In this document: positions 1-64,000 of the stretch, in pieces
Layout: each line of letters starts with the position of its first letter
Position numbering within the stretch: the stretch's first letter is position 1
Made by a program: the position numbers and the translations under genes
NCBI GenBank assembly: GCA_916048055.1
Contig: CAJZHL010000006.1
Span: 1,018,936-1,082,935 of the forward strand
DNA: 64,000 nucleotides
Source: Pedinophyceae sp. YPF-701
Lineage: Eukaryota > Chlorophyta > Pedinophyceae
Direction: 5' to 3'
The notes under the pieces: generated by a model
Told to the model about the DNA's origin: nothing
Databases searched by the model: none
Seen by the model: the letters and a program-made list of their open reading frames with translations, nothing else

Positions 1-1913
1 GCGTCCTCCACTGCGTTCCTGGGATCGTGCAGCGCGTGGACAAGGAGGATTGCATGAGCCTGCTGAGGACGTCGCGGGACGTGCGGGACGCTGTGCTGCG
101 GCACCGTGCTGCTACCCTGCGGGCGACACGCACCTCGCTGCGGGCTCTCGAGTTCCGCGCCGGGCAGCTCGGGGACATGCTGACGCTTCAGTTCGTGGGC
201 CTGCACGTGCCTGTTCGCGACGCCGGGAAGCTGCTGCGCGCGCTCGAGGCCTGCAACTACCTGACGCTCTCTGCCGGAAAGACTCCCATCGCACACCTGC
301 GGGCTGTGCGCAGCGTCCTGGAGTGGCCCGTGCGCAACTCGACGCCCCTCCATGTCCGTGAGTTGCATCTCAACGCCCCGCTGCCCGGGGTGCACAAGAG
401 CCGCGCCGAAGACACCCTCCTGCAGTTGGAGCTCGCCGAGCTGCGGCAGGTGATCTGCCAGCCTCTGCGCGCGACCGGGCGTCAGGCCATCCAGGTGGTG
501 TTCAAGGCAGACGGCTGCACGGTGACGACGAGGGCGACGGCAGAGGCGTTCGAGGTCGTGCGGCTGACGGGCCGATGCGACACGCGGAGCCTCATGGGCG
601 TCCTCAGGGCGCATCACGGCACGCTGGAGGAGCTGGACGTGACGGGCGCTGCTAACCTCAACGGCGACTACGAGTTGCCGCTGTCGGCAGAGGTGGTCTC
701 GGAGTGGGGCGACCTGTGGAGGCGGATCGGACGCGCCCGCAACCTGCGCGTGCTGCGGCTGGCGCAGTCCGGCATGACGCCCAACCTCGTCGACAACGGT
801 TGGGTTCAGCAACGCATGGTGGACGCGCTGCTGGCCTGCGAGCAGCTGGAGGTGCTGGAGCTGCAGTACAACGTGCTGCCCGAGGCCGTGATCGATCGGA
901 TCATGCCGCGGCTCGCCACGCTGAGGGAGCTGCGGCTGCAGTCATGCGGCATCAATGACGCAATCGTACAGATGCTGGCAACCGGGCTGGCCGACAGGGG
1001 GGGCGGAGCGCTGCGAGTGCTGGACGTGAGTGGTATCGTCCTCGATGCCTTCCTCCCCGGCTATTCTAACCTCGTCAGCGACGCAGCCGACGACCTCTCG
1101 CGCCTGCTGCAGTGTGGGCGGCTGGAAGAGCTGTACCTGTCGGGCATCGGACTGACGGACGGCGACGCGTCGAGCCTGGCGGAGGCCATCGAGGACGAGA
1201 GCTGCAAGCTGCGCGTGCTCGACGTGTCCAACAACGACATTCAGGAGGACGGTGCTGCCCTGGGCGTTGCCATCGGCGCGAGCAGGACGCTGGAGGTGGT
1301 GAACCTGGACGGGAACTTCATCGGCGACGAGGGCCTGAGCGCCGTGGGGGTGGGGCTGCAGCTCAGCGAGACCATCCGCGTGCTGAGCGCCCGACAAGCA
1401 GTGCTGGATGACATTTTTGCAGCAGCGGCAGGCGCCCCTGTGCCAGGGATCGGAGCAGCTCGATCCTTGGGCGAGGGCCTGCGGCTCACCCGCTCCCTGG
1501 AGGTGCTCAACCTGGACTTTCACAGCAGCTTCGGCTTCGCCGAGCTCGCGGAGATCCTGCACGGCCTAGCAGCAAACGAGACGGTTTCGCAGGTGTCGCT
1601 GCTGTCGGCCATCCCGATCGTGGATGACCGGGTTGCGGGCAAGGTCGCGGACATGCTCTATTGCAACGGCACCCTGCAGAGTCTCTTGATCAATCTGGAC
1701 GGGTTGAGCGACCGCGGACTGGCGACGATTGGCAGCGCGCTGCTTGATGGCAACGCAACGCTGCAGCACCTGAGCCCGGTGTGCGACGAGGACGGCGTCT
1801 GCCTGGTCAAGCGAGCCGCCATCGACGCCGCCATCCAGTCGTCTCTGGCGCGTCCCGCCGGCCGCGTGGACCCCTCCCCGGCACCAGCAGTCCCCCAGTG
1901 CCACCCCATGTGA
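1..1913 (+). CDS. LRR (ribonuclease-inhibitor-like) protein A, 5' truncated by window edge
   Basis: The reading frame is open from base 3 and ends at TGA 1911-1913, about 636 residues. The first visible residues (VLHCVPGIVQRV) match the interior of the related gene at 3963-6005, so the true start lies left of the window. An N-terminal F-box-like helical stretch is followed by a variable linker. From about residue 200 there is a series of roughly 28-residue LRRs of the LRR_6/RNI type, such as LRVLDVSNNDIQEDGAALG and LEVVNLDGNFIGDEGLSAVG. Unlike genes B-E, it ends in a short Pro-rich tail (SPAPAVPQCHPM) with no hydrophobic segment. Its last 60 codons recur as orphan fragments at 6345, 11050 and 15748. 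A role as a ligand or substrate-binding solenoid is known for the fold; the specific function is not known. Confidence 0.85.
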   Translation, partial: VLHCVPGIVQRVDKEDCMSLLRTSRDVRDAVLRHRAATLRATRTSLRALEFRAGQLGDMLTLQFVGLHVPVRDAGKLLRALEACNYLTLSAGKTPIAHLRAVRSVLEWPVRNSTPLHVRELHLNAPLPGVHKSRAEDTLLQLELAELRQVICQPLRATGRQAIQVVFKADGCTVTTRATAEAFEVVRLTGRCDTRSLMGVLRAHHGTLEELDVTGAANLNGDYELPLSAEVVSEWGDLWRRIGRARNLRVLRLAQSGMTPNLVDNGWVQQRMVDALLACEQLEVLELQYNVLPEAVIDRIMPRLATLRELRLQSCGINDAIVQMLATGLADRGGGALRVLDVSGIVLDAFLPGYSNLVSDAADDLSRLLQCGRLEELYLSGIGLTDGDASSLAEAIEDESCKLRVLDVSNNDIQEDGAALGVAIGASRTLEVVNLDGNFIGDEGLSAVGVGLQLSETIRVLSARQAVLDDIFAAAAGAPVPGIGAARSLGEGLRLTRSLEVLNLDFHSSFGFAELAEILHGLAANETVSQVSLLSAIPIVDDRVAGKVADMLYCNGTLQSLLINLDGLSDRGLATIGSALLDGNATLQHLSPVCDEDGVCLVKRAAIDAAIQSSLARPAGRVDPSPAPAVPQCHPM

Positions 1914-4900
1914 CTCCCCAGCATGCGTGTGCGGGCTGTGAGCGACCGGTGCCGGGCGGCGACGACCGGTCGCGAGTCGCGCCGACATCCGCGCGCGCAC
2001 TGCGCACGTGCTCCGCGGAAACGGGACACAGCTATTTTCATTATTTTTCATTATTTTCATTATTTCTACCACCTGCGTCATTGGACGCTGACGTGGTGCA
2101 GCACGGTGCTCGGAGCACGCTCTGGAGTCCAGTCCGCGCGAGCCTGCCATGCCCGTACATTCCGCAAGGCTGTGTCCAGCGACGTGGCAGCACTCGTGGG
2201 CGCAAGTCCGCGCCTGGGCACGTTGCAACGCTCACCGCACACAGCGCGCACGAGTGCGGGCGAGTGGCGGCGACGTATGACGCTGCCGGCGCGCGGAGAG
2301 ATGGAGCCAGTCGGGCGTGCTCGGCAGCGCGAGACGTCTGCGACGGTGCAGGGGCTGGGGCGCGAGCTGTTGAAGCAACTGCACAGCGCGCCGCCACGCG
2401 ACGACGAGGGCTGACCGCCACACGATCGCCGGCTGGTGCGGGAAGGCGAAGACACGGAGACGTCGGCCGGGTGTCACGGCGGGGCCGAGCACGTCGCGAG
2501 GGCCGCGAGGCGGGCGCACTTGTGCTGGGAGGCTGCTGTTTCTGTGTCCCTGGACGTGCGGGGCGGCGAGGGAGGGCAAGGGCGCGACATGGCGGGTGCC
2601 ATGGGGCGCACACGCGAGGGGAGACGGTCGGCTGTGGATGTGAACGCCGCAGGTGCGCAGGGGAGATGGCCAGTGAGCACAGGCCCCGGTGCGTTCCCCC
2701 CCCGTCGCCGTATCCGTGCTTGGCAAGGCGCGCTCGCGGGCCGTGCTGCGATGCATGGACATGACAGGTCGCGCATGGCCTGTGCGTGCGGCTGGTGTGG
2801 CGGGGCGCCGGTCGGCGCAGCTGGGTGGACAGCCACTGCACAAGCGCCTGCAGGTAGATCACCGTGCGGCACCCGGCACCGCTCGCAGGTGGGCGAGCGC
2901 ATCGGCGGCGCACGAGGAGCGCTGCCAAGGGCGCGGTCCGTCGCCGGCGCGCTGCTCCCACTCCCGCGGGCGTCCTCTGACACTGAGCAGCGCTCTGTGT
3001 GTGTGTGTGTGCTCATGGAGCGGTGGGCGCGTGGGACCCGCGCTGCTGTGTGCGCGGAAGGTGAGCAGCTGCCCGCGGCGATGCACGGCTGTGCGCGGCC
3101 GCCAACTGCGGCGTCCGATGCTCTCGTGCACGAGGGGCGCCGCAACGCTGCGAGGGTCTGCAGCGAGACACTGCAGCGTGACGCACTGCGAGGCTGACTG
3201 CGCGCTGTGTGGCGGGGGAGCCGAGAGATCGCGGCGCTGCCATGCGGCATGCACTGTCAGCTGCGAGCGCGTTCGGGACATCTCACAAGTGCATGAGGGA
3301 TGCTGCGTCGTGCTGTGCCGCGAGGTGCTTGCTCCTGCTGTCTCCCACGATTTGAACTGCGAACCCGCCACAACGGACGATGCAGGTCCGCGAGCCGGTA
3401 CAGACGTGGCCGGTGCGACCCTGTGCTCGCAGTCGGGCTGACAGCGGTTGTGGAGTCGCGGGGCAGCGACTGGGCCCGGATGAAGGGCCGCGCGCGTCGC
3501 GGGACGGCGGCCAGATGACGTCGACGTGAGGAACGAGGCGGTCAGCAGCTGGCACAGGCGGTCCGAGGGCAGGTCTCCCGTCGTGGCGATTCACACACTC
3601 GAAGAGGCAAGCAGCGGCGCCTCCCCGCAGCGACATGGTGCGCCCCCCTCGACCGACCAGTGCTGGAAGGCATACATGAGAGTCCGCGGAACGCTATCTT
3701 GTCGGGCCGTGCGCGCGTGTTGTGGTGGCGTTGCGGCTGTAGGTCTGCGTGCGCGGGCTCACGCGCGACTGCGGTACGCTGCGAGGCTCGCTGCGAGCGC
3801 GACACGGTCGCATGGGAGGCCGAATATGCGAGCGGCCCCCCAGAGCCGAGCGCGGTCCGAGTGCCGCACGTTTTACCGAGTGCCGCACGGCTCGAGATGC
3901 CGAGCAAACGAATCGACGTGTGCGACCTGTCAGGGGACCTGATCACGTGCTGGTTCTTGCAGGGCATTAAACACAGTAAGCCCTCAACGCGCACTGTCAC
4001 GCTCGCGGACGTCCTCCACTGCGTTCCTGGGATCGTCCGGCGCGTGGAAAAGGAGGATTGCATGAGCCTGCTGAGGACGGCGCGGGGCGTGCGGAACGCT
4101 GTGCTGCGGCAGCGTCCTGCTACTCTGGAGGTGACCGTCAACTCGCTGCGGGCTCTGGAGCGCCGCGCAACCCAGCTCGGGAACCTGACGGTAACTTGCC
4201 AAGGCATCAGCGTGCCGGTCGGCGACGCCAGCAGGCTTTTGCGCGCGCTTGAGGGCTGCAACTACAACAATACGACGTCGACTCCTAGTGGGAGCCCCGC
4301 GGATCACGTGCGGGCGGTGCGGAGCCTGCTGGAGTCTTCGATTCGGGACTCGTCCACGCCACTGCATTTGGTCGGCCTGCACATCAACGCCCCGCTGCCC
4401 GAAGTGAACGCCCCTCGGAACCTCGCCTCAGCGCAACTTTCCGAGCTGATGAACGAGGTTGCCGCGCTTCGGCAGGTGCTCTGCCAGCTGCAGCAAGCGA
4501 CCGGGCGTCAGGCCACCCAGGTGGTGTTCGAGGCAGACGGCTGCACGGTGACGACGAGGGCGACGGCGGAGGCGTTCGAGGTTGTGCGGCTGACGGAGAA
4601 GGCTGACGTCCTCCGCATGACGAGCGCTCTGAGGGCGCATCACGGCACGCTGGAGGAGCTGGACGTGACGGGCGCTGCTAACCTCAACAGTGACTACTTG
4701 CTGCCGGCGCCGGCGGTGGTCTCTGCGTGGGGCGACCTGTGGAGGTGGATCGGGCGCGCCCGCAACCTGCGCGTGCTGCGGCTGGCACAGTCCGACATGA
4801 CGCCCAACTTCGTCGACAACCCGTCGTTCCAGAAACGCATGGTGGACGCACTGCTGGCCTGCGAGCAGCTGGAGGTGCTGGAGCTGCAGTGCGACGTGCT

Positions 4901-6344
4901 GCGCGAGGCCGTGATCGATCGGATCATGCCGCGGCTCGTCACGCTGAGGGAGCTGCGGCTGCGGTCGTGTGGCATCAATGCCGCAATCGCACAGATGATG
5001 GCAACCGGGCTGGCCGAGGCGAGGGGCGGGGCGCTGCAGGTCCTGGACCTCAGCAACGCGTTTGGGCTCGGTGCGGGATTTTGGTGCTGGAACGAGTTCA
5101 ACCTCGCCGCGGCACTGCCCAGCCTCGCGCGCCTGCTGCAGTGTGGGCGGCTGGAAGACCTGCACATGTCGTGCGTCGGGCTGACGGACGGCGGCGCGTC
5201 GAGCCTGGCGGAGGCCATCGAGGACGAGAGCTGCAAGCTGCGCGTGCTCGACGTGTCTTTCAACAAACTGAGGGAAGAGGTTGCTGCCCTGGGCGCTGCG
5301 ATCGGCGCGAGCAGGACGCTGGAGGTGGTGAACCTGGACGGGAACTTGATCGACGACGAGGGCATGAGCGCCATCGGCCGCGGGCTGCGGCTCAGCAAGA
5401 CCATCCGCGAGCTGTCCTTGTGCGGGCGTTCCAGTGACACGCTCAGCGGACCGTGGACCGAGGGCGCCCGGTCGCTCGGGGGGGGGCTGCGTCGCACGCG
5501 CTCGCTGCGCGTGCTGCGCGTCGACTACTACAGCTTCCAACCGGCGGACTACGCGGCGATCCTCGACGGGCTTGCAGCGAACTCGTCGGTGGAGGTGATG
5601 TCCATGTTCAGCCGGGTGGGCAACAGGGTGGACTACCGCGTTGCGAGGAAGGTCGCCGACATGCTGCGGCGGAACAGGACGCTGCGGGATCTCAACATGC
5701 AGTGGAAGAACGTAACCAAGCGCGGTCTGGCCGCCATCGGCAGGGCGCTTCGGTCGGGCAATGAGACGCTGCAGTACCTCAGCGCGGACCGCGACGAAGA
5801 CGGGCGGTGCGCGCTCAGGCAGCTCGCGGTCGAGAACTCCAAGGTTGTCGCCTCGGAGTCAAGGTCCCCGCCCAGCCGCTGGGGTGCTGTTGGAATCGTC
5901 TCGCTTTACGTGTTGGCGTTCTTTGCGTTCGGAAGAGTGGAGAAGGTGCTGCAGCAACGTCAGGCCGCTCCGAGGGGCAGGGGCGCCGCCGGTGGCGCAC
6001 CTTGAAGGACAAAGACACCCCAGCCCCTGTCAAGACCTTCAGCCTCGTCACCGCTGCGACGGCGGCTGGCATGGTTGGGATCGATGCAGGCCTGACTTTT
6101 TTGGAGGGTTCTGTCATCATCGCGATGATCAGGGGCCTGATGACGGGGAACAATGGCCCGGCCGGGAGGGCGACGAGGTAGATCGGATCGCAGACGAGGC
6201 TCTCTTTCGTTGAGGGCCTCTCAATGATGTGAGGACGCACCCATCGCCTGTGGCCTCGCCAGCAACCTCCGCGCAGCTCGCACGACTCGCGCACGAGCTG
6301 CGTGCCACCAACCAGGCCGCTGTCGTCCCGGCGAGCCCCGTCGT
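1737..6344 (+). repeat. Tandem array unit 1 (4,608 bp), carries gene B
   Basis: First of four head-to-tail units. It starts inside gene A at the string gcgctgcttgatgg and ends where that string recurs. Content: A 3' end (to 1913), non-coding spacer 1914-3634, gene B, and a 3' flank of about 340 bp. The spacer holds an AT-rich tract built on ttttcatta (about 2033-2068) that is shorter in the other units, and a GT microsatellite (about 2996-3011). Open frames in the spacer are broken by non-triplet indels between units, so I call it non-coding (promoter, UTR or relic). Confidence 0.85.
3635..6005 (+). CDS. LRR protein B (array copy), ATG-only first exon, predicted N-myristoylated
   Basis: Proposed join 3635-3637, 3963-6005 (681 residues). 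Exon 1 is ATG followed at once by donor GTGCGC. The acceptor ttcttgcag ends at 3962 and both junctions are phase 0. Splicing gives MGIKHSKPS, which fits the MGxxxS N-myristoylation consensus with Lys next. Then come an F-box-like helical region (VPGIVRRVEKEDCMSLLRTA), LRR_6-type repeats over most of the length, and a hydrophobic stretch (VGIVSLYVLAFFAFG, bases about 5885-5935) near the C-terminus. Relative to gene E, a net 7-nt deletion near 5990 shifts the frame and stops translation at 6003-6005; the old tail frame continues to 6181. An alternative start at the internal Met 4061 (MSLLRTA) would drop the N-terminal helix. Confidence 0.8.
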
Positions 6345-6521
6345 GCGCTGCTTGATGGCAACGCAACGCTGCAGCACCTGAGCCCGGTGTGTGACGAGGA
6401 CGGCGTCTGCCTGGTCAAGCGAGCCGCCATCGACGCCGCCATCCAGTCGTCTCTGGCGCGTCCCGCCGGCCGCGTGGACCCCTCCCCGGCACCGGCAGTC
6501 CCCCAGTGCCACCCCATGTGA
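6345..6521 (+). pseudogene. Orphan 3' fragment of gene A
   Basis: Near-identical to gene A from 1737 to its stop. It starts in mid-LRR (ALLDGNATLQHLSPV in A) and ends at TGA 6519-6521. There is no upstream gene body in frame; instead it abuts the 3' flank of gene B. It is best read as a by-product of the tandem duplication, not an exon, because no splice acceptor with correct phase is evident at its left edge. Confidence 0.8.
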
Positions 6522-8199
6522 CTCCCCAGCATGCGTGGACGGGCTGTGAGCGACCGGTGCAGGGCGGCGACGACCGGTCGCGAGTCGCGCCGACATCCGC
6601 GCGCACTGTGCACGTGCTCCGCGGAAACGGGACATAACGATTTTCATTATTCTACCACCTGCGTCATTGGACGCTGACGTGGTGCAGCACGGTGCTCGGA
6701 GCACGCTCTGGAGTCCAGTCCGCGCGAGCCTGCCATGCCCGTACATTCCGCAAGGCTGTGTCCAGCGACGTGGCAGCACTCGTGGGCGCAAGTCCGCGCC
6801 TGGGCACGTTCCAACACTCACCACACACAGCGCGCACGAGTGCGGGCGAGTGGCGGCGACGTATGACGCTGCCGGCGCGCGGAGAGATGGAGCCAGTCGG
6901 GCGTGCTCGGAAGCGCGAGACGCCTGCGACGGTGCAGCTGGGTCGCGAGCTGTTGAACGAACCGCACAGCGCGCCGCCACGCGACGACGAGGGCTGACCG
7001 CCACACGATCGCCGGCTGGTGCGGGAAGGCGAAGACACGGAGACGTCGGCCGGGTGTCACGACGGGGCCGAGCACGTCGCGAGGGCCGCGAGGCGGGCGC
7101 ACTTGTGCTGGGAGGCTGCTGTTTCTCTCCCTGGGCGCGCGGGGCGGCGAGGGAGGGCAAGGGCGCTCCATGGCGGGTGTCATGGGGCGTGTGAGCGAGG
7201 GAAGGCGGTCGGCTGTGGATCGGAACGCCGCAGGTGCGCATGACCAGTGAGCAGGGGCCCGGTGCGCTCCCCGTCGCCGTATCGTGCTTGGCAAGGCGCG
7301 CTCGCGGGCCGTGCTGCGATGCATGGACGTGACTGGATGCGGCTGGCCTGTGCGTGCGGCTGGTGTGGCGGGGCGCCGGTCGGCGCAGCTGGGTGGACAG
7401 CCACTGCACCAGCGCCTGCAGGTAGATCACCGTGCGGCACCCGGCACCGCTCGCAGGTGGGCGAGCGCATCGGCGGCGCACGAGGAGGGCTACGAAGGGC
7501 GCGGTCCGTCGCCGGCGCGCTGCTCCGGCCCCGGCGGGCGTCCTCTGACACTGAGCAGCGCTCTGTGTGTGTGTGTGTGCTCATGGAGCGGTGGGCGCGT
7601 GGGACCCGCGCTGCTGTGTGCGCGGAAGGTGAGCAGCTGCCCGCGGCGATGCACGGCTGTGCGTGGTCGCCACCTGCAGCGTCCGATGCTCTCGTGCACG
7701 AAGGGCGACGCAACGCTGTGTGGGTCTGCAGCGAGACACTGCAGCGTGACGCACTGCGAGGCTGACTGCGCGCTGTGTGGCAGGGGAGCCGAGAGATCGC
7801 GGCGCCGCAATGCGGCCTGCACTCTCAGCTGCGTTCGGGACATCTCACAAGGGCATGAGGGATGCTGCGTCATGCTGTGCCGCCGTGACGCACCTGCTCC
7901 TGTCGTCTCCCACGATTTGAACTGCAAACGCGCCACAACGCATGATGCAGGTCCTCGACCCGTTACAGACGGCGCCGGTGCGACCCTGTCCTCGCAGTCG
8001 GGCTGACAGCGGTGGTGGAGTCGCGGGGCAGCGACTGGGCCCGGATGAAGGGCCGCGCGCGTCGCGGGACGGTGGCCAGATGACGTCGACGTGAGGAACG
8101 AGGCGGCCAGCAGCTGGCACGGACGGTCCGAGGGCAGGTCTCCCGTCGTGTCGATTCACACACCTGAAGAGGCAAGCAGCGGCGCCTCCCCGCAGCAAC

Positions 8200-10805
8200 A
8201 TGGTGCGCCCCCCTCGACCGACCAGTGCTGGAAGGCATACCTGGGTGGTCGCGGAACGCTATCTTGTCGGGCCGTGCGCGCGTGTTATGGCGGCGCTGCG
8301 GCTGTAGGTCTGCCTGTATGGGCTCACGCGCGTCTGCGGTGCGCTGCGAGGCTGGCTGCGAGCGCGAAACGGTCGCATGGGAGGCAGAATATGCTAGCGG
8401 TGCCCCGGACTCGGGCGCGGTCCGAGCGCCGCGTTCGAGACCGCCGAGCAATCGAATCGACAGCGGCGAATCAACAGTGGCTTTGTCTTCGCCGTGCCTG
8501 ACCTCGGAGACGGAAACCCGCGCACTGGGGCGGCCGAAGGCGCCTCGATCGAGGTGCCTGTGTCCGGCGTGCGCTGGTTCTCTGACTGGTCTTGCTGTCT
8601 CGGTCGGGGGAACGTCGACCCCAGCCTGAACAACTTCCGCATATCGCCTGCGGGGACCCGACCTTCTGCGCCGATCCACGCGTGTCCTTGCAGGGCGGAA
8701 ATCAGAGCAGGTCCTCGAGGGGCAATGCTACGCTCGCAGACGCCATTCACGGCGTTCCTGGTATCGTCCAGCGCGTTGACAACGGCGCCTCCATGAGGCT
8801 GACGAGGGCGTTCCGCGAGTTGCGAGACGCAGTGGTGCGGCACCGTCCTGCTACCCTGCGGGTGACACACAACTCGCTGCGGGCACTGGTGTGTCGCCCC
8901 AGGCAGCTCGGGGACGTGCCGACGGTGAACTACGATGGCCTGTGTGTGCCGGCCGGTGACGCCGGGAAGCTGCTGGCAGCGCTCGAGGGCTGCAACGCGA
9001 CGAGTCTGGAGGCCGCAGGGAATCCCGCAGACCACGTGCGGGCGGTGCGGAGGGTACTGGAGAGGTCGGTCCAGAATCTGACGCCCCTGAGCATCATTGC
9101 CTTGCACCTGAGCGCCCCGCTGCCAGGAATGCAAGCGAACGGCGCTGGCATGGATGGCTTGGAGTCGGAGCTCGTGGCGCTGCGGCAGGTGCTCTGCCAG
9201 CTGCAGCAAGCGACCGGGCGTCAGGCCACCCAGGTGGTGTTCGATGCACACGGCTGCACGGTGACGACGAGGGCGACGGCGGAGGCGTTCGAGGTCGTGC
9301 GGCTGGTGGGATCGTGCAGCACTCCGAGTCTGACGGGCTTTCTGGGGGCGCATCACGGCACGCTGGAGGAGCTGGACGTGACGGGTGCTTTCGACCTGAA
9401 CGGCGACTACTGGCTGCCGGTGCCGGCGGAGGTGGTCTCTGCGTGGGGCGACCTGTGGAGGTGGATCGGGCGCGCTCGGAACCTGCGCGTGCTGCGGCTG
9501 GCGCAGTCCGGCATGACGCCCAACCTTGTCGACAACCCGGCGTTCCAGCAAGGCATGGTGGACGCGCTGCTGGGCTGCGAGCAGCTGGAGGTGCTGCAGC
9601 TGCGGCATAACATGCTGCCTGCGGCCTTGATCACGCAGATCATGCCGCGGCTCGTCACGCTGAGGGAGCTGCGGCTGCGGTCGTGCGGCATCAATGACGC
9701 AATCGTACAGATGCTGGCAACCAGGCTGGCCGACAGGGGGGGCGGAGCGCTGCGGGTACTGGACGTGAGCGACGTGCGGGCGTTCGCTAATCCGCAACGC
9801 TGGTACCGGAACGCGTTCAACCTCACCGCGGCATTGCCCAGCCTCGCGCGCCTGCTGCGGTGTGGGCGGCTGGAAGAGCTGTACCTGTCGTGCGTCGGGC
9901 TGACGGACGGCGGCGCGTCGAGCCTGGCGGAGGCCATCGAGGACGAGAGCTGCAAGCTGCGCGTGCTCGACGTGTCCAACAACAAGGTGAGGGAAGACGT
10001 TGCTGCCCTGGGGGCTGCGATCGGCACGAGCAGGACGCTGGAGGTGGTGAACCTGGACGGGAACTTGATCGGCGACGAGGGCCTGAGCGCCATCGGCCGC
10101 GGGCTGCGGCTCAGCAAGTCCATCCGCGAGCTGTCCTTGTGCGGGCGTTCCAGTGACGCGCTCAGCGGACCGTGGACCGAGGGCGCCCGGTCGCTCGGGG
10201 AGGGCCTGCGTCGCACGCGCTCGCTGCGCGTGCTGTGCGTCGACTACTATAGCTTCCAACCGGCGGACTACGCGGCGATCCTCGACGGGCTTGCAGCGAA
10301 CTCGTCGGTGGAGGTGATGTCCATGTTCAACCGGGAGGGCAACAGCGTGGACAACCGCGTGGCGAGGATGGTCGCGGACATGCTGCGGCGCAACAGGACG
10401 CTGCGGAATCTCAACATGCTGTGGGAGAACGTAACCACGCGCGGCCTCACCGCCATCGGCAACGCGCTTCGGTCGGGCAATGAGACGCTGCAGTACCTGA
10501 GCGTGGACCGCGACAAGGACGGGCGGTGCCCGCTCAGGCAGCTTGCGGTCAGGAACTCCAAGGTTGCCGCCCACAACCGCTGGGTTCTGGCTTCGTGGTC
10601 CGTAGGGGTTGGGGTGTTTTTTGCGTTGGATCAAGTGGTGAGGATGGCGCTGCAGCAGCAAATCCAGGCCGCTCCGAGGGGCAGGGGCGCCGCCGGCAAC
10701 GCTGACGGCACCTTGAGGGGCAAGGACACCCCAGCCCCTGTCCCGACCTCGAAGCTCGTCACCGCCGCGAGGGTGGTTGACATGGTCGGGTCGATGCAGG
10801 CATGA
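8200..10805 (+). CDS. LRR protein C (array copy), ATG-only first exon, predicted N-myristoylated
   Basis: Proposed join 8200-8202, 8694-10805 (704 residues). ATG is followed directly by donor GTGCGC; acceptor tccttgcag ends at 8693, phase 0. Spliced start MGGNQSRSS fits MGxxxS. The conserved internal Met of A, B and D (CMSLL) is replaced here by a differently placed Met (SMRLTRAF), which favours the upstream start. F-box-like region, then RNI-type LRRs (such as LRVLDVSNNKVREDVAALG), then a weak hydrophobic segment (SWSVGVGVFFAL). A 1-nt deletion near 10785 relative to gene E truncates the tail at MQA; the shifted frame would continue past 10860. Bases about 9685-9775 match gene A more closely than the neighbouring copies. 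Confidence 0.8.
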
Positions 10806-11049
10806 TTGTTGTGGAGGGTTCTGTCATCACTGCGATGATCAGGGGCCTGAGGGTCGGGCACAAAGGCCCGACTACATAGGTGACGAGGTAGATCGGATCG
10901 CAGACGAGCCTCTCCGGTTGAGGGCCTGATGATGTGAGAACGCACCCGCCGCCTATGGCCTCGCCAGCAACCTCCGCGCAACTCTCACGACTCGCGCACG
11001 AGCTGCGTCCCACCATCCAGGCCGCTGTCGTCCCGGCGAGCCCCGTCGT

Positions 11050-11214
11050 GCGCTGCTTGATGGCAACGCAACGCTGCAGCACCTGAGCCCGGTGTGCGAC
11101 GAGGACGGCGTCTGCCTGCTCAAGCGAGCCGCCATCCAGTCGTCCCTTGCGCGTCCCGCCGGCCGCGTGGACCCCTCCCCGGCACCGGCAGTCCCCCAGT
11201 GCCACCCCACGTGA
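11050..11214 (+). pseudogene. Orphan 3' fragment of gene A
   Basis: Copy of the gene A 3' end with a 12-bp in-frame deletion (the run encoding IDAA in A) and a Met-to-Thr change just before the stop at 11212-11214. It is detached from any gene body, as in unit 2. Confidence 0.78.
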
Positions 11215-12894
11215 AGTCGGTGACTACCCAGCATGCGTGTGCGGGTGTGAGCGACCGGTGCCGGGAGGCGACGACCGGTCGCAAGTCGCGCCGACATCCG
11301 CGCGCGCACCGGGCACGTGCTCCGCGGAAACGGGACACAGCTATTTTCATTGTTCTACCTGCGTCATTGGACGCTGACGTGGTGCTCGGAGCACGCTCTG
11401 GAGCCCAGTCCGCGCGAGCCTGCCATGCCCGTACACTCCGCAAGGCTGTGTCCAGCGACGTGGCAGCAATCGTGGGCGCAAGTCCGCGCTTGGGCACGTC
11501 CCAACGCTCACCACACACAGCGCGCACGAGAGCGGGCGAGTGGCGGCGACGAATGACGCTGCCAGCGCGCGGCAAGATGGAGCCAGTCGGGCGTGCTCGG
11601 CAGCGCGAGACGCTTGCGACGGTGCAGCTGGGGCGCGAGCTGTTGAAGCACCTGCACAGCGCGCCGCCACGCGACGACGAGGGCTGACCGCCACGCGATC
11701 GCCGGCTGGTGCGGGAAGGCGAAGACACGGAGACGTCGGCCGGGTGCCACGACGGGCCCGAGCACGTCGCGAGGGCCGCGAGGCGGGCGCACTTGTGCCG
11801 GGAGGCTGCTGTTTCTCTCCCTGGGCGCGCGGGGCGGCGAGGGAGGGCAAGGGCGCTCCATGGCGGGTGTCATGGGGCGTGTGAGCGAGGGAAGGCGGTC
11901 GGCTGTGGATCGGAACGCCGCAGGTGCGCAGGGGAGATGGCCAGTGAGCACGGGTGCCCCGGTGCGTTCCCCCGTCGCCGTATCCGTGCTTGGCAAGGCG
12001 TGCTCGCGGGCCGTGCTGCGATGCATGGACGTGACTGGACGCGCCTGGCCTGTGCGTGCGGCTAGCGTGGCAGGGCGCCGGTCGGCGCAGCTGGGTGGAC
12101 AGCCACTGCACAAGTAGATCACCGTGCGGCACCCGGCACCGCTCGCAGGTGGGCGAGCGCATCGGCGGCGCACGAGGAGCGCTGCCAAGGGCGTGGTCGG
12201 TCGCCGGCGCGCTGCTCCCACTCCGGCGGGCGTCCTCTGACACTGGGCAGGGCTGCGTGTGTGTGTGTGCTCATGGAGCGGTGGTCGCCTTGGACCCGCG
12301 CTGCTGTGTGCGCATGGAAGGTGAGCAGCTGCCCGCGGCGATGCACGGCTGTGCGCGGCCGCCACCTGCGGCGTCCGATGCTCTCGTGCACGAGGGGCGC
12401 CGCAACGCTGCGAAGGTCTGCAGCGAGACACTGCGGCGTGACGCACTGCGAGGCTGACTGCGCGCTCTGTGGTGAGGCAGCCGAGAGATCGCGGCGCCGC
12501 CATGCGGCCTGCACTGTCAGCTGCGAGCGCGTTCGGGACATCTCACAAGGGCATGAGGGATGCTGCGTCGTGCGTTGGCTTGACGCACTTGCTCCTGTCG
12601 TCTCCCACGCTTTGAACTGCAAACGCGCCACAACGCACGCTGCAGGTCCTCGAGCCGGTGCAGACGTGGCCGGTGCGACCCTGTCCTCGCAGTCGGGCTG
12701 ACAGCGGTGGTGGAGTCGCGGGGCAGCGACTGGGCCCGGATGAAGGGCCGCGCGCGTCGCGGGACGGTGGCCAGATGACGCCGACGTGAGGAACGAGGCG
12801 GTCAGCAGCTGGCACGGACGGTCCGAGGGCAGGTCTCCCGTCGTGTCGATTCACACACCCGAAGAGGCAAGCAGCGGAGCCTCCCCGCAGCAAC

Positions 12895-15533
12895 ATGGTG
12901 CGCACCCGTCGACCGACCAGCGCTGGAATGTATACCTGAGTGGTCGCGGAACGCTATCTCGTCGGGCCGCGCGCGCGTGTTATGGCGGCGCTGCGGCTGT
13001 AGGTCTGCGTGTACGGGCTCACGCGCGACTGCGGTGCGCTGCGAGGCTGGCTGCGAGCGCGACACGGCCGCATCGAAGGCGTACGGTACCAGCCTGTCAC
13101 ATGAACCGCGCACGGTCCGAGTGCCGCGTTCGAGACCGCCGAGCAACCGAATCGACAGCGGCGAATCAACAGTGGCCTTATCTTCGCCGTGCCTGACCTC
13201 GGAGACGGATACCCGCGCACTGAGGCGGCCGCAGACGCCTCGATCGAGGTGCCTGTGTCCGGCGTGCGCTGGTTCTCTGACTGGCTTCGCTGTCTCGGTC
13301 GGGGGAACGTCCGACCCCAGCACTGCATTATCCGCATCACGCCCAAGGGGGACCCAACCGTGCGCACCGCGCCGTTCGACGCTCGCTCACGCAGGGCGGA
13401 AGACAGAGCAAGCCCTCAAGTGGGGGCAATGCTACGCTCGTGGACGCCCTGGAAACCGTTCCAGGGATCGCGCAACGACTCAACGCTGATGACTGCATGA
13501 GCCTGCTGAGAACGTCGCGGGGCGTGCGGAACGCAGTGGTGCGGCACTATCGTGGAACCCTTTGGACGACACCCGGCTTGTTCCGGGCTCTGGTGCGTCG
13601 TCTCGAGCACCTCGGGGACGTGGGTTTGGTGAAGTACGACGGCCTGTGTGTGCCGGCTGGTGACGCCGGGAAGCTGCTGGCAGCGCTCGAGGGCTGCAAC
13701 GCGACGAGTCTGGAGGCCGCGGGAAATCCCGCAGACCACGTGCGGGCGGTGCGGAGGGTACTGGAGAGGTCGGTCCAGAATCTGACGCCCCTGCATGTGG
13801 TCTCCTTGCACCTGAACGTTCCGCTGCCAGGAGTGCAGTCGGGCGGTGCCGGCACTGATGGCGTAGAGTCGGAGCTCGTGGCGCTGCGGCAGGTGATGTG
13901 CCAGCTGCAGCAAGCGACCGGGCGTCAGGCCACCCAGGTGGTGTTCGAGGCAGACGGCTGCACGGCGACGACGAGGGCGGCGGCGGAGGCGTTCGATGTC
14001 GTGCGGCTGACGGAGAAGGCTGACGTCCTCCGCATGACGAGCGCTCTGGGGGCGCATCACGGCACGCTGGAGGAGCTGGACGTCACAGATGGATTCGACC
14101 TGAACTGCGACTACTGGCTGCCGGTGCGGGCGGAGGTGGTCTCTGCGTGGGGCGACCTGTGGAGGTGGATCGGGCGCGCTCGGAACCTGCGCGTGCTGCG
14201 GCTGGCACATTTCGGGTGGGAGCCTATCTTCGTCAACGATCCGTCGTTCCAGGAGTGCATGGTGGACGCGCTGCTGGCCAGTGAGCAGCTGGAGGTGCTG
14301 GAGCTGCGGTACAACGTGCTGCCTGAGGCCGTGACCGATCGGATCATGCCGCGGCTGGTCACGCTGAGGGAGCTGCGGCTGCGGTCGTGCGGCATCAGCG
14401 AAGAGGTCGCTGAGGTGCTTGCTGCGGGGCTGGCCGAGGCGAGGGGTGGGGTGCTGCAGGTCCTGGACCTAAGTAACGTGTGTGCGCTCGGCGCGGGAGG
14501 GGGGTACGGGAACGCATTCAACCTCGCGCGCCTGCTGCGGTGTGGGCGGCTGGAAGAGCTGTACCTGTCGTGCGTCGGACTGACGGACGGCGCCGCGTCG
14601 AGCCTGGCGGAGGCCATCGAGGACGAGAGCTGCAAGCTGCGCGTGCTCGACGTGTCCAACAACGACATGAGGACAGCCAGTGCCGCCCTGGGCGCTGCGA
14701 TCGGCACGAGCAGGACGCTGGAGATGGTCAACCTAAACGGGAACTTGATCGGCGACGAGGGCCTGAGCGCCATCGGGCGCGGGCTGCAGCTCAGCAAGTC
14801 AATCCGCGAGCTGCTCTTGTGCAGGCGCCCCGATGCCGCGCACAACGGTCCTTGGACCGAGGGCGCCCGGTCGCTCGGGGAGGGCCTGCGTCGCACGCGC
14901 TCGCTGCGTGTGCTGCACGTCGACCACTACGCCTTTCAACCGGCGGACTGCGCGGCGATCCTCGACGGGCTTGCAGTGAACTCGTCGGTGGAGGTGCTGT
15001 CCATGTTCAGCTGCGTGCGCAACCACGTGGACGATCGCGTGGCGAGGAAGGTCGTGGACATGCTGCGGCGCAACAGGACGCTGCGGAGACTCCACATGAA
15101 TTGGGATAACGTAACCTGGCGCGGTTTCGCTGCCATCGGCAGCGTGCTTCGGTCGGGCAACGACACGCTGCAGTACCTCAGCGAGGATCGCGACAAGGAC
15201 GGGCGGTGCGCGCTCAGGCGGATCGCGGTCAGGGGCTCCAAGATTGTCGCCTTCGAACGCTGGGTCGTTCTGCCTTCGTTGGTCGTGTGGGCGTTTTTCG
15301 AGTACAGGGGAGTAAAGGTGCTGAAGCTGCTGCAACGTCAGGCCGCTCCGAGGGGCAGGGGCGCCGAGGTGCAGACCCCGAGCTGGATCGACAACGCTGA
15401 CGGCACCTTGAAGGGCAGGACACCCCAGCCTCTGTCCCGACCTCGAAGCTCGTCACCGCCGCGAAGGTGGCCGGGATTGTTTGGGTCGGTGCAGACGTGG
15501 CTGCTTTGGAAACTTGCGTCATCAGTGTCATGA
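12895..15533 (+). CDS. LRR protein D (array copy), ATG-only first exon, predicted N-myristoylated
   Basis: Proposed join 12895-12897, 13395-15533 (713 residues). Donor GTGCGC directly follows ATG; acceptor gctcacgcag ends at 13394, phase 0. Spliced start MGGRQSKPS fits MGxxxS followed by Lys. There is no in-frame ATG between the acceptor and the internal Met at 13497. F-box-like stretch (LETVPGIAQRLNADDCMSLL), then LRRs, then a hydrophobic segment (VVLPSLVVWAFFEY). This copy has lost the AALPSL motif before LARLL in the mid-LRR variable loop. A roughly 20-bp insertion near 15367 and a 1-nt deletion near 15417 give it a unique C-terminus ending SSVS. It shares the EKADVLRMTSAL cassette with gene B only. 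Confidence 0.8.
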
Positions 15534-15747
15534 TCAGGGGCCTGATGGCGGGGAACAAAGGCCCGGCCGGGAGGGCGACGAGGTAGATTGGATCGCAGAC
15601 GAGACTCTCTGGTTGAGGGCCTCTCAATGATGTGAGAACGCACCCGCCGCCTATGGCCTCGCCAGCAACCTCCGCGCAGCTCTCACGACTCGCGCACGAG
15701 CCGCGTTCCACCATCCAGGCCGCTGTCGTCCCGGCGAGCCCCGTCGT

Positions 15748-15912
15748 GCGCTGCTTGATGGGAACACAACGCTGCAGCACCTGAGCCCGGTGTGCGCCGA
15801 GGACGGCGTCTGCCTGCTCAAGCGAGCCGCCATCCAGTCGTCCCTTGCGCGTCCCGCCGGCCGCGTGGACCCCTCCCCGGCACCAGCAGTCCCCCAGTGC
15901 CACACCATGTGA
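15748..15912 (+). pseudogene. Orphan 3' fragment of gene A
   Basis: Third detached copy of the gene A 3' end, with the same 12-bp deletion as the unit 3 copy and a Pro-to-Thr change near the stop (15910-15912). The shared deletion suggests units 3 and 4 derive from each other. Confidence 0.78.
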
Positions 15913-17590
15913 CGTCCGTGACTCCCCAGCATGCGTGTGCGGGCTGTGAGCGACCGGTGCCGGGAGGCGACGACCGGTCGCAAGTCGCGCCGACATCCGC
16001 GCGCGCACCGGGCACGTGCTCCGCGGAAACGGGACACAGCTATTTTCATTGTTCTACCTGCGTCATTGGACGCTAACGTGGTGCTCGGAGCACGCTCTGG
16101 AGTCCAGTCCGCGCGAGCCTGCCATGCCCGTGCATTCCGCAAGGCTGTGTCCAGCGGCGCGGCAGCACTCGCGCGGGCAAGTCCGCGCTTGGGCACGTTC
16201 CAACACTCACCACACACAGCGCGCACGAGTGCGGGCGAGTGGCGGCGACGAATGACGCTGCCGGCACGCGGCAAGATGGAGCCAGTCGGGCGTGCTCGGC
16301 AGCGCGAGACGTCTGCGACGGTGCAGCTGGGGCGCGAGCTGTTGAAGCAACTGCACAGCGCGCCGTCACGAGACGAGGGCTGACCGCCACACGATCGCCG
16401 GCTGGTGCGGGAAGGCGAAGACACGGAGACGTCGGCCGGGTGTCACGGCGGGCCCGAGCACGTCGCGAGGGCCGCGAGGCGGGCGCACTTGTGCCGGGAG
16501 GCTGCTGTTTCTCTCCCTGGGCGCGCGGGGCGGCGAGGGAGGGCAAGGGCGCTCCATGGCGGGTGTCATGGGGCGTGTGAGCGAGGGAAGGCGGTCGGCT
16601 GTGGATCGGAACGCCGCAGGTGCGCAGGGGAGATGGCCAGTGAGCACGGGTGCCCCGGTGCGTTCCCCCGTCGCCGTATCCGTGCTTGGCAAGGCGCGCT
16701 CGCGGGCCGTGCTGCGATGCATAGACGTGACTGGATGCGCCTGGCCTGTGCGTGCGGCTGGTGTGGCAGGGCGCCGGTCGGCGCAGCTGGGTGGACAGCC
16801 ACTGCACAAGTAGATCACCGTGCGGCACCCGGCACCGCTCGCAGGTGGGCGAGCGCATCGGCGGCGCACGAGGAGCGCTGCCAAGGGCGTGGTCGGTCGC
16901 CGGCGCGCTGCTCCCACTCCGGCGGGCGTCCTCTGACACTGGGCAGGGCTGCGTGTGTGTGTGTGCTCATGGAGCGGTGGGCGCCTTGGACCCGCGCTGC
17001 TGTGTGCGCATGGAAGGTGAGCAGCTGCCCGCGGCGATGCACGGCTGTGCGCGGCCGCCACCTGCGGCGTCCGATGCTCTCGTGCACGAAGGGCGACGCA
17101 ACGCTGTGTGGGTCTGCAGCGAGACACTGCGGCGTGACGCACTGCGAGGCTGACTGCGCGCTGTGTGGTGAGGCAGCCGAGAGATCGCGGCGCCGCCATG
17201 CGGCCTGCACTGTCAGCTGCGAGCGCGTTCGGGACATCTCACAAGGGCACGAGGGATGCTGCGTCGTGCGTTGGCTTGACGCACCTGCTCCTGTCGTCTC
17301 CCACGATTTGAACTGCAAACGCGCCACAACGCATGATGCAGGTCCTCGACCCGTTACAGACGGCGCCGGTGCGACCCTGTCCTCGCAGTCGGGCTGACAG
17401 CGGTGGTGGAGTCGCGGGGCAGCGACTGGGCCCGGATGAAGGGCCGCGCGCGTCGCGGGACGGTGGCCAGATGACGTCGACGTGAGGAACGAGGCGGCCA
17501 GCAGCTGGCACGGACGGTCCGAGGGCAGGTCTCCCGTCGTGTCGATTCACACACCTGAAGAGGCAAGCAGCGGCGCCTCCCCGCAGCAAC

Positions 17591-20264
17591 ATGGTGCGCC
17601 CCCCTCGACCGACCAGTGCTGGAAGGCATACCTGAGTGGTCGCGGAACGCTATCTCGTCGGGCCGCGCGCGCGTGTTATGGCGGCGCTGCGGCTGTAGGT
17701 CTGCGTGTACGGGCTCACGCGCGACTGCGGTGCGCTGCGAGGCTGGCTGCGAGCGCGAAACGGTCGCATGGGAGGCAGAATATGCTAGCGGTGCCCCGGA
17801 CTCGGGCGCGGTCCGAGCGCCGCGTTCGAGACCGCCGAGCAATCGAATCGACAGCGGCGAATCAACAGTGGCTTTGTCTTCGCCGTGCCTGACCTCGGAG
17901 ACGGATACCCGCGCACTGAGGCGGCCGCAGACGCCTCGATCGAGGTGCCTGTGTCCGGCGTGCGCTGGTTCTCTGACTGGTCTTGCTGTCTCGGTCGGGG
18001 GAACGTCGACCCCAGCCTGTACATCTTCCGCATATCGCCTGCGGGGACCCCCGACCTTCTGCGCCGATCCACGACCGTCCTTGCAGGGCGGAAATCAGAG
18101 CAAGTCCTCGAGGGGCAATGCTACGCTCGCGGGCGCCATTCACGGCGTTCCTGGTATCGTCCAGCGCCTTGACAACGGCGACTCCAGGAGCCTGACGGGG
18201 ACGTCCCGCGAGGTGCGGGACGCGGCGGTGCGGCACCATCCTGCTACCCTGGAGGTGACTGTCGACTCGCTGCGGGCTCTGGTGCGTCGCCCCGAGCAGC
18301 TCGGGGACGTGCTGACGGTGAACTATGACGGCCTGTGTGTGCCGGCTGGTGACGCCGGGAAGCTGCTGGCAGCGCTCGAGGGCTGCAACATGGGGAACCT
18401 GGAGGCCGCAGGGAATCCCGCAGACCACGTGCGGGCGATGCGGAGGGTACTGGAGAGGTCGATCCAGAATCTGACGCCCCTGCATGTGGTCTCCTTGCAC
18501 CTGGACGTCCCGCTACCAGGAATGCAGTCGGGCGGCGCCGGCATGGCTGGCTTTGAGTCGGAGCTCGTGGCGCTGCGGCAGGTGATATGCCAGCTGCAGC
18601 AAGCGACCGGGCGTCAGGCCACCCAGGTGGTGTTTGAGGCCTTCCGCTGCACGGTGACGACGAGGGCGACGGCGGAGGCGTTCGAGGTCGTGCGGCTGAC
18701 GGGATGGTGCAGCACCCCGAGTCTGACGGGCGTTCTGGGGGCGCATCACGGCACGCTGGAGGAGCTGGACGTGACGGGTGCATTCGACCTGGACGGCGAC
18801 TACTGGCTGCCGGTGCCGGCGGAGGTGGTCTCTGCGTGGGGCGACCTGTGGAGGTGGATCGGGCGCGCTCGCAACCTGCGCGTGCTGCGGCTGGCACAGT
18901 CCGGCATGACGCCCAACCTCGTCGACAACCCGTCGTTCCAGGAGTGCATGGTGGACGCGCTGCTGGCCTGCGAGCAGCTGGAGGTGCTGCAGCTGCAGTA
19001 CAACGTGCTGCCCGAGGCCGTGATCACGCAGATCATGCCGCGGCTCGTCACGCTGAGGGAGCTGCGGCTGCGGTCGTGTGGCATCAGCGACGAGGTCGCT
19101 GAGGTGCTTGCTGCGGGGCTGACCGAGGCGAGGGGTGGGACGCTGCGAGTCCTGGACCTGAACAACGTCTATGCGCTCGGTGGTGCGGGAAGGGGGTACG
19201 AGAACGCGTTCAACCTCGCCGCAGCACTGCCCAGCCTCGCGCGCCTGCTGCGGTGTGGGCGGCTGGAAGAGCTGCACCTGTCGGGCGTCGGGCTGACGGA
19301 CGGCGGCGCGTCGAGCCTGGCGGAGGCCATCGAGGACGAGAGCTGCAAGCTGCGCGTGCTCGACGTGTCAAACAACAACATTCAGGACGGTGCTGCCCTG
19401 GGCGCTGCGATCGGTGCGAGCAGGACGCTGGAGGTGGTCAACCTGGACGGGAACTTCATCGGCGACGAGGGCCTGAGCGCCATCGGGCGCGGGCTGCATC
19501 TCAGCAAGTCAATCCGCGAGCTGTTCTTGTGCAGGCGCCCCTATGCCGCGCTCAGCGGACCGTGGACCGAGGGCGCCCGGTCGCTCGGGGGGGGCCTGCG
19601 TCGCACGCGCTCGCTGCGCGTGCTGCGCATCGACGGCTTCAGCTTCCAACCGGCGGACTACGCGGCGATCCTCGACGGGCTTGCAGCGAACTCGTCGGTG
19701 GAGGTGATGTCCATGTACTACTGGGTGGGCAACACGGTGGACGACCGCGTGGCGAGGATGGTCGCGGACATGCTGCGGCGCAACAGGACGCTGCGGAGTC
19801 TCAACATGCTGTGGGAGAACGTAACCACGCGCGGCCTTGCCGCCATTGGCAGCGCGCTTCGGTCGGGCAATGAGACGCTGCAGTACCTCAGCGTGAAGCG
19901 CGACGAGGACGGGCGGTGCCCGCTCAGGCTGGCTGCGGTCAGGAACTCCAAGGGCGCCGCCTTCGCCCGCTGGGTTGCGCTGGCTTCGTGGTCCGTGTGG
20001 GCGTTTTTGGAGTACAGGAAAGTGACGAAGGTGCTGAAGCAGCAACATCGGGCCGCTCCGAGGGGCAGGGGCGCCGCCGGCAACGCTGACGGCACCTTGG
20101 AGGGCAAGGACACCCCAGCCCCTGTCCAGACCTCGAAGCTCGTCACCGCCGCGAGGGTGGCTGGCATGGTTGGGGTCGATGCAGGCCTGACTGTTTTGGA
20201 GAACCATCTCAACAATGCCTTGATCAGGGGCCTGATGGCCGGGCGCAAAGGCCCGACCGCGTAG
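17591..20264 (+). CDS. LRR protein E (array copy), longest C-terminus, predicted N-myristoylated
   Basis: Proposed join 17591-17593, 18087-20264 (726 residues). ATG|GTGCGC donor; acceptor ccttgcag ends at 18086, phase 0; spliced start MGGNQSKSS. This copy is decisive for the start: the large exon has no ATG before about base 18438, well inside the conserved region, because the usual CMSLL is DSRSL. Without a spliced or distant start the F-box-like region could not be translated. LRRs follow, then a hydrophobic segment (ALASWSVWAFLEY) and a tail of about 80 residues ending GRKGPTA that is frameshifted in B, C and D. The frame stays open upstream to 17616 without an ATG; I treat that part as intron. 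Confidence 0.82.
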
Positions 20265-20435
20265 GTGACGAGGTAGATTGGATCGCAGACAAGACTCTCC
20301 TTGAGAGGTTGAGGGCCTCTCAATGATGTGAGAACGCACCCGCCGCCTGTGGCCTCGCGAGTCGTGAGAGCTCACGACTCGCGCAGGAACCGCGTCCCAC
20401 CATCCAGGCCGCTGTCGTCCCGGCGAGCCCCCGTC

Positions 20436-20942
20436 AGGTCTCATTCCCGGCATATGTTTGAATCATGTCGCTGAGGACCGAGGGGGCGACTGTGGGCAAC
20501 GTCGTGAAATGCTTTCGAGAGCGGGGAGCTGCATCCCTGGATGCGCGAGGCCGCAGTACGGGACGGCGGACGGCAGGTGACCGGGAGGTCTCGTTGACGT
20601 CGGTGGTAGCTCGGCGCTGGTGCTGGTGGCTGTATTGTGCCCGCTTGCGAGCTTCGCAGACGCCGACGCGCTGGAGCTCGAGGCACAGTCCTCGTCATGT
20701 TTGCTCGTCAAGGTGACCCGCTGCGCGCATTCTGTCAAGACCCCTACATCCAGTGACTGTCTCCCGGGGACTCCCAGCTCTGACAACCCGAGCAGATTGA
20801 CGCCGGATCGCGGACTGTACGACGTGACTGGCGGATCTGTGCCACTACAGCACTTGCCAGTTGTCGCTCTGAGAAGATCTGAAGCTGGTCCAAGATGCCT
20901 GAAGGCAGTTCCAGCACACGCGCATTGCCGGGCTCCGGGCAC
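20436..20942 (+). other. Unique sequence between the array and gene F
   Basis: Starts at the array breakpoint. No gene recognised. Short open frames on both strands show no family similarity. Probably the promoter/5' UTR of gene F. Confidence 0.5.
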
Positions 20943-23883
20943 ATGGTGCGTCGCCCTCGAAGATACAACGGCCATGAATGTCCTCCTCGTGGTGCGAATC
21001 AGTGCCTCTTTCGCCGCCTGCAGCGCCGAATCCTTCGCTGGTTGCCTGCTGAGAATGGCCCGGGTTTCTCGCGGTGTACGCGCCGGTTCCCGCTCGTTAT
21101 GCTCCCGCGTGCTCCTGTGATAGTTCTTTTCCGCGCGCACCATCGACAGCTGGACTGTGTCGTCCACCACAACGCGCGGCGTACGGACGGTCGCTGCACG
21201 GGAGCGCCAACCAGCGTGGCACCGCAGCGGCGCATAGAGACGTGGCAGAACTTTTGCGCTAGCGACGAATGGCGGACGGCCATCCGACTTTCAGCCGAGC
21301 CGCCCAGAACGGCCGCTCCATCCTTCGCCCAGTGTTGCAAGCGGAAATGCTGGACCCCAACCTCCGCACCGCCCCCGTCGCTCGCAGGAGCACCAAGACC
21401 GCACCGCTCCCACGATGCTTGATGTGCTAGTGCGGGAGCCTCGTCTCCTGGACTTCCTGCCTGAAGTCAGCGACGTCCGGAGTCTGGCCGCGACCTGTTG
21501 GGATGCTCTCCTGGCGCTGCTTCACCATCGACCGTCCTCCTGCGGGCCCTTCAGACTGGCCGCGAAATCGCCGCTGCTTCCGCGCCTGGCGGAGCGCCAA
21601 GCTCGCCTGGCGCAGGGGGCAGCGACGGTGCAGTTCGGCGGCACGCTTTGCATCAAGTCGCGCGACGTCGGCAAAGTGCTGGCTGGGATGCGCGCCGTCG
21701 GTCTGTCAAAGCTCCCGCGGCGCGAGAGGGTCGCGAACCACATCGGTGCCGTGCGGAAGGTCCTGGAGTGGTCGATGCGCGAGGGCCGCGACCCCATCCG
21801 CCCGACCCACCTGCGGCTGTACGCACCCCTCGCGCCGGTGCAGACCTCGGGCGACGCACGCGTCGACGAGGAGGTCCGGCGCCTTTGCGGGGTCCTGTGC
21901 GAGCTGGCGGCGCCCGGCAGGGAGCCGTGCACCGCGAGGTTCTCTGCGCCGGGGAAGAAGTGCAGGGTGACCGAAGTCGACGTCGCGGTGCTGCCGGACG
22001 GGGTGCGAACGGTGCGGATCTGGCGCCCCGAGGACTGCGAGGAGATGGCGGCGCTCCTCCCGCAGCACCAGCACCTGGAGCAGCTCAGCGTGTCTGACGC
22101 GGCGTTCTACCTGCTGCAGCCCGGGTCGCCGGGTGCACCGGGGCAGCCACCGCCGGCGCAGCCGCACGGAATGTCGATGTGCGCCGCGCTGGCGGGGGGG
22201 CTGCGCGCGGTGCCGATCCTGCGCGACCTGCGCATGGTCATGGCCGGGCTGTATGAGCCGCACGTCAAGGTGCTGGCCCCCGCGCTGGCGTCGCTGCTCA
22301 ACCTGGAGCTGCTCGACCTCTCCGAGAACCTGCTGGGCGACGATGGCGTGAGCGAGCTCGCGGCCGCCCTGCGCGACAAGACTGGACTGCGCACGCTGCG
22401 GCTGCAGTCGGTTGCGGTGTGGGACGCCGGCGCCAACGCCATCGTCGGAGCGTTCCGCGCCATGTCCAGCTGCGCTCTGACGGAGCTGTACCTGGACGAC
22501 AGCACGAGGAACCTGCCGCCGCAGATGATGAACGTCATCGGCACGGGCCCGTCGCAGGCGATCGCAGAGCTCCTCAAGGCCCGCCCGTCCTTCGAGGCGC
22601 TGCACCTGCCGCGCATGAGCATGGTGCCGGATGCGGAGTACATGTGCCACGCTGTGGCCGCCTGCCCCCAGATGCGCAGCGTCCACATGCCCGCGTACTT
22701 CATTGAGGACCGGGGCGCGCGCGTCCTCGCGCGCTCGTTCAACCGCGGCAACCCCTTGGAATACCTGATGCTGGCGGGGGTGGACATCACCGACGAGGGT
22801 GCGAGAGACATCGCCGCTGGCGCCGCTCTGCTCCCGCGGCTCGAGGTGCTCGACCTGCAAATGAACTCGCTCGGAGACCGCGCCGCGCGGGCACTGGCGC
22901 AGCACATCCCCGACTGTCGGACTCTGAAGCGGTTGATCCTGTTCCGCAACGACATCGGAGACTCGGGTGCCGCGGACCTCGGTCGTGCTCTCGCGCAGAG
23001 CAGGTCCATCGTCGAGTTGGACGTGCAGGACAACCGCATCGGCTCGGGTGGAGCGACCGAGCTCGCGCTCGGAGTGATGCAGTCCACGTCCCTGCGGACC
23101 CTCAACGTGAGCAAACAGAACATCGGCAACGACGGCGCAGCAGCGATCATCTACGCCCTACGTGAGAGCAAATCGATGGTTTGCGCGAGGCTCGTTCGAG
23201 TCGGGATCGGGCACGATAGGGGCCACGCCATGTTGTACGACTGGCTCGCTGATGCCTGGCTGCAGAGCAAGAGTCTCGCGCAGGTATACACGCATGGGAA
23301 CATGATCAGTTCCCGTGCAGTCCTGCGCGTGGGCTACGCGCTCTGGATCGCCGGGGCTCAGGGCAAGGTATCGAAGACCTGGACACATGGGCCGAACGTT
23401 GGGGACCACCGTCTGGCGGTCACGAGGGCGAAGCAAGACTTCTTCTCTCAGAAGATCGTTGGCAAGATTCATTGCATGATTCTCCTTGCCCGCGCAGTCC
23501 GGCGAAGTGGCGGAAAGCGCGGTACGTTGATGCGCAACTCCAGTAAGTCTTCGGCATGTCTTACCTGTGCACTCATTGCGTCTGCCAACCCATCCAGCGC
23601 TTGCCGTTGGCAAAAATTTGAGCTCATCGTCCAGCCGCTCTTCGATCGCAGGAGGGGCACGCAAGCTCGCAACATCGACGCCCGCCGGTGCAGCTGCGTT
23701 CCACCCGCTGGCGCCCCGTGGAACTCCAGCGCCCTCCGAGCAGGTCAAGCAGCCGGCATCCGACTTTGTCAGCTCGCAGGGGGGAGTTGGGCTGGGGGGA
23801 AGGTCATTTCGTCCGATCGATTGCAACCGGCCGTTCGCGATCATCATCACTGCGTGCGCTGCTCTTATGACGGCATGGGGTAG
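20943..23883 (+). CDS. LRR protein F (divergent family member), C-terminal end uncertain
   Basis: Proposed join 20943-20945, 21388-23883 (832 residues if read to the stop). ATG is followed by donor GTGCGT; acceptor gctcgcag ends at 21387, phase 0, giving MEHQDRTAPTMLDVL. A simpler start is the ATG at 21415 (MLDVLVREPRLLDF). The N-terminus has an F-box-like helix, then RNI-type LRRs with classic repeats near the end (LEVLDLQMNSLGDRAARAL, IVELDVQDNRIGSGGATEL). After about 23160 the codon bias weakens and LRR periodicity stops. A good donor, GTGAGA at 23162 (phase 1), suggests the last 240 codons are partly intron and the real C-terminus lies in an unrecognised exon. No hydrophobic C-terminal segment is seen. 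Confidence 0.72.
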
Positions 23884-26515
23884 CGAGGGCGCGTGGTCTA
23901 CGGGTCGCAAAAATGACAGGAGGCGGGTGCTCGCCCGCACAGAATGATTCCCGCTTCCTGCACCCGCGTGAGCAAGGAGTGCCTTATCACAAGGTCGGGG
24001 TGTGACGGACACCATCGGACGGCGTAACACCGCAGCGTTCTCGTGGCCTGGCGTTGCCCGGGCACTTCATCGGTACCTGGCGCTCGCATGCGCCGCCCCC
24101 CTGACGGCTGGTCGCCTCCTTTCGCGGCTCAGCAGCACATGGTCATGTTGGGCCATCGCATCGTCAGAGCGTGATGCCTGGCTGTGGGGTGTTGCGAATC
24201 GTGTTATTCGAGCCATGTTGCTGCGTATTGTCACCGGCGACGCATGACACGCTCGGCATCGCACTAGGGTCGTCACCTGGCACGTCTCGACCGCCAGCGC
24301 TGCGCGGGAGGGGCAGTCTGTCTCGGGAGAAACTGCCCCGGTCGTGTCCCGACGCAGCGCAAATTGCACTGAGGCGGCCTGAACTGCGGCGTTCGCGGCG
24401 CGAGGAGATCTACGGCCGCAAGCAGCCGCGCTTGATCCTGGACCGTGCTCGCACGTATCATGAGATCGCACTCCGAGTGCCCGGACACACAAGCTTCTTG
24501 TACCGCAACCCCCCCGGAGGCTTGCGAAGTTGAGTGCCGCACAGGCGTGCTGCCCGTGTCTTGGGTGGGGCGTGCCTGCGTGGGTGTCAACACTTGGCGG
24601 ACGCTGCGGGAATCTCGCTCCAACGAACGAGGCCCCCGTTGTCTTCGCCGGCTGCACTGGTGTAGACCACCGCCTCGCTGCCGTCGCCGTCGGACCGTGA
24701 CCCATGCAGCGCCAGGTCGCACTGACCTCCAACATGCGTCCAGAGACGTTTGTGTCGACAGACGCAGTGCAGCGGCGGCGCTCTGGGAGCTGCGCCATGG
24801 TCTGCTGCCCCCATACGCAGCCGCGCGAGTGCGGCTGAAGGCCCCTGGGGCGGAAGCAGTCCGCTACTCGATCGTGGGACGTTAGGTGGCCATGGCGACC
24901 CAAGTGGGTCTCGAGGGATTCCCGGAGGGGCGCATTGCCGGGTGCAAAACTCTCTCCGCCCCTGGGGAGAACACCGTTTCGGGGACAGACATGTCCTCAC
25001 AGGTCCAACGTGACATGAGGGGGGCGAGGACCTGCCAACAGGCATCGCAACGGCTGCACGTGCTCCTGGAGACGGCAGGGCGAGGGCAGACACCCGCAAA
25101 CTGGGATGCGCGAGCACCGGTGCGCCCTCGTGCCAGTCGACCGAATGCGATTCGAAGGCGGGCATTGCGTGGCTCCAAGAACCGTGTCCGTCGCAGCAGG
25201 GGCTTGATTGGTCGACGTAGGCGCCAGTGCGCGCGACTGATGCTGTGGCCCAAACAGGTTGCCATAGCCGCCCACACCCGCAGGTGGCGTGACTCGCGAG
25301 TCCGCGGCGGGCACAGAACGCTGACAAGAAGGGGGCCGATCGCCACTGCGCTCCTGGTGCCGTCGAGGCCCCCGCTGACGCAGCATCACGTGCCGCGCAT
25401 GTGGCGGCAACGGTTCGCAGCAGGAGGCGGGCGCCGAAGCGCCATTGCAACATGCCCCGCATTCCGCGTGGACGGAGAGCGTCGCGCCGACGCACTCAGC
25501 TCGCGGCACCGTCTGGTTCGCCGAGGAGGACTTTTGCGACGTCGCACTTTTGAGTCGCTGCATGGCACCCTGCACGCTGTCGGCGACAGTTCCTGGGTGG
25601 GGCCTGAACCGCTTTGGCACGGAGAGCACAGGTGAGCAGCTGTCGTTGCGGAATTCGGACGGCGTGCAGGTGACTGGATGCCGCGACGACGACGTTCCGT
25701 CATCTTGCTCCCGACGTTGTTTGTTGGCTTGCAGTTGCTCCTCGCGGCCGGCTTGCCGAGGCTCCCAGAGACACGGCGAGTGGGAGGTTGCAGCGGACGG
25801 CGTGGGCCGGAGAAAAAGCAGCGTTCACAGGCGTGCGCGGCAAACGCGTCCGGGGTGGTCGTGACCGGCTGCAGCCAGTGGGCGGTCGCGTCGGAACAGG
25901 CGACACCGACGGGCAGGTGGCAGATGGGCTGCCTGTGGGGCCGTTGTCGCCTGCACGGGTGCTCCTGGACCGCCGAGCAGCAGCAGTCCACACGCGCAGA
26001 TGGTGGCTGAGGCTTCGACGCGCGCCCCGACGGTCGCCGTGACGGTCCCGCCGCACTCGCCATGGGCCAGCGGTGGCAAGCACAGATGACCTCAATGAAG
26101 CAAGCTCTTGGGCGAGGATCGAGGGAGCGTGCGGCGCTCCGGACCTGGCGATGCGCAGGCATCTGACTGGAACGAGCGGGTCCGGGGCGCGCCGGTGCGG
26201 CGCCAGCGGGCAGCACGACGACCAAGCACGGAACGATGGGGCACTGCGATGGTCGGAGAGGGGATCGTCGTCGGCGCGCGCCGCTGCCAGCTGGTTGCCA
26301 GGTCACATTGGGGGCGTAGAAATCTAGGGTTCGCCCGGGAGGCAACAAGGGGCGCGCTCGCCGGCATCGACGGGTCAGAATCGATAGACCTTTGGCTGAT
26401 CGGCCGTCTTTAGGCCCATCCCCCTCCGCGGAGGCCTTCTGGCGGCGCGCACAGCCACAAACAGAAGTTCCGCCCAGGCGCGTGTTTCTGTCGATCGGCG
26501 ACGTCAGGCGCGTGC
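23884..26515 (+). other. 2.6-kb intergenic region without a recognised gene
   Basis: Open frames up to about 390 codons exist on both strands, but they overlap each other, have Arg/Pro/Ala-rich composition typical of GC-rich non-coding DNA, and show no recognisable domain. The right end should hold the promoter and 5' UTR of the ZNFX1-like gene. I see no tRNA, repeat family or transposon signature here. Confidence 0.45.
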
Positions 26516-29500
26516 ATGGCTGCACGGAAGTATCCGCAACGCTACGATCCACACGGGATGTACGCATCGGGTGGCAGAGGCGGGCGTGGGCGCGGGCGCG
26601 GGCGTGGGCGTGGTCGCAACGATGGTGGCCGCGACGGCGGGCGGAACGGCAACCACGGCGGCCGTGGGCGTGGGCGCGGTCACTTTTCGACGGATGACAA
26701 GGCCGACAGGGCGCATCGCTTCCTGTTCGCGGTCACACGCGAGGACGCGCGCCCCCTCCACGCATCAAGCGGGCCTCCGAGGTTCGTGCGGGCCCTGCAC
26801 GACCTGGCGACGAGCGGTGCCCCGCAGGCCGCACTGAACCTGCTGAGCGACCAGTCCAGCTCGGGTCTGCTGCGTCTCGCCGAGGCCCTCGACGTCCCGG
26901 GCGGCGGGTGTTTGCCTGCGACGCTGGGGGTGCTCCTGGCGCTCCGAGAGGCCGGCGCCGTGGGCATCGGCGCGACGGCGGCGGGCGCGGGGCCCGTCCA
27001 GGTGACGCTGCTGCGGAGCTGCCGCTTCGTCGACGCCGCGCGGCAGCTGTCGCACGCGTCGGCCGTTCCTCCTCCGGGGGGGTTCCTGGCCGTGGCGGAT
27101 CCGGACGGGGTGCGCGTGGGCGTGCCCGAGGCCGCGTCGCTCTTGCTGCAGGGGATGATGTCGAGCGTACAGGGCGCGGGGGGTGTGCTCACGCCCGACA
27201 AGCTGGCGGAGCTTGTGGCAGCGGCAGAGGCGCTGTCCAGCGTGGTCGGCGCGGCGGACGCGGGCTCCGGGGCGGCTCTAGCGGCGGCGCGCGAGCTCGA
27301 GACGCTCATCGCGATGTTGGAGCGGCGCGGCGCCGAGTTCACCGCGGCGCTGCAGCGGCGGGACCGCGCCGCGCAACGCGCCGCGCAGGACGCCCACGCC
27401 GCGGCCATCGTGGGCGCCGCCGTGGCCGCCGAGGAGCTGCTCGAGCCCCCGGGCGATCTGCGCGCCGCCGGTCCGCGCCACGACAACGACCACGCGGACG
27501 TGCGCGCCATCCAGATCACCCCCACGCTGCAGGAGGTGCTCGCGCCCGAGGCCCCGGCGGCGTACCTGCCGGCCAACACCGGCGCGGGCTCGCCCCACCT
27601 AGGCGCCGGCACCCCGCAGGCGCTGGTCGACGCGCATTTCCGCCTCTTGCGGCACGACCTGGTCAGCGGACAGATCCGGGGCCTGTCAGCGTACCTCACG
27701 GGCGGCGCGCAGCCCGCGCGCGAGGCGCAGGCCCACGTCTTCACGGGCGTGGAGTTCGCGGGCATCGAGCAGACGGCGATGTGGCGCTCCTCGGGCGCCG
27801 GCGCGCTGATGCTGTGCGTGAGGGCGGACAACCCGCACTTCCTGCGGAACGTCACGAAGAAGCGCGCGAGGGAGTTCTGGGGCCGGACGCGGCTCATGTC
27901 CGAGGGGTCCCTGGCGGCGCTGACGTGGCGGGAGAACGGCGAGCGCAAGCTCTGCTTCCTCACCGTCTGCAGCGCCAACGGCGGCGGCGGGGGGCAGGGC
28001 GGGCAGAGGCCGCCCGCCGTCACGTCGCTCGACAATGGGCGCTTCAGCGCCAACCTGGCCATCGCGTGCGGCCAGGACGCGGACGACGGCTTCGGCGCAC
28101 TCGGTGTGCAGACGCCTGCGGGCCTGCGGACCTGGCCGCTCACCGTGCCCCTGCGTGCGGCCGCGGGCGACCCACGCGCGCAGGCGGCCCTGCGCGACGT
28201 CGCGCTCGTGCAGACCTCCGCTGCCTTCTTCGCGTACGATCCCGTCCTCCGCGCGCTCAAGAGCGAGACCGCCGCGCTGCAGCTCCCCGCGTGGTTCGAG
28301 CCCTTCATCGTCCGCGTCGACGGTGCCGGCGTCGACGACGCGCACCGCCAGGGCTGGCTCGCGTGCGCCCACGGCGCTGGCTCGATCTCGGACCTCGCGA
28401 GCCTCGTCCCCGACGGCCCGGGCGCCGATGCGGCGCGCGTGGCCCTGCGCAACGTCGACCTGGGCCGCCCCGATGCGTTCCCACTCGAGGCCGTGCGCGC
28501 GGGGCTCGGGCTCGACGAGCGCCAGGCTGTCGCGCTGCGCGAGGCGCTCGTTCGGCGGCTCGCGCTCATCCAGGGCCCGCCGGGCTGCGGCAAGACGCAC
28601 GTGGGTGTCCTCGTGGTGCGCGCGATGCTGGCCCGCGCCCGCGACGAACAGCATGGGCCGATCCTGATCACATGCCTGACGAATCACGCGCTGGACCAGT
28701 TCCTGGAGGCGCTGCTCGACGCGGGCGTGACGAAGATCGTGCGCATCGGTGGGCGCTCCAAGTCGGAGCGCGTCAGGGCGCTCGGCCTGCTCGAGACGGC
28801 CAAGAAGCAGCCCAAGGCCAACGGGGTCGGGAGGGCGTCTTACCAGGCGTTCAGCGACTGCCGGGATGCGGAGCACAGGGTCACGGCCCTGCTGAAGGAG
28901 GTGAAGGACTGCAGGAGCTCGCCCGACGTCACGTGGCGGGCCATCTGGGAGCAGGCGGAGGCCGACGCGCCGACGGTGACGCAGGCCCTCGAGCCGCACT
29001 TCGTTGCGCCGAGGAAGGGCAAGGCCAAGCGTGTGGCGAGCGCGGTTGGCACGGTGCGTCCTTGCTGCGAACATGCCCCCGACCGTTTTTCGCGTGCCTG
29101 CGCTGAATGGCTCTTGAGCAAGCACATCCAATTTCTGATATTGTATCTTCGTTGCAGGCACTGACTGCGTCGCAGTCAGGGTCCGTCACGGTCGAGGACG
29201 GCTTTGAACTCATCACTGTGGAGGACGGCGTGGAGCTCGACGTGCAAGAACGCACCGCCGTGGCTGCGGATGGAAGTTCCAGCGCGGCGGCGGACCACGA
29301 CGTCGACGAGGGCTGGGAAATCGCCGGGAGCTTCGGGTTCCGCGACTGGGCGAGGGGCGACACGCCGGGATGGCTGCGCGGGGCCACCGCGTCCGCAGCT
29401 CGCGCGGGGCCGAGCGCCCCGCGCCCGCGCTCGATCGCCCAGCTGCGCGAGTGCAGCGCGCCGCTCGACATGTCGCGCGAGGAGCGTGCCGCGCTCACGG

Positions 29501-32500
29501 AGCACTGGCGCAACCAGGTGCACGGACTCCTCTTCTCCAAGCTCCACGCGGCGGCTGCGGAGCTTGAGAGAGCGCGACGCGACCTGGCAACCTCCCAGGA
29601 CGGCCACTGCGTCGACGTCCTGCGCGGCTGCAACGTGGTTGGGGTGACGACGACAGCCGCGGCAGCGAAGCAGGCCATGCTGCGCCGCGCCAAGCCCCGC
29701 GCCGTCGTCATCGAGGTGCGCCGCCTGCCTCCTTCTGCCCCACGTTTGCTCCTTCTTTGCCTCGGTGCTGTGTCGCGTCGTCGACGCCGCACCCTCCGCG
29801 CGTCGTCCGTGCAGGAGGCGTCCGAGGTGCTCGAGGCGCACATCCTCACGGCGCTGCACCCGGACACGCAGCAGCTGGTCCTCATCGGCGACCACGAGCA
29901 GCTCCGTCCGTCGGTGGAGGACTACTCCCTCAGCGTCGACTCGGGCCGCGGCCGAAACCTCGACCTCAGCCTGTTCGAGCGTCTCGCGCTTGTGCCGCAC
30001 TTCCCGTGCACGACCTTGGGGACGCAGTGGCGCATGCGCCCCGAGATCAGCGCGCTCATCCGTGGCCCCGTCTACCCGAGGCTCGTCGACGCCCCCACGG
30101 TCCACGACCACCCGCACGTCAAGGGCGTCGCCACCGACCTGTTCTTCCTGGCGCACGACGTCCCCGAGGACGGCCACGACCTGCCCGGCGGCGCGGACAC
30201 GAGCTACTCCAACGCGCACGAGGCCCAGCTCGCGGTGGCGCTGGCGCAGTACCTGATCGTGCAGGGCTACACGGGCGGGCGCGTGTGCATCCTGACGCCC
30301 TACCTCGGGCAGCTGCGGCTCATCCGCCGGATCGCGGGCGACAAGTACGTCACGCTGTCGGAGCGCGACGAGGAGGAGCTGGAGGAGCTCGCTCTGCGCG
30401 ACGTCAGCGGCGGGGACGGCCAGGGCGAGGTAGACGTGGTGACGGCGCGCAGGACCAGCATCAGGGACGTGCTGCGCTGCGCCACCATCGACAACTTCCA
30501 GGGCGAGGAGGCTGACGTGCGTTCACCACCTGTATTGACCGCCTGGTTGCGTGCGAGGAGGGTTCGGGGTCGCTCGAACGCCCGGGCACATGTGGCCACA
30601 CTCGTCGTGCCGCTGTGGAGCGCGTGGCGCGATCTCTCCGACTCAAACCCGTGTGCGTCTCGTTCGCGCAGGTGGTCATCCTGAGTACGGTGCGGAGCAA
30701 CAGCAAGGGCCGCGTGGGCTTCGTTGGCATCAAGAACCGCATCAACGTGGCATTGTCGCGGGCGAGGCACGGCCTCTACATCGTCGGCAACGCCGCGATG
30801 CTCCGCGACGCCAAGGGTGGGAGCACGATGTGGGCGCCGGTTCTCGAGCAGCTCGCGGGGGCCGCGCGCGTTGGGGGCGCTCTGGCCCTGAGGTGCCAGA
30901 ACCACGCGACGGTGACGCGGGTCCGGACCGCCGGCGACATCGCTCTTTTCTGCATCGACGGGGGCTGCAAGGAGCCGTGCACCACGCGCTTGCCGTGCGG
31001 CCACGCTTGCCCACGCAGGTGCCACCCTGACTCGCACGCGGGGGTGTGTTGCGAGCAGCCGTGCCAGCGTCTGCACCAGCCCTGCGGACACCGGTGCGAC
31101 AAGATGTGCGGGGTCGACTGCGGGCAGTGCCGCTGGCCGGTGCGCGACGTCGCGCTGCCGTGCGGCCACGTCGCAGCCAGCCTGCCCTGCTACCAGGCTC
31201 AGGCGCCCGAACGCGTGCGCTGCGTCGAGAGGATCGAATGCGGGCTGCCGTGCGGCCATGTCATCCAGCGGGACTGCGGCACCCCGGCGGAGACCGTCCT
31301 GCAGCGCCCGTGCCCGGAGCTGTGCGGCAAGCAGGTTGCATGCGGCCACATCTGCGACTCCCCTTGCTCGCACGAGGGGCCCTGCACCTGCACGCGCGCC
31401 TGCCCTCGCACGTGCACGCACGGCACCCGCTGCGACCATCGCTGCGACCACCCCGAGCAGTGCGTGGCCTGCGCCGAGCCCTGCGTGTGGGCGTGTCCGC
31501 ACCGCGGCAAGTGCGTCCTCCCCTGCGGCGCCCCGTGCGTGCGGCTGCCCTGCGACGAGCGCTGCCCGCTCCTCCTCGCGTGCGGTTGCCGCTGCCCGGG
31601 CGTCTGCGGAGACCCCTGCCACGAGGGCTTCTGTCGGCTGCACCCGAGGAACCCGGACCTCCTCAAGCAGACGGTCGACCTCATCGCCCTCACGGACTTC
31701 GCCGACCACGACCCCGACGTCGACGGCCCGCTCGTGGTCCTCGACTGCGGCCACGCGTTCACCCTGGAGACCATGGACGCACACGTGGGTCTCGGTGCGA
31801 CGTACGACCGCGCCGCCGACGGAACGTGGCTGCGGCCCAAGGCGGTGGACGAGAGCGGCCCGCCGAAGACATGCCCCTCGTGTCGCCAGCCTGTCGCGGG
31901 CACGCTGCGCTACGGGCGGCCGATTGCCAACGGCCGGCTGTACGACATGACGTCGGCGTTCAACCGAGGCGCTCTGGACAGGCTTGCGGGCGTGTCGAGG
32001 CTGCTGGCGGAGCAGGAAGAGACCATGGACGCTGTCGAGGGAGCCGCGATGGCCGGCCGGCGTTCCACTGCAGAAGCGAGCAACGTGGGCAAAAAGCTGA
32101 TTGCGATCCGGCGGGACATCTGCGACCTTCTCGCGGCAACGGCGCGCCCCCCGACTCTGAAGATCTTCGAGGCGACGGTGGCGGCCGTCACGCGCGCAAC
32201 GGCGTCGGACGACACGTACGAGGAGCAGACGGAGGCGCTGCGCGGCGTGCAGGCGGCGCTGCGGCCGGACGACACGGTCCGAGCCCAGGTGCTGCTCGCA
32301 AATGCGCGCGCAGTCGTGCTGCAGGCCTGTGCCGGCGCTGCCTCGACGGCGGGGACATCTCCGGCGGGTGCGCTGGTCCTCGCGGTCATGAGCGCGCAGC
32401 AGGTCTGCCGGAGCGCCAAGGTGCTCGCCGCAGAGACGCGCGCAGTCACGACAATGTGCTCCGCGACGCTCGCAGCCTACGAGGCCGCGAGGACCGCGGC

Positions 32501-32939
32501 GCAGGGCTACGTGCTGTACGTCGTCGGGGAGGGCGGTGCGGCAGAGCGCCCCCCCGGGGACGTTACCCTCCGCGAGCACAAGAAGGCGCTGCTCGACGCG
32601 ATGCACGCGGCAGCTGTCGAGCACTTTGCGTCTCTGGAGGAGGCTGCGGGGCACTTTCGCGAGCTTGGCATCGAGGACCGCGCAGATGCGTTGCTGGTGC
32701 AGCGCGCGGAATTCTCGACGACGGCCGCGGCGGAGGAGGCAACTATTCGGCAGGGACTCGAAAGGAACGTCCTGCAGGAGGTCATTCGGGCCGTGGCCGC
32801 CGTCGACGCCAGGCTGGCATACGCGCAGCATCAGCACCGCTGCCCAAACGGGCACGTCTACTTCGTGGGCGACTGCGGGCAGCTGAATGAGGGCGGACGG
32901 TGCCCGGACTGCGGTGCGCACATCGGCGGTGGGGGTTGA
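26516..32939 (+). CDS. ZNFX1: ZNFX1-like SF1 RNA helicase with NFX1-type and RZ-type zinc fingers
   Basis: Join 26516-29053, 29158-29715, 29815-30516, 30672-32939; all three introns are phase 0 with donors GTGCGT, GTGCGC, GTGCGT; 2,021 residues. Order: Gly/Arg-rich RGG-type region (residues about 18-55), helical N-terminal region, UPF1-like SF1 helicase core with Walker A GPPGCGKT (687-694), motif II VVIEEA created across intron 2 (1032/1033), GDHEQLRP (about 1057), QWRMRPEI (about 1103), NFQGEEAD split from VVILSTVRSN by intron 3, and NVALSRARHGLYIVG (about 1292). Then Cys/His-rich NFX1-type fingers (about 1364-1590), a RING-like CxxCxxP pair (about 1623-1676) and a C-terminal RZ-type finger (CPNGHVYFVGDCG ... 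CPDCGAHIGG, about 1989-2019). Known relatives act in RNA sensing, antiviral defence or small-RNA inheritance; the role here is inferred. Confidence 0.92.
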
Positions 32940-34104
32940 CGCTAGCGCTCGCTGTTCGACAGGTTCACTGTTCCAAGGTCAGTGGGAGGGGATGTTTTCT
33001 GCATGTAAGCGTTGTTTCCGGTCACGATTTCGCCAGGCGCTGGTGTGGGTGGCTGCACGCCCAGCTGGCACGCACCACCTGCAGGTGCGCTGTGCGCTGG
33101 TGCGAACTGCGGATGTCATGATGACACAGCCTTCCCCGGAAGAGAGGTTGCAGGCTGTTATGACACTCGCAGCCCGCTCCCCTCGTTAAGCATGATTCTG
33201 CGCCGCGCGAACGAATCGGCGCAGGAGGTCATTCCACAGCTGCAAGAAAAGGCCTCCATGTTTCCTTGCAGGGGTGTTCCCGTCATGCAATCAACGTCGC
33301 ACGTGGTCCGGACGTCGCGGCCCGCTTGCGTCAACTTCTCGCGGGCGCCCGGCGTCTGGCGCAGCTTCGTGTGGGGCACGATACCGTCTGGCAGCCCCGT
33401 GCGTGGCGCACAGGGAACGCCGCAGTCCGGTCGAACGAGGCTGGAACCGCGGGCTGGAACAGCCGGCCCGAGCAGTGCTTTGACATGGATGCACGCTGCA
33501 AGGCCGGTCTCAGTGTCGTAAGACGCCATGTCTTCTGCCAGCCCGACGGCTGTCATGCGTCTGACGTGGTCTTCTCAGGTCGGACCTCGCTCGGCGCCGA
33601 AGGGGGCCATGGGCCGCAGGCATGGGACAGAACATTGTACGGACGTGAGTTCGCAGAGAGACACCCGCGCGACGCCCGCGGTGCTGAGCGAGAGGTGCGT
33701 GGCGCCGCGGTGACCCTGCTCTGAGTGTGCATTTCGCTGGGACTGGGTGCGTGACAATGCGATATGCATGGATGTCGTCGGTTCTCAGATGGAGTTCTAC
33801 GCTGCGGAAGGCGTGGTATTGATGCAGCTGCTGACTTGACGTGCCTCTGGGCGACCTGTCGCGCAGGTAGTTTGGCGCGAGGGCCCCGCTGAGCTGAGAG
33901 CGGCGCCGCGGAAGGCGCACTGTGCGTCGCGGTGGCGTTGAAGCGTCTGAGAGCACGTTTCTCAGCAACACAGGCGCCAGGCCCACGCGAGACCAGCATC
34001 GCGGGGCAGCTCCCTGCTTTTTGAGGCTCCGCTCGTGCGCCCGTGGCACAGGCGTTTGGTGGTACCACAAAGGGTCCTCGTCGCGAGGACTTGGTTGAAG
34101 AAAC
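32940..34104 (+). other. 1.2-kb intergenic region
   Basis: No gene recognised. Long minus-strand frames here run through gene G and lack family features. Probably 3' UTR of the ZNFX1-like gene plus promoter of gene G. Confidence 0.45.
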
Positions 34105-36164
34105 ATGGTGCGCGCCCTTCGCTGGTTGTCTGCACCGCATGCGATTCGCCCGCGAGCCAGTGTGCTCTGGCAGTTGCTCGCGCTCGCGAGCTCGGCGAAC
34201 ACACATCGCACCTGCCCTTCTCTGCGACGCCCGCGATGCAGGATCACCAGAGGAGCGGCGCGGCGGCGCTGTTCGACCAGGTCCTGTGGGAGGTGCCGGG
34301 CCACGTGCTGCCGTGGCTGTCGCCGGCGGACAAGGCCAGTTTCGGGTCGGCGTCGTGGAGCACGCTGGAGGCGGTGCTGCAGGACAGGGACGCGACGCTG
34401 CGCGTGGACCGCGGGGGCAGCCTCCTCGCCTCGCTGGCGGCGCGGGTGAGGACTGGGGGCCTGCGAGTGCGGGCAACCCTCGAGTGCTGCGGCGTGGGGG
34501 TGGCGGGGGCGCGCTCGCCGGACGTCCTGAACGCAGCGCTCGCCGACATCGCGGCCCCACCGCCAGAGGGCCACACGCGCTTGTCGATGGAGTGGTGGCA
34601 CTTCATGTTGCGGTTGATTCAGAGCACCGATGCCGACACGCCGCTGCTGACGGGGCTGGTGCTGCGGTCGCTCGCGCTGTCCGGCACCGAAGATGCGGAG
34701 ATGACGGTGCTGCAGCACGTCCTCAGGTACAGGGCGGTGAGGGACACGCTGCGGTGTCTGCGGCTGCGACGCGAGTGGGACGAGGCGCAGCTGGCGGAGA
34801 CACTGCGCGGCCTGAAGGCGCTCCGCCACCTGGAGCTTGTCGATCCGGCGTGTTATTGCGACGACGACGAGGACCTGCGCGGGGTGGAGCTGGTGCGCGC
34901 GCTGCGCACATGCCCGGGGCTGCGCCGGCTGGACTTGTCGGGCGCGCATTTCGGGTCGGAGGGGACGCGTTTGTTCGGGGAGTGGCTCTTGGGCGCCGCG
35001 GAGCTCCGCGTCTTGACGATAAGGACCTGCAGCTTCTCGCTGAACCCCCAGCATGATCCGATACCATGTCGCCTTCCACCCAGCCTGGAGGTGTTCGAGG
35101 CGACGGAGTCCACGTTGCCCTGGGTGGACAACTGGGACGAGGTCACGAATCTGCGCAAGCTCGTGATCCGCCACGTGGAGGCGCCGCAGACACCTGACCC
35201 GAGCGGAGAGTACGTCGATTGGTTTTTCGAATCGGATGCAAGGCGCCTGGCCAGCGCTATTCAGGGGAGTCAGGTGCTCCAGCACCTGGAACTCACGACG
35301 GGTGAGACTGCTAGCTTCCACTACGACGGCGCGGGGACGTGCGCGTTGCTAGCTGCGGCAGCTGAGTGTCGCAGCCTGGAGGTCCTCGACCTTCGGGTGC
35401 GCCGGTACGGCAGAAGCGTCGCGGAGCTGACCAGCGCGCTTGTGGGGCTGCTGCGACGGTGCAAGCGCGTAAGGGAGGTGTCGCTCCACAATGCGGGCCA
35501 GTGCCCGTTCGACTTCGCTGCAGTGGCAGCAGCCCTGCAGGAGAGCGGCGTGCGCAAACTGGTGCTTGATGAATGCCGCGTCGATGATGATGGCGCGGCG
35601 GCTCTTGCAGGCGTCCTGCTCGAGAGAGGTCTCGAGTGCCTCTCGATCACGACCTTCTGTCAGTGCAGCGGCCTCACCGCGGTGGGAGCCTCTCACCTCG
35701 CGACCCAGCTCGCCCGGACGAGTCTGCTGCGTGAGCTGGACATGTCCGGCAATCGGATCGGCTGCGACGGCGTGGCAGCGCTGGCGGCCGCACTGCCCCG
35801 GTCGGGCGTCCGCAAGCTCGGGCTGCGCGATTGCGCAATCGGCGGCGTCGGGGCAAGGTGCCTGGCGGCGGTGCTGAACCACACATTGCTGCGCGAGGTC
35901 GACCTGTGCTCAAACACGTTCGGCGACGAGGGGGCGAAGGCGCTGGCGGTGGCGATCGCGGACAGCGCGACGCTGGTGTCGCTGGATCTGAGTTGCTGCG
36001 ATATCACCGGCGCGGGTGGCATGGCGCTGTCGGAGGCGCTGCGTGAGGCGGCAACGGTGGAGACGCTGGATCTGCGTGAGAACAAATTCAACGACGCGGA
36101 TGTCAGGGCAATGCGCCACATGCACAGCGGCAACAGCGACAGGATCTTGCTCGCGGACCGGTAG
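34105..36164 (+). CDS. LRR protein G, F-box-like N-terminus
   Basis: Proposed join 34105-34107, 34242-36164 (641 residues). ATG is followed directly by donor GTGCGC; acceptor cgatgcag ends at 34241, phase 0; spliced start MDHQRSGAAALFDQVL. Alternatively the ATG overlapping the acceptor (34236, MQDHQRSG) could start an unspliced product, which changes only the first residues. F-box-like region LFDQVLWEVPGHVLPWL, then a divergent middle and clear RNI-type LRRs to the end (LRELDMSGNRIGCDGVAAL, LREVDLCSNTFGDEGAKAL). It ends shortly after the last LRR, with no hydrophobic tail. It is the first gene downstream of the ZNFX1-like gene, on the same strand. Confidence 0.82.
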
Positions 36165-36952
36165 GCTCCTGCGGGACGCTGATGTGAGCGGAAGCTGACT
36201 CGCGGCGACAAACGTGCGGCGGTGGTCGATCTGTCGGAGCATGGCGGGCGCGACAACGCACCGATGGAAGCAACCGACTGCGAGCCGCGAGGCCGCCCCC
36301 CGCGTGCTCCGGGCCCGCCGCGGTGGTGGTCATGCTCTTTGTCAGGGCGTTGGGCGCGCCCAACCTGCTGCTGACGCCATGTGGCGTGTCAGTTGTGTGA
36401 CTGACTGGTCGGACGGGCCGTGCGCTGCCCTCGATGGCTCTCTGGCCACGCGCTGCGGGGCAACGGAGCACATCGGGCGTGCTGGGGAGACGGGGGAGGC
36501 GTTCGTCAAGGCCCAGGTCGCAGGCGAGTCGCTTGACCGCGTCCCGCCCGTTTCCGCCGCTGCCAAGTGCTTGCCGTGCCCGCTGCGGCCCCGGTGGCGG
36601 TCGCAATGCGCTGCGGTTGAGCTGTCGGGGATGTTGCATGTTCAAGGACCCAGAGACTTGTAGGATGTCTGGATTGCGGGCTTGACAGGGCGCTGCGCGC
36701 GTGTCGCGTTCAATCATTCGGCGCTCAGCATTGAAAGCTCGCACACATGATACGCAGGTGCCGCGACCAGCCGGCGTGGACAGGGAGCTCTTGTACGTGA
36801 CAAGACGTCCGCTAAGGCCGCGGGACGCGGACGACACGGTCCGGCTGCAACGCGGGCGGGAGCGACGCATCCATCTCTTGCCAGGGCTCGCACGGAGGCC
36901 ACAGGGCGCGGGGACCGCTACATCGGCTGAGAGCGGAAGCGCATTGACGATC
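36165..36952 (+). other. Intergenic region G-H
   Basis: About 790 bp with no recognised gene or repeat; presumed 3' UTR of G and promoter of H. Confidence 0.45.
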
Positions 36953-39135
36953 ATGGTGAGACAAGGCGCGTTTGTCGTGGTGATTGCTCCCGTCGAGGCC
37001 AGGCGCGAGGTGCTCTCTGTGCCCCTGCAAGTCGTTGAGAACGGCGCGCTGCGCGTCTGCAACATCGTCACGACGCTGAGACACACGCTCTCTGACATGC
37101 TGTGTACTGTTCCCCACCGCGCACGCAGGTATCCAGGCGCGCAAGGCGCGGGCCGGTGCTCCTCGATGCTGTGCTGCGCGAGGTGCCGAGCGTGCTGGAC
37201 AGGGTGTCGAACGCCGACAAGGCGAGCTTGGCGGCGGCGCGATGGAGCGTGCTGGAGGCGGTGCTGCGCGGCAGCGACGCGACGCTGAAGGTGCACCCGC
37301 AGCAGCCGGTGCTGCATGCGCTGGCACGCCGACTGGATGGCGGGGAGTGCCGGGGCCAGATCGAGTACAGGGGCGTGTGCGTGCCGGCGACGGATGCGGG
37401 GCCGCTGCTGGCGGCGCTGCAGGGGTCGGCGGCGAAGGACGCTGCCCATGACTCGATCGTGAGGTGGGCGGCGTACGTGTGGCGGCTGCTGCAGGCGGCG
37501 TCGCGGAACGAGGAGGGGCCGCTGCACGTGACGGAGCTGCGCGTCCCGGTGCTGAGGGTCATGGGCGACGTAGCGGCGGGCTTGTTGCTGGCGCTGCGGT
37601 CGGTCCTGCAGCACCCTCTGGTGCGGGAGCACCTGCGGCACCTGTGGGTGGCGGGGCTGCGGCAAGACACGCTCGGGGCGCTGGAGGGCAGTCTGCGGGA
37701 GCTGGCGGTGCTGCAGGGGCTGAGGCTGACCACGGTGCTTGCGCCCGTCGAGGCGCGGGACGAGGGTGCGCCGCTGGTGGGGCTGGTCCGCGAGTGCGCG
37801 TCGCTGCGGCGGCTGGAGCTGTGCGGGGCGCACGTCGAGGGCGACGCGGCGGAGGAGCTGCTCGGCTGGGTGGCGGGAGCTCCGGACCTGCGCCAGCTCG
37901 CCTTTGGGGGTTGCAAGGTGAAGGTTGCTGACGAGGAGCTGTGGTCAGGGCCGCGGACGCCGTTCGGGCGGCTGGAGTCGTACGAGGCGAGCGATAACGT
38001 CGAGTGGAGCTGGGTGGCGGGGCGTGCGTGGTGGGGCGTGGCTGGCCTGCGGCGACTGAAGCTCGTGGCAGACCAGATGGACGCGGGCAAGGCACGGGCG
38101 CTGGCGGACCTGCTGCGGACGAGCACGGCGCTATGCGAGGTGGATGTGCAGACGGAGTGGTACCCTGAGGGGGCGACTGACGTCGACGAGGCCACATCCG
38201 CCATTCCAGGGCTGCTGTCCGCGCTGGCGCACAACACGTCCGTGCGAAAGTTCCGCCTGCAAGTCTCCCGGTGCCTGCTGTCGTTCGCGAACTTTGCGCC
38301 GCTGATCGCGGACGTGGTGCGGAGAAACCACACCCTCCAGGAGCTGAAGGTCACGGAAAGCTGGTCTGATGACGAGCCGGTGGAGTTCCCCGACGTGCAG
38401 CTCATCGCCGAAGCGCTGCAGGACAACAGGGGGCTTCAGGTGCTCGAGCTCCCGCGGTGCAAATGCGACGGCGGCGAGCTGGAGGCGTTCGGGGGCCACA
38501 TCGCGCACAACCGCTCGCTCCGCCGCCTGGCACTCATGGGAGGCGATGCGTCCCCGCAGAGCTTGTTGGCTTTTGGGCGAGGGCTCTCGCGCGTGACGAG
38601 CTTGCGAGCCCTCAGCTTCTCCGCCTACTCGTGGGGCGACGCACAATGCTGCGCCCTTCTCGACGGGCTGTGGAGTGCCACGGGCAAGGCTCAGCTGACG
38701 CACCTGTCGTTGAGCAACAGCAACGTGAGAAAGGCGGGCGCGGAGAGGCTGGCAGGCCTGCTGTCGTCCAAGACATGCACGCTGCGCGAGCTGGACGTCT
38801 CGATGAACCGCCTTGGGGACGACGGTGCCAAGGCGCTGGCGGAAGGACTGAGCGAGAACAAGTCGCTCGTGGCCTTGGACGTCCGCGACAACTACATTCA
38901 AGAGGCCGGTGCCGCAGCGCTGCTGGCAGCGCTGCGCAGGAACACGACGCTCAGTGTGCTGCGTCTCGAGCAGCAGCAGCCCATCGACGCAAGTCCGGCG
39001 ACGTTCAGTGCGTTTACGCCGCCCGGCAGGAGGCCCTGTCACGTGGACTGGGGGGCAAAAGGACTGTCCTTTCCACCAGGGTGTATTCCACCACCGGAAA
39101 TGATGGCTGCAATGGCAGCGTTCGCGACTCAGTGA
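36953..39135 (+). CDS. LRR protein H, F-box-like N-terminus
   Basis: Proposed join 36953-36955, 37129-39135 (669 residues). ATG|GTGAGA donor; acceptor gcgcacgcag ends at 37128, phase 0; spliced start MVSRRARRGPVLLDAVL. There is no in-frame ATG near the beginning of the large exon, so an upstream start is required. F-box-like region (VLREVPSVLDRVSNADKASL) closely resembles genes I and J. LRRs become regular in the C-terminal third (LRELDVSMNRLGDDGAKAL, LVALDVRDNYIQEAGAAAL). C-terminus is Pro/Gly/Met-rich (FPPGCIPPPEMMAAM). H, I and J form a same-strand group with duplicated spacers. Confidence 0.83.
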
Positions 39136-40615
39136 TTCGTGTAATCGGCTGCGTCGTACTCTGCGGCTCCCTGCAAGGCCGGTGTGCATTGGACTGGGCC
39201 CGATCCGCGTGTGGCCGTCCCCGGCGTGTCGCTCCAGCATGTAACAAGCACGCTGATGATTTGCTTTGTGTGCGCCATCGGGAAATGTAGCCCGTGCCTG
39301 CTCCTGCCACGCAGCGTGCCCCGGCACCGCGGCCGCCCATTGCTGCGGCGCCATGGTCAGCGCGACCCGCGGCGCCCTCGAACGTCCCGTGCCAGACACC
39401 GCGATTCGCGTCAGACGTGGACACAGACGAAGCGTGGCCCCCCACCCTGGAGCGGCCCCGCACGCGCGTGGCTGCGGCGACGCTGGCGCAGCGTGCGCCA
39501 GGACCGCCCGTGCGTCCTCGTGCGGCGCCTCCATCATGTCGGGCTGACACAGGCAAGTGCTCACCCCCCCCTCAGGCGAGCACTGCCCGCTGAGGAGCCC
39601 GAGGGGCGCGCAAGCGCCGCGCGCAGGGCATGATTGCGTCGTCGACACGCTGAAGGCGCGTGCGGGTCGAGCGGGTCTGACAGCAGAGAGCGCCAGGTGC
39701 GTCCCGCGCTGCGAAGGCAGTGCCCTGGTGTTGTCCCCGTGAGCGGCGTGCTCGCGGTCGTCAAGGGCGTTGGGAAGGCTTCGACGCGATGGAGCGATCG
39801 CAATGCGCGAGCGAGCGTGGTCGAGAGGCACGTGCGTCGGCTGAAGTGGCTCTGGGCGCGCAAACTCTATTGCAGGTGGTTGAAGCGTGCTGAGCAGCGC
39901 GGAGGAGCGGTGTCGGGAGTCGCGAGGTGATCGACGGCGACGTACATATCACGAGGAGCAGATTTTGGAGTTGAGCTGCGGTTCCGGGGGCTGTGGCCGG
40001 CGCCGCGGCACCCCTTGAACTGCGCCTGGGTTCGCTTGGGGCCTGGCCACGAAGCCCGTCGCAGAACCAGCACGGTGCTTGTCTCACTGCAAGGCTACTA
40101 GGTGAGAGATGCGCCCACCGTCCAGCGTTTCCAGCCCCGCCGCGCCTGGAACGAGCGCTTTCCGCAGCGCTGTGGTTCCCTGCGCGATGAGTTGCGTCCG
40201 ACTCCGTTGCAGACCGGCGTGTGTGGCCGCCCCTGCAATTCGTGCTACATCGTGCGGCATGTCCGCGCCGGGCCGGCGGGCCCATCAACCGTGTTGAGCA
40301 ACATGATGCCAGAGCTTTTGGACATGCGCTGCGGTGCGAATGCGCATGAGTCGACCTCGTTTTCGACCTCCAATACACGCACATCGCTCCCCGCTGTGTC
40401 GCTTCAGGGGCTGCGAGTGGCGTGCAAATCTGAGACGGCCCTCTTGACTGCTTCTGGCTGGACGCGGGCGTTGCGTGGTACCCAGCAGCGCGGGAATCGA
40501 CGCGCTCGGCGCTCGCAGCGGCGGCTGCTGCAGGACCTACTGGGCCTGCTCGAGAGCCGTGGAGCAGCGCTTGCTCCGAGGTCGGCCCAACCAACGCGGG
40601 ACGATGCGTCGACAG
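39136..40615 (+). other. Intergenic region H-I
   Basis: Holds the duplicated spacer (39290-40225) and then about 390 bp (40226-40615) with no match elsewhere in the window. That segment separates a degenerate copy of the family start site from the gene I body. No gene recognised. Confidence 0.55.
39290..40225 (+). repeat. H-I spacer, homologous to the I-J spacer
   Basis: Matches 42895-43840 over most of its length, with the best stretch at 39500-39930 versus 43085-43525. Shared landmarks: gtgccccggcaccgc, catcatgtcgggctgacacag, agcactgcccgctgagg, the gcgatggagcgatcgcaatgcgcg run, and ggtgagaga near the right end. The copies differ by scattered indels and no frame is preserved, so it is non-coding flank copied with the genes. 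At 40099-40101 this copy has TAG where the partner has the ATG of gene J. Confidence 0.8.
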
Positions 40616-42731
40616 ATGGTGCGATGATGATGTTGCCCCCGGAACACATCGCTTCGACGCATGCATGCACATCACGCGCTGGGACCTTGTGCATGCGATC
40701 ACGGCTTGAGCAGGGCGCGAGGCGCGCACCCCGGACGACCGCGGTTCGGTGCCCTCATGTGTGGAGGCTCTGTGCCGTCGCGTGCAGGAGCCTGGCGGCC
40801 GAGGTGAGCTGTTCGACCGCGTACTGCGGGAGGCGCCTCGCTTGCTCGACATGCTCCCGGACGTCGACAAGGCCAGCCTGGCCGCGGCGCGATGGAGCAC
40901 GCTGGAGGCGGTGCTGTGGGGGTGCCGCGCGACCCTCCAGGTGCACCCGGACGACCCGGCGCTGCACGTGCTGGCGCGGCGGACGGAGGACGGCCCGTGT
41001 GTGGGGCAGGTGTCGCTGTGCGGCGTTCGGGTGGCGGCGAGGGACGCGGGGCTGCTGCTTGAGGCTGCGCAAGACATGCGCGAGATGCTGCCGGAGGACA
41101 GCGACTGCGACGAGGAGTGGAACCGTCTGTGGATGGAGCTGGTGTGGGCGCTGGCGAGCCGGGCCGAGGGCAGCGGGGCCGGCGTGACGGGGCTGAGCGT
41201 CCCGAAGTGGAGCGACAGCGGCAGGGCAGCGACGCAGGTGATGGCGGTGCAGCGGCTGCTGTCGCTGGGGGCCGTCAGGGACCACCTGCGCTCCCTGAGC
41301 ATCTCATTGATGCGTGTGGGCGACGGCGACCGGCCCAGAGGCGCGCTCGTCGCGTCGCTTCTCGACACCATTGGGGGGCTGGCGGCGTTGCAGCACCTCG
41401 ACGTCGACCTCGTGCACTGCCGCAACTGCGCCAGCGCGTGGTTGGCAGGCCCACGCCCGACCGTCGCGACGCTGCGCCTCTCGAACGCGGTGTTCCACGG
41501 CCCGGGCGAGACACGGGCGTTCCTCGACGGCCTCGACGCGGCCCGGCGTCTGAGGCACCTGCGCCTGGAGTATGTCGCGCTCGAAGAGGAAGCGTGCCGT
41601 AATCTCGTGAGGCCTCCGCCGGCGCACCTCGCGGCGGTCGTGGCGGTCAACAGCGACCTTCCGTATGACTGGCGGGAGGCGACGAACCTGCACACGCTGG
41701 AGCTGGGCGACGACGACGAGTTCGGACCAGCGTGGTCGGAATCTGATGACAGCTGGGGGGCAGTCGCGGAGCTGATGCGACGAAGCGAGGCGCTTCGACG
41801 GCTCAAGCTTGAACCCCTTCTTTCTCCCACAGACGACGACGCCCTTGCAGTGATCCAAGCGCTGCCGAAAAGCACGTTGGAGGTTTTCGACGTGTCGTAC
41901 GAGCGCAGCCTTAGCGGGCATTCGACCGTGACACAGGCGCTGGTCGCGACAATGCGCGGCACCACTCTGAGACAGCTTCACTTGAAGGGCGACAATTTTC
42001 ACTCGGGGCCCGACTTCGACGTTCCGGCGGTGGCGAACGCGCTCGGAGAGAACACGACGCTGCGTGTGTTGGAGCTCGACAACTGCGGAATCAGCGACGA
42101 GCACGCTGAATCGCTCAGTGACGCTCTGAGGCGCAACACCGCGCTGGCCGAGCTCGGGCTGAGGGTCTGCCGCCTGACAGATAGGGGCGTCGCGGTGCTG
42201 TCGGACGGCCTCCGGGAGAATCGTGGGCTGCAGGTCTTGCGCCTCGACTCGGCAGTTGAGGAAATCGACCCTGCGTGGATCCGGCGTATCCTGAACGCTG
42301 TCAGCGACCGTCCCCGGACCGCGAAGTTGCGCACCCTGGAGATCTCCGACATCCATGTCGATTTCGATCGCTGCGCGAGACACATTGCAAGCTTCCTCAG
42401 CAGCAGCCGCTGCACGTTGCACAACTTGCTGCTCTACCGCTGCCGGATCGACGACTCCGGCAGGGCAGCGATCGCTGATGCGCTGAGGGGCAACGCATCG
42501 CTGGAGTCTCTCGAAATCCCAAGCCATTCGCTGACAGACGCCGGGAGGGAGAGCTTCGCGGAGGCGCTTGTGGAGAACGCAAAGCTGCGGCATCTCAGGC
42601 TGCTGTGGGGGGGAGTGTCTGGCACTCGGAGCGCGTCTGCGGTGGGCGCTGAGCTGTTGCACGCGCAGAGGTACGCGATCGCGAGGAGGCAGATCAAGGC
42701 CGGCCCTAGAACCTCGCCGCGCTCTCGATAG
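40616..42731 (+). CDS. LRR protein I, F-box-like N-terminus
   Basis: Proposed join 40616-40618, 40788-42731 (648 residues). ATG|GTGCGA donor; acceptor cgcgtgcag ends at 40787, phase 0; spliced start MEPGGRGELFDRVLREAP. The F-box-like stretch LFDRVLREAPRLLDMLPDVDKASLAAARW is the clearest of the family. The middle is divergent; RNI LRRs are evident from about residue 390 (LRVLELDNCGISDEHAESL, LAELGLRVCRLTDRGVAVL). The ATG|donor pair is less certain than in the others because the homologous position of gene J's start survives upstream as TAG (40099). No hydrophobic tail. Confidence 0.78.
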
Positions 42732-43690
42732 GGGCAGCACCCCGCAGTTGTGATGCTTCTGAGACTCGCTGCCGCCCGTGGATCACGAGCGGGGGGACGG
42801 AAATATGCCACGGCGGGCCAGGCTCGTGCCCGCTGCGCCCTGGGGACGCTTGCAGCGTCGGCGTGCTGCGTGCGTGAAACACGGAGAGCTGGTCCGTGCC
42901 TGCTCCTGCCGCACAACGTGCCCCGGCACCGCGACCGCCCGCTGCTGCGACGCCATGGTCAGCGCGGCGGCGACCCGCGGCGCCCTCGACCGCACGCCCC
43001 GCGCAAGACACAAAGCACAGCGGTGGGGCCTGCGGTCGTGGGGCGGCCCCGCGCGCGCGTTGCTGCGGCTGTGCAGGCGCAGCGTGCGCCAGGACCGCCC
43101 GTGCGTCCTCGTGCGGCGCCTCCATCATGTCGGGCTGACACAGTCAAGTGCTCACCCCCCCAGCGAGCACTGCCCGCTGAGGAGCCCGAGGGGCGCGCAA
43201 GCGCCGCGCGCAGGGCATGATTGCGTTGTTGACACACTGAAGACGCGTGCGGGCCGAGCGGGTCTGACAACGGAGAGCGCCAGGTGCGTCCCGCGCTGCG
43301 AAGGCAGTGCCCTGGTGTTGTCCCCGTGAGCGGCGTGCTCGCGGTCGTCAAGGGCGTTGGGAAGGCTTCGACGCGATGGAGCGATCGCAATGCGCGAGCG
43401 AGCGTGGTCGAGAGGCACATGCGTCGGCTGAAGTGGCTCTCGTCGCGCAAACTCAACTGCAGGTTGATTTTGGGGGACTCGGCAGCGCGGAGGAGCGGTG
43501 TCGGGAGTCAGGAGGTGATCGAGGGCGAAGTTCATATCGTCAGAAGCACGACCGGGGAGCCGTGGCTGCGGTTCTGGCGGCTGAGGGCGGCGCTGCGGCA
43601 ATCCTTGCGTGGCGCGCAGGAGTGGAAGAGGGCTCCGGCCGCGACGCGCCCGGTGGACCAAGCCCGCTGACTGAGGTTCTGCCAGCAACG
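42732..43690 (+). other. Intergenic region I-J
   Basis: Almost entirely the second copy of the duplicated spacer. No gene recognised; frames are not kept between the two copies. Confidence 0.6.
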
Positions 43691-43840
43691 ATGGTGAGAG
43701 ACGCGCCCGCCGACCACCATCTCGAGCCCCGCCGCGCCTGGAGCGGTCTGCGCAGGGCCCTGCGTAGCCCAGCGCTTGTGCTTGGGTCCCCCGCGCGAAT
43801 GATGACACGCGTCGGACTCCGTCACTGACCGGCGCGTTTG
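42895..43840 (+). repeat. I-J spacer, homologous to the H-I spacer
   Basis: Partner of 39290-40225. The copy extends into gene J's 5' intron (to about 43840), so the duplication included the start region of a J-like gene. Here the family start signal ATG|GTGAGAG at 43691 is intact. Confidence 0.8.
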
Positions 43841-45835
43841 GCCACCCGAACCGCGCAGGCGCTGGACGCGCGCAGGAACGCGGGCCTGCAGCTCGCCGAC
43901 GTGCTGCTCGTGCCCGGGCTCCTCGACAAGCTTGCTGCGGACGACACGAAGAACCTCGCGGCGGCGTCTTGGGGGACGCTCGAGGCGGTGCTGCGCGGGA
44001 CGACTGCGCGGCTTCGCGTGCACCCGTCGGAGCCCGTGCTGTGGGGGCTCGCGCGGCGGGCGGCCGCAACGGCGGCAGGGGGGAGTGGGAGCGGCGACGC
44101 CGCGGGAGGACTTGTGTACTGCGGGGTCCGCGTGTCGGCGGCAGACGCGGCGGCGTTCCTCGAGGCGCTGCGGGAGGTGCGCGCGGACGACCCCGGGCGG
44201 CAGGGACGCGACATCAGCTTTGCGCAGTGGGCGAAGTTCGTGCGGAGCCTGGTGACGGCCGGGCAGGGTGCCGTGCGCGTGACGGGGCTCGGAGTCCCGC
44301 TCTCCTTCGACCGGGGTGCAGCGCGGGACGCGGACGCCGCGTTGCAGGCCATGGCGCTGCAGACCATCCTGGCTGCCCCGGCCGTGAGGGCGCACCTGCG
44401 CTCCCTGACCCTCAACGGCGTGTGCGCCAGAGACTGGGAGGTCTTCAAGGAGTACGAGGACGCGCTTCGGGGTCTGCCGTCGCTGGCGCGCCTGACCATC
44501 ATTCACGACGGCGGGGGCCGGTGCGACGGCGGCGCGGCGGTGCGCCTGGCTCGCGGGTGTCCGGGGCTGCGGCAGCTCAGGCTGCGCGGGTTCACGTTCG
44601 ACCGTGCGGGCGTGCAGATGCTCCGCGCCTGGCTGGCGCGGGCCACGCACCTCAAGGCCATCAAGCTGACGTGTTGCGCGGCGGAGGGGGAGAACGGGTG
44701 GGGCGCCGAGGACGAGCCGCCCTTGGCGCCGCACCTGGAGAGCTTCAAGGTGGTCGAGGCGTGCGACCTGCACAGCGTGGGGGCGTGGTTCGGCCCGAAG
44801 CTGCGATCGCTGCACCTGCGCAATTGGAATGGATTGACCGCGGACGGTTGTCGCCCGGTCGCGGAAGACGTGAAGCTGGCGGAGCTCATTCGACGCAGCA
44901 CGACGTTGCAGCACTTGTCGGTCGTGGGCGCTCCGCTGGGGATCGAAGGCACGCTGGCCATCATGTCTGCGCTTGCGGCCAACAGGTCGCTGACGTCCGT
45001 ATGCCTCCCTACGACGTGGGGCGCCGACAACGTCGAAGCGGGGGTGTCGGACGCGATCGTCAGGGTGGTGCTGCGCCATCCGACGCTCGAGTCGCTGTCG
45101 CTGCAGATGCCGGCGATGGACAGGATTGCCTTGAACGGGGCCGACCTCGCAGCCGCCGTCGACCGGAACCGGTCGCTGCGCGAGATTAACTTCAGTGGCA
45201 TTTCCGTCAACCACGACGGCGCGGAGGCGCTCGGCGCAATCCTGCGCAACAACGACCGTCTGGTCAAGCTGAGTCTGGCAGATTGCAACATGAGCGCCCG
45301 CGCGATGGAGGGCCTGGCGCGCGGTCTCGGCGGCGGGATGTCAGCACTTCACACCCTCGATCTGAGCGGCAGCTCTATTTCCGCCGGCGGCATCGCGGCA
45401 CTGGCGCGGTCCAAGCTCATGAGCGTGATCACGTGCCTGTCTCTGAGCTTTTGCGAGATCCAAACGCCCGCGGTCCTCGAAAGTCTCGCGGACAGCCTTG
45501 CCGATGAGAGGTGCACGCTTCGCGAGCTGGATTTGAGCAGGAATCAGATCTGCAGACGCGGCGCCCTGTTGCTGGCGAGAGCGTTGGAGATGAACAAGAG
45601 CCTGGTCCACGTGGACTTGAAGCACAACAAGCTTGGCAGAGGCGGGGTCGAGGCCCTGCTGCAGCACGCCCGAACGAGCCCGACTCTGTGGTCGCTGGAC
45701 CTCGAGGGCAACGGCGTGGAGCCAGCGGAGCTGGTGTATCTCTATCGCGAGCACCTCGGTGGACCGCAGCCGCGCATGTGGAGGCCGAGTTTGGAGCTGA
45801 ACACCTGCAGGCCCGATCTGGCGGTCAAGCTGTGA
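43691..45835 (+). CDS. LRR protein J, F-box-like N-terminus
   Basis: Proposed join 43691-43693, 43859-45835 (659 residues). ATG|GTGAGA donor; acceptor aaccgcgcag ends at 43858, phase 0; spliced start MALDARRNAGLQLADVL. No in-frame ATG lies in the first part of the large exon. F-box-like region (LADVLLVPGLLDKLAADDTKNL), then a Gly-rich insert (ATAAGGSGSGDAAGG), divergent LRRs and regular C-terminal LRRs (LRELDLSRNQICRRGALLL, LVHVDLKHNKLGRGGVEAL). It ends about 40 residues after the last repeat. Last LRR gene of the cluster; the next gene is APC4. Confidence 0.83.
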
Positions 45836-47352
45836 TAGTTGCGTGGCTGTGGGACAGTCTCTCCACTTGCCGCAGATGTGCACACGTCGACCCGCCGCCT
45901 GGCCTCTTCGACGCGCCGACGCACGGCCGACCTCTTTCTCTGTCTCTCCGCGCAGACGCGGCGCTGGCTGCGATCTACGCCGGCTGCATCCTGCAAAACA
46001 CCCGTGTTGCCGTACACTGCATGCTCCAGGCAGCGGGCCACGCACTCGCTTGAGCGCGTTCACGGAGGCGCTGGCGTCACGGTCGTACACATACAGGCAA
46101 GCCCGGTGATCTCGCCGTCACTCGCCCTTGGCCGGGCGGCACGGGGGCGCCTGCGCGGCGGCGTCGCCGGGTGCGGCACGGCAGGGGCGCCCCGCGCGGG
46201 CGCTGGCGGGCAGCGGCGGCGTGCTGAGCGTACACAGTGAGTTGGCGAGCACTGCGGGGTTCGCTCGCGCCCCTGCCGCCGACAGGGCTGCTGCGTAATT
46301 CGGCGGCCAGCGCTGACACAGCAGCAGGTGAGGATGGCGCCCATCGCCTCGCACGCCGCGAGGGATCCTGTTCGTACATGCACTACGGGGCAGGAGGGGC
46401 TTGGAGGTCGGCGGGCGCTGGAGACAGCGAGCTGTCAGTCGATCGAGACGCTGACAGCGTGCGATCAATGAGGGCAGCGTGGGCCGACATGTCATGCCGC
46501 AGCAGCATCGCTCCTGAGGGCGCCGGTACACAGTCAGCTTCGCGGCGGGAGAGGAGCAGGACCGATTCAGCGGCGAGGCTCTCCTTGGTCATCGGCTGGA
46601 AGTGCCCCGCTGCGAGATCGCACACTGTTGCGTTCCTGCTGCGGCCCTCGCCGCCGTCAGCCGTATGAGTGCTGGGACGCGACGCCGCGGTCCATGCCAT
46701 GTTCGTGCGTATGCGGCGTCCGTCGCGGGCGGAGCGTGAGGACGGAAAGCACCCGCGTCTGGATCGCGCCCGCTCCGTGCACAATCTGTTCGCGAGACCG
46801 GCCCTGGTGCAACGCCGCCCCTCAGACTGGCGACGTCCCTGGGACCACCCGGCGGTGCCGCGCCCTGGCCGTGGCTCGCTTCCTCGGCGCCGATCGTACC
46901 GAACGTTGCGCCGCATAGAGTGGTGGGGCGACTTCTCCGTGTTCACGTCCCCACCCGGCTCGCTCGCACAATGATGGTGCACTTGGATTATAGCTCGTGC
47001 GAGAGCGGCCCCTGTCTCGGCGTGTTTTTCCAGCTTCGGCGGCACGTGGACCCTCCCGAGACCCGCCCGCGGGCGCTGCACGAGGAGCCACTGGGGCGTG
47101 GACAATGGCCGGGAGACGCGCGGGCGCGCTGCACGCGCGCAACGATATAGGTAGATGCGCTGCATACACCGGGCAGCCTCGCTGAGCCCCGTGCTGGGCT
47201 GCGGAGCGGCTCTGCTTTGCATCAGCAACTGAACGCTGGCATGAGGGGCATCTGACGCTACTGCGACACCTCTGTGAGCTTGCCGCATCAGTGAATCGAA
47301 TCATCCCCAGTCAGACGTACAAGCGCCCCCCGCGGGCGTCACGGGGCCCGCG
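45836..47352 (+). other. 1.5-kb intergenic region J-APC4
   Basis: No recognised gene, RNA or repeat. Overlapping short frames on both strands are Arg/Pro-rich and unsupported. The right end presumably holds the APC4 promoter. Confidence 0.45.
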
Positions 47353-50300
47353 ATGCCCAGCTTCAACCTGGAGGTGGAGCGGCAGGTGGCCCCGATCCGG
47401 TCGGCGTGCTGGTCGCCCGCCATGGACCTCGTGGCGGTCCACTTCGAGGATGACATGCTCGCGGTGCACCGCATGAACTTCCAGAGGCTGTGGAGCCGGC
47501 CAGAGTCCAAGGTGCGACGCTGTGTTGCAGCGAAACGCCCGCGCTCGCCCCATATGCGCTGCCCGGGCTTCTTCCTGGAGACACTTGCGGCCAACACGGT
47601 CGTTCAATTCCACGCGAGGTAGTTCCGCTCGCCAGCGCGGCGTGCGCCCAACCCGGCGCGCGTGGCAGAGCTCGCAGGAACAGGCATGTGTGTAGCGGCG
47701 GGCGACACGCGGCGAGATGTCCCGCGGGGACCAACGCCCACGCCTGTCGCGCCCGTGCGTGACGCGCAGGTAGCCGGACTGTGCTGGTCCCCGGGCGGCC
47801 GCGTGCTGGCGTGCGCGCTCGAGGGCGGCGGGACGTTGCTCCTCGACGCCGAGTCGCAGCAGGTGCTGGCGACCCTGCCGCCGCTCCAGGCCGGGGGCGT
47901 CACCGAGCAGCTCTCGTGGACGCAGGGCCCGGAGCTCGGCCCAGGCAAGTGCACGGCGGCCCATCCGTTGTGCTGTCGGTGCCGACTGCTGCTTCGCCAC
48001 GCCACGACGTCCGCAGCGGTTGTTGCGCTCCCAACACCGTCGCGCGCGGAATCCATCTACCGTAGGGCGCGTCGGCGGCTCCGGTCTCCCGGCCGCTCCC
48101 CCGCTCGAGGTCCCGCTGTCGAACAACGGCGCGTCCGGGTCCGGGGGGCCGTACGACGACCCGCAGGAGCAGTGGGCGCCCAACGAGCCGCCGCGCTCCG
48201 TGTCGGACGTTCCGGACGCTCTCACGGTGCTCGTGCGCGCCGCCGCGTCGGCCCCGTCGGGCGCGCAGGCGGCCCCCGCAGCGGTGGAGTTGCGTGCGTG
48301 GGGGCTGGTGCGGATGTGCGTGGTGCGGCTGGGGGACGACGGGGCGCGCGGGGCGACGGGGCGGATCACGGCGCAGGTGTCGCGGTCGATCGACTCGCTC
48401 ACCGCGCTGTGCGGGTCGCAGCGCGCGGTGTGGATGTGGGGGGCGCGCACGGGGCTGGGGAGCAACGACGTGGCGGTGGTCGGGCGGGTGGCGCTGGACC
48501 TGATCGAGATCCAGCGGCGCGTGGACGCGGTGGTGGCGACGCTGCGGGAGTCTCACCGCGCGTGGAAGGGCGCTGCGGACGAGTTCGCCACCGACGTGCA
48601 GCGCTGGGAGCGGCTGCTGGTCGACAGCGGCGAGGAGGTGCGGCGAGCGACACGCGCGCCTACCGTGGGCCTGCTCGTTGCGCCGTGCAGTCCCTCACGC
48701 CCACCGCTCCACCCACCCGCGTCGCTGCAGTGTGGGATGTTGCAAACGGTGCTTCTTCGGATGCTCGAGGAGGGATACCACACGCCCGGCGTCCAGCAGG
48801 CGCTCACGACGTTCCTCGGCGACCAGCGGCTGAAGCGGCACGCGCGCGCGATGGAGGCCGCGGCGGGCAGGGTGCACCAGGACCTGGTGACGCGCGTGCG
48901 CCCGCTGGTGCAGGACTGCCTCCTCAGGGCCTCGCGCGCGCAGGGCCTCGCGTGTGCGGCGCTCAGGATGGACAAGGGCTTCCTGGCCCAGGTGCGAGCG
49001 CTCCGTGCGGCGCCCGCGCGCGCCAACACACGCATGACGATGTACTTGACACCCTGCTCGATGTGGTGCCTGGCGTGGCGGTGGATCGGCCCCGGCTGCA
49101 GCGTGATGCAGCGCGCGCGAGCGTGTCGTGGATGCAGGAGCAGGGCCTGTTGGCCGGCATGTTGGTTCGGTGCGAGCAGCAGCAGGCCCACGTGGCGGAG
49201 GTGGCGCGCTCGTGGACGGCGTTCTTCTCGTGGCTGCTCGGCGCGGCGATGAGCCTGAACCTCGAGGCGGACGTTGGCGTCCCGGCGATCGATCTCCCGC
49301 GCGTGCACGCGATCATCGAGCGCATCCACGACGCGGACACGCTGTGCGCGGAGCTGGACGTGGACGGCGCGCGGCAGCCTGCGGGCGGGGCGCGGGGCGC
49401 CAGCGTGCGGCTCACCGAGGATCTGTCGCTGGAGGAAGCGCTGCTCAGGGCGGCGGGGCGCGGCACGAGGGGCGGGGGCACGCTCGCGAGGCACGCGCAC
49501 AAGCTGGCGGACGCGCTGCAAACGGCGGAGGGGTGCCTGACGGTGAGCGCCCGGGCCACGTCGCACGCTCGGGCGATCGATCTGTTCGCACGACCGCTGC
49601 GTCGCGTGCGGCGCCCGTTGCGTTTTGACTGTGACGGTGCGCGCACACGGCTCGTGCCCTCGCAGGGGATGTTCGAGGCGCGCATGGCCAGGGTCGTCGC
49701 GGAGCACAACGTCGCCATCGCGGCAAAACCGGCGCTGCGATCCCCCGTGTTCCGCCTGCACGTGCCGCGGCATCCAAAGCACGACGCGAGCACAGCGACG
49801 CAGGTGCTGGTCTCGTTCGACGACAGCGACCGGGAGGTCCTGATCGCCCGCGGCCGCGAGCATCTCACCGCAGACCTGCGGGCGGCGGCGGTCGCGTGGA
49901 AGGGTGGCGCTGCGGCGGGCGCGGAGCTCTACAAGGAGGGCGCGGTGTGCCTCGCGACCGTCGACGGAGACCGGGGCGCGCTGCAGGTGCTCGCGGTGCC
50001 GGACGCGTGTCTCAACGAGCATCAGCACCCGGGGGCGTCGTTGGAGGAGAGCTGCAGGTCGCAGGGGGCCCTCCAGCTGGAGGACATCGTGTCGCAAGGT
50101 GAGTCGGCACGCGCCGCGTTGACGCGCTGTGCGCGCATGCAACAGCACGCAGCTCTTGACGCTAACCATGCGACCGCGGACGTGCGACTGCCTCCGCAGA
50201 GTCGGGCGCTGCGCTGTCGCGACGGGAGCTGCGAGGCGGGATCGCACATGTGGCGGTCGGTAGCGAGCGCGGCTTGTGTCTCGTGTACGCCGCGCCCCGC

Positions 50301-50366
50301 CACCTGTACGTTCTCGACCTGGAGGACGACGAGGACGACGATGCGTCGGACGAGGAGGAGGACTGA
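47353..50366 (+). CDS. APC4: Anaphase-promoting complex subunit 4 (APC4)
   Basis: Join 47353-47511, 47770-47944, 48066-48637, 48731-48991, 49102-49542, 49666-50098, 50200-50366; 735 residues. Phases agree at every junction. Intron 2 is a GC-AG intron (cccag|gcaagt), the others GTGCG or GTGAG. APC4 is a scaffold of the APC/C ubiquitin ligase that drives mitotic exit. N-terminal WD40-like blades carry VAPIRSACWSPAMDLVAV and VAGLCWSPGGRVLACAL. The central all-helical APC4 domain has GYHTPGVQQALTTFLGDQRLKRHARA and the AFFSWLLGAAMSL helix. A C-terminal blade (IAHVAVGSERGLCLVYA) ends in an acidic tail (DDEDDDASDEEED), as in other APC4 proteins. Introns 3 (93 bp) and 5 (123 bp) are triplet-length and open, so retention would not break the frame. 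Confidence 0.9.
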
Positions 50367-51899
50367 TCGGTGACGTGTGTGTTTGTCGGCGACAGACCTC
50401 GCTGGTGGCGTCTCTGCAGCGCGCCCTGGTCGCCGCGGACGCGTCGACCGCTGCATCCGAATGACACGGCGGAGGAGCTGCCTGGAGCGTGCCGCACAGC
50501 AGATGGCGTGAGCAGCACGGCTGCCTGGAGCAGCGCCAACGCTGAGCCGGCTGTCGTCGCGAGGCGCACGCTGCCGGCTGTCGGCCAGCGGCAAGCTGCC
50601 GGATGCGGCTGCTGAGGCCAGTCGCGTGCGTCAGTGGCTGTCGGGAGATATTCCGCGAATACCTCGATAACGGGAGCACGTGGCTCATGGCGGCGGGCGC
50701 TTGCGACGACAGGTTGGTTTGGTGGGCGCCGGTGGGGTTGGTCGGGGTGCGGCTGGTGCGCTTGGGCGACACAAGCGACGCCACCGGCGGAGGCGGCGCG
50801 TGGCTCGACCCGGCGCGGCCCTGCGCGGCGGAGGAGTGCGCACAACCATGGCGAGAGGCGCAGGGCGACAAGAGGCCGCGCACGCGCTGGGCGGCGGCGG
50901 CGCGGCGGTGCACGTGCGGGCCGATGCAGTAGGACTCGTTGGGCGCGTCGAGTGCTCACGCTCGAGCCGCCCTGGCAATGCGCGCCGGTGTCGCTGGTGC
51001 GCACATGGGCATGCGCTGGTGCGCGACGAGGCGATCCCTGCGGCGTGGCTCGTGCGCATCGACGGTGCGCGTGGACCGACAGCCTCGATGCCTGCGCTGG
51101 CAGCGGGCGAAACGTCACGGCGTCGCGGCACGACGCGGAGGCAGCTGCGCATTTTGGGCACTTTCGCGGCACGGCAGGAGCGCCGTGCACGCGCTGGCAG
51201 CTGATCCGTGGATGGAAACGTCGTCGCCACAGGCGGCGAGGCGAGGTCCGGAGGAAGCGGCACCGATCGGAGCGGGCAGCGCGCAGCGACGTGTGTCGCG
51301 ACGCAGCAGCGCGGGGCGAGGCGCTCGCGGCGGAGACGGAGAGCTCAGACGACGAAGCTCCGCGCACAGAGCCTCCGTTATCTGTACTGCACGGATCCGA
51401 CGACGCGTCTCCAGGGGCGCTACCCGCGCCGGCGCCGGGGGGCGTGGTAGGTGATGACATCGCAGGAGGCGCATGAGCACGGTGCTGGCCGCGGGACGAG
51501 GGCGCCACGCCCCGGCAGCGAGCGACAAGCCGGGGGCCAGGATTCGAGTGGCGTGCAGGACCAATGCGTTCGGCGAGCGTGCTGTGGTTTGCGATGCGGT
51601 TTGCGATGCGGTTCAGGCCAGTGACCGTGGTCCTGAACCGCATCGCGCGCCAGAGGCCCGCGAACGAAGCTGTGGAGGCCCTGACTGCGAGGTTCGGCGG
51701 TTTGGGCATCCGCGACGACGCGGCCGGCGCGGGCGCTGGAGCCGAGCTGCCTGGGGGGTTCAGCGAATTGTCCGTCACGCTCTCCGACGGGACCGGGATG
51801 CCAGCCCGCTCGCTGCGGCCTCACAACCTGACGCAGGCTCGACTGACCACGCAAGCGGAGGACCAGCGCGCCCTCGGCGATGCCGCCTGCGCGGCGTGA
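50367..51899 (+). other. Region after APC4; possible unassigned exons, no confident gene
   Basis: Two plus-strand stretches look more protein-like than background: 51330-51476 (acidic/Pro-rich, ESSDDEAPRTEPPLSVL) and about 51618-51897 (NEAVEALTARFGGLGIRDD to a TGA). I could not join them with matching splice phases and recognise no domain. A 538-codon minus-strand frame (50162-51778) overlaps APC4 exons and is Arg/Pro/Ala-rich, so I do not call it. Confidence 0.35.
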
Positions 51900-52462
51900 G
51901 CGACGGCCTCCCCTGCGTGGGCTGCTCGCGGAACGGCCCCGGCGCCTGCGCCTGCACGCCGGCCACTGCCCCCCCCCGCGACCCAGGCGCGTGCGCTCGA
52001 CCGCGCGACTCCACACTCCCAGCCACAGTAGCGGCGCGGCTGCTCCCCCCCCTTCCCCCTCGCAGCCCTCGCAGCCCTCCCGCCGAGCGCGCGCCGGCCG
52101 CCATTCTGCGCCTCTGAGCGCGGGGCGCCACGCCCGACCCCCCCTTTCGTCGCAGGAGCCGCGGAGCCCCCCCGAACCGCGTCCAAGAGTCGGGCGGGCC
52201 GGGTGCGTGCCCCCAACTGCACCGCGCGCGCCGCTCACGTTGCCCGCCCCGCGCGCACTCCCACCGCGACTGCACCGCGATTTTTTTCCCCACCCACCCT
52301 CCTCGAGGGCCGAAGGCCCATGTAGCCCCCCGAGGCGTCGCCGTCTGCACCGCCTCACCCCCAATGCTCCCCCCACCCCACCCAATAGCCCTCCCCGCAC
52401 TCGCGCCCACCCCCGCGGCCCGGGCCATCCCCACACCCCGACACCCCGCCCGCCCCGCCGCT
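51900..52462 (+). other. Cytosine-rich strand-asymmetric tract at the repeat boundary
   Basis: The plus strand is markedly C-rich (runs such as ccccccccttccccctcg, ccccacaccccgacaccccgcccgccccgccgc) and the skew ends abruptly at about 52463, where AT-containing repeats begin. No gene supported. It marks the edge between genic DNA and the repeat array. Confidence 0.6.
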
Positions 52463-52672
52463 AAGGTCTGAAGTTATTAGAGATGGGTTGTATGGGTTAC
52501 GCACCACTTTGACGCGCGATTGCGGCGCGGTGGCGGCTCGGACGGCCGCTGCGCGACCCGCGTACGCGCACCAGAGTCGGCACACGTGTGCTCCAGGCGC
52601 GCCGCGTCCACCGACGGTCATGTCGCGGAGCTATGACGCGAGGAATGCCAGACCGGATGGGTTACTGATGCC
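52463..52672 (+). repeat. Boundary repeat, copy a
   Basis: Shares with copy b (about 52906-53130) the run ggttgtatgggttac, accactttg.cgcgcgattgcgg, agtcggcacacgtgtgctcc and gtcatgtcgcggagctatg. It starts with a TTAGAG-containing run right after the C-rich tract. Confidence 0.75.
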
Positions 52673-52852
52673 GGGCTGACCACCACTAGGTGTCATGTTG
52701 TTGGGACGATAGCGTGGCGGCGGCACGCGATACTGCTGGCGCGGCGCCTGCTGTGTGTTGTCGATGCGACGGAGCTGCGCACCGAGCTTTCTGACCTCCG
52801 TCTCGAGGTTTGACAGGTCAGCAAAGTTCTTCCCCATCGTTTTCTGCTGCAC
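52631..52852 (-). pseudogene. Fragment of an unidentified coding sequence between boundary repeats
   Basis: A minus-strand frame of 73 codons with lower GC and a non-random composition: an amphipathic helical part (LSNLETEVRKLGAQLRRID) then a Gln/Pro/Arg-rich part (QQYRVPPPRYRPNNM). It runs into boundary repeat a and stops there, so its end is chimeric. Possibly a remnant of a transposon gag-like or coiled-coil protein; no family assigned. Confidence 0.35.
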
Positions 52853-52905
52853 CTGGGAGGGACGTCCAGTACCTGTTCTGGTCGTTGATGCCCTCCCAGG
52901 TGCAG
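52847..52905. repeat. Perfect 15-bp inverted repeat (hairpin)
   Basis: Arms ctgcacctgggaggg (52847-52861) and ccctcccaggtgcag (52891-52905), perfect complements around a 29-nt loop. It lies immediately before three TTAGGTC-like heptads (52906-52926). Confidence 0.85.
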
Positions 52906-53130
52906 GTCTTAGGTCTTAGGTCTTAATTTATTAGAGGTGGGTTGTATGGGTTACACACCACTTTGGCGCGCGATTGCGGCGCGGTGGCGGCTCAGACGGC
53001 CGCTGCGGGGGCGGCATGCGCGCACCAGAGTCGGCACACGTGTGCTCCAGGCGCGCCGCATCCACCGACGGTCATGTCGCGGAGCTATGACGCGAAGAGT
53101 GCAAAAGTTGATGGGTTACACGTGGGTTTC
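52906..53130 (+). repeat. Boundary repeat, copy b, with TTAGGTC-like heptads
   Basis: Begins gtcttaggtcttaggtctta, three near-perfect heptads, then the same sequence as copy a. The copies diverge after the gctatgacgcga run. Confidence 0.75.
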
Positions 53131-53632
53131 ACACGGTTTGGCTGGCCGTGGCGCCGCCGTTGAGCGTGTCGGTGGAGTTTCCGCGGCACGACAAATATGC
53201 TGACACTCGCGACTACCACCTGCGAGCGCGACAACGACGCCGACTGCAGATGTCGCGGCGATATCGCGGCTGAAGTGGGTCTGATGACACTTTATATTTT
53301 ATATACGGCAGCCCAGGGCGGCTTGCACCCCGCAATCTGCGGCGTCAGACGCCCACGGGGCACGCACAGGTAGCGCGCGTAGCAGCGAGCACGCCTCGGC
53401 TGCTGCATGGGGTCCAGCGGCAACAGTTGACCAGCTGAAACACAACAGCCTACCGGAACGACCTTAGCGACCCAGCGGAAGGCGCGCCTTAGCGACGAAT
53501 GATGAGGACTTAGACCTTAGGTATTAGCGGCCAACCATGGAAGCGCAGCCAGCTGCTGCCGGGTGCCAGTCGTGCATGCTTGTTGCCTGTGCTGTACATA
53601 CCATTTTCGACGCTCCGGGCGGCCCGTGACTA
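53131..53632 (+). repeat. Degenerate left edge of the subtelomeric array
   Basis: Mixed sequence with an AT-rich tract (about 53288-53305), a ccggaacgaccttagcgac unit-end motif (about 53455), a degenerate heptad run (ttagaccttaggtattagcgg, about 53512) and, from about 53527, a truncated and diverged copy of the start of the 339-bp module found in long units. No gene. Confidence 0.6.
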
Positions 53633-54702
53633 GATTTTTAGAGAATGCCCCCAATGCCCCCAAGGGGTACTTTTCGGCCGCTGGCGGTCCGGTGTCCGCG
53701 ACCCCGGGGCGGATTGTGTTAGCGCTGTCGGCGTTCGACACCGGGACGTCCCACGAGGTGCGCGGCGGCACGCAGCGCGACCGGGCCGCGGAGCTACGGG
53801 CCGCCAAAGTGGCGGGGCTTGTCATCAGGGGGTGGATTTCGGGCTCTGGCGTCGCGGTGCGGGCGCCGGTGGTGCTGAATCGCGTGCCCTATTGGTGGAA
53901 TACGCCGCACGCCCGCCGCGGCAGCGAACGCGAGCAGCGCACGCGACACGGCGACGGTAGAGCGGAAAAGTGCGTGTGACATCGGCCGTCAGATACCAAC
54001 TTGGGTGACTCGGCAGTCACGAAACAGAGTCTAGTCGTGACTCGGCCAGATATATATCTGATCAAATATGCCTCGTGACTCGGAAGATACCCGTCAAATA
54101 GGCATATCTGCGCCTATTTGTCGGTGCACGCTTTCAAATATAGACCACGGCGGGCGCGAGACGGACCGGGTCGCGATGGTGACCGTGTGCGGTGACCGGG
54201 GTCAGACCACAGGTCGGTGCGTCACCACGGCAACCCAGGGTCGGCTGCGGGGTGACGTCGTGCAGATGTCAGTCATCGAGCCGGAACAGCAGGAGCAGCA
54301 GTAGACCTGCCGGAACGACCTTAGCGACTAACAATTAGGACTAATAACGTTAGGTTTTAGCGACGTACCACGGAAGCGGGACCAGCTGTCCGGCGCGGGT
54401 GTCGCGTGTGCTGTGTTGTGCACATGTTGTCGTCTCTTGCGGGCGTTGCTGGGTCCGCTGCAGCCCGCAGCACCTGCCGTGCGTCGTGACGCGCCGCGGA
54501 GTGCCGCTCGGCGCGCACGGCGGACCCTCCGACCGGCTGCCAGCGCGGCTGTCGTGTGTTGTTGTGCTCCCTGTGTTGGCCGCGCTGCGCGCGGCGCTGC
54601 ACCGCTTTTCGAGCCGCTCGACGCTTGCGCTGCGTACTGGTGCGTGCTGTGGGCGCGCTGCAACGCTCGGCGGGCCGATTGGCGACGTTGTGTCCTCCTT
54701 AT
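53633..54702 (+). repeat. Type I long unit 1 (1,070 bp)
   Basis: Starts gatttttagagaatg. Order: GC-rich segment with a ccccaagggg hairpin, AT-rich core with gtgactcgg repeats, a hairpin of 9-bp arms (caaataggc 54095-54103, gcctatttg 54112-54120), unit-end motif ccggaacgaccttagcgac, a degenerate heptad tract, then the 339-bp module (54364-54702). Short open frames on both strands are broken by 1-nt indels in other copies. Confidence 0.9.
54095..54120. other. Conserved hairpin of the type I core (representative copy)
   Basis: caaataggc / gcctatttg arms around atatctgc. The same sequence is present in every type I core that extends this far (for example about 55166, 56238, 57309, 59239, 59978, 60717, 61789, 63751). 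Confidence 0.85.
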
Positions 54703-55774
54703 GATTTTTAGAGAATGCCCCCAATGCCCCCAAGGGGTACTTTTCGGCCGCTGGCGGTCCGGTGTCCGCGACCCCGGGGCGGATTGTGTTAGCGCTGTCG
54801 GCGTTCGACACCGGGACGTCCCACGAGGTGCGCGGCGGCACGCAGCGCGACCGGGCCGCGGAGCTACGGGCCGCCAAAGTGGCGGGGCTTGTCATCAGGG
54901 GGTGGATTTCGGGCTCTGGCGTCGCGGTGCGGGCGTCGGTGGTGCTGAATCGCGTGCCCTATTGGTGGAATACGCCGCCACGCCCGCCGCGGCAGCGAAC
55001 GCGAGCAGCGCACGCGACACGGCGACGGTAGAGCGGAAAAGTGCGTGTGACATCGGCCGTCAGATACCAACTTGGGTGACTCGGCAGTCACGAAACAGAG
55101 TCTAGTCGTGACTCGGCCAGATATATATCTGATCAAATATGCCTCGTGACTCGGAAGATACCCGTCAAATAGGCATATCTGCGCCTATTTGTCGGTGCAC
55201 GCTTTCAAATATAGACCACGGCGGGCGCGAGACGGACCGGGTCGCGATGGTGACCGTGTGCGGTGACCGGGGGTCAGACCACAGGTCGGTGCGTCACCAC
55301 GGCAACCCAGGGTCGGCTGCGGGGTGACGTCGTGCAGATGTCAGTCATCGAGCCGGAACAGCAGGAGCAGCAGTAGACCTGCCGGAACGACCTTAGCGAC
55401 TAACAATTAGGACTAATAACGTTAGGTTTTAGCGACGTACCACGGAAGCGGGACCAGCTGTCCGGCGCGGGTGTCGCGTGTGCTGTGTTGTGCACATGTT
55501 GTCGTCTCTTGCGGGCGTTGCTGGGTCCGCTGCAGCCCGCAGCACCTGCCGTGCGTCGTGACGCGCCGCGGAGTGCCGCTCGGCGCGCACGGCGGACCCT
55601 CCGACCGGCTGCCAGCGCGGCTGTCGTGTGTTGTTGTGCTCCCTGTGTTGGCCGCGCTGCGCGCGGCGCTGCACCGCTTTTCGAGCCGCTCGACGCTTGC
55701 GCTGCGTACTGGTGCGTGCTGTGGGCGCGCTGCAACGCTCGGCGGGCCGATTGGCGACGTTGTGTCCTCCTTAT
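54703..55774 (+). repeat. Type I long unit 2 (1,072 bp)
   Basis: Nearly identical to unit 1 across core and module; differs by single-base changes and a few 1-nt indels (for example an extra g at about 55271). Confidence 0.9.
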
Positions 55775-56846
55775 GATTTTTAGAGAATGCCCCCAATGCC
55801 CCCAAGGGGTACTTTTCGGCCGCTGGCGGTCCGGTGTCCGCGACCCCGGGGCGGATTGTGTTAGCGCTGTCGGCGTTCGACACCGGGACGTCCCACGAGG
55901 TGCGCGGCGGCACGCAGCGCGACCGGGCCGCGGAGCTACGGGCCGCCAAAGTGGCGGGGCTTGTCATCAGGGGGTGGATTTCGGGCTCTGGCGTCGCGGT
56001 GCGGGCGTTGGTGGTGCTGAATCGCGTGCCCTATTGGTGAATACGCCGCCACGCCCGCCGCGGCAGCGAACGCGAGCAGCGCACGCGACACGGCGACGGT
56101 AGAGCGGGAAAAGTGCGTGTGACATCGGCCGTCAGATACCAACTTGGGTGACTCGGCAGTCACGAAACAGAGTCTAGTCGTGACTCGGCCAGATATATAT
56201 CTGATCAAATATGCCTCGTGACTCGGAAGATACCCGTCAAATAGGCATATCTGCGCCTATTTGTCGGTGCACGCTTTCAAATATAGACCACGGCGGGCGC
56301 GAGACGGACCGGGTCGCGATGGTGACCGTGTGCGGTGACCGGGGGTCAGACCACAGGTCGGTGCGTCACCACGGCAACCCAGGGTCGGCTGCGGGGTGAC
56401 GTCGTGCTGATGTCAGTCATCGAGCCGGAACAGCAGGAGCAGCAGTAGACCTGCCGGAACGACCTTAGCGACTAACAATTAGGACTAATAACGTTAGGTT
56501 TTAGCGACGTACCACGGAAGCGGGACCAGCTGTCCGGCGCGGGTGTCGCGTGTGCTGTGTTGTGCACATGTTGTCGTCTCTTGCGGGCGTTGCTGGGTCC
56601 GCTGCAGCCCGCAGCACCTGCCGTGCGTCGTGACGCGCCGCGGAGTGCCGCTCGGCGCGCACGGCGGACCCTCCGACCGGCTGCCAGCGCGGCTGTCGTG
56701 TGTTGTTGTGCTCCCTGTGTTGGCCGCGCTGCGCGCGGCGCTGCACCGCTTTTCGAGCCGCTCGACGCTTGCGCTGCGTACTGGTGCGTGCTGTGGACGC
56801 GCTGCAACGCTCGGCGGGCCGATTGGCGACGTTGTGTCCTCCTTAT
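55775..56846 (+). repeat. Type I long unit 3 (1,072 bp)
   Basis: Same order as units 1 and 2. Private changes include tattggtgaatac (loss of one g at about 56038) and gtcgtgctgatg near 56405, the latter shared with the next unit. Confidence 0.9.
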
Positions 56847-57566
56847 GATTTTTAGAGAATGCCCCCAATGCCCCCAAGGGGTACTTTTCGGCCGCTGGCG
56901 GTCCGGTGTCCGCGACCCCGGGGCGGATTGTGTTAGCGCTGTCGGCGTCGACACCGGGACGTCCCACGAGGTGCGCGGCGGCACGCAGCGCGACCGGGCC
57001 GCGGAGCTACGGGCCGCCAAAGTGGCGGGGCTTGTCATCAGGGGGTGGATTTCGGGCTCTGGCGTCGCGGTGCGGGCGTCGGTGGTGCTGAATCGCGTGC
57101 CCTATTGGTGGAATACGCCGCCACGCCCGCCGCGGCAGCGAACGCGAGCAGCGCACGCGACACGGCGACGGTAGAGCGGAAAAGTGCGTGTGACATCGGC
57201 CGTCAGATACCAACTTGGGTGACTCGGCAGTCACGAAACAGAGTCTAGTCGTGACTCGGCCAGATATATATCTGATCAAATATGCCTCGTGACTCGGAAG
57301 ATACCCGTCAAATAGGCATATCTGCGCCTATTTGTCGGTGCACGCTTTCAAATATAGACCACGGCGGGCGCGAGACGGACCGGGTCGCGATGGTGACCGT
57401 GTGCGGTGACCGGGGGTCAGACCACAGGTCGGTGCGTCACCACGGCAACCCAGGGTCGGCTGCGGGGTGACGTCGTGCTGATGTCAGTCATCGAGCCGGA
57501 ACAGCAGGAGCAGCAGTAGACCTGCCGGAACGACCTAAGCGACTAACAATTAGGACTAATAACGTC
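56847..57566 (+). repeat. Type I unit 4, ends without the 339-bp module
   Basis: Core as above with a 1-nt deletion at about 56948 that breaks both small frames. It passes directly into a type II unit through the heptad run gtcttaggtcttaatg. Confidence 0.88.
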
Positions 57567-58666
57567 TTAGGTCTTAATGTATAGGGGATGCCTCTACTGC
57601 CTCTACTTTGACTTCCGCGGGCCGTGGCGCGCCTAAGACGGCCCGCGCCGGGTGCTTTGCGCCTGCCCGCAGTAGTCCGCGTCACGGACCACCGTAAGAC
57701 GCGCGCGGCGCACCCTACGACGGCCGGACCGCGGAGGTACGGGCCGCCGAAGTGGGATTTTTCGGAAAAGCTCTGGACGGGAGGGTACATTTCGGGCGCT
57801 GGCGTCGCGGTGCGGGCGCCGGTGGTGCTGGATCGCGTGCCCCCAGCGCAGCGGGTCGCGGGACGCCCTCTGCGCGGGCGAGCGCGGGCGGCACGCGCGG
57901 TGTCGCGACGGGAGCGCGGTCTGAAGTTGGTAAAACTCCAACTAGGGGGGCCGGAGTATATCTGATTGGGTGACTCGGCAGTCATGAAATCGTGTCTACT
58001 TATGACTCCGACCAATCATATATCTGCCAGATATGCCGAGCGTGACTCGATCAAACATAAGATTGATCTCATATCTGAAAGTGCACTTTCGTCCTATCTG
58101 AGACTCTCGGTTGAGTCGACCGGAAGTAATGAAATCGTGTCTACTTATGACTCCGACCAATCATATATCTGCCAGATATGCCGAGCGTGACTCGATCAAA
58201 CATGAGATTGATCTCATATCTGAAAGTGCACTTTCGTCCTATCTGAGACTCTCGGTTGAGTCGACCGGAAGTAATGAAATCGTGTCTACTTATGACTCCG
58301 ACCAATCATATATCTGCCAGATATGCCAAGCGTGACTCGATCAAACATAAGATTGATCTCATATCTGAAAGTGCACTTTCGTCCTATCTGAGACTCTCGG
58401 TTGAGTCGACCGGAAGTCATGAAATCGTGTCTACTGATGACTCCGACCAATCATATATCTGCCAGATATGCCGAGCGTGACTCGATCAAACATAAGATTG
58501 ACGACTCTCGTGAAATACACATATCTGTCAGACACGCCGAGCGTGACTGGGGAGACCACAGCAGCTGCCAGAGACCACAGCAGCAGCAGCAGTAGACCTG
58601 CCGGAACGACCTTAGCGACTAACAATTAGGACTTAAAATGTTAGGTTTTAGCGACGTACGGTCTTA
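57567..58666 (+). repeat. Type II unit 1 (about 1.1 kb)
   Basis: A GC-rich left half (57567-57960) with patches resembling type I (gaggtacgggccgccgaagtggg, ctggcgtcgcggtgcgggcg), then four 145-bp tandem repeats, a short CAG-rich end and the shared unit-end motif. About 99% identical to 62045-63140. Confidence 0.88.
57984..58510 (+). repeat. 145-bp tandem repeats in type II unit 1
   Basis: Period 145 bp, marked by atgaaatcgtgtctact at 57984, 58129, 58274 and 58419; the last copy is truncated. Each copy has a palindrome atatctgccagatat and a gtgactcgatc motif. As 145 is not a multiple of 3, the apparent 74-codon frames shift between copies and are not genes. Confidence 0.9.
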
Positions 58667-58778
58667 GATTTTTAGAGAATGCCCCCAATGCCCCCAAGGG
58701 GTATGTGTATTTTTAGTGGGTCTTAATGTATTACGGATGCCTCTACTGCCTCTACTTTGACTTAGGTCTTAAATCTTA
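58667..58778 (+). repeat. Truncated type I stub (112 bp)
   Basis: First 40 bases match a type I unit start (gaatgcccccaatgccccc), then it diverts into a short piece resembling the type II start and a heptad run (ttaggtcttaaatctta). Confidence 0.75.
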
Positions 58779-59514
58779 GATTTTTAGAGAATGCCCCCAA
58801 TGCCCCCAAGGGGTACTTTTCGGCCGCTGGCGGTCCGGTGTCCGCGACCCCGGGGCGGATTGTGTTAGCGCTGTCGGCGTTCGACACCGGGACGTCCCAC
58901 GAGGTGCGCGGCGGCACGCAGCGCGACCGGGCCGCGGAGCTACGGGCCGCCAAAGTGGCGGGGCTTGTCATCAGGGGGTGGATTTCGGGCTCTGGCGTCG
59001 CGGTGCGGGCGTCGGTGGTGCTGAATCGCGTGCCCTATTGGTGGAATACGCCGCCACGCCCGCCGCGGCAGCGAACGCGAGCAGCGCACGCGACACGGCG
59101 ACGGTAGAGCGGAAAAGTGCGTGACATCGGCCGTCAGATACCAACTTTGGTGACTCGGCAGTCACGAAACAGAGTCTAGTCGTGACTCGGCCAGATATAT
59201 ATCTGATCAAATATGCCTCGTGACTGAAGATACCCGTCAAATAGGCATATCTGCGCCTATTTGTCGGTGCACGCTTTCAAATATAGACCACGGCGGGCGC
59301 GAGACGGACCGGGTCGCGATGGTGACCGTGTGCGGTGACCGGGGGTCAGACCACAGGTCGGTGCGTCACCACGGCAACCCAGGGTCGGCTGCGGGGTGAC
59401 GTCGTGCAGATGTCAGTCATCGAGCCGGAACAGCAGGAGCAGCAGTAGACCTGCCGGAACGACCTTAGCGACTAACAATTAGGACTAATAACGTTAGGTT
59501 TTAGCGAGGTCTTA
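58779..59514 (+). repeat. Type I short unit 1 (736 bp)
   Basis: Type I core lacking the 339-bp module; in its place is the single heptamer ggtctta. Small deletions (gt at about 59121, cgg at about 59226) are private. Confidence 0.88.
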
Positions 59515-60254
59515 GATTTTTAGAGAATGCCCCCAATGCCCCCAAGGGGTACTTTTCGGCCGCTGGCGGTCCGGTGTCCGCGACCCCGGGGCGGATTGTG
59601 TTAGCGCTGTCGGCGTCCGACACCGGGACGTCCCACGAGGTGCGCGGCGGCACGCAGCGCGACCGGGCCGCGGAGCTACGGGCCGCCAAAGTGGCGGGGC
59701 TTGTCATCAGGGGGTGGATTTCGGGCTCTGGCGTCGCGGTGCGGGCGTCGGTGGTGCTGAATCGCGTGCCCTATTGGTGGAATACGCCGCAACGCCCGCC
59801 GCGGCAGCGAACGCGAGCAGCGCACGCGACACGGCGACGGTAGAGCGGAAAAGTGCGTGTGACATCGGCCGTCAGATACCAACTTGGGTGACTCGGCAGT
59901 CACGAAACAGAGTCTAGTCGTGACTCGGCCAGATATATATCTGATCAAATATGCCTCGTGACTCGGAAGATACCCGTCAAATAGGCATATCTGCGCCTAT
60001 TTGTCGGTGCACGCTTTCAAATATAGACCACGGCGGGCGCGAGACGGACCGGGTCGCGATGGTGACCGTGTGCGGTGACCGGGGGTCAGACCACAGGTCG
60101 GTGCGTCACCACGGCAACCCAGGGTCGGCTGCGGGGTGACGTCGTGCAGATGTCACTCATCGAGCCGGAACAGCAGGAGCAGCAGTAGACCTGCCGGAAC
60201 GACCTTAGCGACTAACAATTAGGACTAATAACGTTAGGTTTTAGCGAGGTCTTA
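59515..60254 (+). repeat. Type I short unit 2 (740 bp)
   Basis: Same as short unit 1 without its private deletions; the right junction is again a single ggtctta heptamer. Confidence 0.88.
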
Positions 60255-61324
60255 GATTTTTAGAGAATGCCCCCAATGCCCCCAAGGGGTACTTTTCGGC
60301 CGCTGGCGGTCCGGTGTCCGCGACCCCGGGGCGGATTGTGTTAGCGCTGTCGGCGTTCGACACCGGGACGTCCCACGAGGTGCGCGGCGGCACGCAGCGC
60401 GACCGGGCCGCGGAGCTACGGGCCGCCAAAGTGGCGGGGCTTGTCATCAGGGGGTGGATTTCGGGCTCTGGCGTCGCGGTGCGGGCGTCGGTGGTGCTGA
60501 ATCGCGTGCCCTATTGGTGGAATACGCCGCACGCCCGCCGCGGCAGCGAACGCGAGCAGCGCACGCGACACGGCGACGGTAGAGCGGAAAAGTGCGTGTG
60601 ACATCGGCCGTCAGATACCAACTTGGGTGACTCGGCAGTCACGAAACAGAGTCTAGTCGTGACTCGGCCAGATATATATCTGATCAAATATGCCTCGTGA
60701 CTCGGAAGAAACCCGTCAAATAGGCATATCTGCGCCTATTTGTCGGTGCACGCTTTCAAATATAGACCACGGCGGGCGCGAGACGGACCGGGTCGCGATG
60801 GTGACCGTGTGCGGTGACCGGGGGTCAGACCACAGGTCGGTGCGTCACCACGGCAACCCAGGGTCGGCTGCGGGGTGACGTCGTGCAGATGTCAGTCATC
60901 GAGCCGGAACAGCAGGAGCAGCAGTAGACCTGCCGGAACGACCTTAGCGACTAACAATTAGGACTAATAACGTTAGGTTTTAGCGACGTACCACGGAAGC
61001 GGGACCAGCTGTCCGGCGCGGGTGTCGCGTGTGCTGTGTTGTGCACATGTTGTCGTCTCTTGCGGGCGTTGCTGGGTCCGCTGCAGCCCGCAGCACCTGC
61101 CGTGCGTCGTGACGCGCCGCGGAGTGCCGCTCGGCGCGCACGGCGGACCCTCCGACCGGCTGCCAGCGCGGCTGTCGTGTGTTGTTGTGCTCCCTGTGTT
61201 GGCCGCGCTGCGCGCGGCGCTGCACCGCTTTTCGAGCCGCTCGACGCTTGCGCTGCGTACTGGTGCGTGCTGTGGGCGCGCTGCAACGCTCGGCGGGCCG
61301 ATTGGCGACGTTGTGTCCTCCTTA
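60255..61324 (+). repeat. Type I long unit 5 (1,070 bp)
   Basis: Contains the full 339-bp module (about 60986-61324), near-identical to the module in units 1-3. Confidence 0.88.
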
Positions 61325-62044
61325 TGATTTTTAGAGAATGCCCCCAATGCCCCCAAGGGGTACTTTTCGGCCGCTGGCGGTCCGGTGTCCGCGACCCCGG
61401 GGCGGATTGTGTTAGCGCTGTCGGCGTTCGACACCGGGACGTCCCACGAGGTGCGCGGCGGCACGCAGCGCGACCGGGCCGCGGAGCTACGGGCCGCCAA
61501 AGTGGCGGGGCTTGTCATCAGGGGGTGGATTTCGGGCTCTGGCGTCGCGGTGCGGGCGTCGGTGGTGCTGAATCGCGTGCCCTAATGGTGGAATACGCCG
61601 CAACGCCCGCCGCGGCAGCGAACGCGAGCAGCGCACGCGACACGGCGACGGTAGAGCGGAAAAGTGCGTGTGACATCGGCCGTCAGATACCAACTTGGGT
61701 GACTCGGCAGTCACGAAACAGAGTCTAGTCGTGACTCGGCCAGATATATATCTGATCAAATATGCCTCGTGACTCGGAAGATACCCGTCAAATAGGCATA
61801 TCTGCGCCTATTTGTCGGTGCACGCTTTCAAATATAGACCACGGCGGGCGCGAGACGGACCGGGTCGCGATGGTGACCGTGTGCGGTGACCGGGGGGTCA
61901 GACCACAGGTCGGTGCGTCACCACGGCAACCCAGGGTCGGCTGCGGGGTGACGTCGTGCAGATGTCAGTCATCGAGCCGGAACAGCAGGAGCAGCAGTAG
62001 ACCTGCCGGAACGACCTAAGCGACTAACAATTAGGACTAATAAC
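61325..62044 (+). repeat. Type I unit before second type II unit
   Basis: Type I core ending directly in the heptad run and type II unit, as at 56847-57566. Confidence 0.87.
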
Positions 62045-63140
62045 GTCTTAGGTCTTAATGTATAGGGGATGCCTCTACTGCCTCTACTTTGACTTCCGCG
62101 GGCCGTGGCGCGCCTAAGACGGCCCGCGCCGGGTGCTTTGCGCGTGCCCGCAGTAGTCCGCGTCACGGACCACCGTAAGACGGGCGCGGCGCACCCTACG
62201 ACGGCCGGACCGCGGAGGTACGGGCCGCCGAAGTGGGATTTTTCGGAAAAGCTCTGGACGGGAGGGTACATTTCGGGCGCTGGCGTCGCGGTGCGGGCGC
62301 CGGTGGTGCTGGATCGCGTGCCCCCAGCGCAGCGGGTCGCGGGACGCCCTCCGCGGGGGCGAGCGCGGGCGGCACGCGCGGTGTCGCGACGGGAGCGCGG
62401 TCTGAAGTTGGTAAAACTCCAACTAGGGGGGCCGGAGTATATCTGATTGGGTGACTCGGCAGTCATGAAATCGTGTCTACTTATGACTCCGACCAATCAT
62501 ATATCTGCCAGATATGCCGAGCGTGACTCGATCAAACATAAGATTGATCTCATATCTGAAAGTGCACTTTCGTCCTATCTGAGACTCTCGGTTGAGTCGA
62601 CCGGAAGTAATGAAATCGTGTCTACTTATGACTCCGACCAATCATATATCTGCCAGATATGCCGAGCGTGACTCGATCAAACATGAGATTGATCTCATAT
62701 CTGAAAGTGCACTTTCGTCCTATCTGAGACTCTCGGTTGAGTCGACCGGAAGTAATGAAATCGTGTCTACTTATGACTCCGACCAATCATATATCTGCCA
62801 GATATGCCAAGCGTGACTCGATCAAACATAAGATTGATCTCATATCTGAAAGTGCACTTTCGTCCTATCTGAGACTCTCGGTTGAGTCGACCGGAAGTCA
62901 TGAAATCGTGTCTACTGATGACTCCGACCAATCATATATCTGCCAGATATGCCGAGCGTGACTCGATCAAACATAAGATTGACGACTCTCGTGAAATACA
63001 CATATCTGTCAGACACGCCGAGCGTGACTGGGGAGACCACAGCAGCTGCCAGAGACCACAGCAGCAGCAGCAGTAGACCTGCCGGAACGACCTTAGCGAC
63101 TAACAATTAGGACTTAAAATGTTAGGTTTTAGCGACGTAC
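62045..63140 (+). repeat. Type II unit 2 (about 1.1 kb)
   Basis: Second copy of 57567-58666, offset 4,478-4,481 bp. Only a handful of substitutions in the GC-rich left half (for example at about 62144, 62182 and 62352). Confidence 0.88.
62465..62991 (+). repeat. 145-bp tandem repeats in type II unit 2
   Basis: Same four copies with the same copy-specific variants as in unit 1 (for example catgag in copy 2, gccaagcg in copy 3), showing that the whole block was copied as one. Confidence 0.9.
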
Positions 63141-64000
63141 CGGTCTTGGAATTTTTAAAGTACTAATACCCCAAGGGGTATGTGTATGACCTGAGTGGGT
63201 TAATGTGTACGGATGCCTCTACTGCTCTACTTTGACTTGGGTCTTAAATCTTAGATTTTAGAGAATGCTTTAATGCCCCCAAGAAATTGCTTTTCGACAG
63301 CGGTCCGGTCACGGTGACGGGGCGGATTGTGTTAGCGCTGTCGGCGTTCGACACCGGGACGTCCCACGAGGTGCGCGGCGGCACGCAGCGCGACCGGGCC
63401 GCGGAGCTACGGGCCGCCAAAGTGGCGGGGCTTGTCATCAGGGGGTGGATTTCGGGCTCTGGCGTCGCGGTGCGGGCGTCGGTGGTGGTGAATCGCGTGC
63501 CCTAATGGTGGAATACGCCGCCGGTGGTGCTGAATCGCGTGCCCTATTGGTGGAATACGCCGCCACGCCCGCCGCGGCAGCGAACGCGAGCAGCGCACGC
63601 GACACGGCGACGGTAGAGCGGAAAAGTGCGGGTGACATCGGCCGTCAGATACCAACTTGGGTGACTCGGCAGTCACGAAACAGAGTATAGTCGTGACTCG
63701 GCCAGATATATATCTGATCAAATATGCCTCGTGACTCGGAAGATACCCGTCAAATAGGCATATCTGCGCCTATTTGTCGGTGCACGCTTTCAAATATAGA
63801 CCACGGCGGGCGCGAGACGGACCGGGTCGCGAGGGTGACCGTGTGCGGTGACCGGGGGTCAGACCACAGGTCGGTGCGTCACCACGGCAACCCAGGGTCG
63901 GCTGCGGGGTGACGTCGTGCAGATGTCAGTCATCGAGCCGGAACAGCAGGAGCAGCAGTAGACCTGCCGGAACGACCTTAGCGACTGACAATTAGGACTA
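63141..64000 (+). repeat. Diverged stub and partial type I unit at window end
   Basis: The stub (63141-63253) and the first 60 bases of the unit (63254-63320) are more diverged than elsewhere. There is an internal 48-bp duplication (gtggtg.tgaatcgcgtgccctaatggtgg, about 63480-63555). The core then continues as type I to the window edge. Confidence 0.8.

Follow-up and report, generated by a model that had tools for sequence, protein, structure and literature searches.

Start junctions of the LRR genes

The window, that is the whole stretch of 64,000 nucleotides from Pedinophyceae sp. YPF-701 that was analysed, encodes ten LRR proteins (A to J). In all nine LRR genes whose 5′ end lies in the window (B to J), an ATG on the plus strand directly abuts a splice donor, as the sequence-only reading had reported. 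The common pattern is ATG-GTG(C/A)G followed by a GCAG-G acceptor, from which the LRR frame is read in phase 0 (hyphens mark the splice sites). The donor is GTGCG in seven of the nine genes and GTGAG in H and J, whereas GCAG followed by G is found at every acceptor. The intron lengths, from 134 nt (G) to 497 nt (D), agree with the acceptor distances given earlier. The predicted features are as follows (window positions, strand, description).

3635..3637, +, gene B: ATG, last codon of exon 1
3638..3962, +, gene B: start-codon intron, 325 nt
3963..6005, +, gene B: LRR exon 2
8200..8202, +, gene C: ATG
8203..8693, +, gene C: start-codon intron, 491 nt
8694..10805, +, gene C: LRR exon 2
12895..12897, +, gene D: ATG
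12898..13394, +, gene D: start-codon intron, 497 nt
13395..15533, +, gene D: LRR exon 2
17591..17593, +, gene E: ATG
17594..18086, +, gene E: start-codon intron, 493 nt
18087..20264, +, gene E: LRR exon 2
20943..20945, +, gene F: junction ATG; upstream in-frame ATG at 20895 could lengthen exon 1
20946..21387, +, gene F: start-codon intron, 442 nt
21388..23883, +, gene F: LRR exon 2, 3′ end putative
34105..34107, +, gene G: ATG
34108..34241, +, gene G: start-codon intron, 134 nt; in-frame ATG at 34236 overlaps the acceptor
34242..36164, +, gene G: LRR exon 2
36953..36955, +, gene H: ATG
36956..37128, +, gene H: start-codon intron, 173 nt, donor GTGAG
37129..39135, +, gene H: LRR exon 2
40616..40618, +, gene I: junction ATG; upstream in-frame ATG at 40604 could give MRRQM
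40619..40787, +, gene I: start-codon intron, 169 nt
40788..42731, +, gene I: LRR exon 2
43691..43693, +, gene J: junction ATG; distant upstream in-frame ATG at 43376
43694..43858, +, gene J: start-codon intron, 165 nt, donor GTGAG
43859..45835, +, gene J: LRR exon 2

That a CAG restores phase 0 every time is true but says little alone, as several in-phase CAGs occur per gene; the full GCAG-G is present at exactly one in-phase site per gene between the donor and the first conserved motif. The 8-mer ATGGTG(A/C)G had been described as rare and confined to the LRR starts. On the plus strand it is indeed found nine times and in neither of the two non-LRR genes, but a tenth copy, ATGGTGCG, lies on the minus strand (21143-21136). 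Its number is unremarkable, with ten copies against a mean of 5.43 (sd 2.44) in shuffled sequences, and 4 of 100 shuffles reach ten. The raw count was therefore unconvincing as a test against chance and was replaced by an anchored test, which demanded an in-phase GCAG-G at most 60 nt away from an anchor, an open frame between the sites, and ATGGTG(A/C)G at a distance of 90 to 520 nt ahead of the acceptor. All nine LRR anchors passed, compared with 0.12% of the other anchor positions on the two strands (141 of 121,385). The data had been seen before the motif was chosen, and since B to E are recent copies the nine genes amount to about six lineages. It is the placement of the 8-mer which is significant, not its count.

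The local splice signals were set independently by three introns of a helicase gene in the same window:

29054..29157, +, helicase intron 1, GTGCG...GCAG-G, standard for the local splice signals
29716..29814, +, helicase intron 2
30517..30671, +, helicase intron 3

All three are bounded by the GTGMG and GCAG-G signals of the LRR junctions, so that the latter correspond to the splice signals used locally. Branch-point-like motifs were seen in only 5 of the 12 introns. As stated earlier, the introns are mostly unrelated. In none of the 15 pairs among E to J does the score exceed that of 95% of 200 shuffles, the exception being a short match between F and G (17 of 18 bases by BLAST). The paralogues are 22-34% identical to J. 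In the predicted spliced proteins the first conserved motif begins at residue 9 to 16 in 9/9 cases, and the intron position is thus equivalent across the paralogues.

Where translation starts

In C, D, E, H, I and J the exon-2 frame contains no ATG ahead of the conserved N-terminal motif, and a spliced start is therefore needed in these six genes. The claim that translation fully depends on the intron stands for them, but not for B, F and G, where splice-free in-frame ATGs exist at 3897, 21415 and 34236, each with a purine at -3. An unspliced reading from the junction ATG never enters the LRR frame in any of the nine genes: it stops within the intron in B, C, D, E, I and J and passes the acceptor in another frame before stopping in F, G and H. 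Exon 1 had also been described as consisting of ATG only in its coding part. This is strictly the case in B to E, G and H: upstream of their junction ATG, an in-frame stop is reached before any further in-frame ATG. In F, I and J the coding part of exon 1 may be longer, because of the in-frame ATGs upstream; those of F and I have an A at -3, whereas the junction ATGs of these two genes have a C.

The encoded proteins

A Pfam search found LRR_6 in 10/10 proteins. The best PDB sequence match is ribonuclease inhibitor, and Foldseek with a predicted model ranked an NLRP14 complex chain first, followed by ribonuclease inhibitors (TMt about 0.7). The proteins are of the ribonuclease-inhibitor type, with tandem alpha/beta LRRs matching known members. 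Unlike ribonuclease inhibitor or NLRP-type LRR proteins, they carry a helical region of their own at the N terminus, in which Pfam matches neither an F-box nor NACHT; residues 1-70 are helical in the predicted model (pLDDT 33-75). Here, an LxDVLxxVPxLL motif occurs which we take to resemble an F-box. An F-box identity is not supported by Pfam: no F-box domain is among the matches of the ten proteins, with HMMER filters that drop most weak matches. One LRR protein weakly matches the LRR repeats of F-box proteins (PF24758, E 0.0061). Searches for relatives by tblastn gave no match in phages (query I) or plasmids (query G), and none was confirmed in viral and genome contig collections.

Divergence across the intron in the tandem copies B to E

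Among the tandem copies B to E, divergence amounts to 3-11% in the 5′ flank, the ATG and the 5′ portion of the intron, and to 9-17% at the synonymous sites of exon 2. The noncoding flank is less diverged than the four-fold sites of exon 2 in 6/6 pairs (3.2-6.3% vs 9.2-16.7%; Fisher p 1.3e-4 to 1.4e-10, for six pairs that come from four copies and hence are not independent). The little-diverged 5′ module common to B to E is exemplified by copy E:

15991..17757, +, copy E of the module (-1600 to about +167 of the intron; edges approximate)

The strongest change in divergence falls inside the intron in all six pairs, and in five of six when noncoding sequence alone is used. The boundary itself is imprecise. 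In the first run the break was placed at +167 to +194 in five pairs and at +482 in C/E, in the noncoding run at +178 to +416, with C/E lacking an intron break (-315, p 0.019). The 3′ side is mixed, and in B/C divergence rises there instead of falling.

Exon 2 is a mosaic, with long shared runs of polymorphic sites in 9/10 pairs among A to E (p 0.0085 or less). Its dN/dS is 0.72-0.96 in the six B-E pairs, and it varies almost equally at all codon positions. No excess of variable sites was observed on the LRR concave face, as assigned by motif in A to E (0.48 at exposed strand positions vs 0.51 elsewhere), and we therefore do not claim ligand-driven diversification. A hidden gene in the 5′ flank was discarded, since no codon periodicity is seen over 1.5 kb. 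Four intergenic ORFs gave no match in a Pfam search, and no RNA family was matched in the window by Rfam at gathering scores.

Discussion

An intron abutting the start codon is not new in kind. The sites and frames described above stand, and the layout corresponds to the 'start codon introns' known since 2006 (Nielsen and Wernersson, PMC1626468). As in that class, a phase-0 intron lies between codons 1 and 2, in our case as read from the DNA; it directly follows codon 1 in 9/9 genes, strictly in B to E, G and H and ambiguously in F, I and J. Its donor and acceptor are the spliceosomal ones of this genome, GTGMG and GCAG-G as in the three helicase introns. In line with the proto-splice-site argument of the same authors, G is the first base of codon 2 in all nine genes. 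Proteins of the class have no obvious signal peptide, and the LRR proteins may be alike in this; their maximum 8-residue hydropathy within the first 35 residues, a crude measure of signal peptides, is 1.1-2.7. Typical proteins of the class are short, lysine-rich and conserved, with ribosomal proteins being enriched (PMC1626468), whereas those described here are fast-changing and have 641-832 aa and 1.1-2.8% lysine. This profile is a tendency of the class and not its definition, and the LRR genes do not share it.

Probably, these are spliceosomal phase-0 introns between codons 1 and 2 that were inherited in a duplicating family of ribonuclease-inhibitor-type LRR genes. Exon 1 would comprise a 5′ leader ending in AUG, and splicing would join this AUG to one long LRR exon. 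We infer that the transcripts are spliced at the ATG junctions and that the intron is older than the radiation of the family. The LRR product would depend on splicing of the start-codon intron, which may also raise expression, as other introns directly after the start codon do. In Yarrowia lipolytica, introns immediately downstream of the ATG increase reporter expression (PMC13309789); the placement is the same, but the gain was measured there and is only inferred here.

A different start of translation has to be considered. The junction may be real and exon 1 longer, with translation beginning at the upstream ATGs of F, I and J or in a further exon, and the junction ATG being an internal methionine or due to chance. 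The three upstream ATGs and the -3 context in F and I point this way, but in B to E, G and H the frame upstream of the ATG runs into a stop before it offers a second ATG, and ATG-GT in 9/9 genes is not expected from a chance internal methionine; we regard a longer exon 1 as unlikely. Exon 2 itself could also contain the start of translation, either a downstream ATG or some near-cognate codon, with ATGGTGMG belonging to an upstream ORF. The purine-preceded ATGs in B, F and G would suit this, but six of the nine genes offer no such ATG ahead of the conserved motif, which makes it very improbable.

Other alternatives concern the history of the intron. Purifying selection on promoter, leader and 5′ intron may have kept the 5′ module of B to E alike while exon 2 was relaxed or diversifying, and the intron would then be no recombination boundary. 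Regulatory elements are common in first introns, and a dN/dS of 0.72-0.96 agrees with this explanation. Against it, four-fold sites and not replacement sites only exceed the flank in 6/6 pairs, the flank is 1.5 kb long and lacks codon periodicity, divergence jumps within the intron itself in 5/6 pairs, and exon 2 is a mosaic; selection alone is possible, yet rather doubtful. Alternatively, the intron could have been gained in parallel in several lineages at ATG-G, a proto-splice site, and not inherited. The unrelated sequences of the E-J introns speak for such gains, and for Rps4 parallel gain at ATG-G cannot be refuted (PMC6679479). However, the intron occupies an equivalent place in all nine genes; one inherited intron is the simpler account, and the sequences of introns drift with time, which leaves parallel gain quite improbable.

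In the mechanism proposed here, the intron would separate the leader with its start codon from the LRR exon, and both would be free to evolve and recombine independently, since the reading frame survives a break at any intron position. In B to E the 5′ side would have remained similar or undergone homogenisation, and the LRR exon would have turned into a diverged mosaic. Start-codon introns are over-abundant, and one proposal is that the 5′ leader acts as an exchangeable module (PMC1626468); the B-E pattern fits this proposal of introns bounding such a module. More tentatively, and with rather low confidence, the intron may be a recombination hinge between a constant promoter-leader-AUG module and an LRR protein that is swapped or diversified as a frame-safe cassette, and the B-E junction may in addition write an N-myristoylation-like signal. 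The splice junction of B to E would yield MGxxxS followed by K or R, which we take to be such a signal. If so, correct splicing would set the protein start and membrane targeting together.

Among the open-access literature matches listed, a phrase search revealed no LRR family with start-codon introns, a weak kind of absence, and no natural family showing exchange of the 5′ module at such introns. What is new here is that the 5′ side of B to E is little diverged and exon 2 more, with the strongest change inside the intron. The class is extended to large, fast-changing LRR proteins, and gene finders are warned that a three-base first coding exon is easily missed in such families. A tandem family whose copies are similar on the leader side of such an intron and strongly diverged on the protein side is a direct test case for the module proposal. 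If the intron does act as a hinge, this would be a natural family showing the 5′-module exchange proposed in 2006.

Gene content and family

Judged by its introns the window is eukaryotic, with a GC content of 67%. Ten LRR genes (A to J) were found, all on the forward strand, and the 5′ end of A falls beyond the window. Two further genes are not of the LRR type. A helicase gene (26414–32939, between F and G; Pfam AAA_11, AAA_12, RZ-type zinc finger) has at least three introns and is presumably ZNFX1-like; the second shows a weak APC4-type WD40 match (E 1.3e-4), slightly below the cut-off of that model. A tandem satellite-like array occupies 53631–64000. Its units measure about 740 and 1072 bp and are 97–99% alike in many pairs; two 145-bp repeat blocks lie inside it (57976–58501, 62457–62982), and two 257-aa ORFs of the array gave no Pfam match.

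All ten LRR proteins match LRR_6, and ribonuclease inhibitor is the top PDB match of the family profile. With a model of J predicted from the ten-row alignment (mean pLDDT 77.6, pTM 0.74), Foldseek puts an NLRP14 complex chain at the top of its ranking and ribonuclease inhibitors directly below. The paralogues share 22–34% identity with J and are therefore old, except A–E. No relatives were found in the phage, plasmid, viral-contig and genome-contig collections searched, and the concave face of the LRRs shows no enrichment of variable residues.

A probable start-codon intron

The helicase gene provides an independent standard for local splice signals, since three frame switches are obligatory in it. 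These restore VIE/EASEVLEAH, FQGEEAD/VVILSTVRSN (slash, junction), which we take to be conserved helicase motifs, and one earlier motif. All nine ATGGTG(A/C)G sites that the sequence-only reading had reported for B–J are present, and its phase-0 acceptor was recovered in every gene: each has exactly one in-phase GCAG/G after the donor and ahead of the first conserved motif (9/9).

Predicted introns and spliced N-termini (forward strand for LRR genes)
29054–29157, helicase: donor GTGCG, acceptor GCAG/G, frame switch
29716–29814, helicase: donor GTGCG, acceptor GCAG/G, frame switch
30517–30671, helicase: donor GTGCG, acceptor GCAG/G, frame switch
3635, B: ATG at donor, intron 325 nt; exon-2 start 3963–3986, MGIKHSK
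8200, C: ATG at donor, intron 491 nt; exon-2 start 8694–8717, MGGNQSR
12895, D: ATG at donor, intron 497 nt; exon-2 start 13395–13418, MGGRQSK
17591, E: ATG at donor, intron 493 nt; exon-2 start 18087–18110, MGGNQSK
20943, F: ATG at donor, intron 442 nt
34105, G: ATG at donor, intron 134 nt
36953, H: ATG at donor, intron 173 nt
40616, I: ATG at donor, intron 169 nt
43691, J: ATG at donor, intron 165 nt

Branch-point-like motifs occur in five of these twelve introns. The first conserved motif begins at residue 9–16 of all nine predicted spliced proteins, so the intron position is equivalent across paralogues. The intron sequences of F–J had been called mostly unrelated, and this holds for E–J, where 15 pairwise comparisons revealed no relatedness.

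The rarity of the 8-mer had been offered as an argument, but what is decisive is its placement and not its count by itself (10 over the two strands, 5.43 expected). The anchor test asks for an in-phase GCAG/G no more than 60 nt away, an open frame, and ATGGTG(A/C)G 90–520 nt ahead of the acceptor. All of these were found together at 9/9 LRR anchors and at 141 of the 121,385 remaining positions scanned over the two strands. This background omits the surroundings of the nine genes on the forward strand only, adjacent anchors correlate with one another, and the choice of motif was post hoc. Since B–E are recent copies, the effective lineages number about six.

Which ATG starts translation

With an intron at the start codon, removal is required before the AUG joins the LRR frame. 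The claim of full dependence on splicing stands for C, D, E, H, I and J, which have no LRR-frame ATG ahead of the conserved motif and thus need an upstream spliced start; it goes too far for B, F and G, which have their own (3897, 21415, 34236). Likewise, an ATG-only first exon fits B–E, G and H, where the junction ATG is the sole in-frame ATG after the preceding in-frame stop, and is ambiguous for F, I and J, with upstream in-frame ATGs at 20895, 40604 and 43376. A purine precedes the junction ATG at −3 in seven of nine genes. The exceptions are F and I, whose upstream ATGs have A at −3, and their exon 1 may therefore be longer; up to the junction, F may encode MPEGSSSTRALPGSGHM and I MRRQM. 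Unspliced translation from the junction ATG meets a stop inside the intron in 6/9 genes; in the other three (F, G and H) it continues out of frame beyond the acceptor.

The consensus for N-myristoylation is MGxxxS/T. The predicted N-termini of B–E, MGxxxS followed by K or R, resemble such a signal; Gly2, Ser6 and basic residue 7 are kept in all four, while over its initial 600 nt exon 2 of B is only 71–73% identical to that of C–E. Both Gly2 and the signal are absent from the predicted spliced N-termini of F–J.

Divergence among B–E

B–E form tandem units of about 4.6–4.7 kb. The 3′-terminal 58 codons of gene A (1738–1910) recur after B, C and D (6345–6518, 11050–11208, 15748–15909; protein identity 100, 91 and 86%), so that the unit boundary seems to sit within an LRR gene.

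Over the six mutually non-independent pairs, difference amounts to 3.2–6.3% in 1.5 kb of 5′ flank, 3.1–11.0% in the ATG plus first 160 nt of intron, and 9.2–16.7% at exon-2 four-fold sites; flank versus four-fold sites is significant in each pair (p 1.3e-4 to 1.4e-10). Variable flank sites lack codon periodicity (50, 45, 44). Exon-2 variation is nearly equal over the codon positions, both in the DNA alignment of B–E (186, 184, 204) and in the codon alignment of A–E (223, 202, 277). When the stretch reaching from −1500 to 900 nt inside exon 2 was scanned by maximum chi-square, the strongest change fell within the intron in 6/6 pairs (0 of 1000 permutations), at +167 to +194 in five and at +482 in C/E. 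Restricted to noncoding sequence, the change remained within the intron in 5/6 pairs (+178 to +416); C/E gave −315 (p 0.019), so that here divergence changes at the exon and not inside the intron.

Within exon 2 of A–E, runs of matching polymorphic sites are longer than under permutation in 9/10 pairs (p 0.0085 or less; A/D, p 0.13), as gene conversion would produce. The 3′ side is mixed: divergence drops past the stop in B/D (+119) and C/D (+76), and B/C shows a rise at −395. Close to the ends of B (5999–6160) and C (10712–10873), the C-terminal tail of E recurs in a different frame. The C-termini of the copies may differ by a frameshift or an unrecognised 3′ intron.

In a Yarrowia study, introns right behind the start codon increase reporter expression, and the highest splicing efficiency belongs to introns close to it (PMC13309789). 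Nielsen and Wernersson proposed that start-codon introns make the 5′ leader an exon-shuffling module, and considered a proto-splice-site explanation alongside (PMC1626468). Copies B–E resemble the outcome expected under the module proposal: a common 5′ module would be joined to a changing cassette, with the boundary inside the intron. The same 5′ similarity could reflect purifying selection on regulatory DNA, and four copies are too few to separate the two readings with confidence.

The gene layout is of the same known kind as the start-codon introns of PMC1626468 and the Rps4 intron of S. vortens (PMC6679479). What this cluster adds is its class of protein and its divergence boundary, not the layout.
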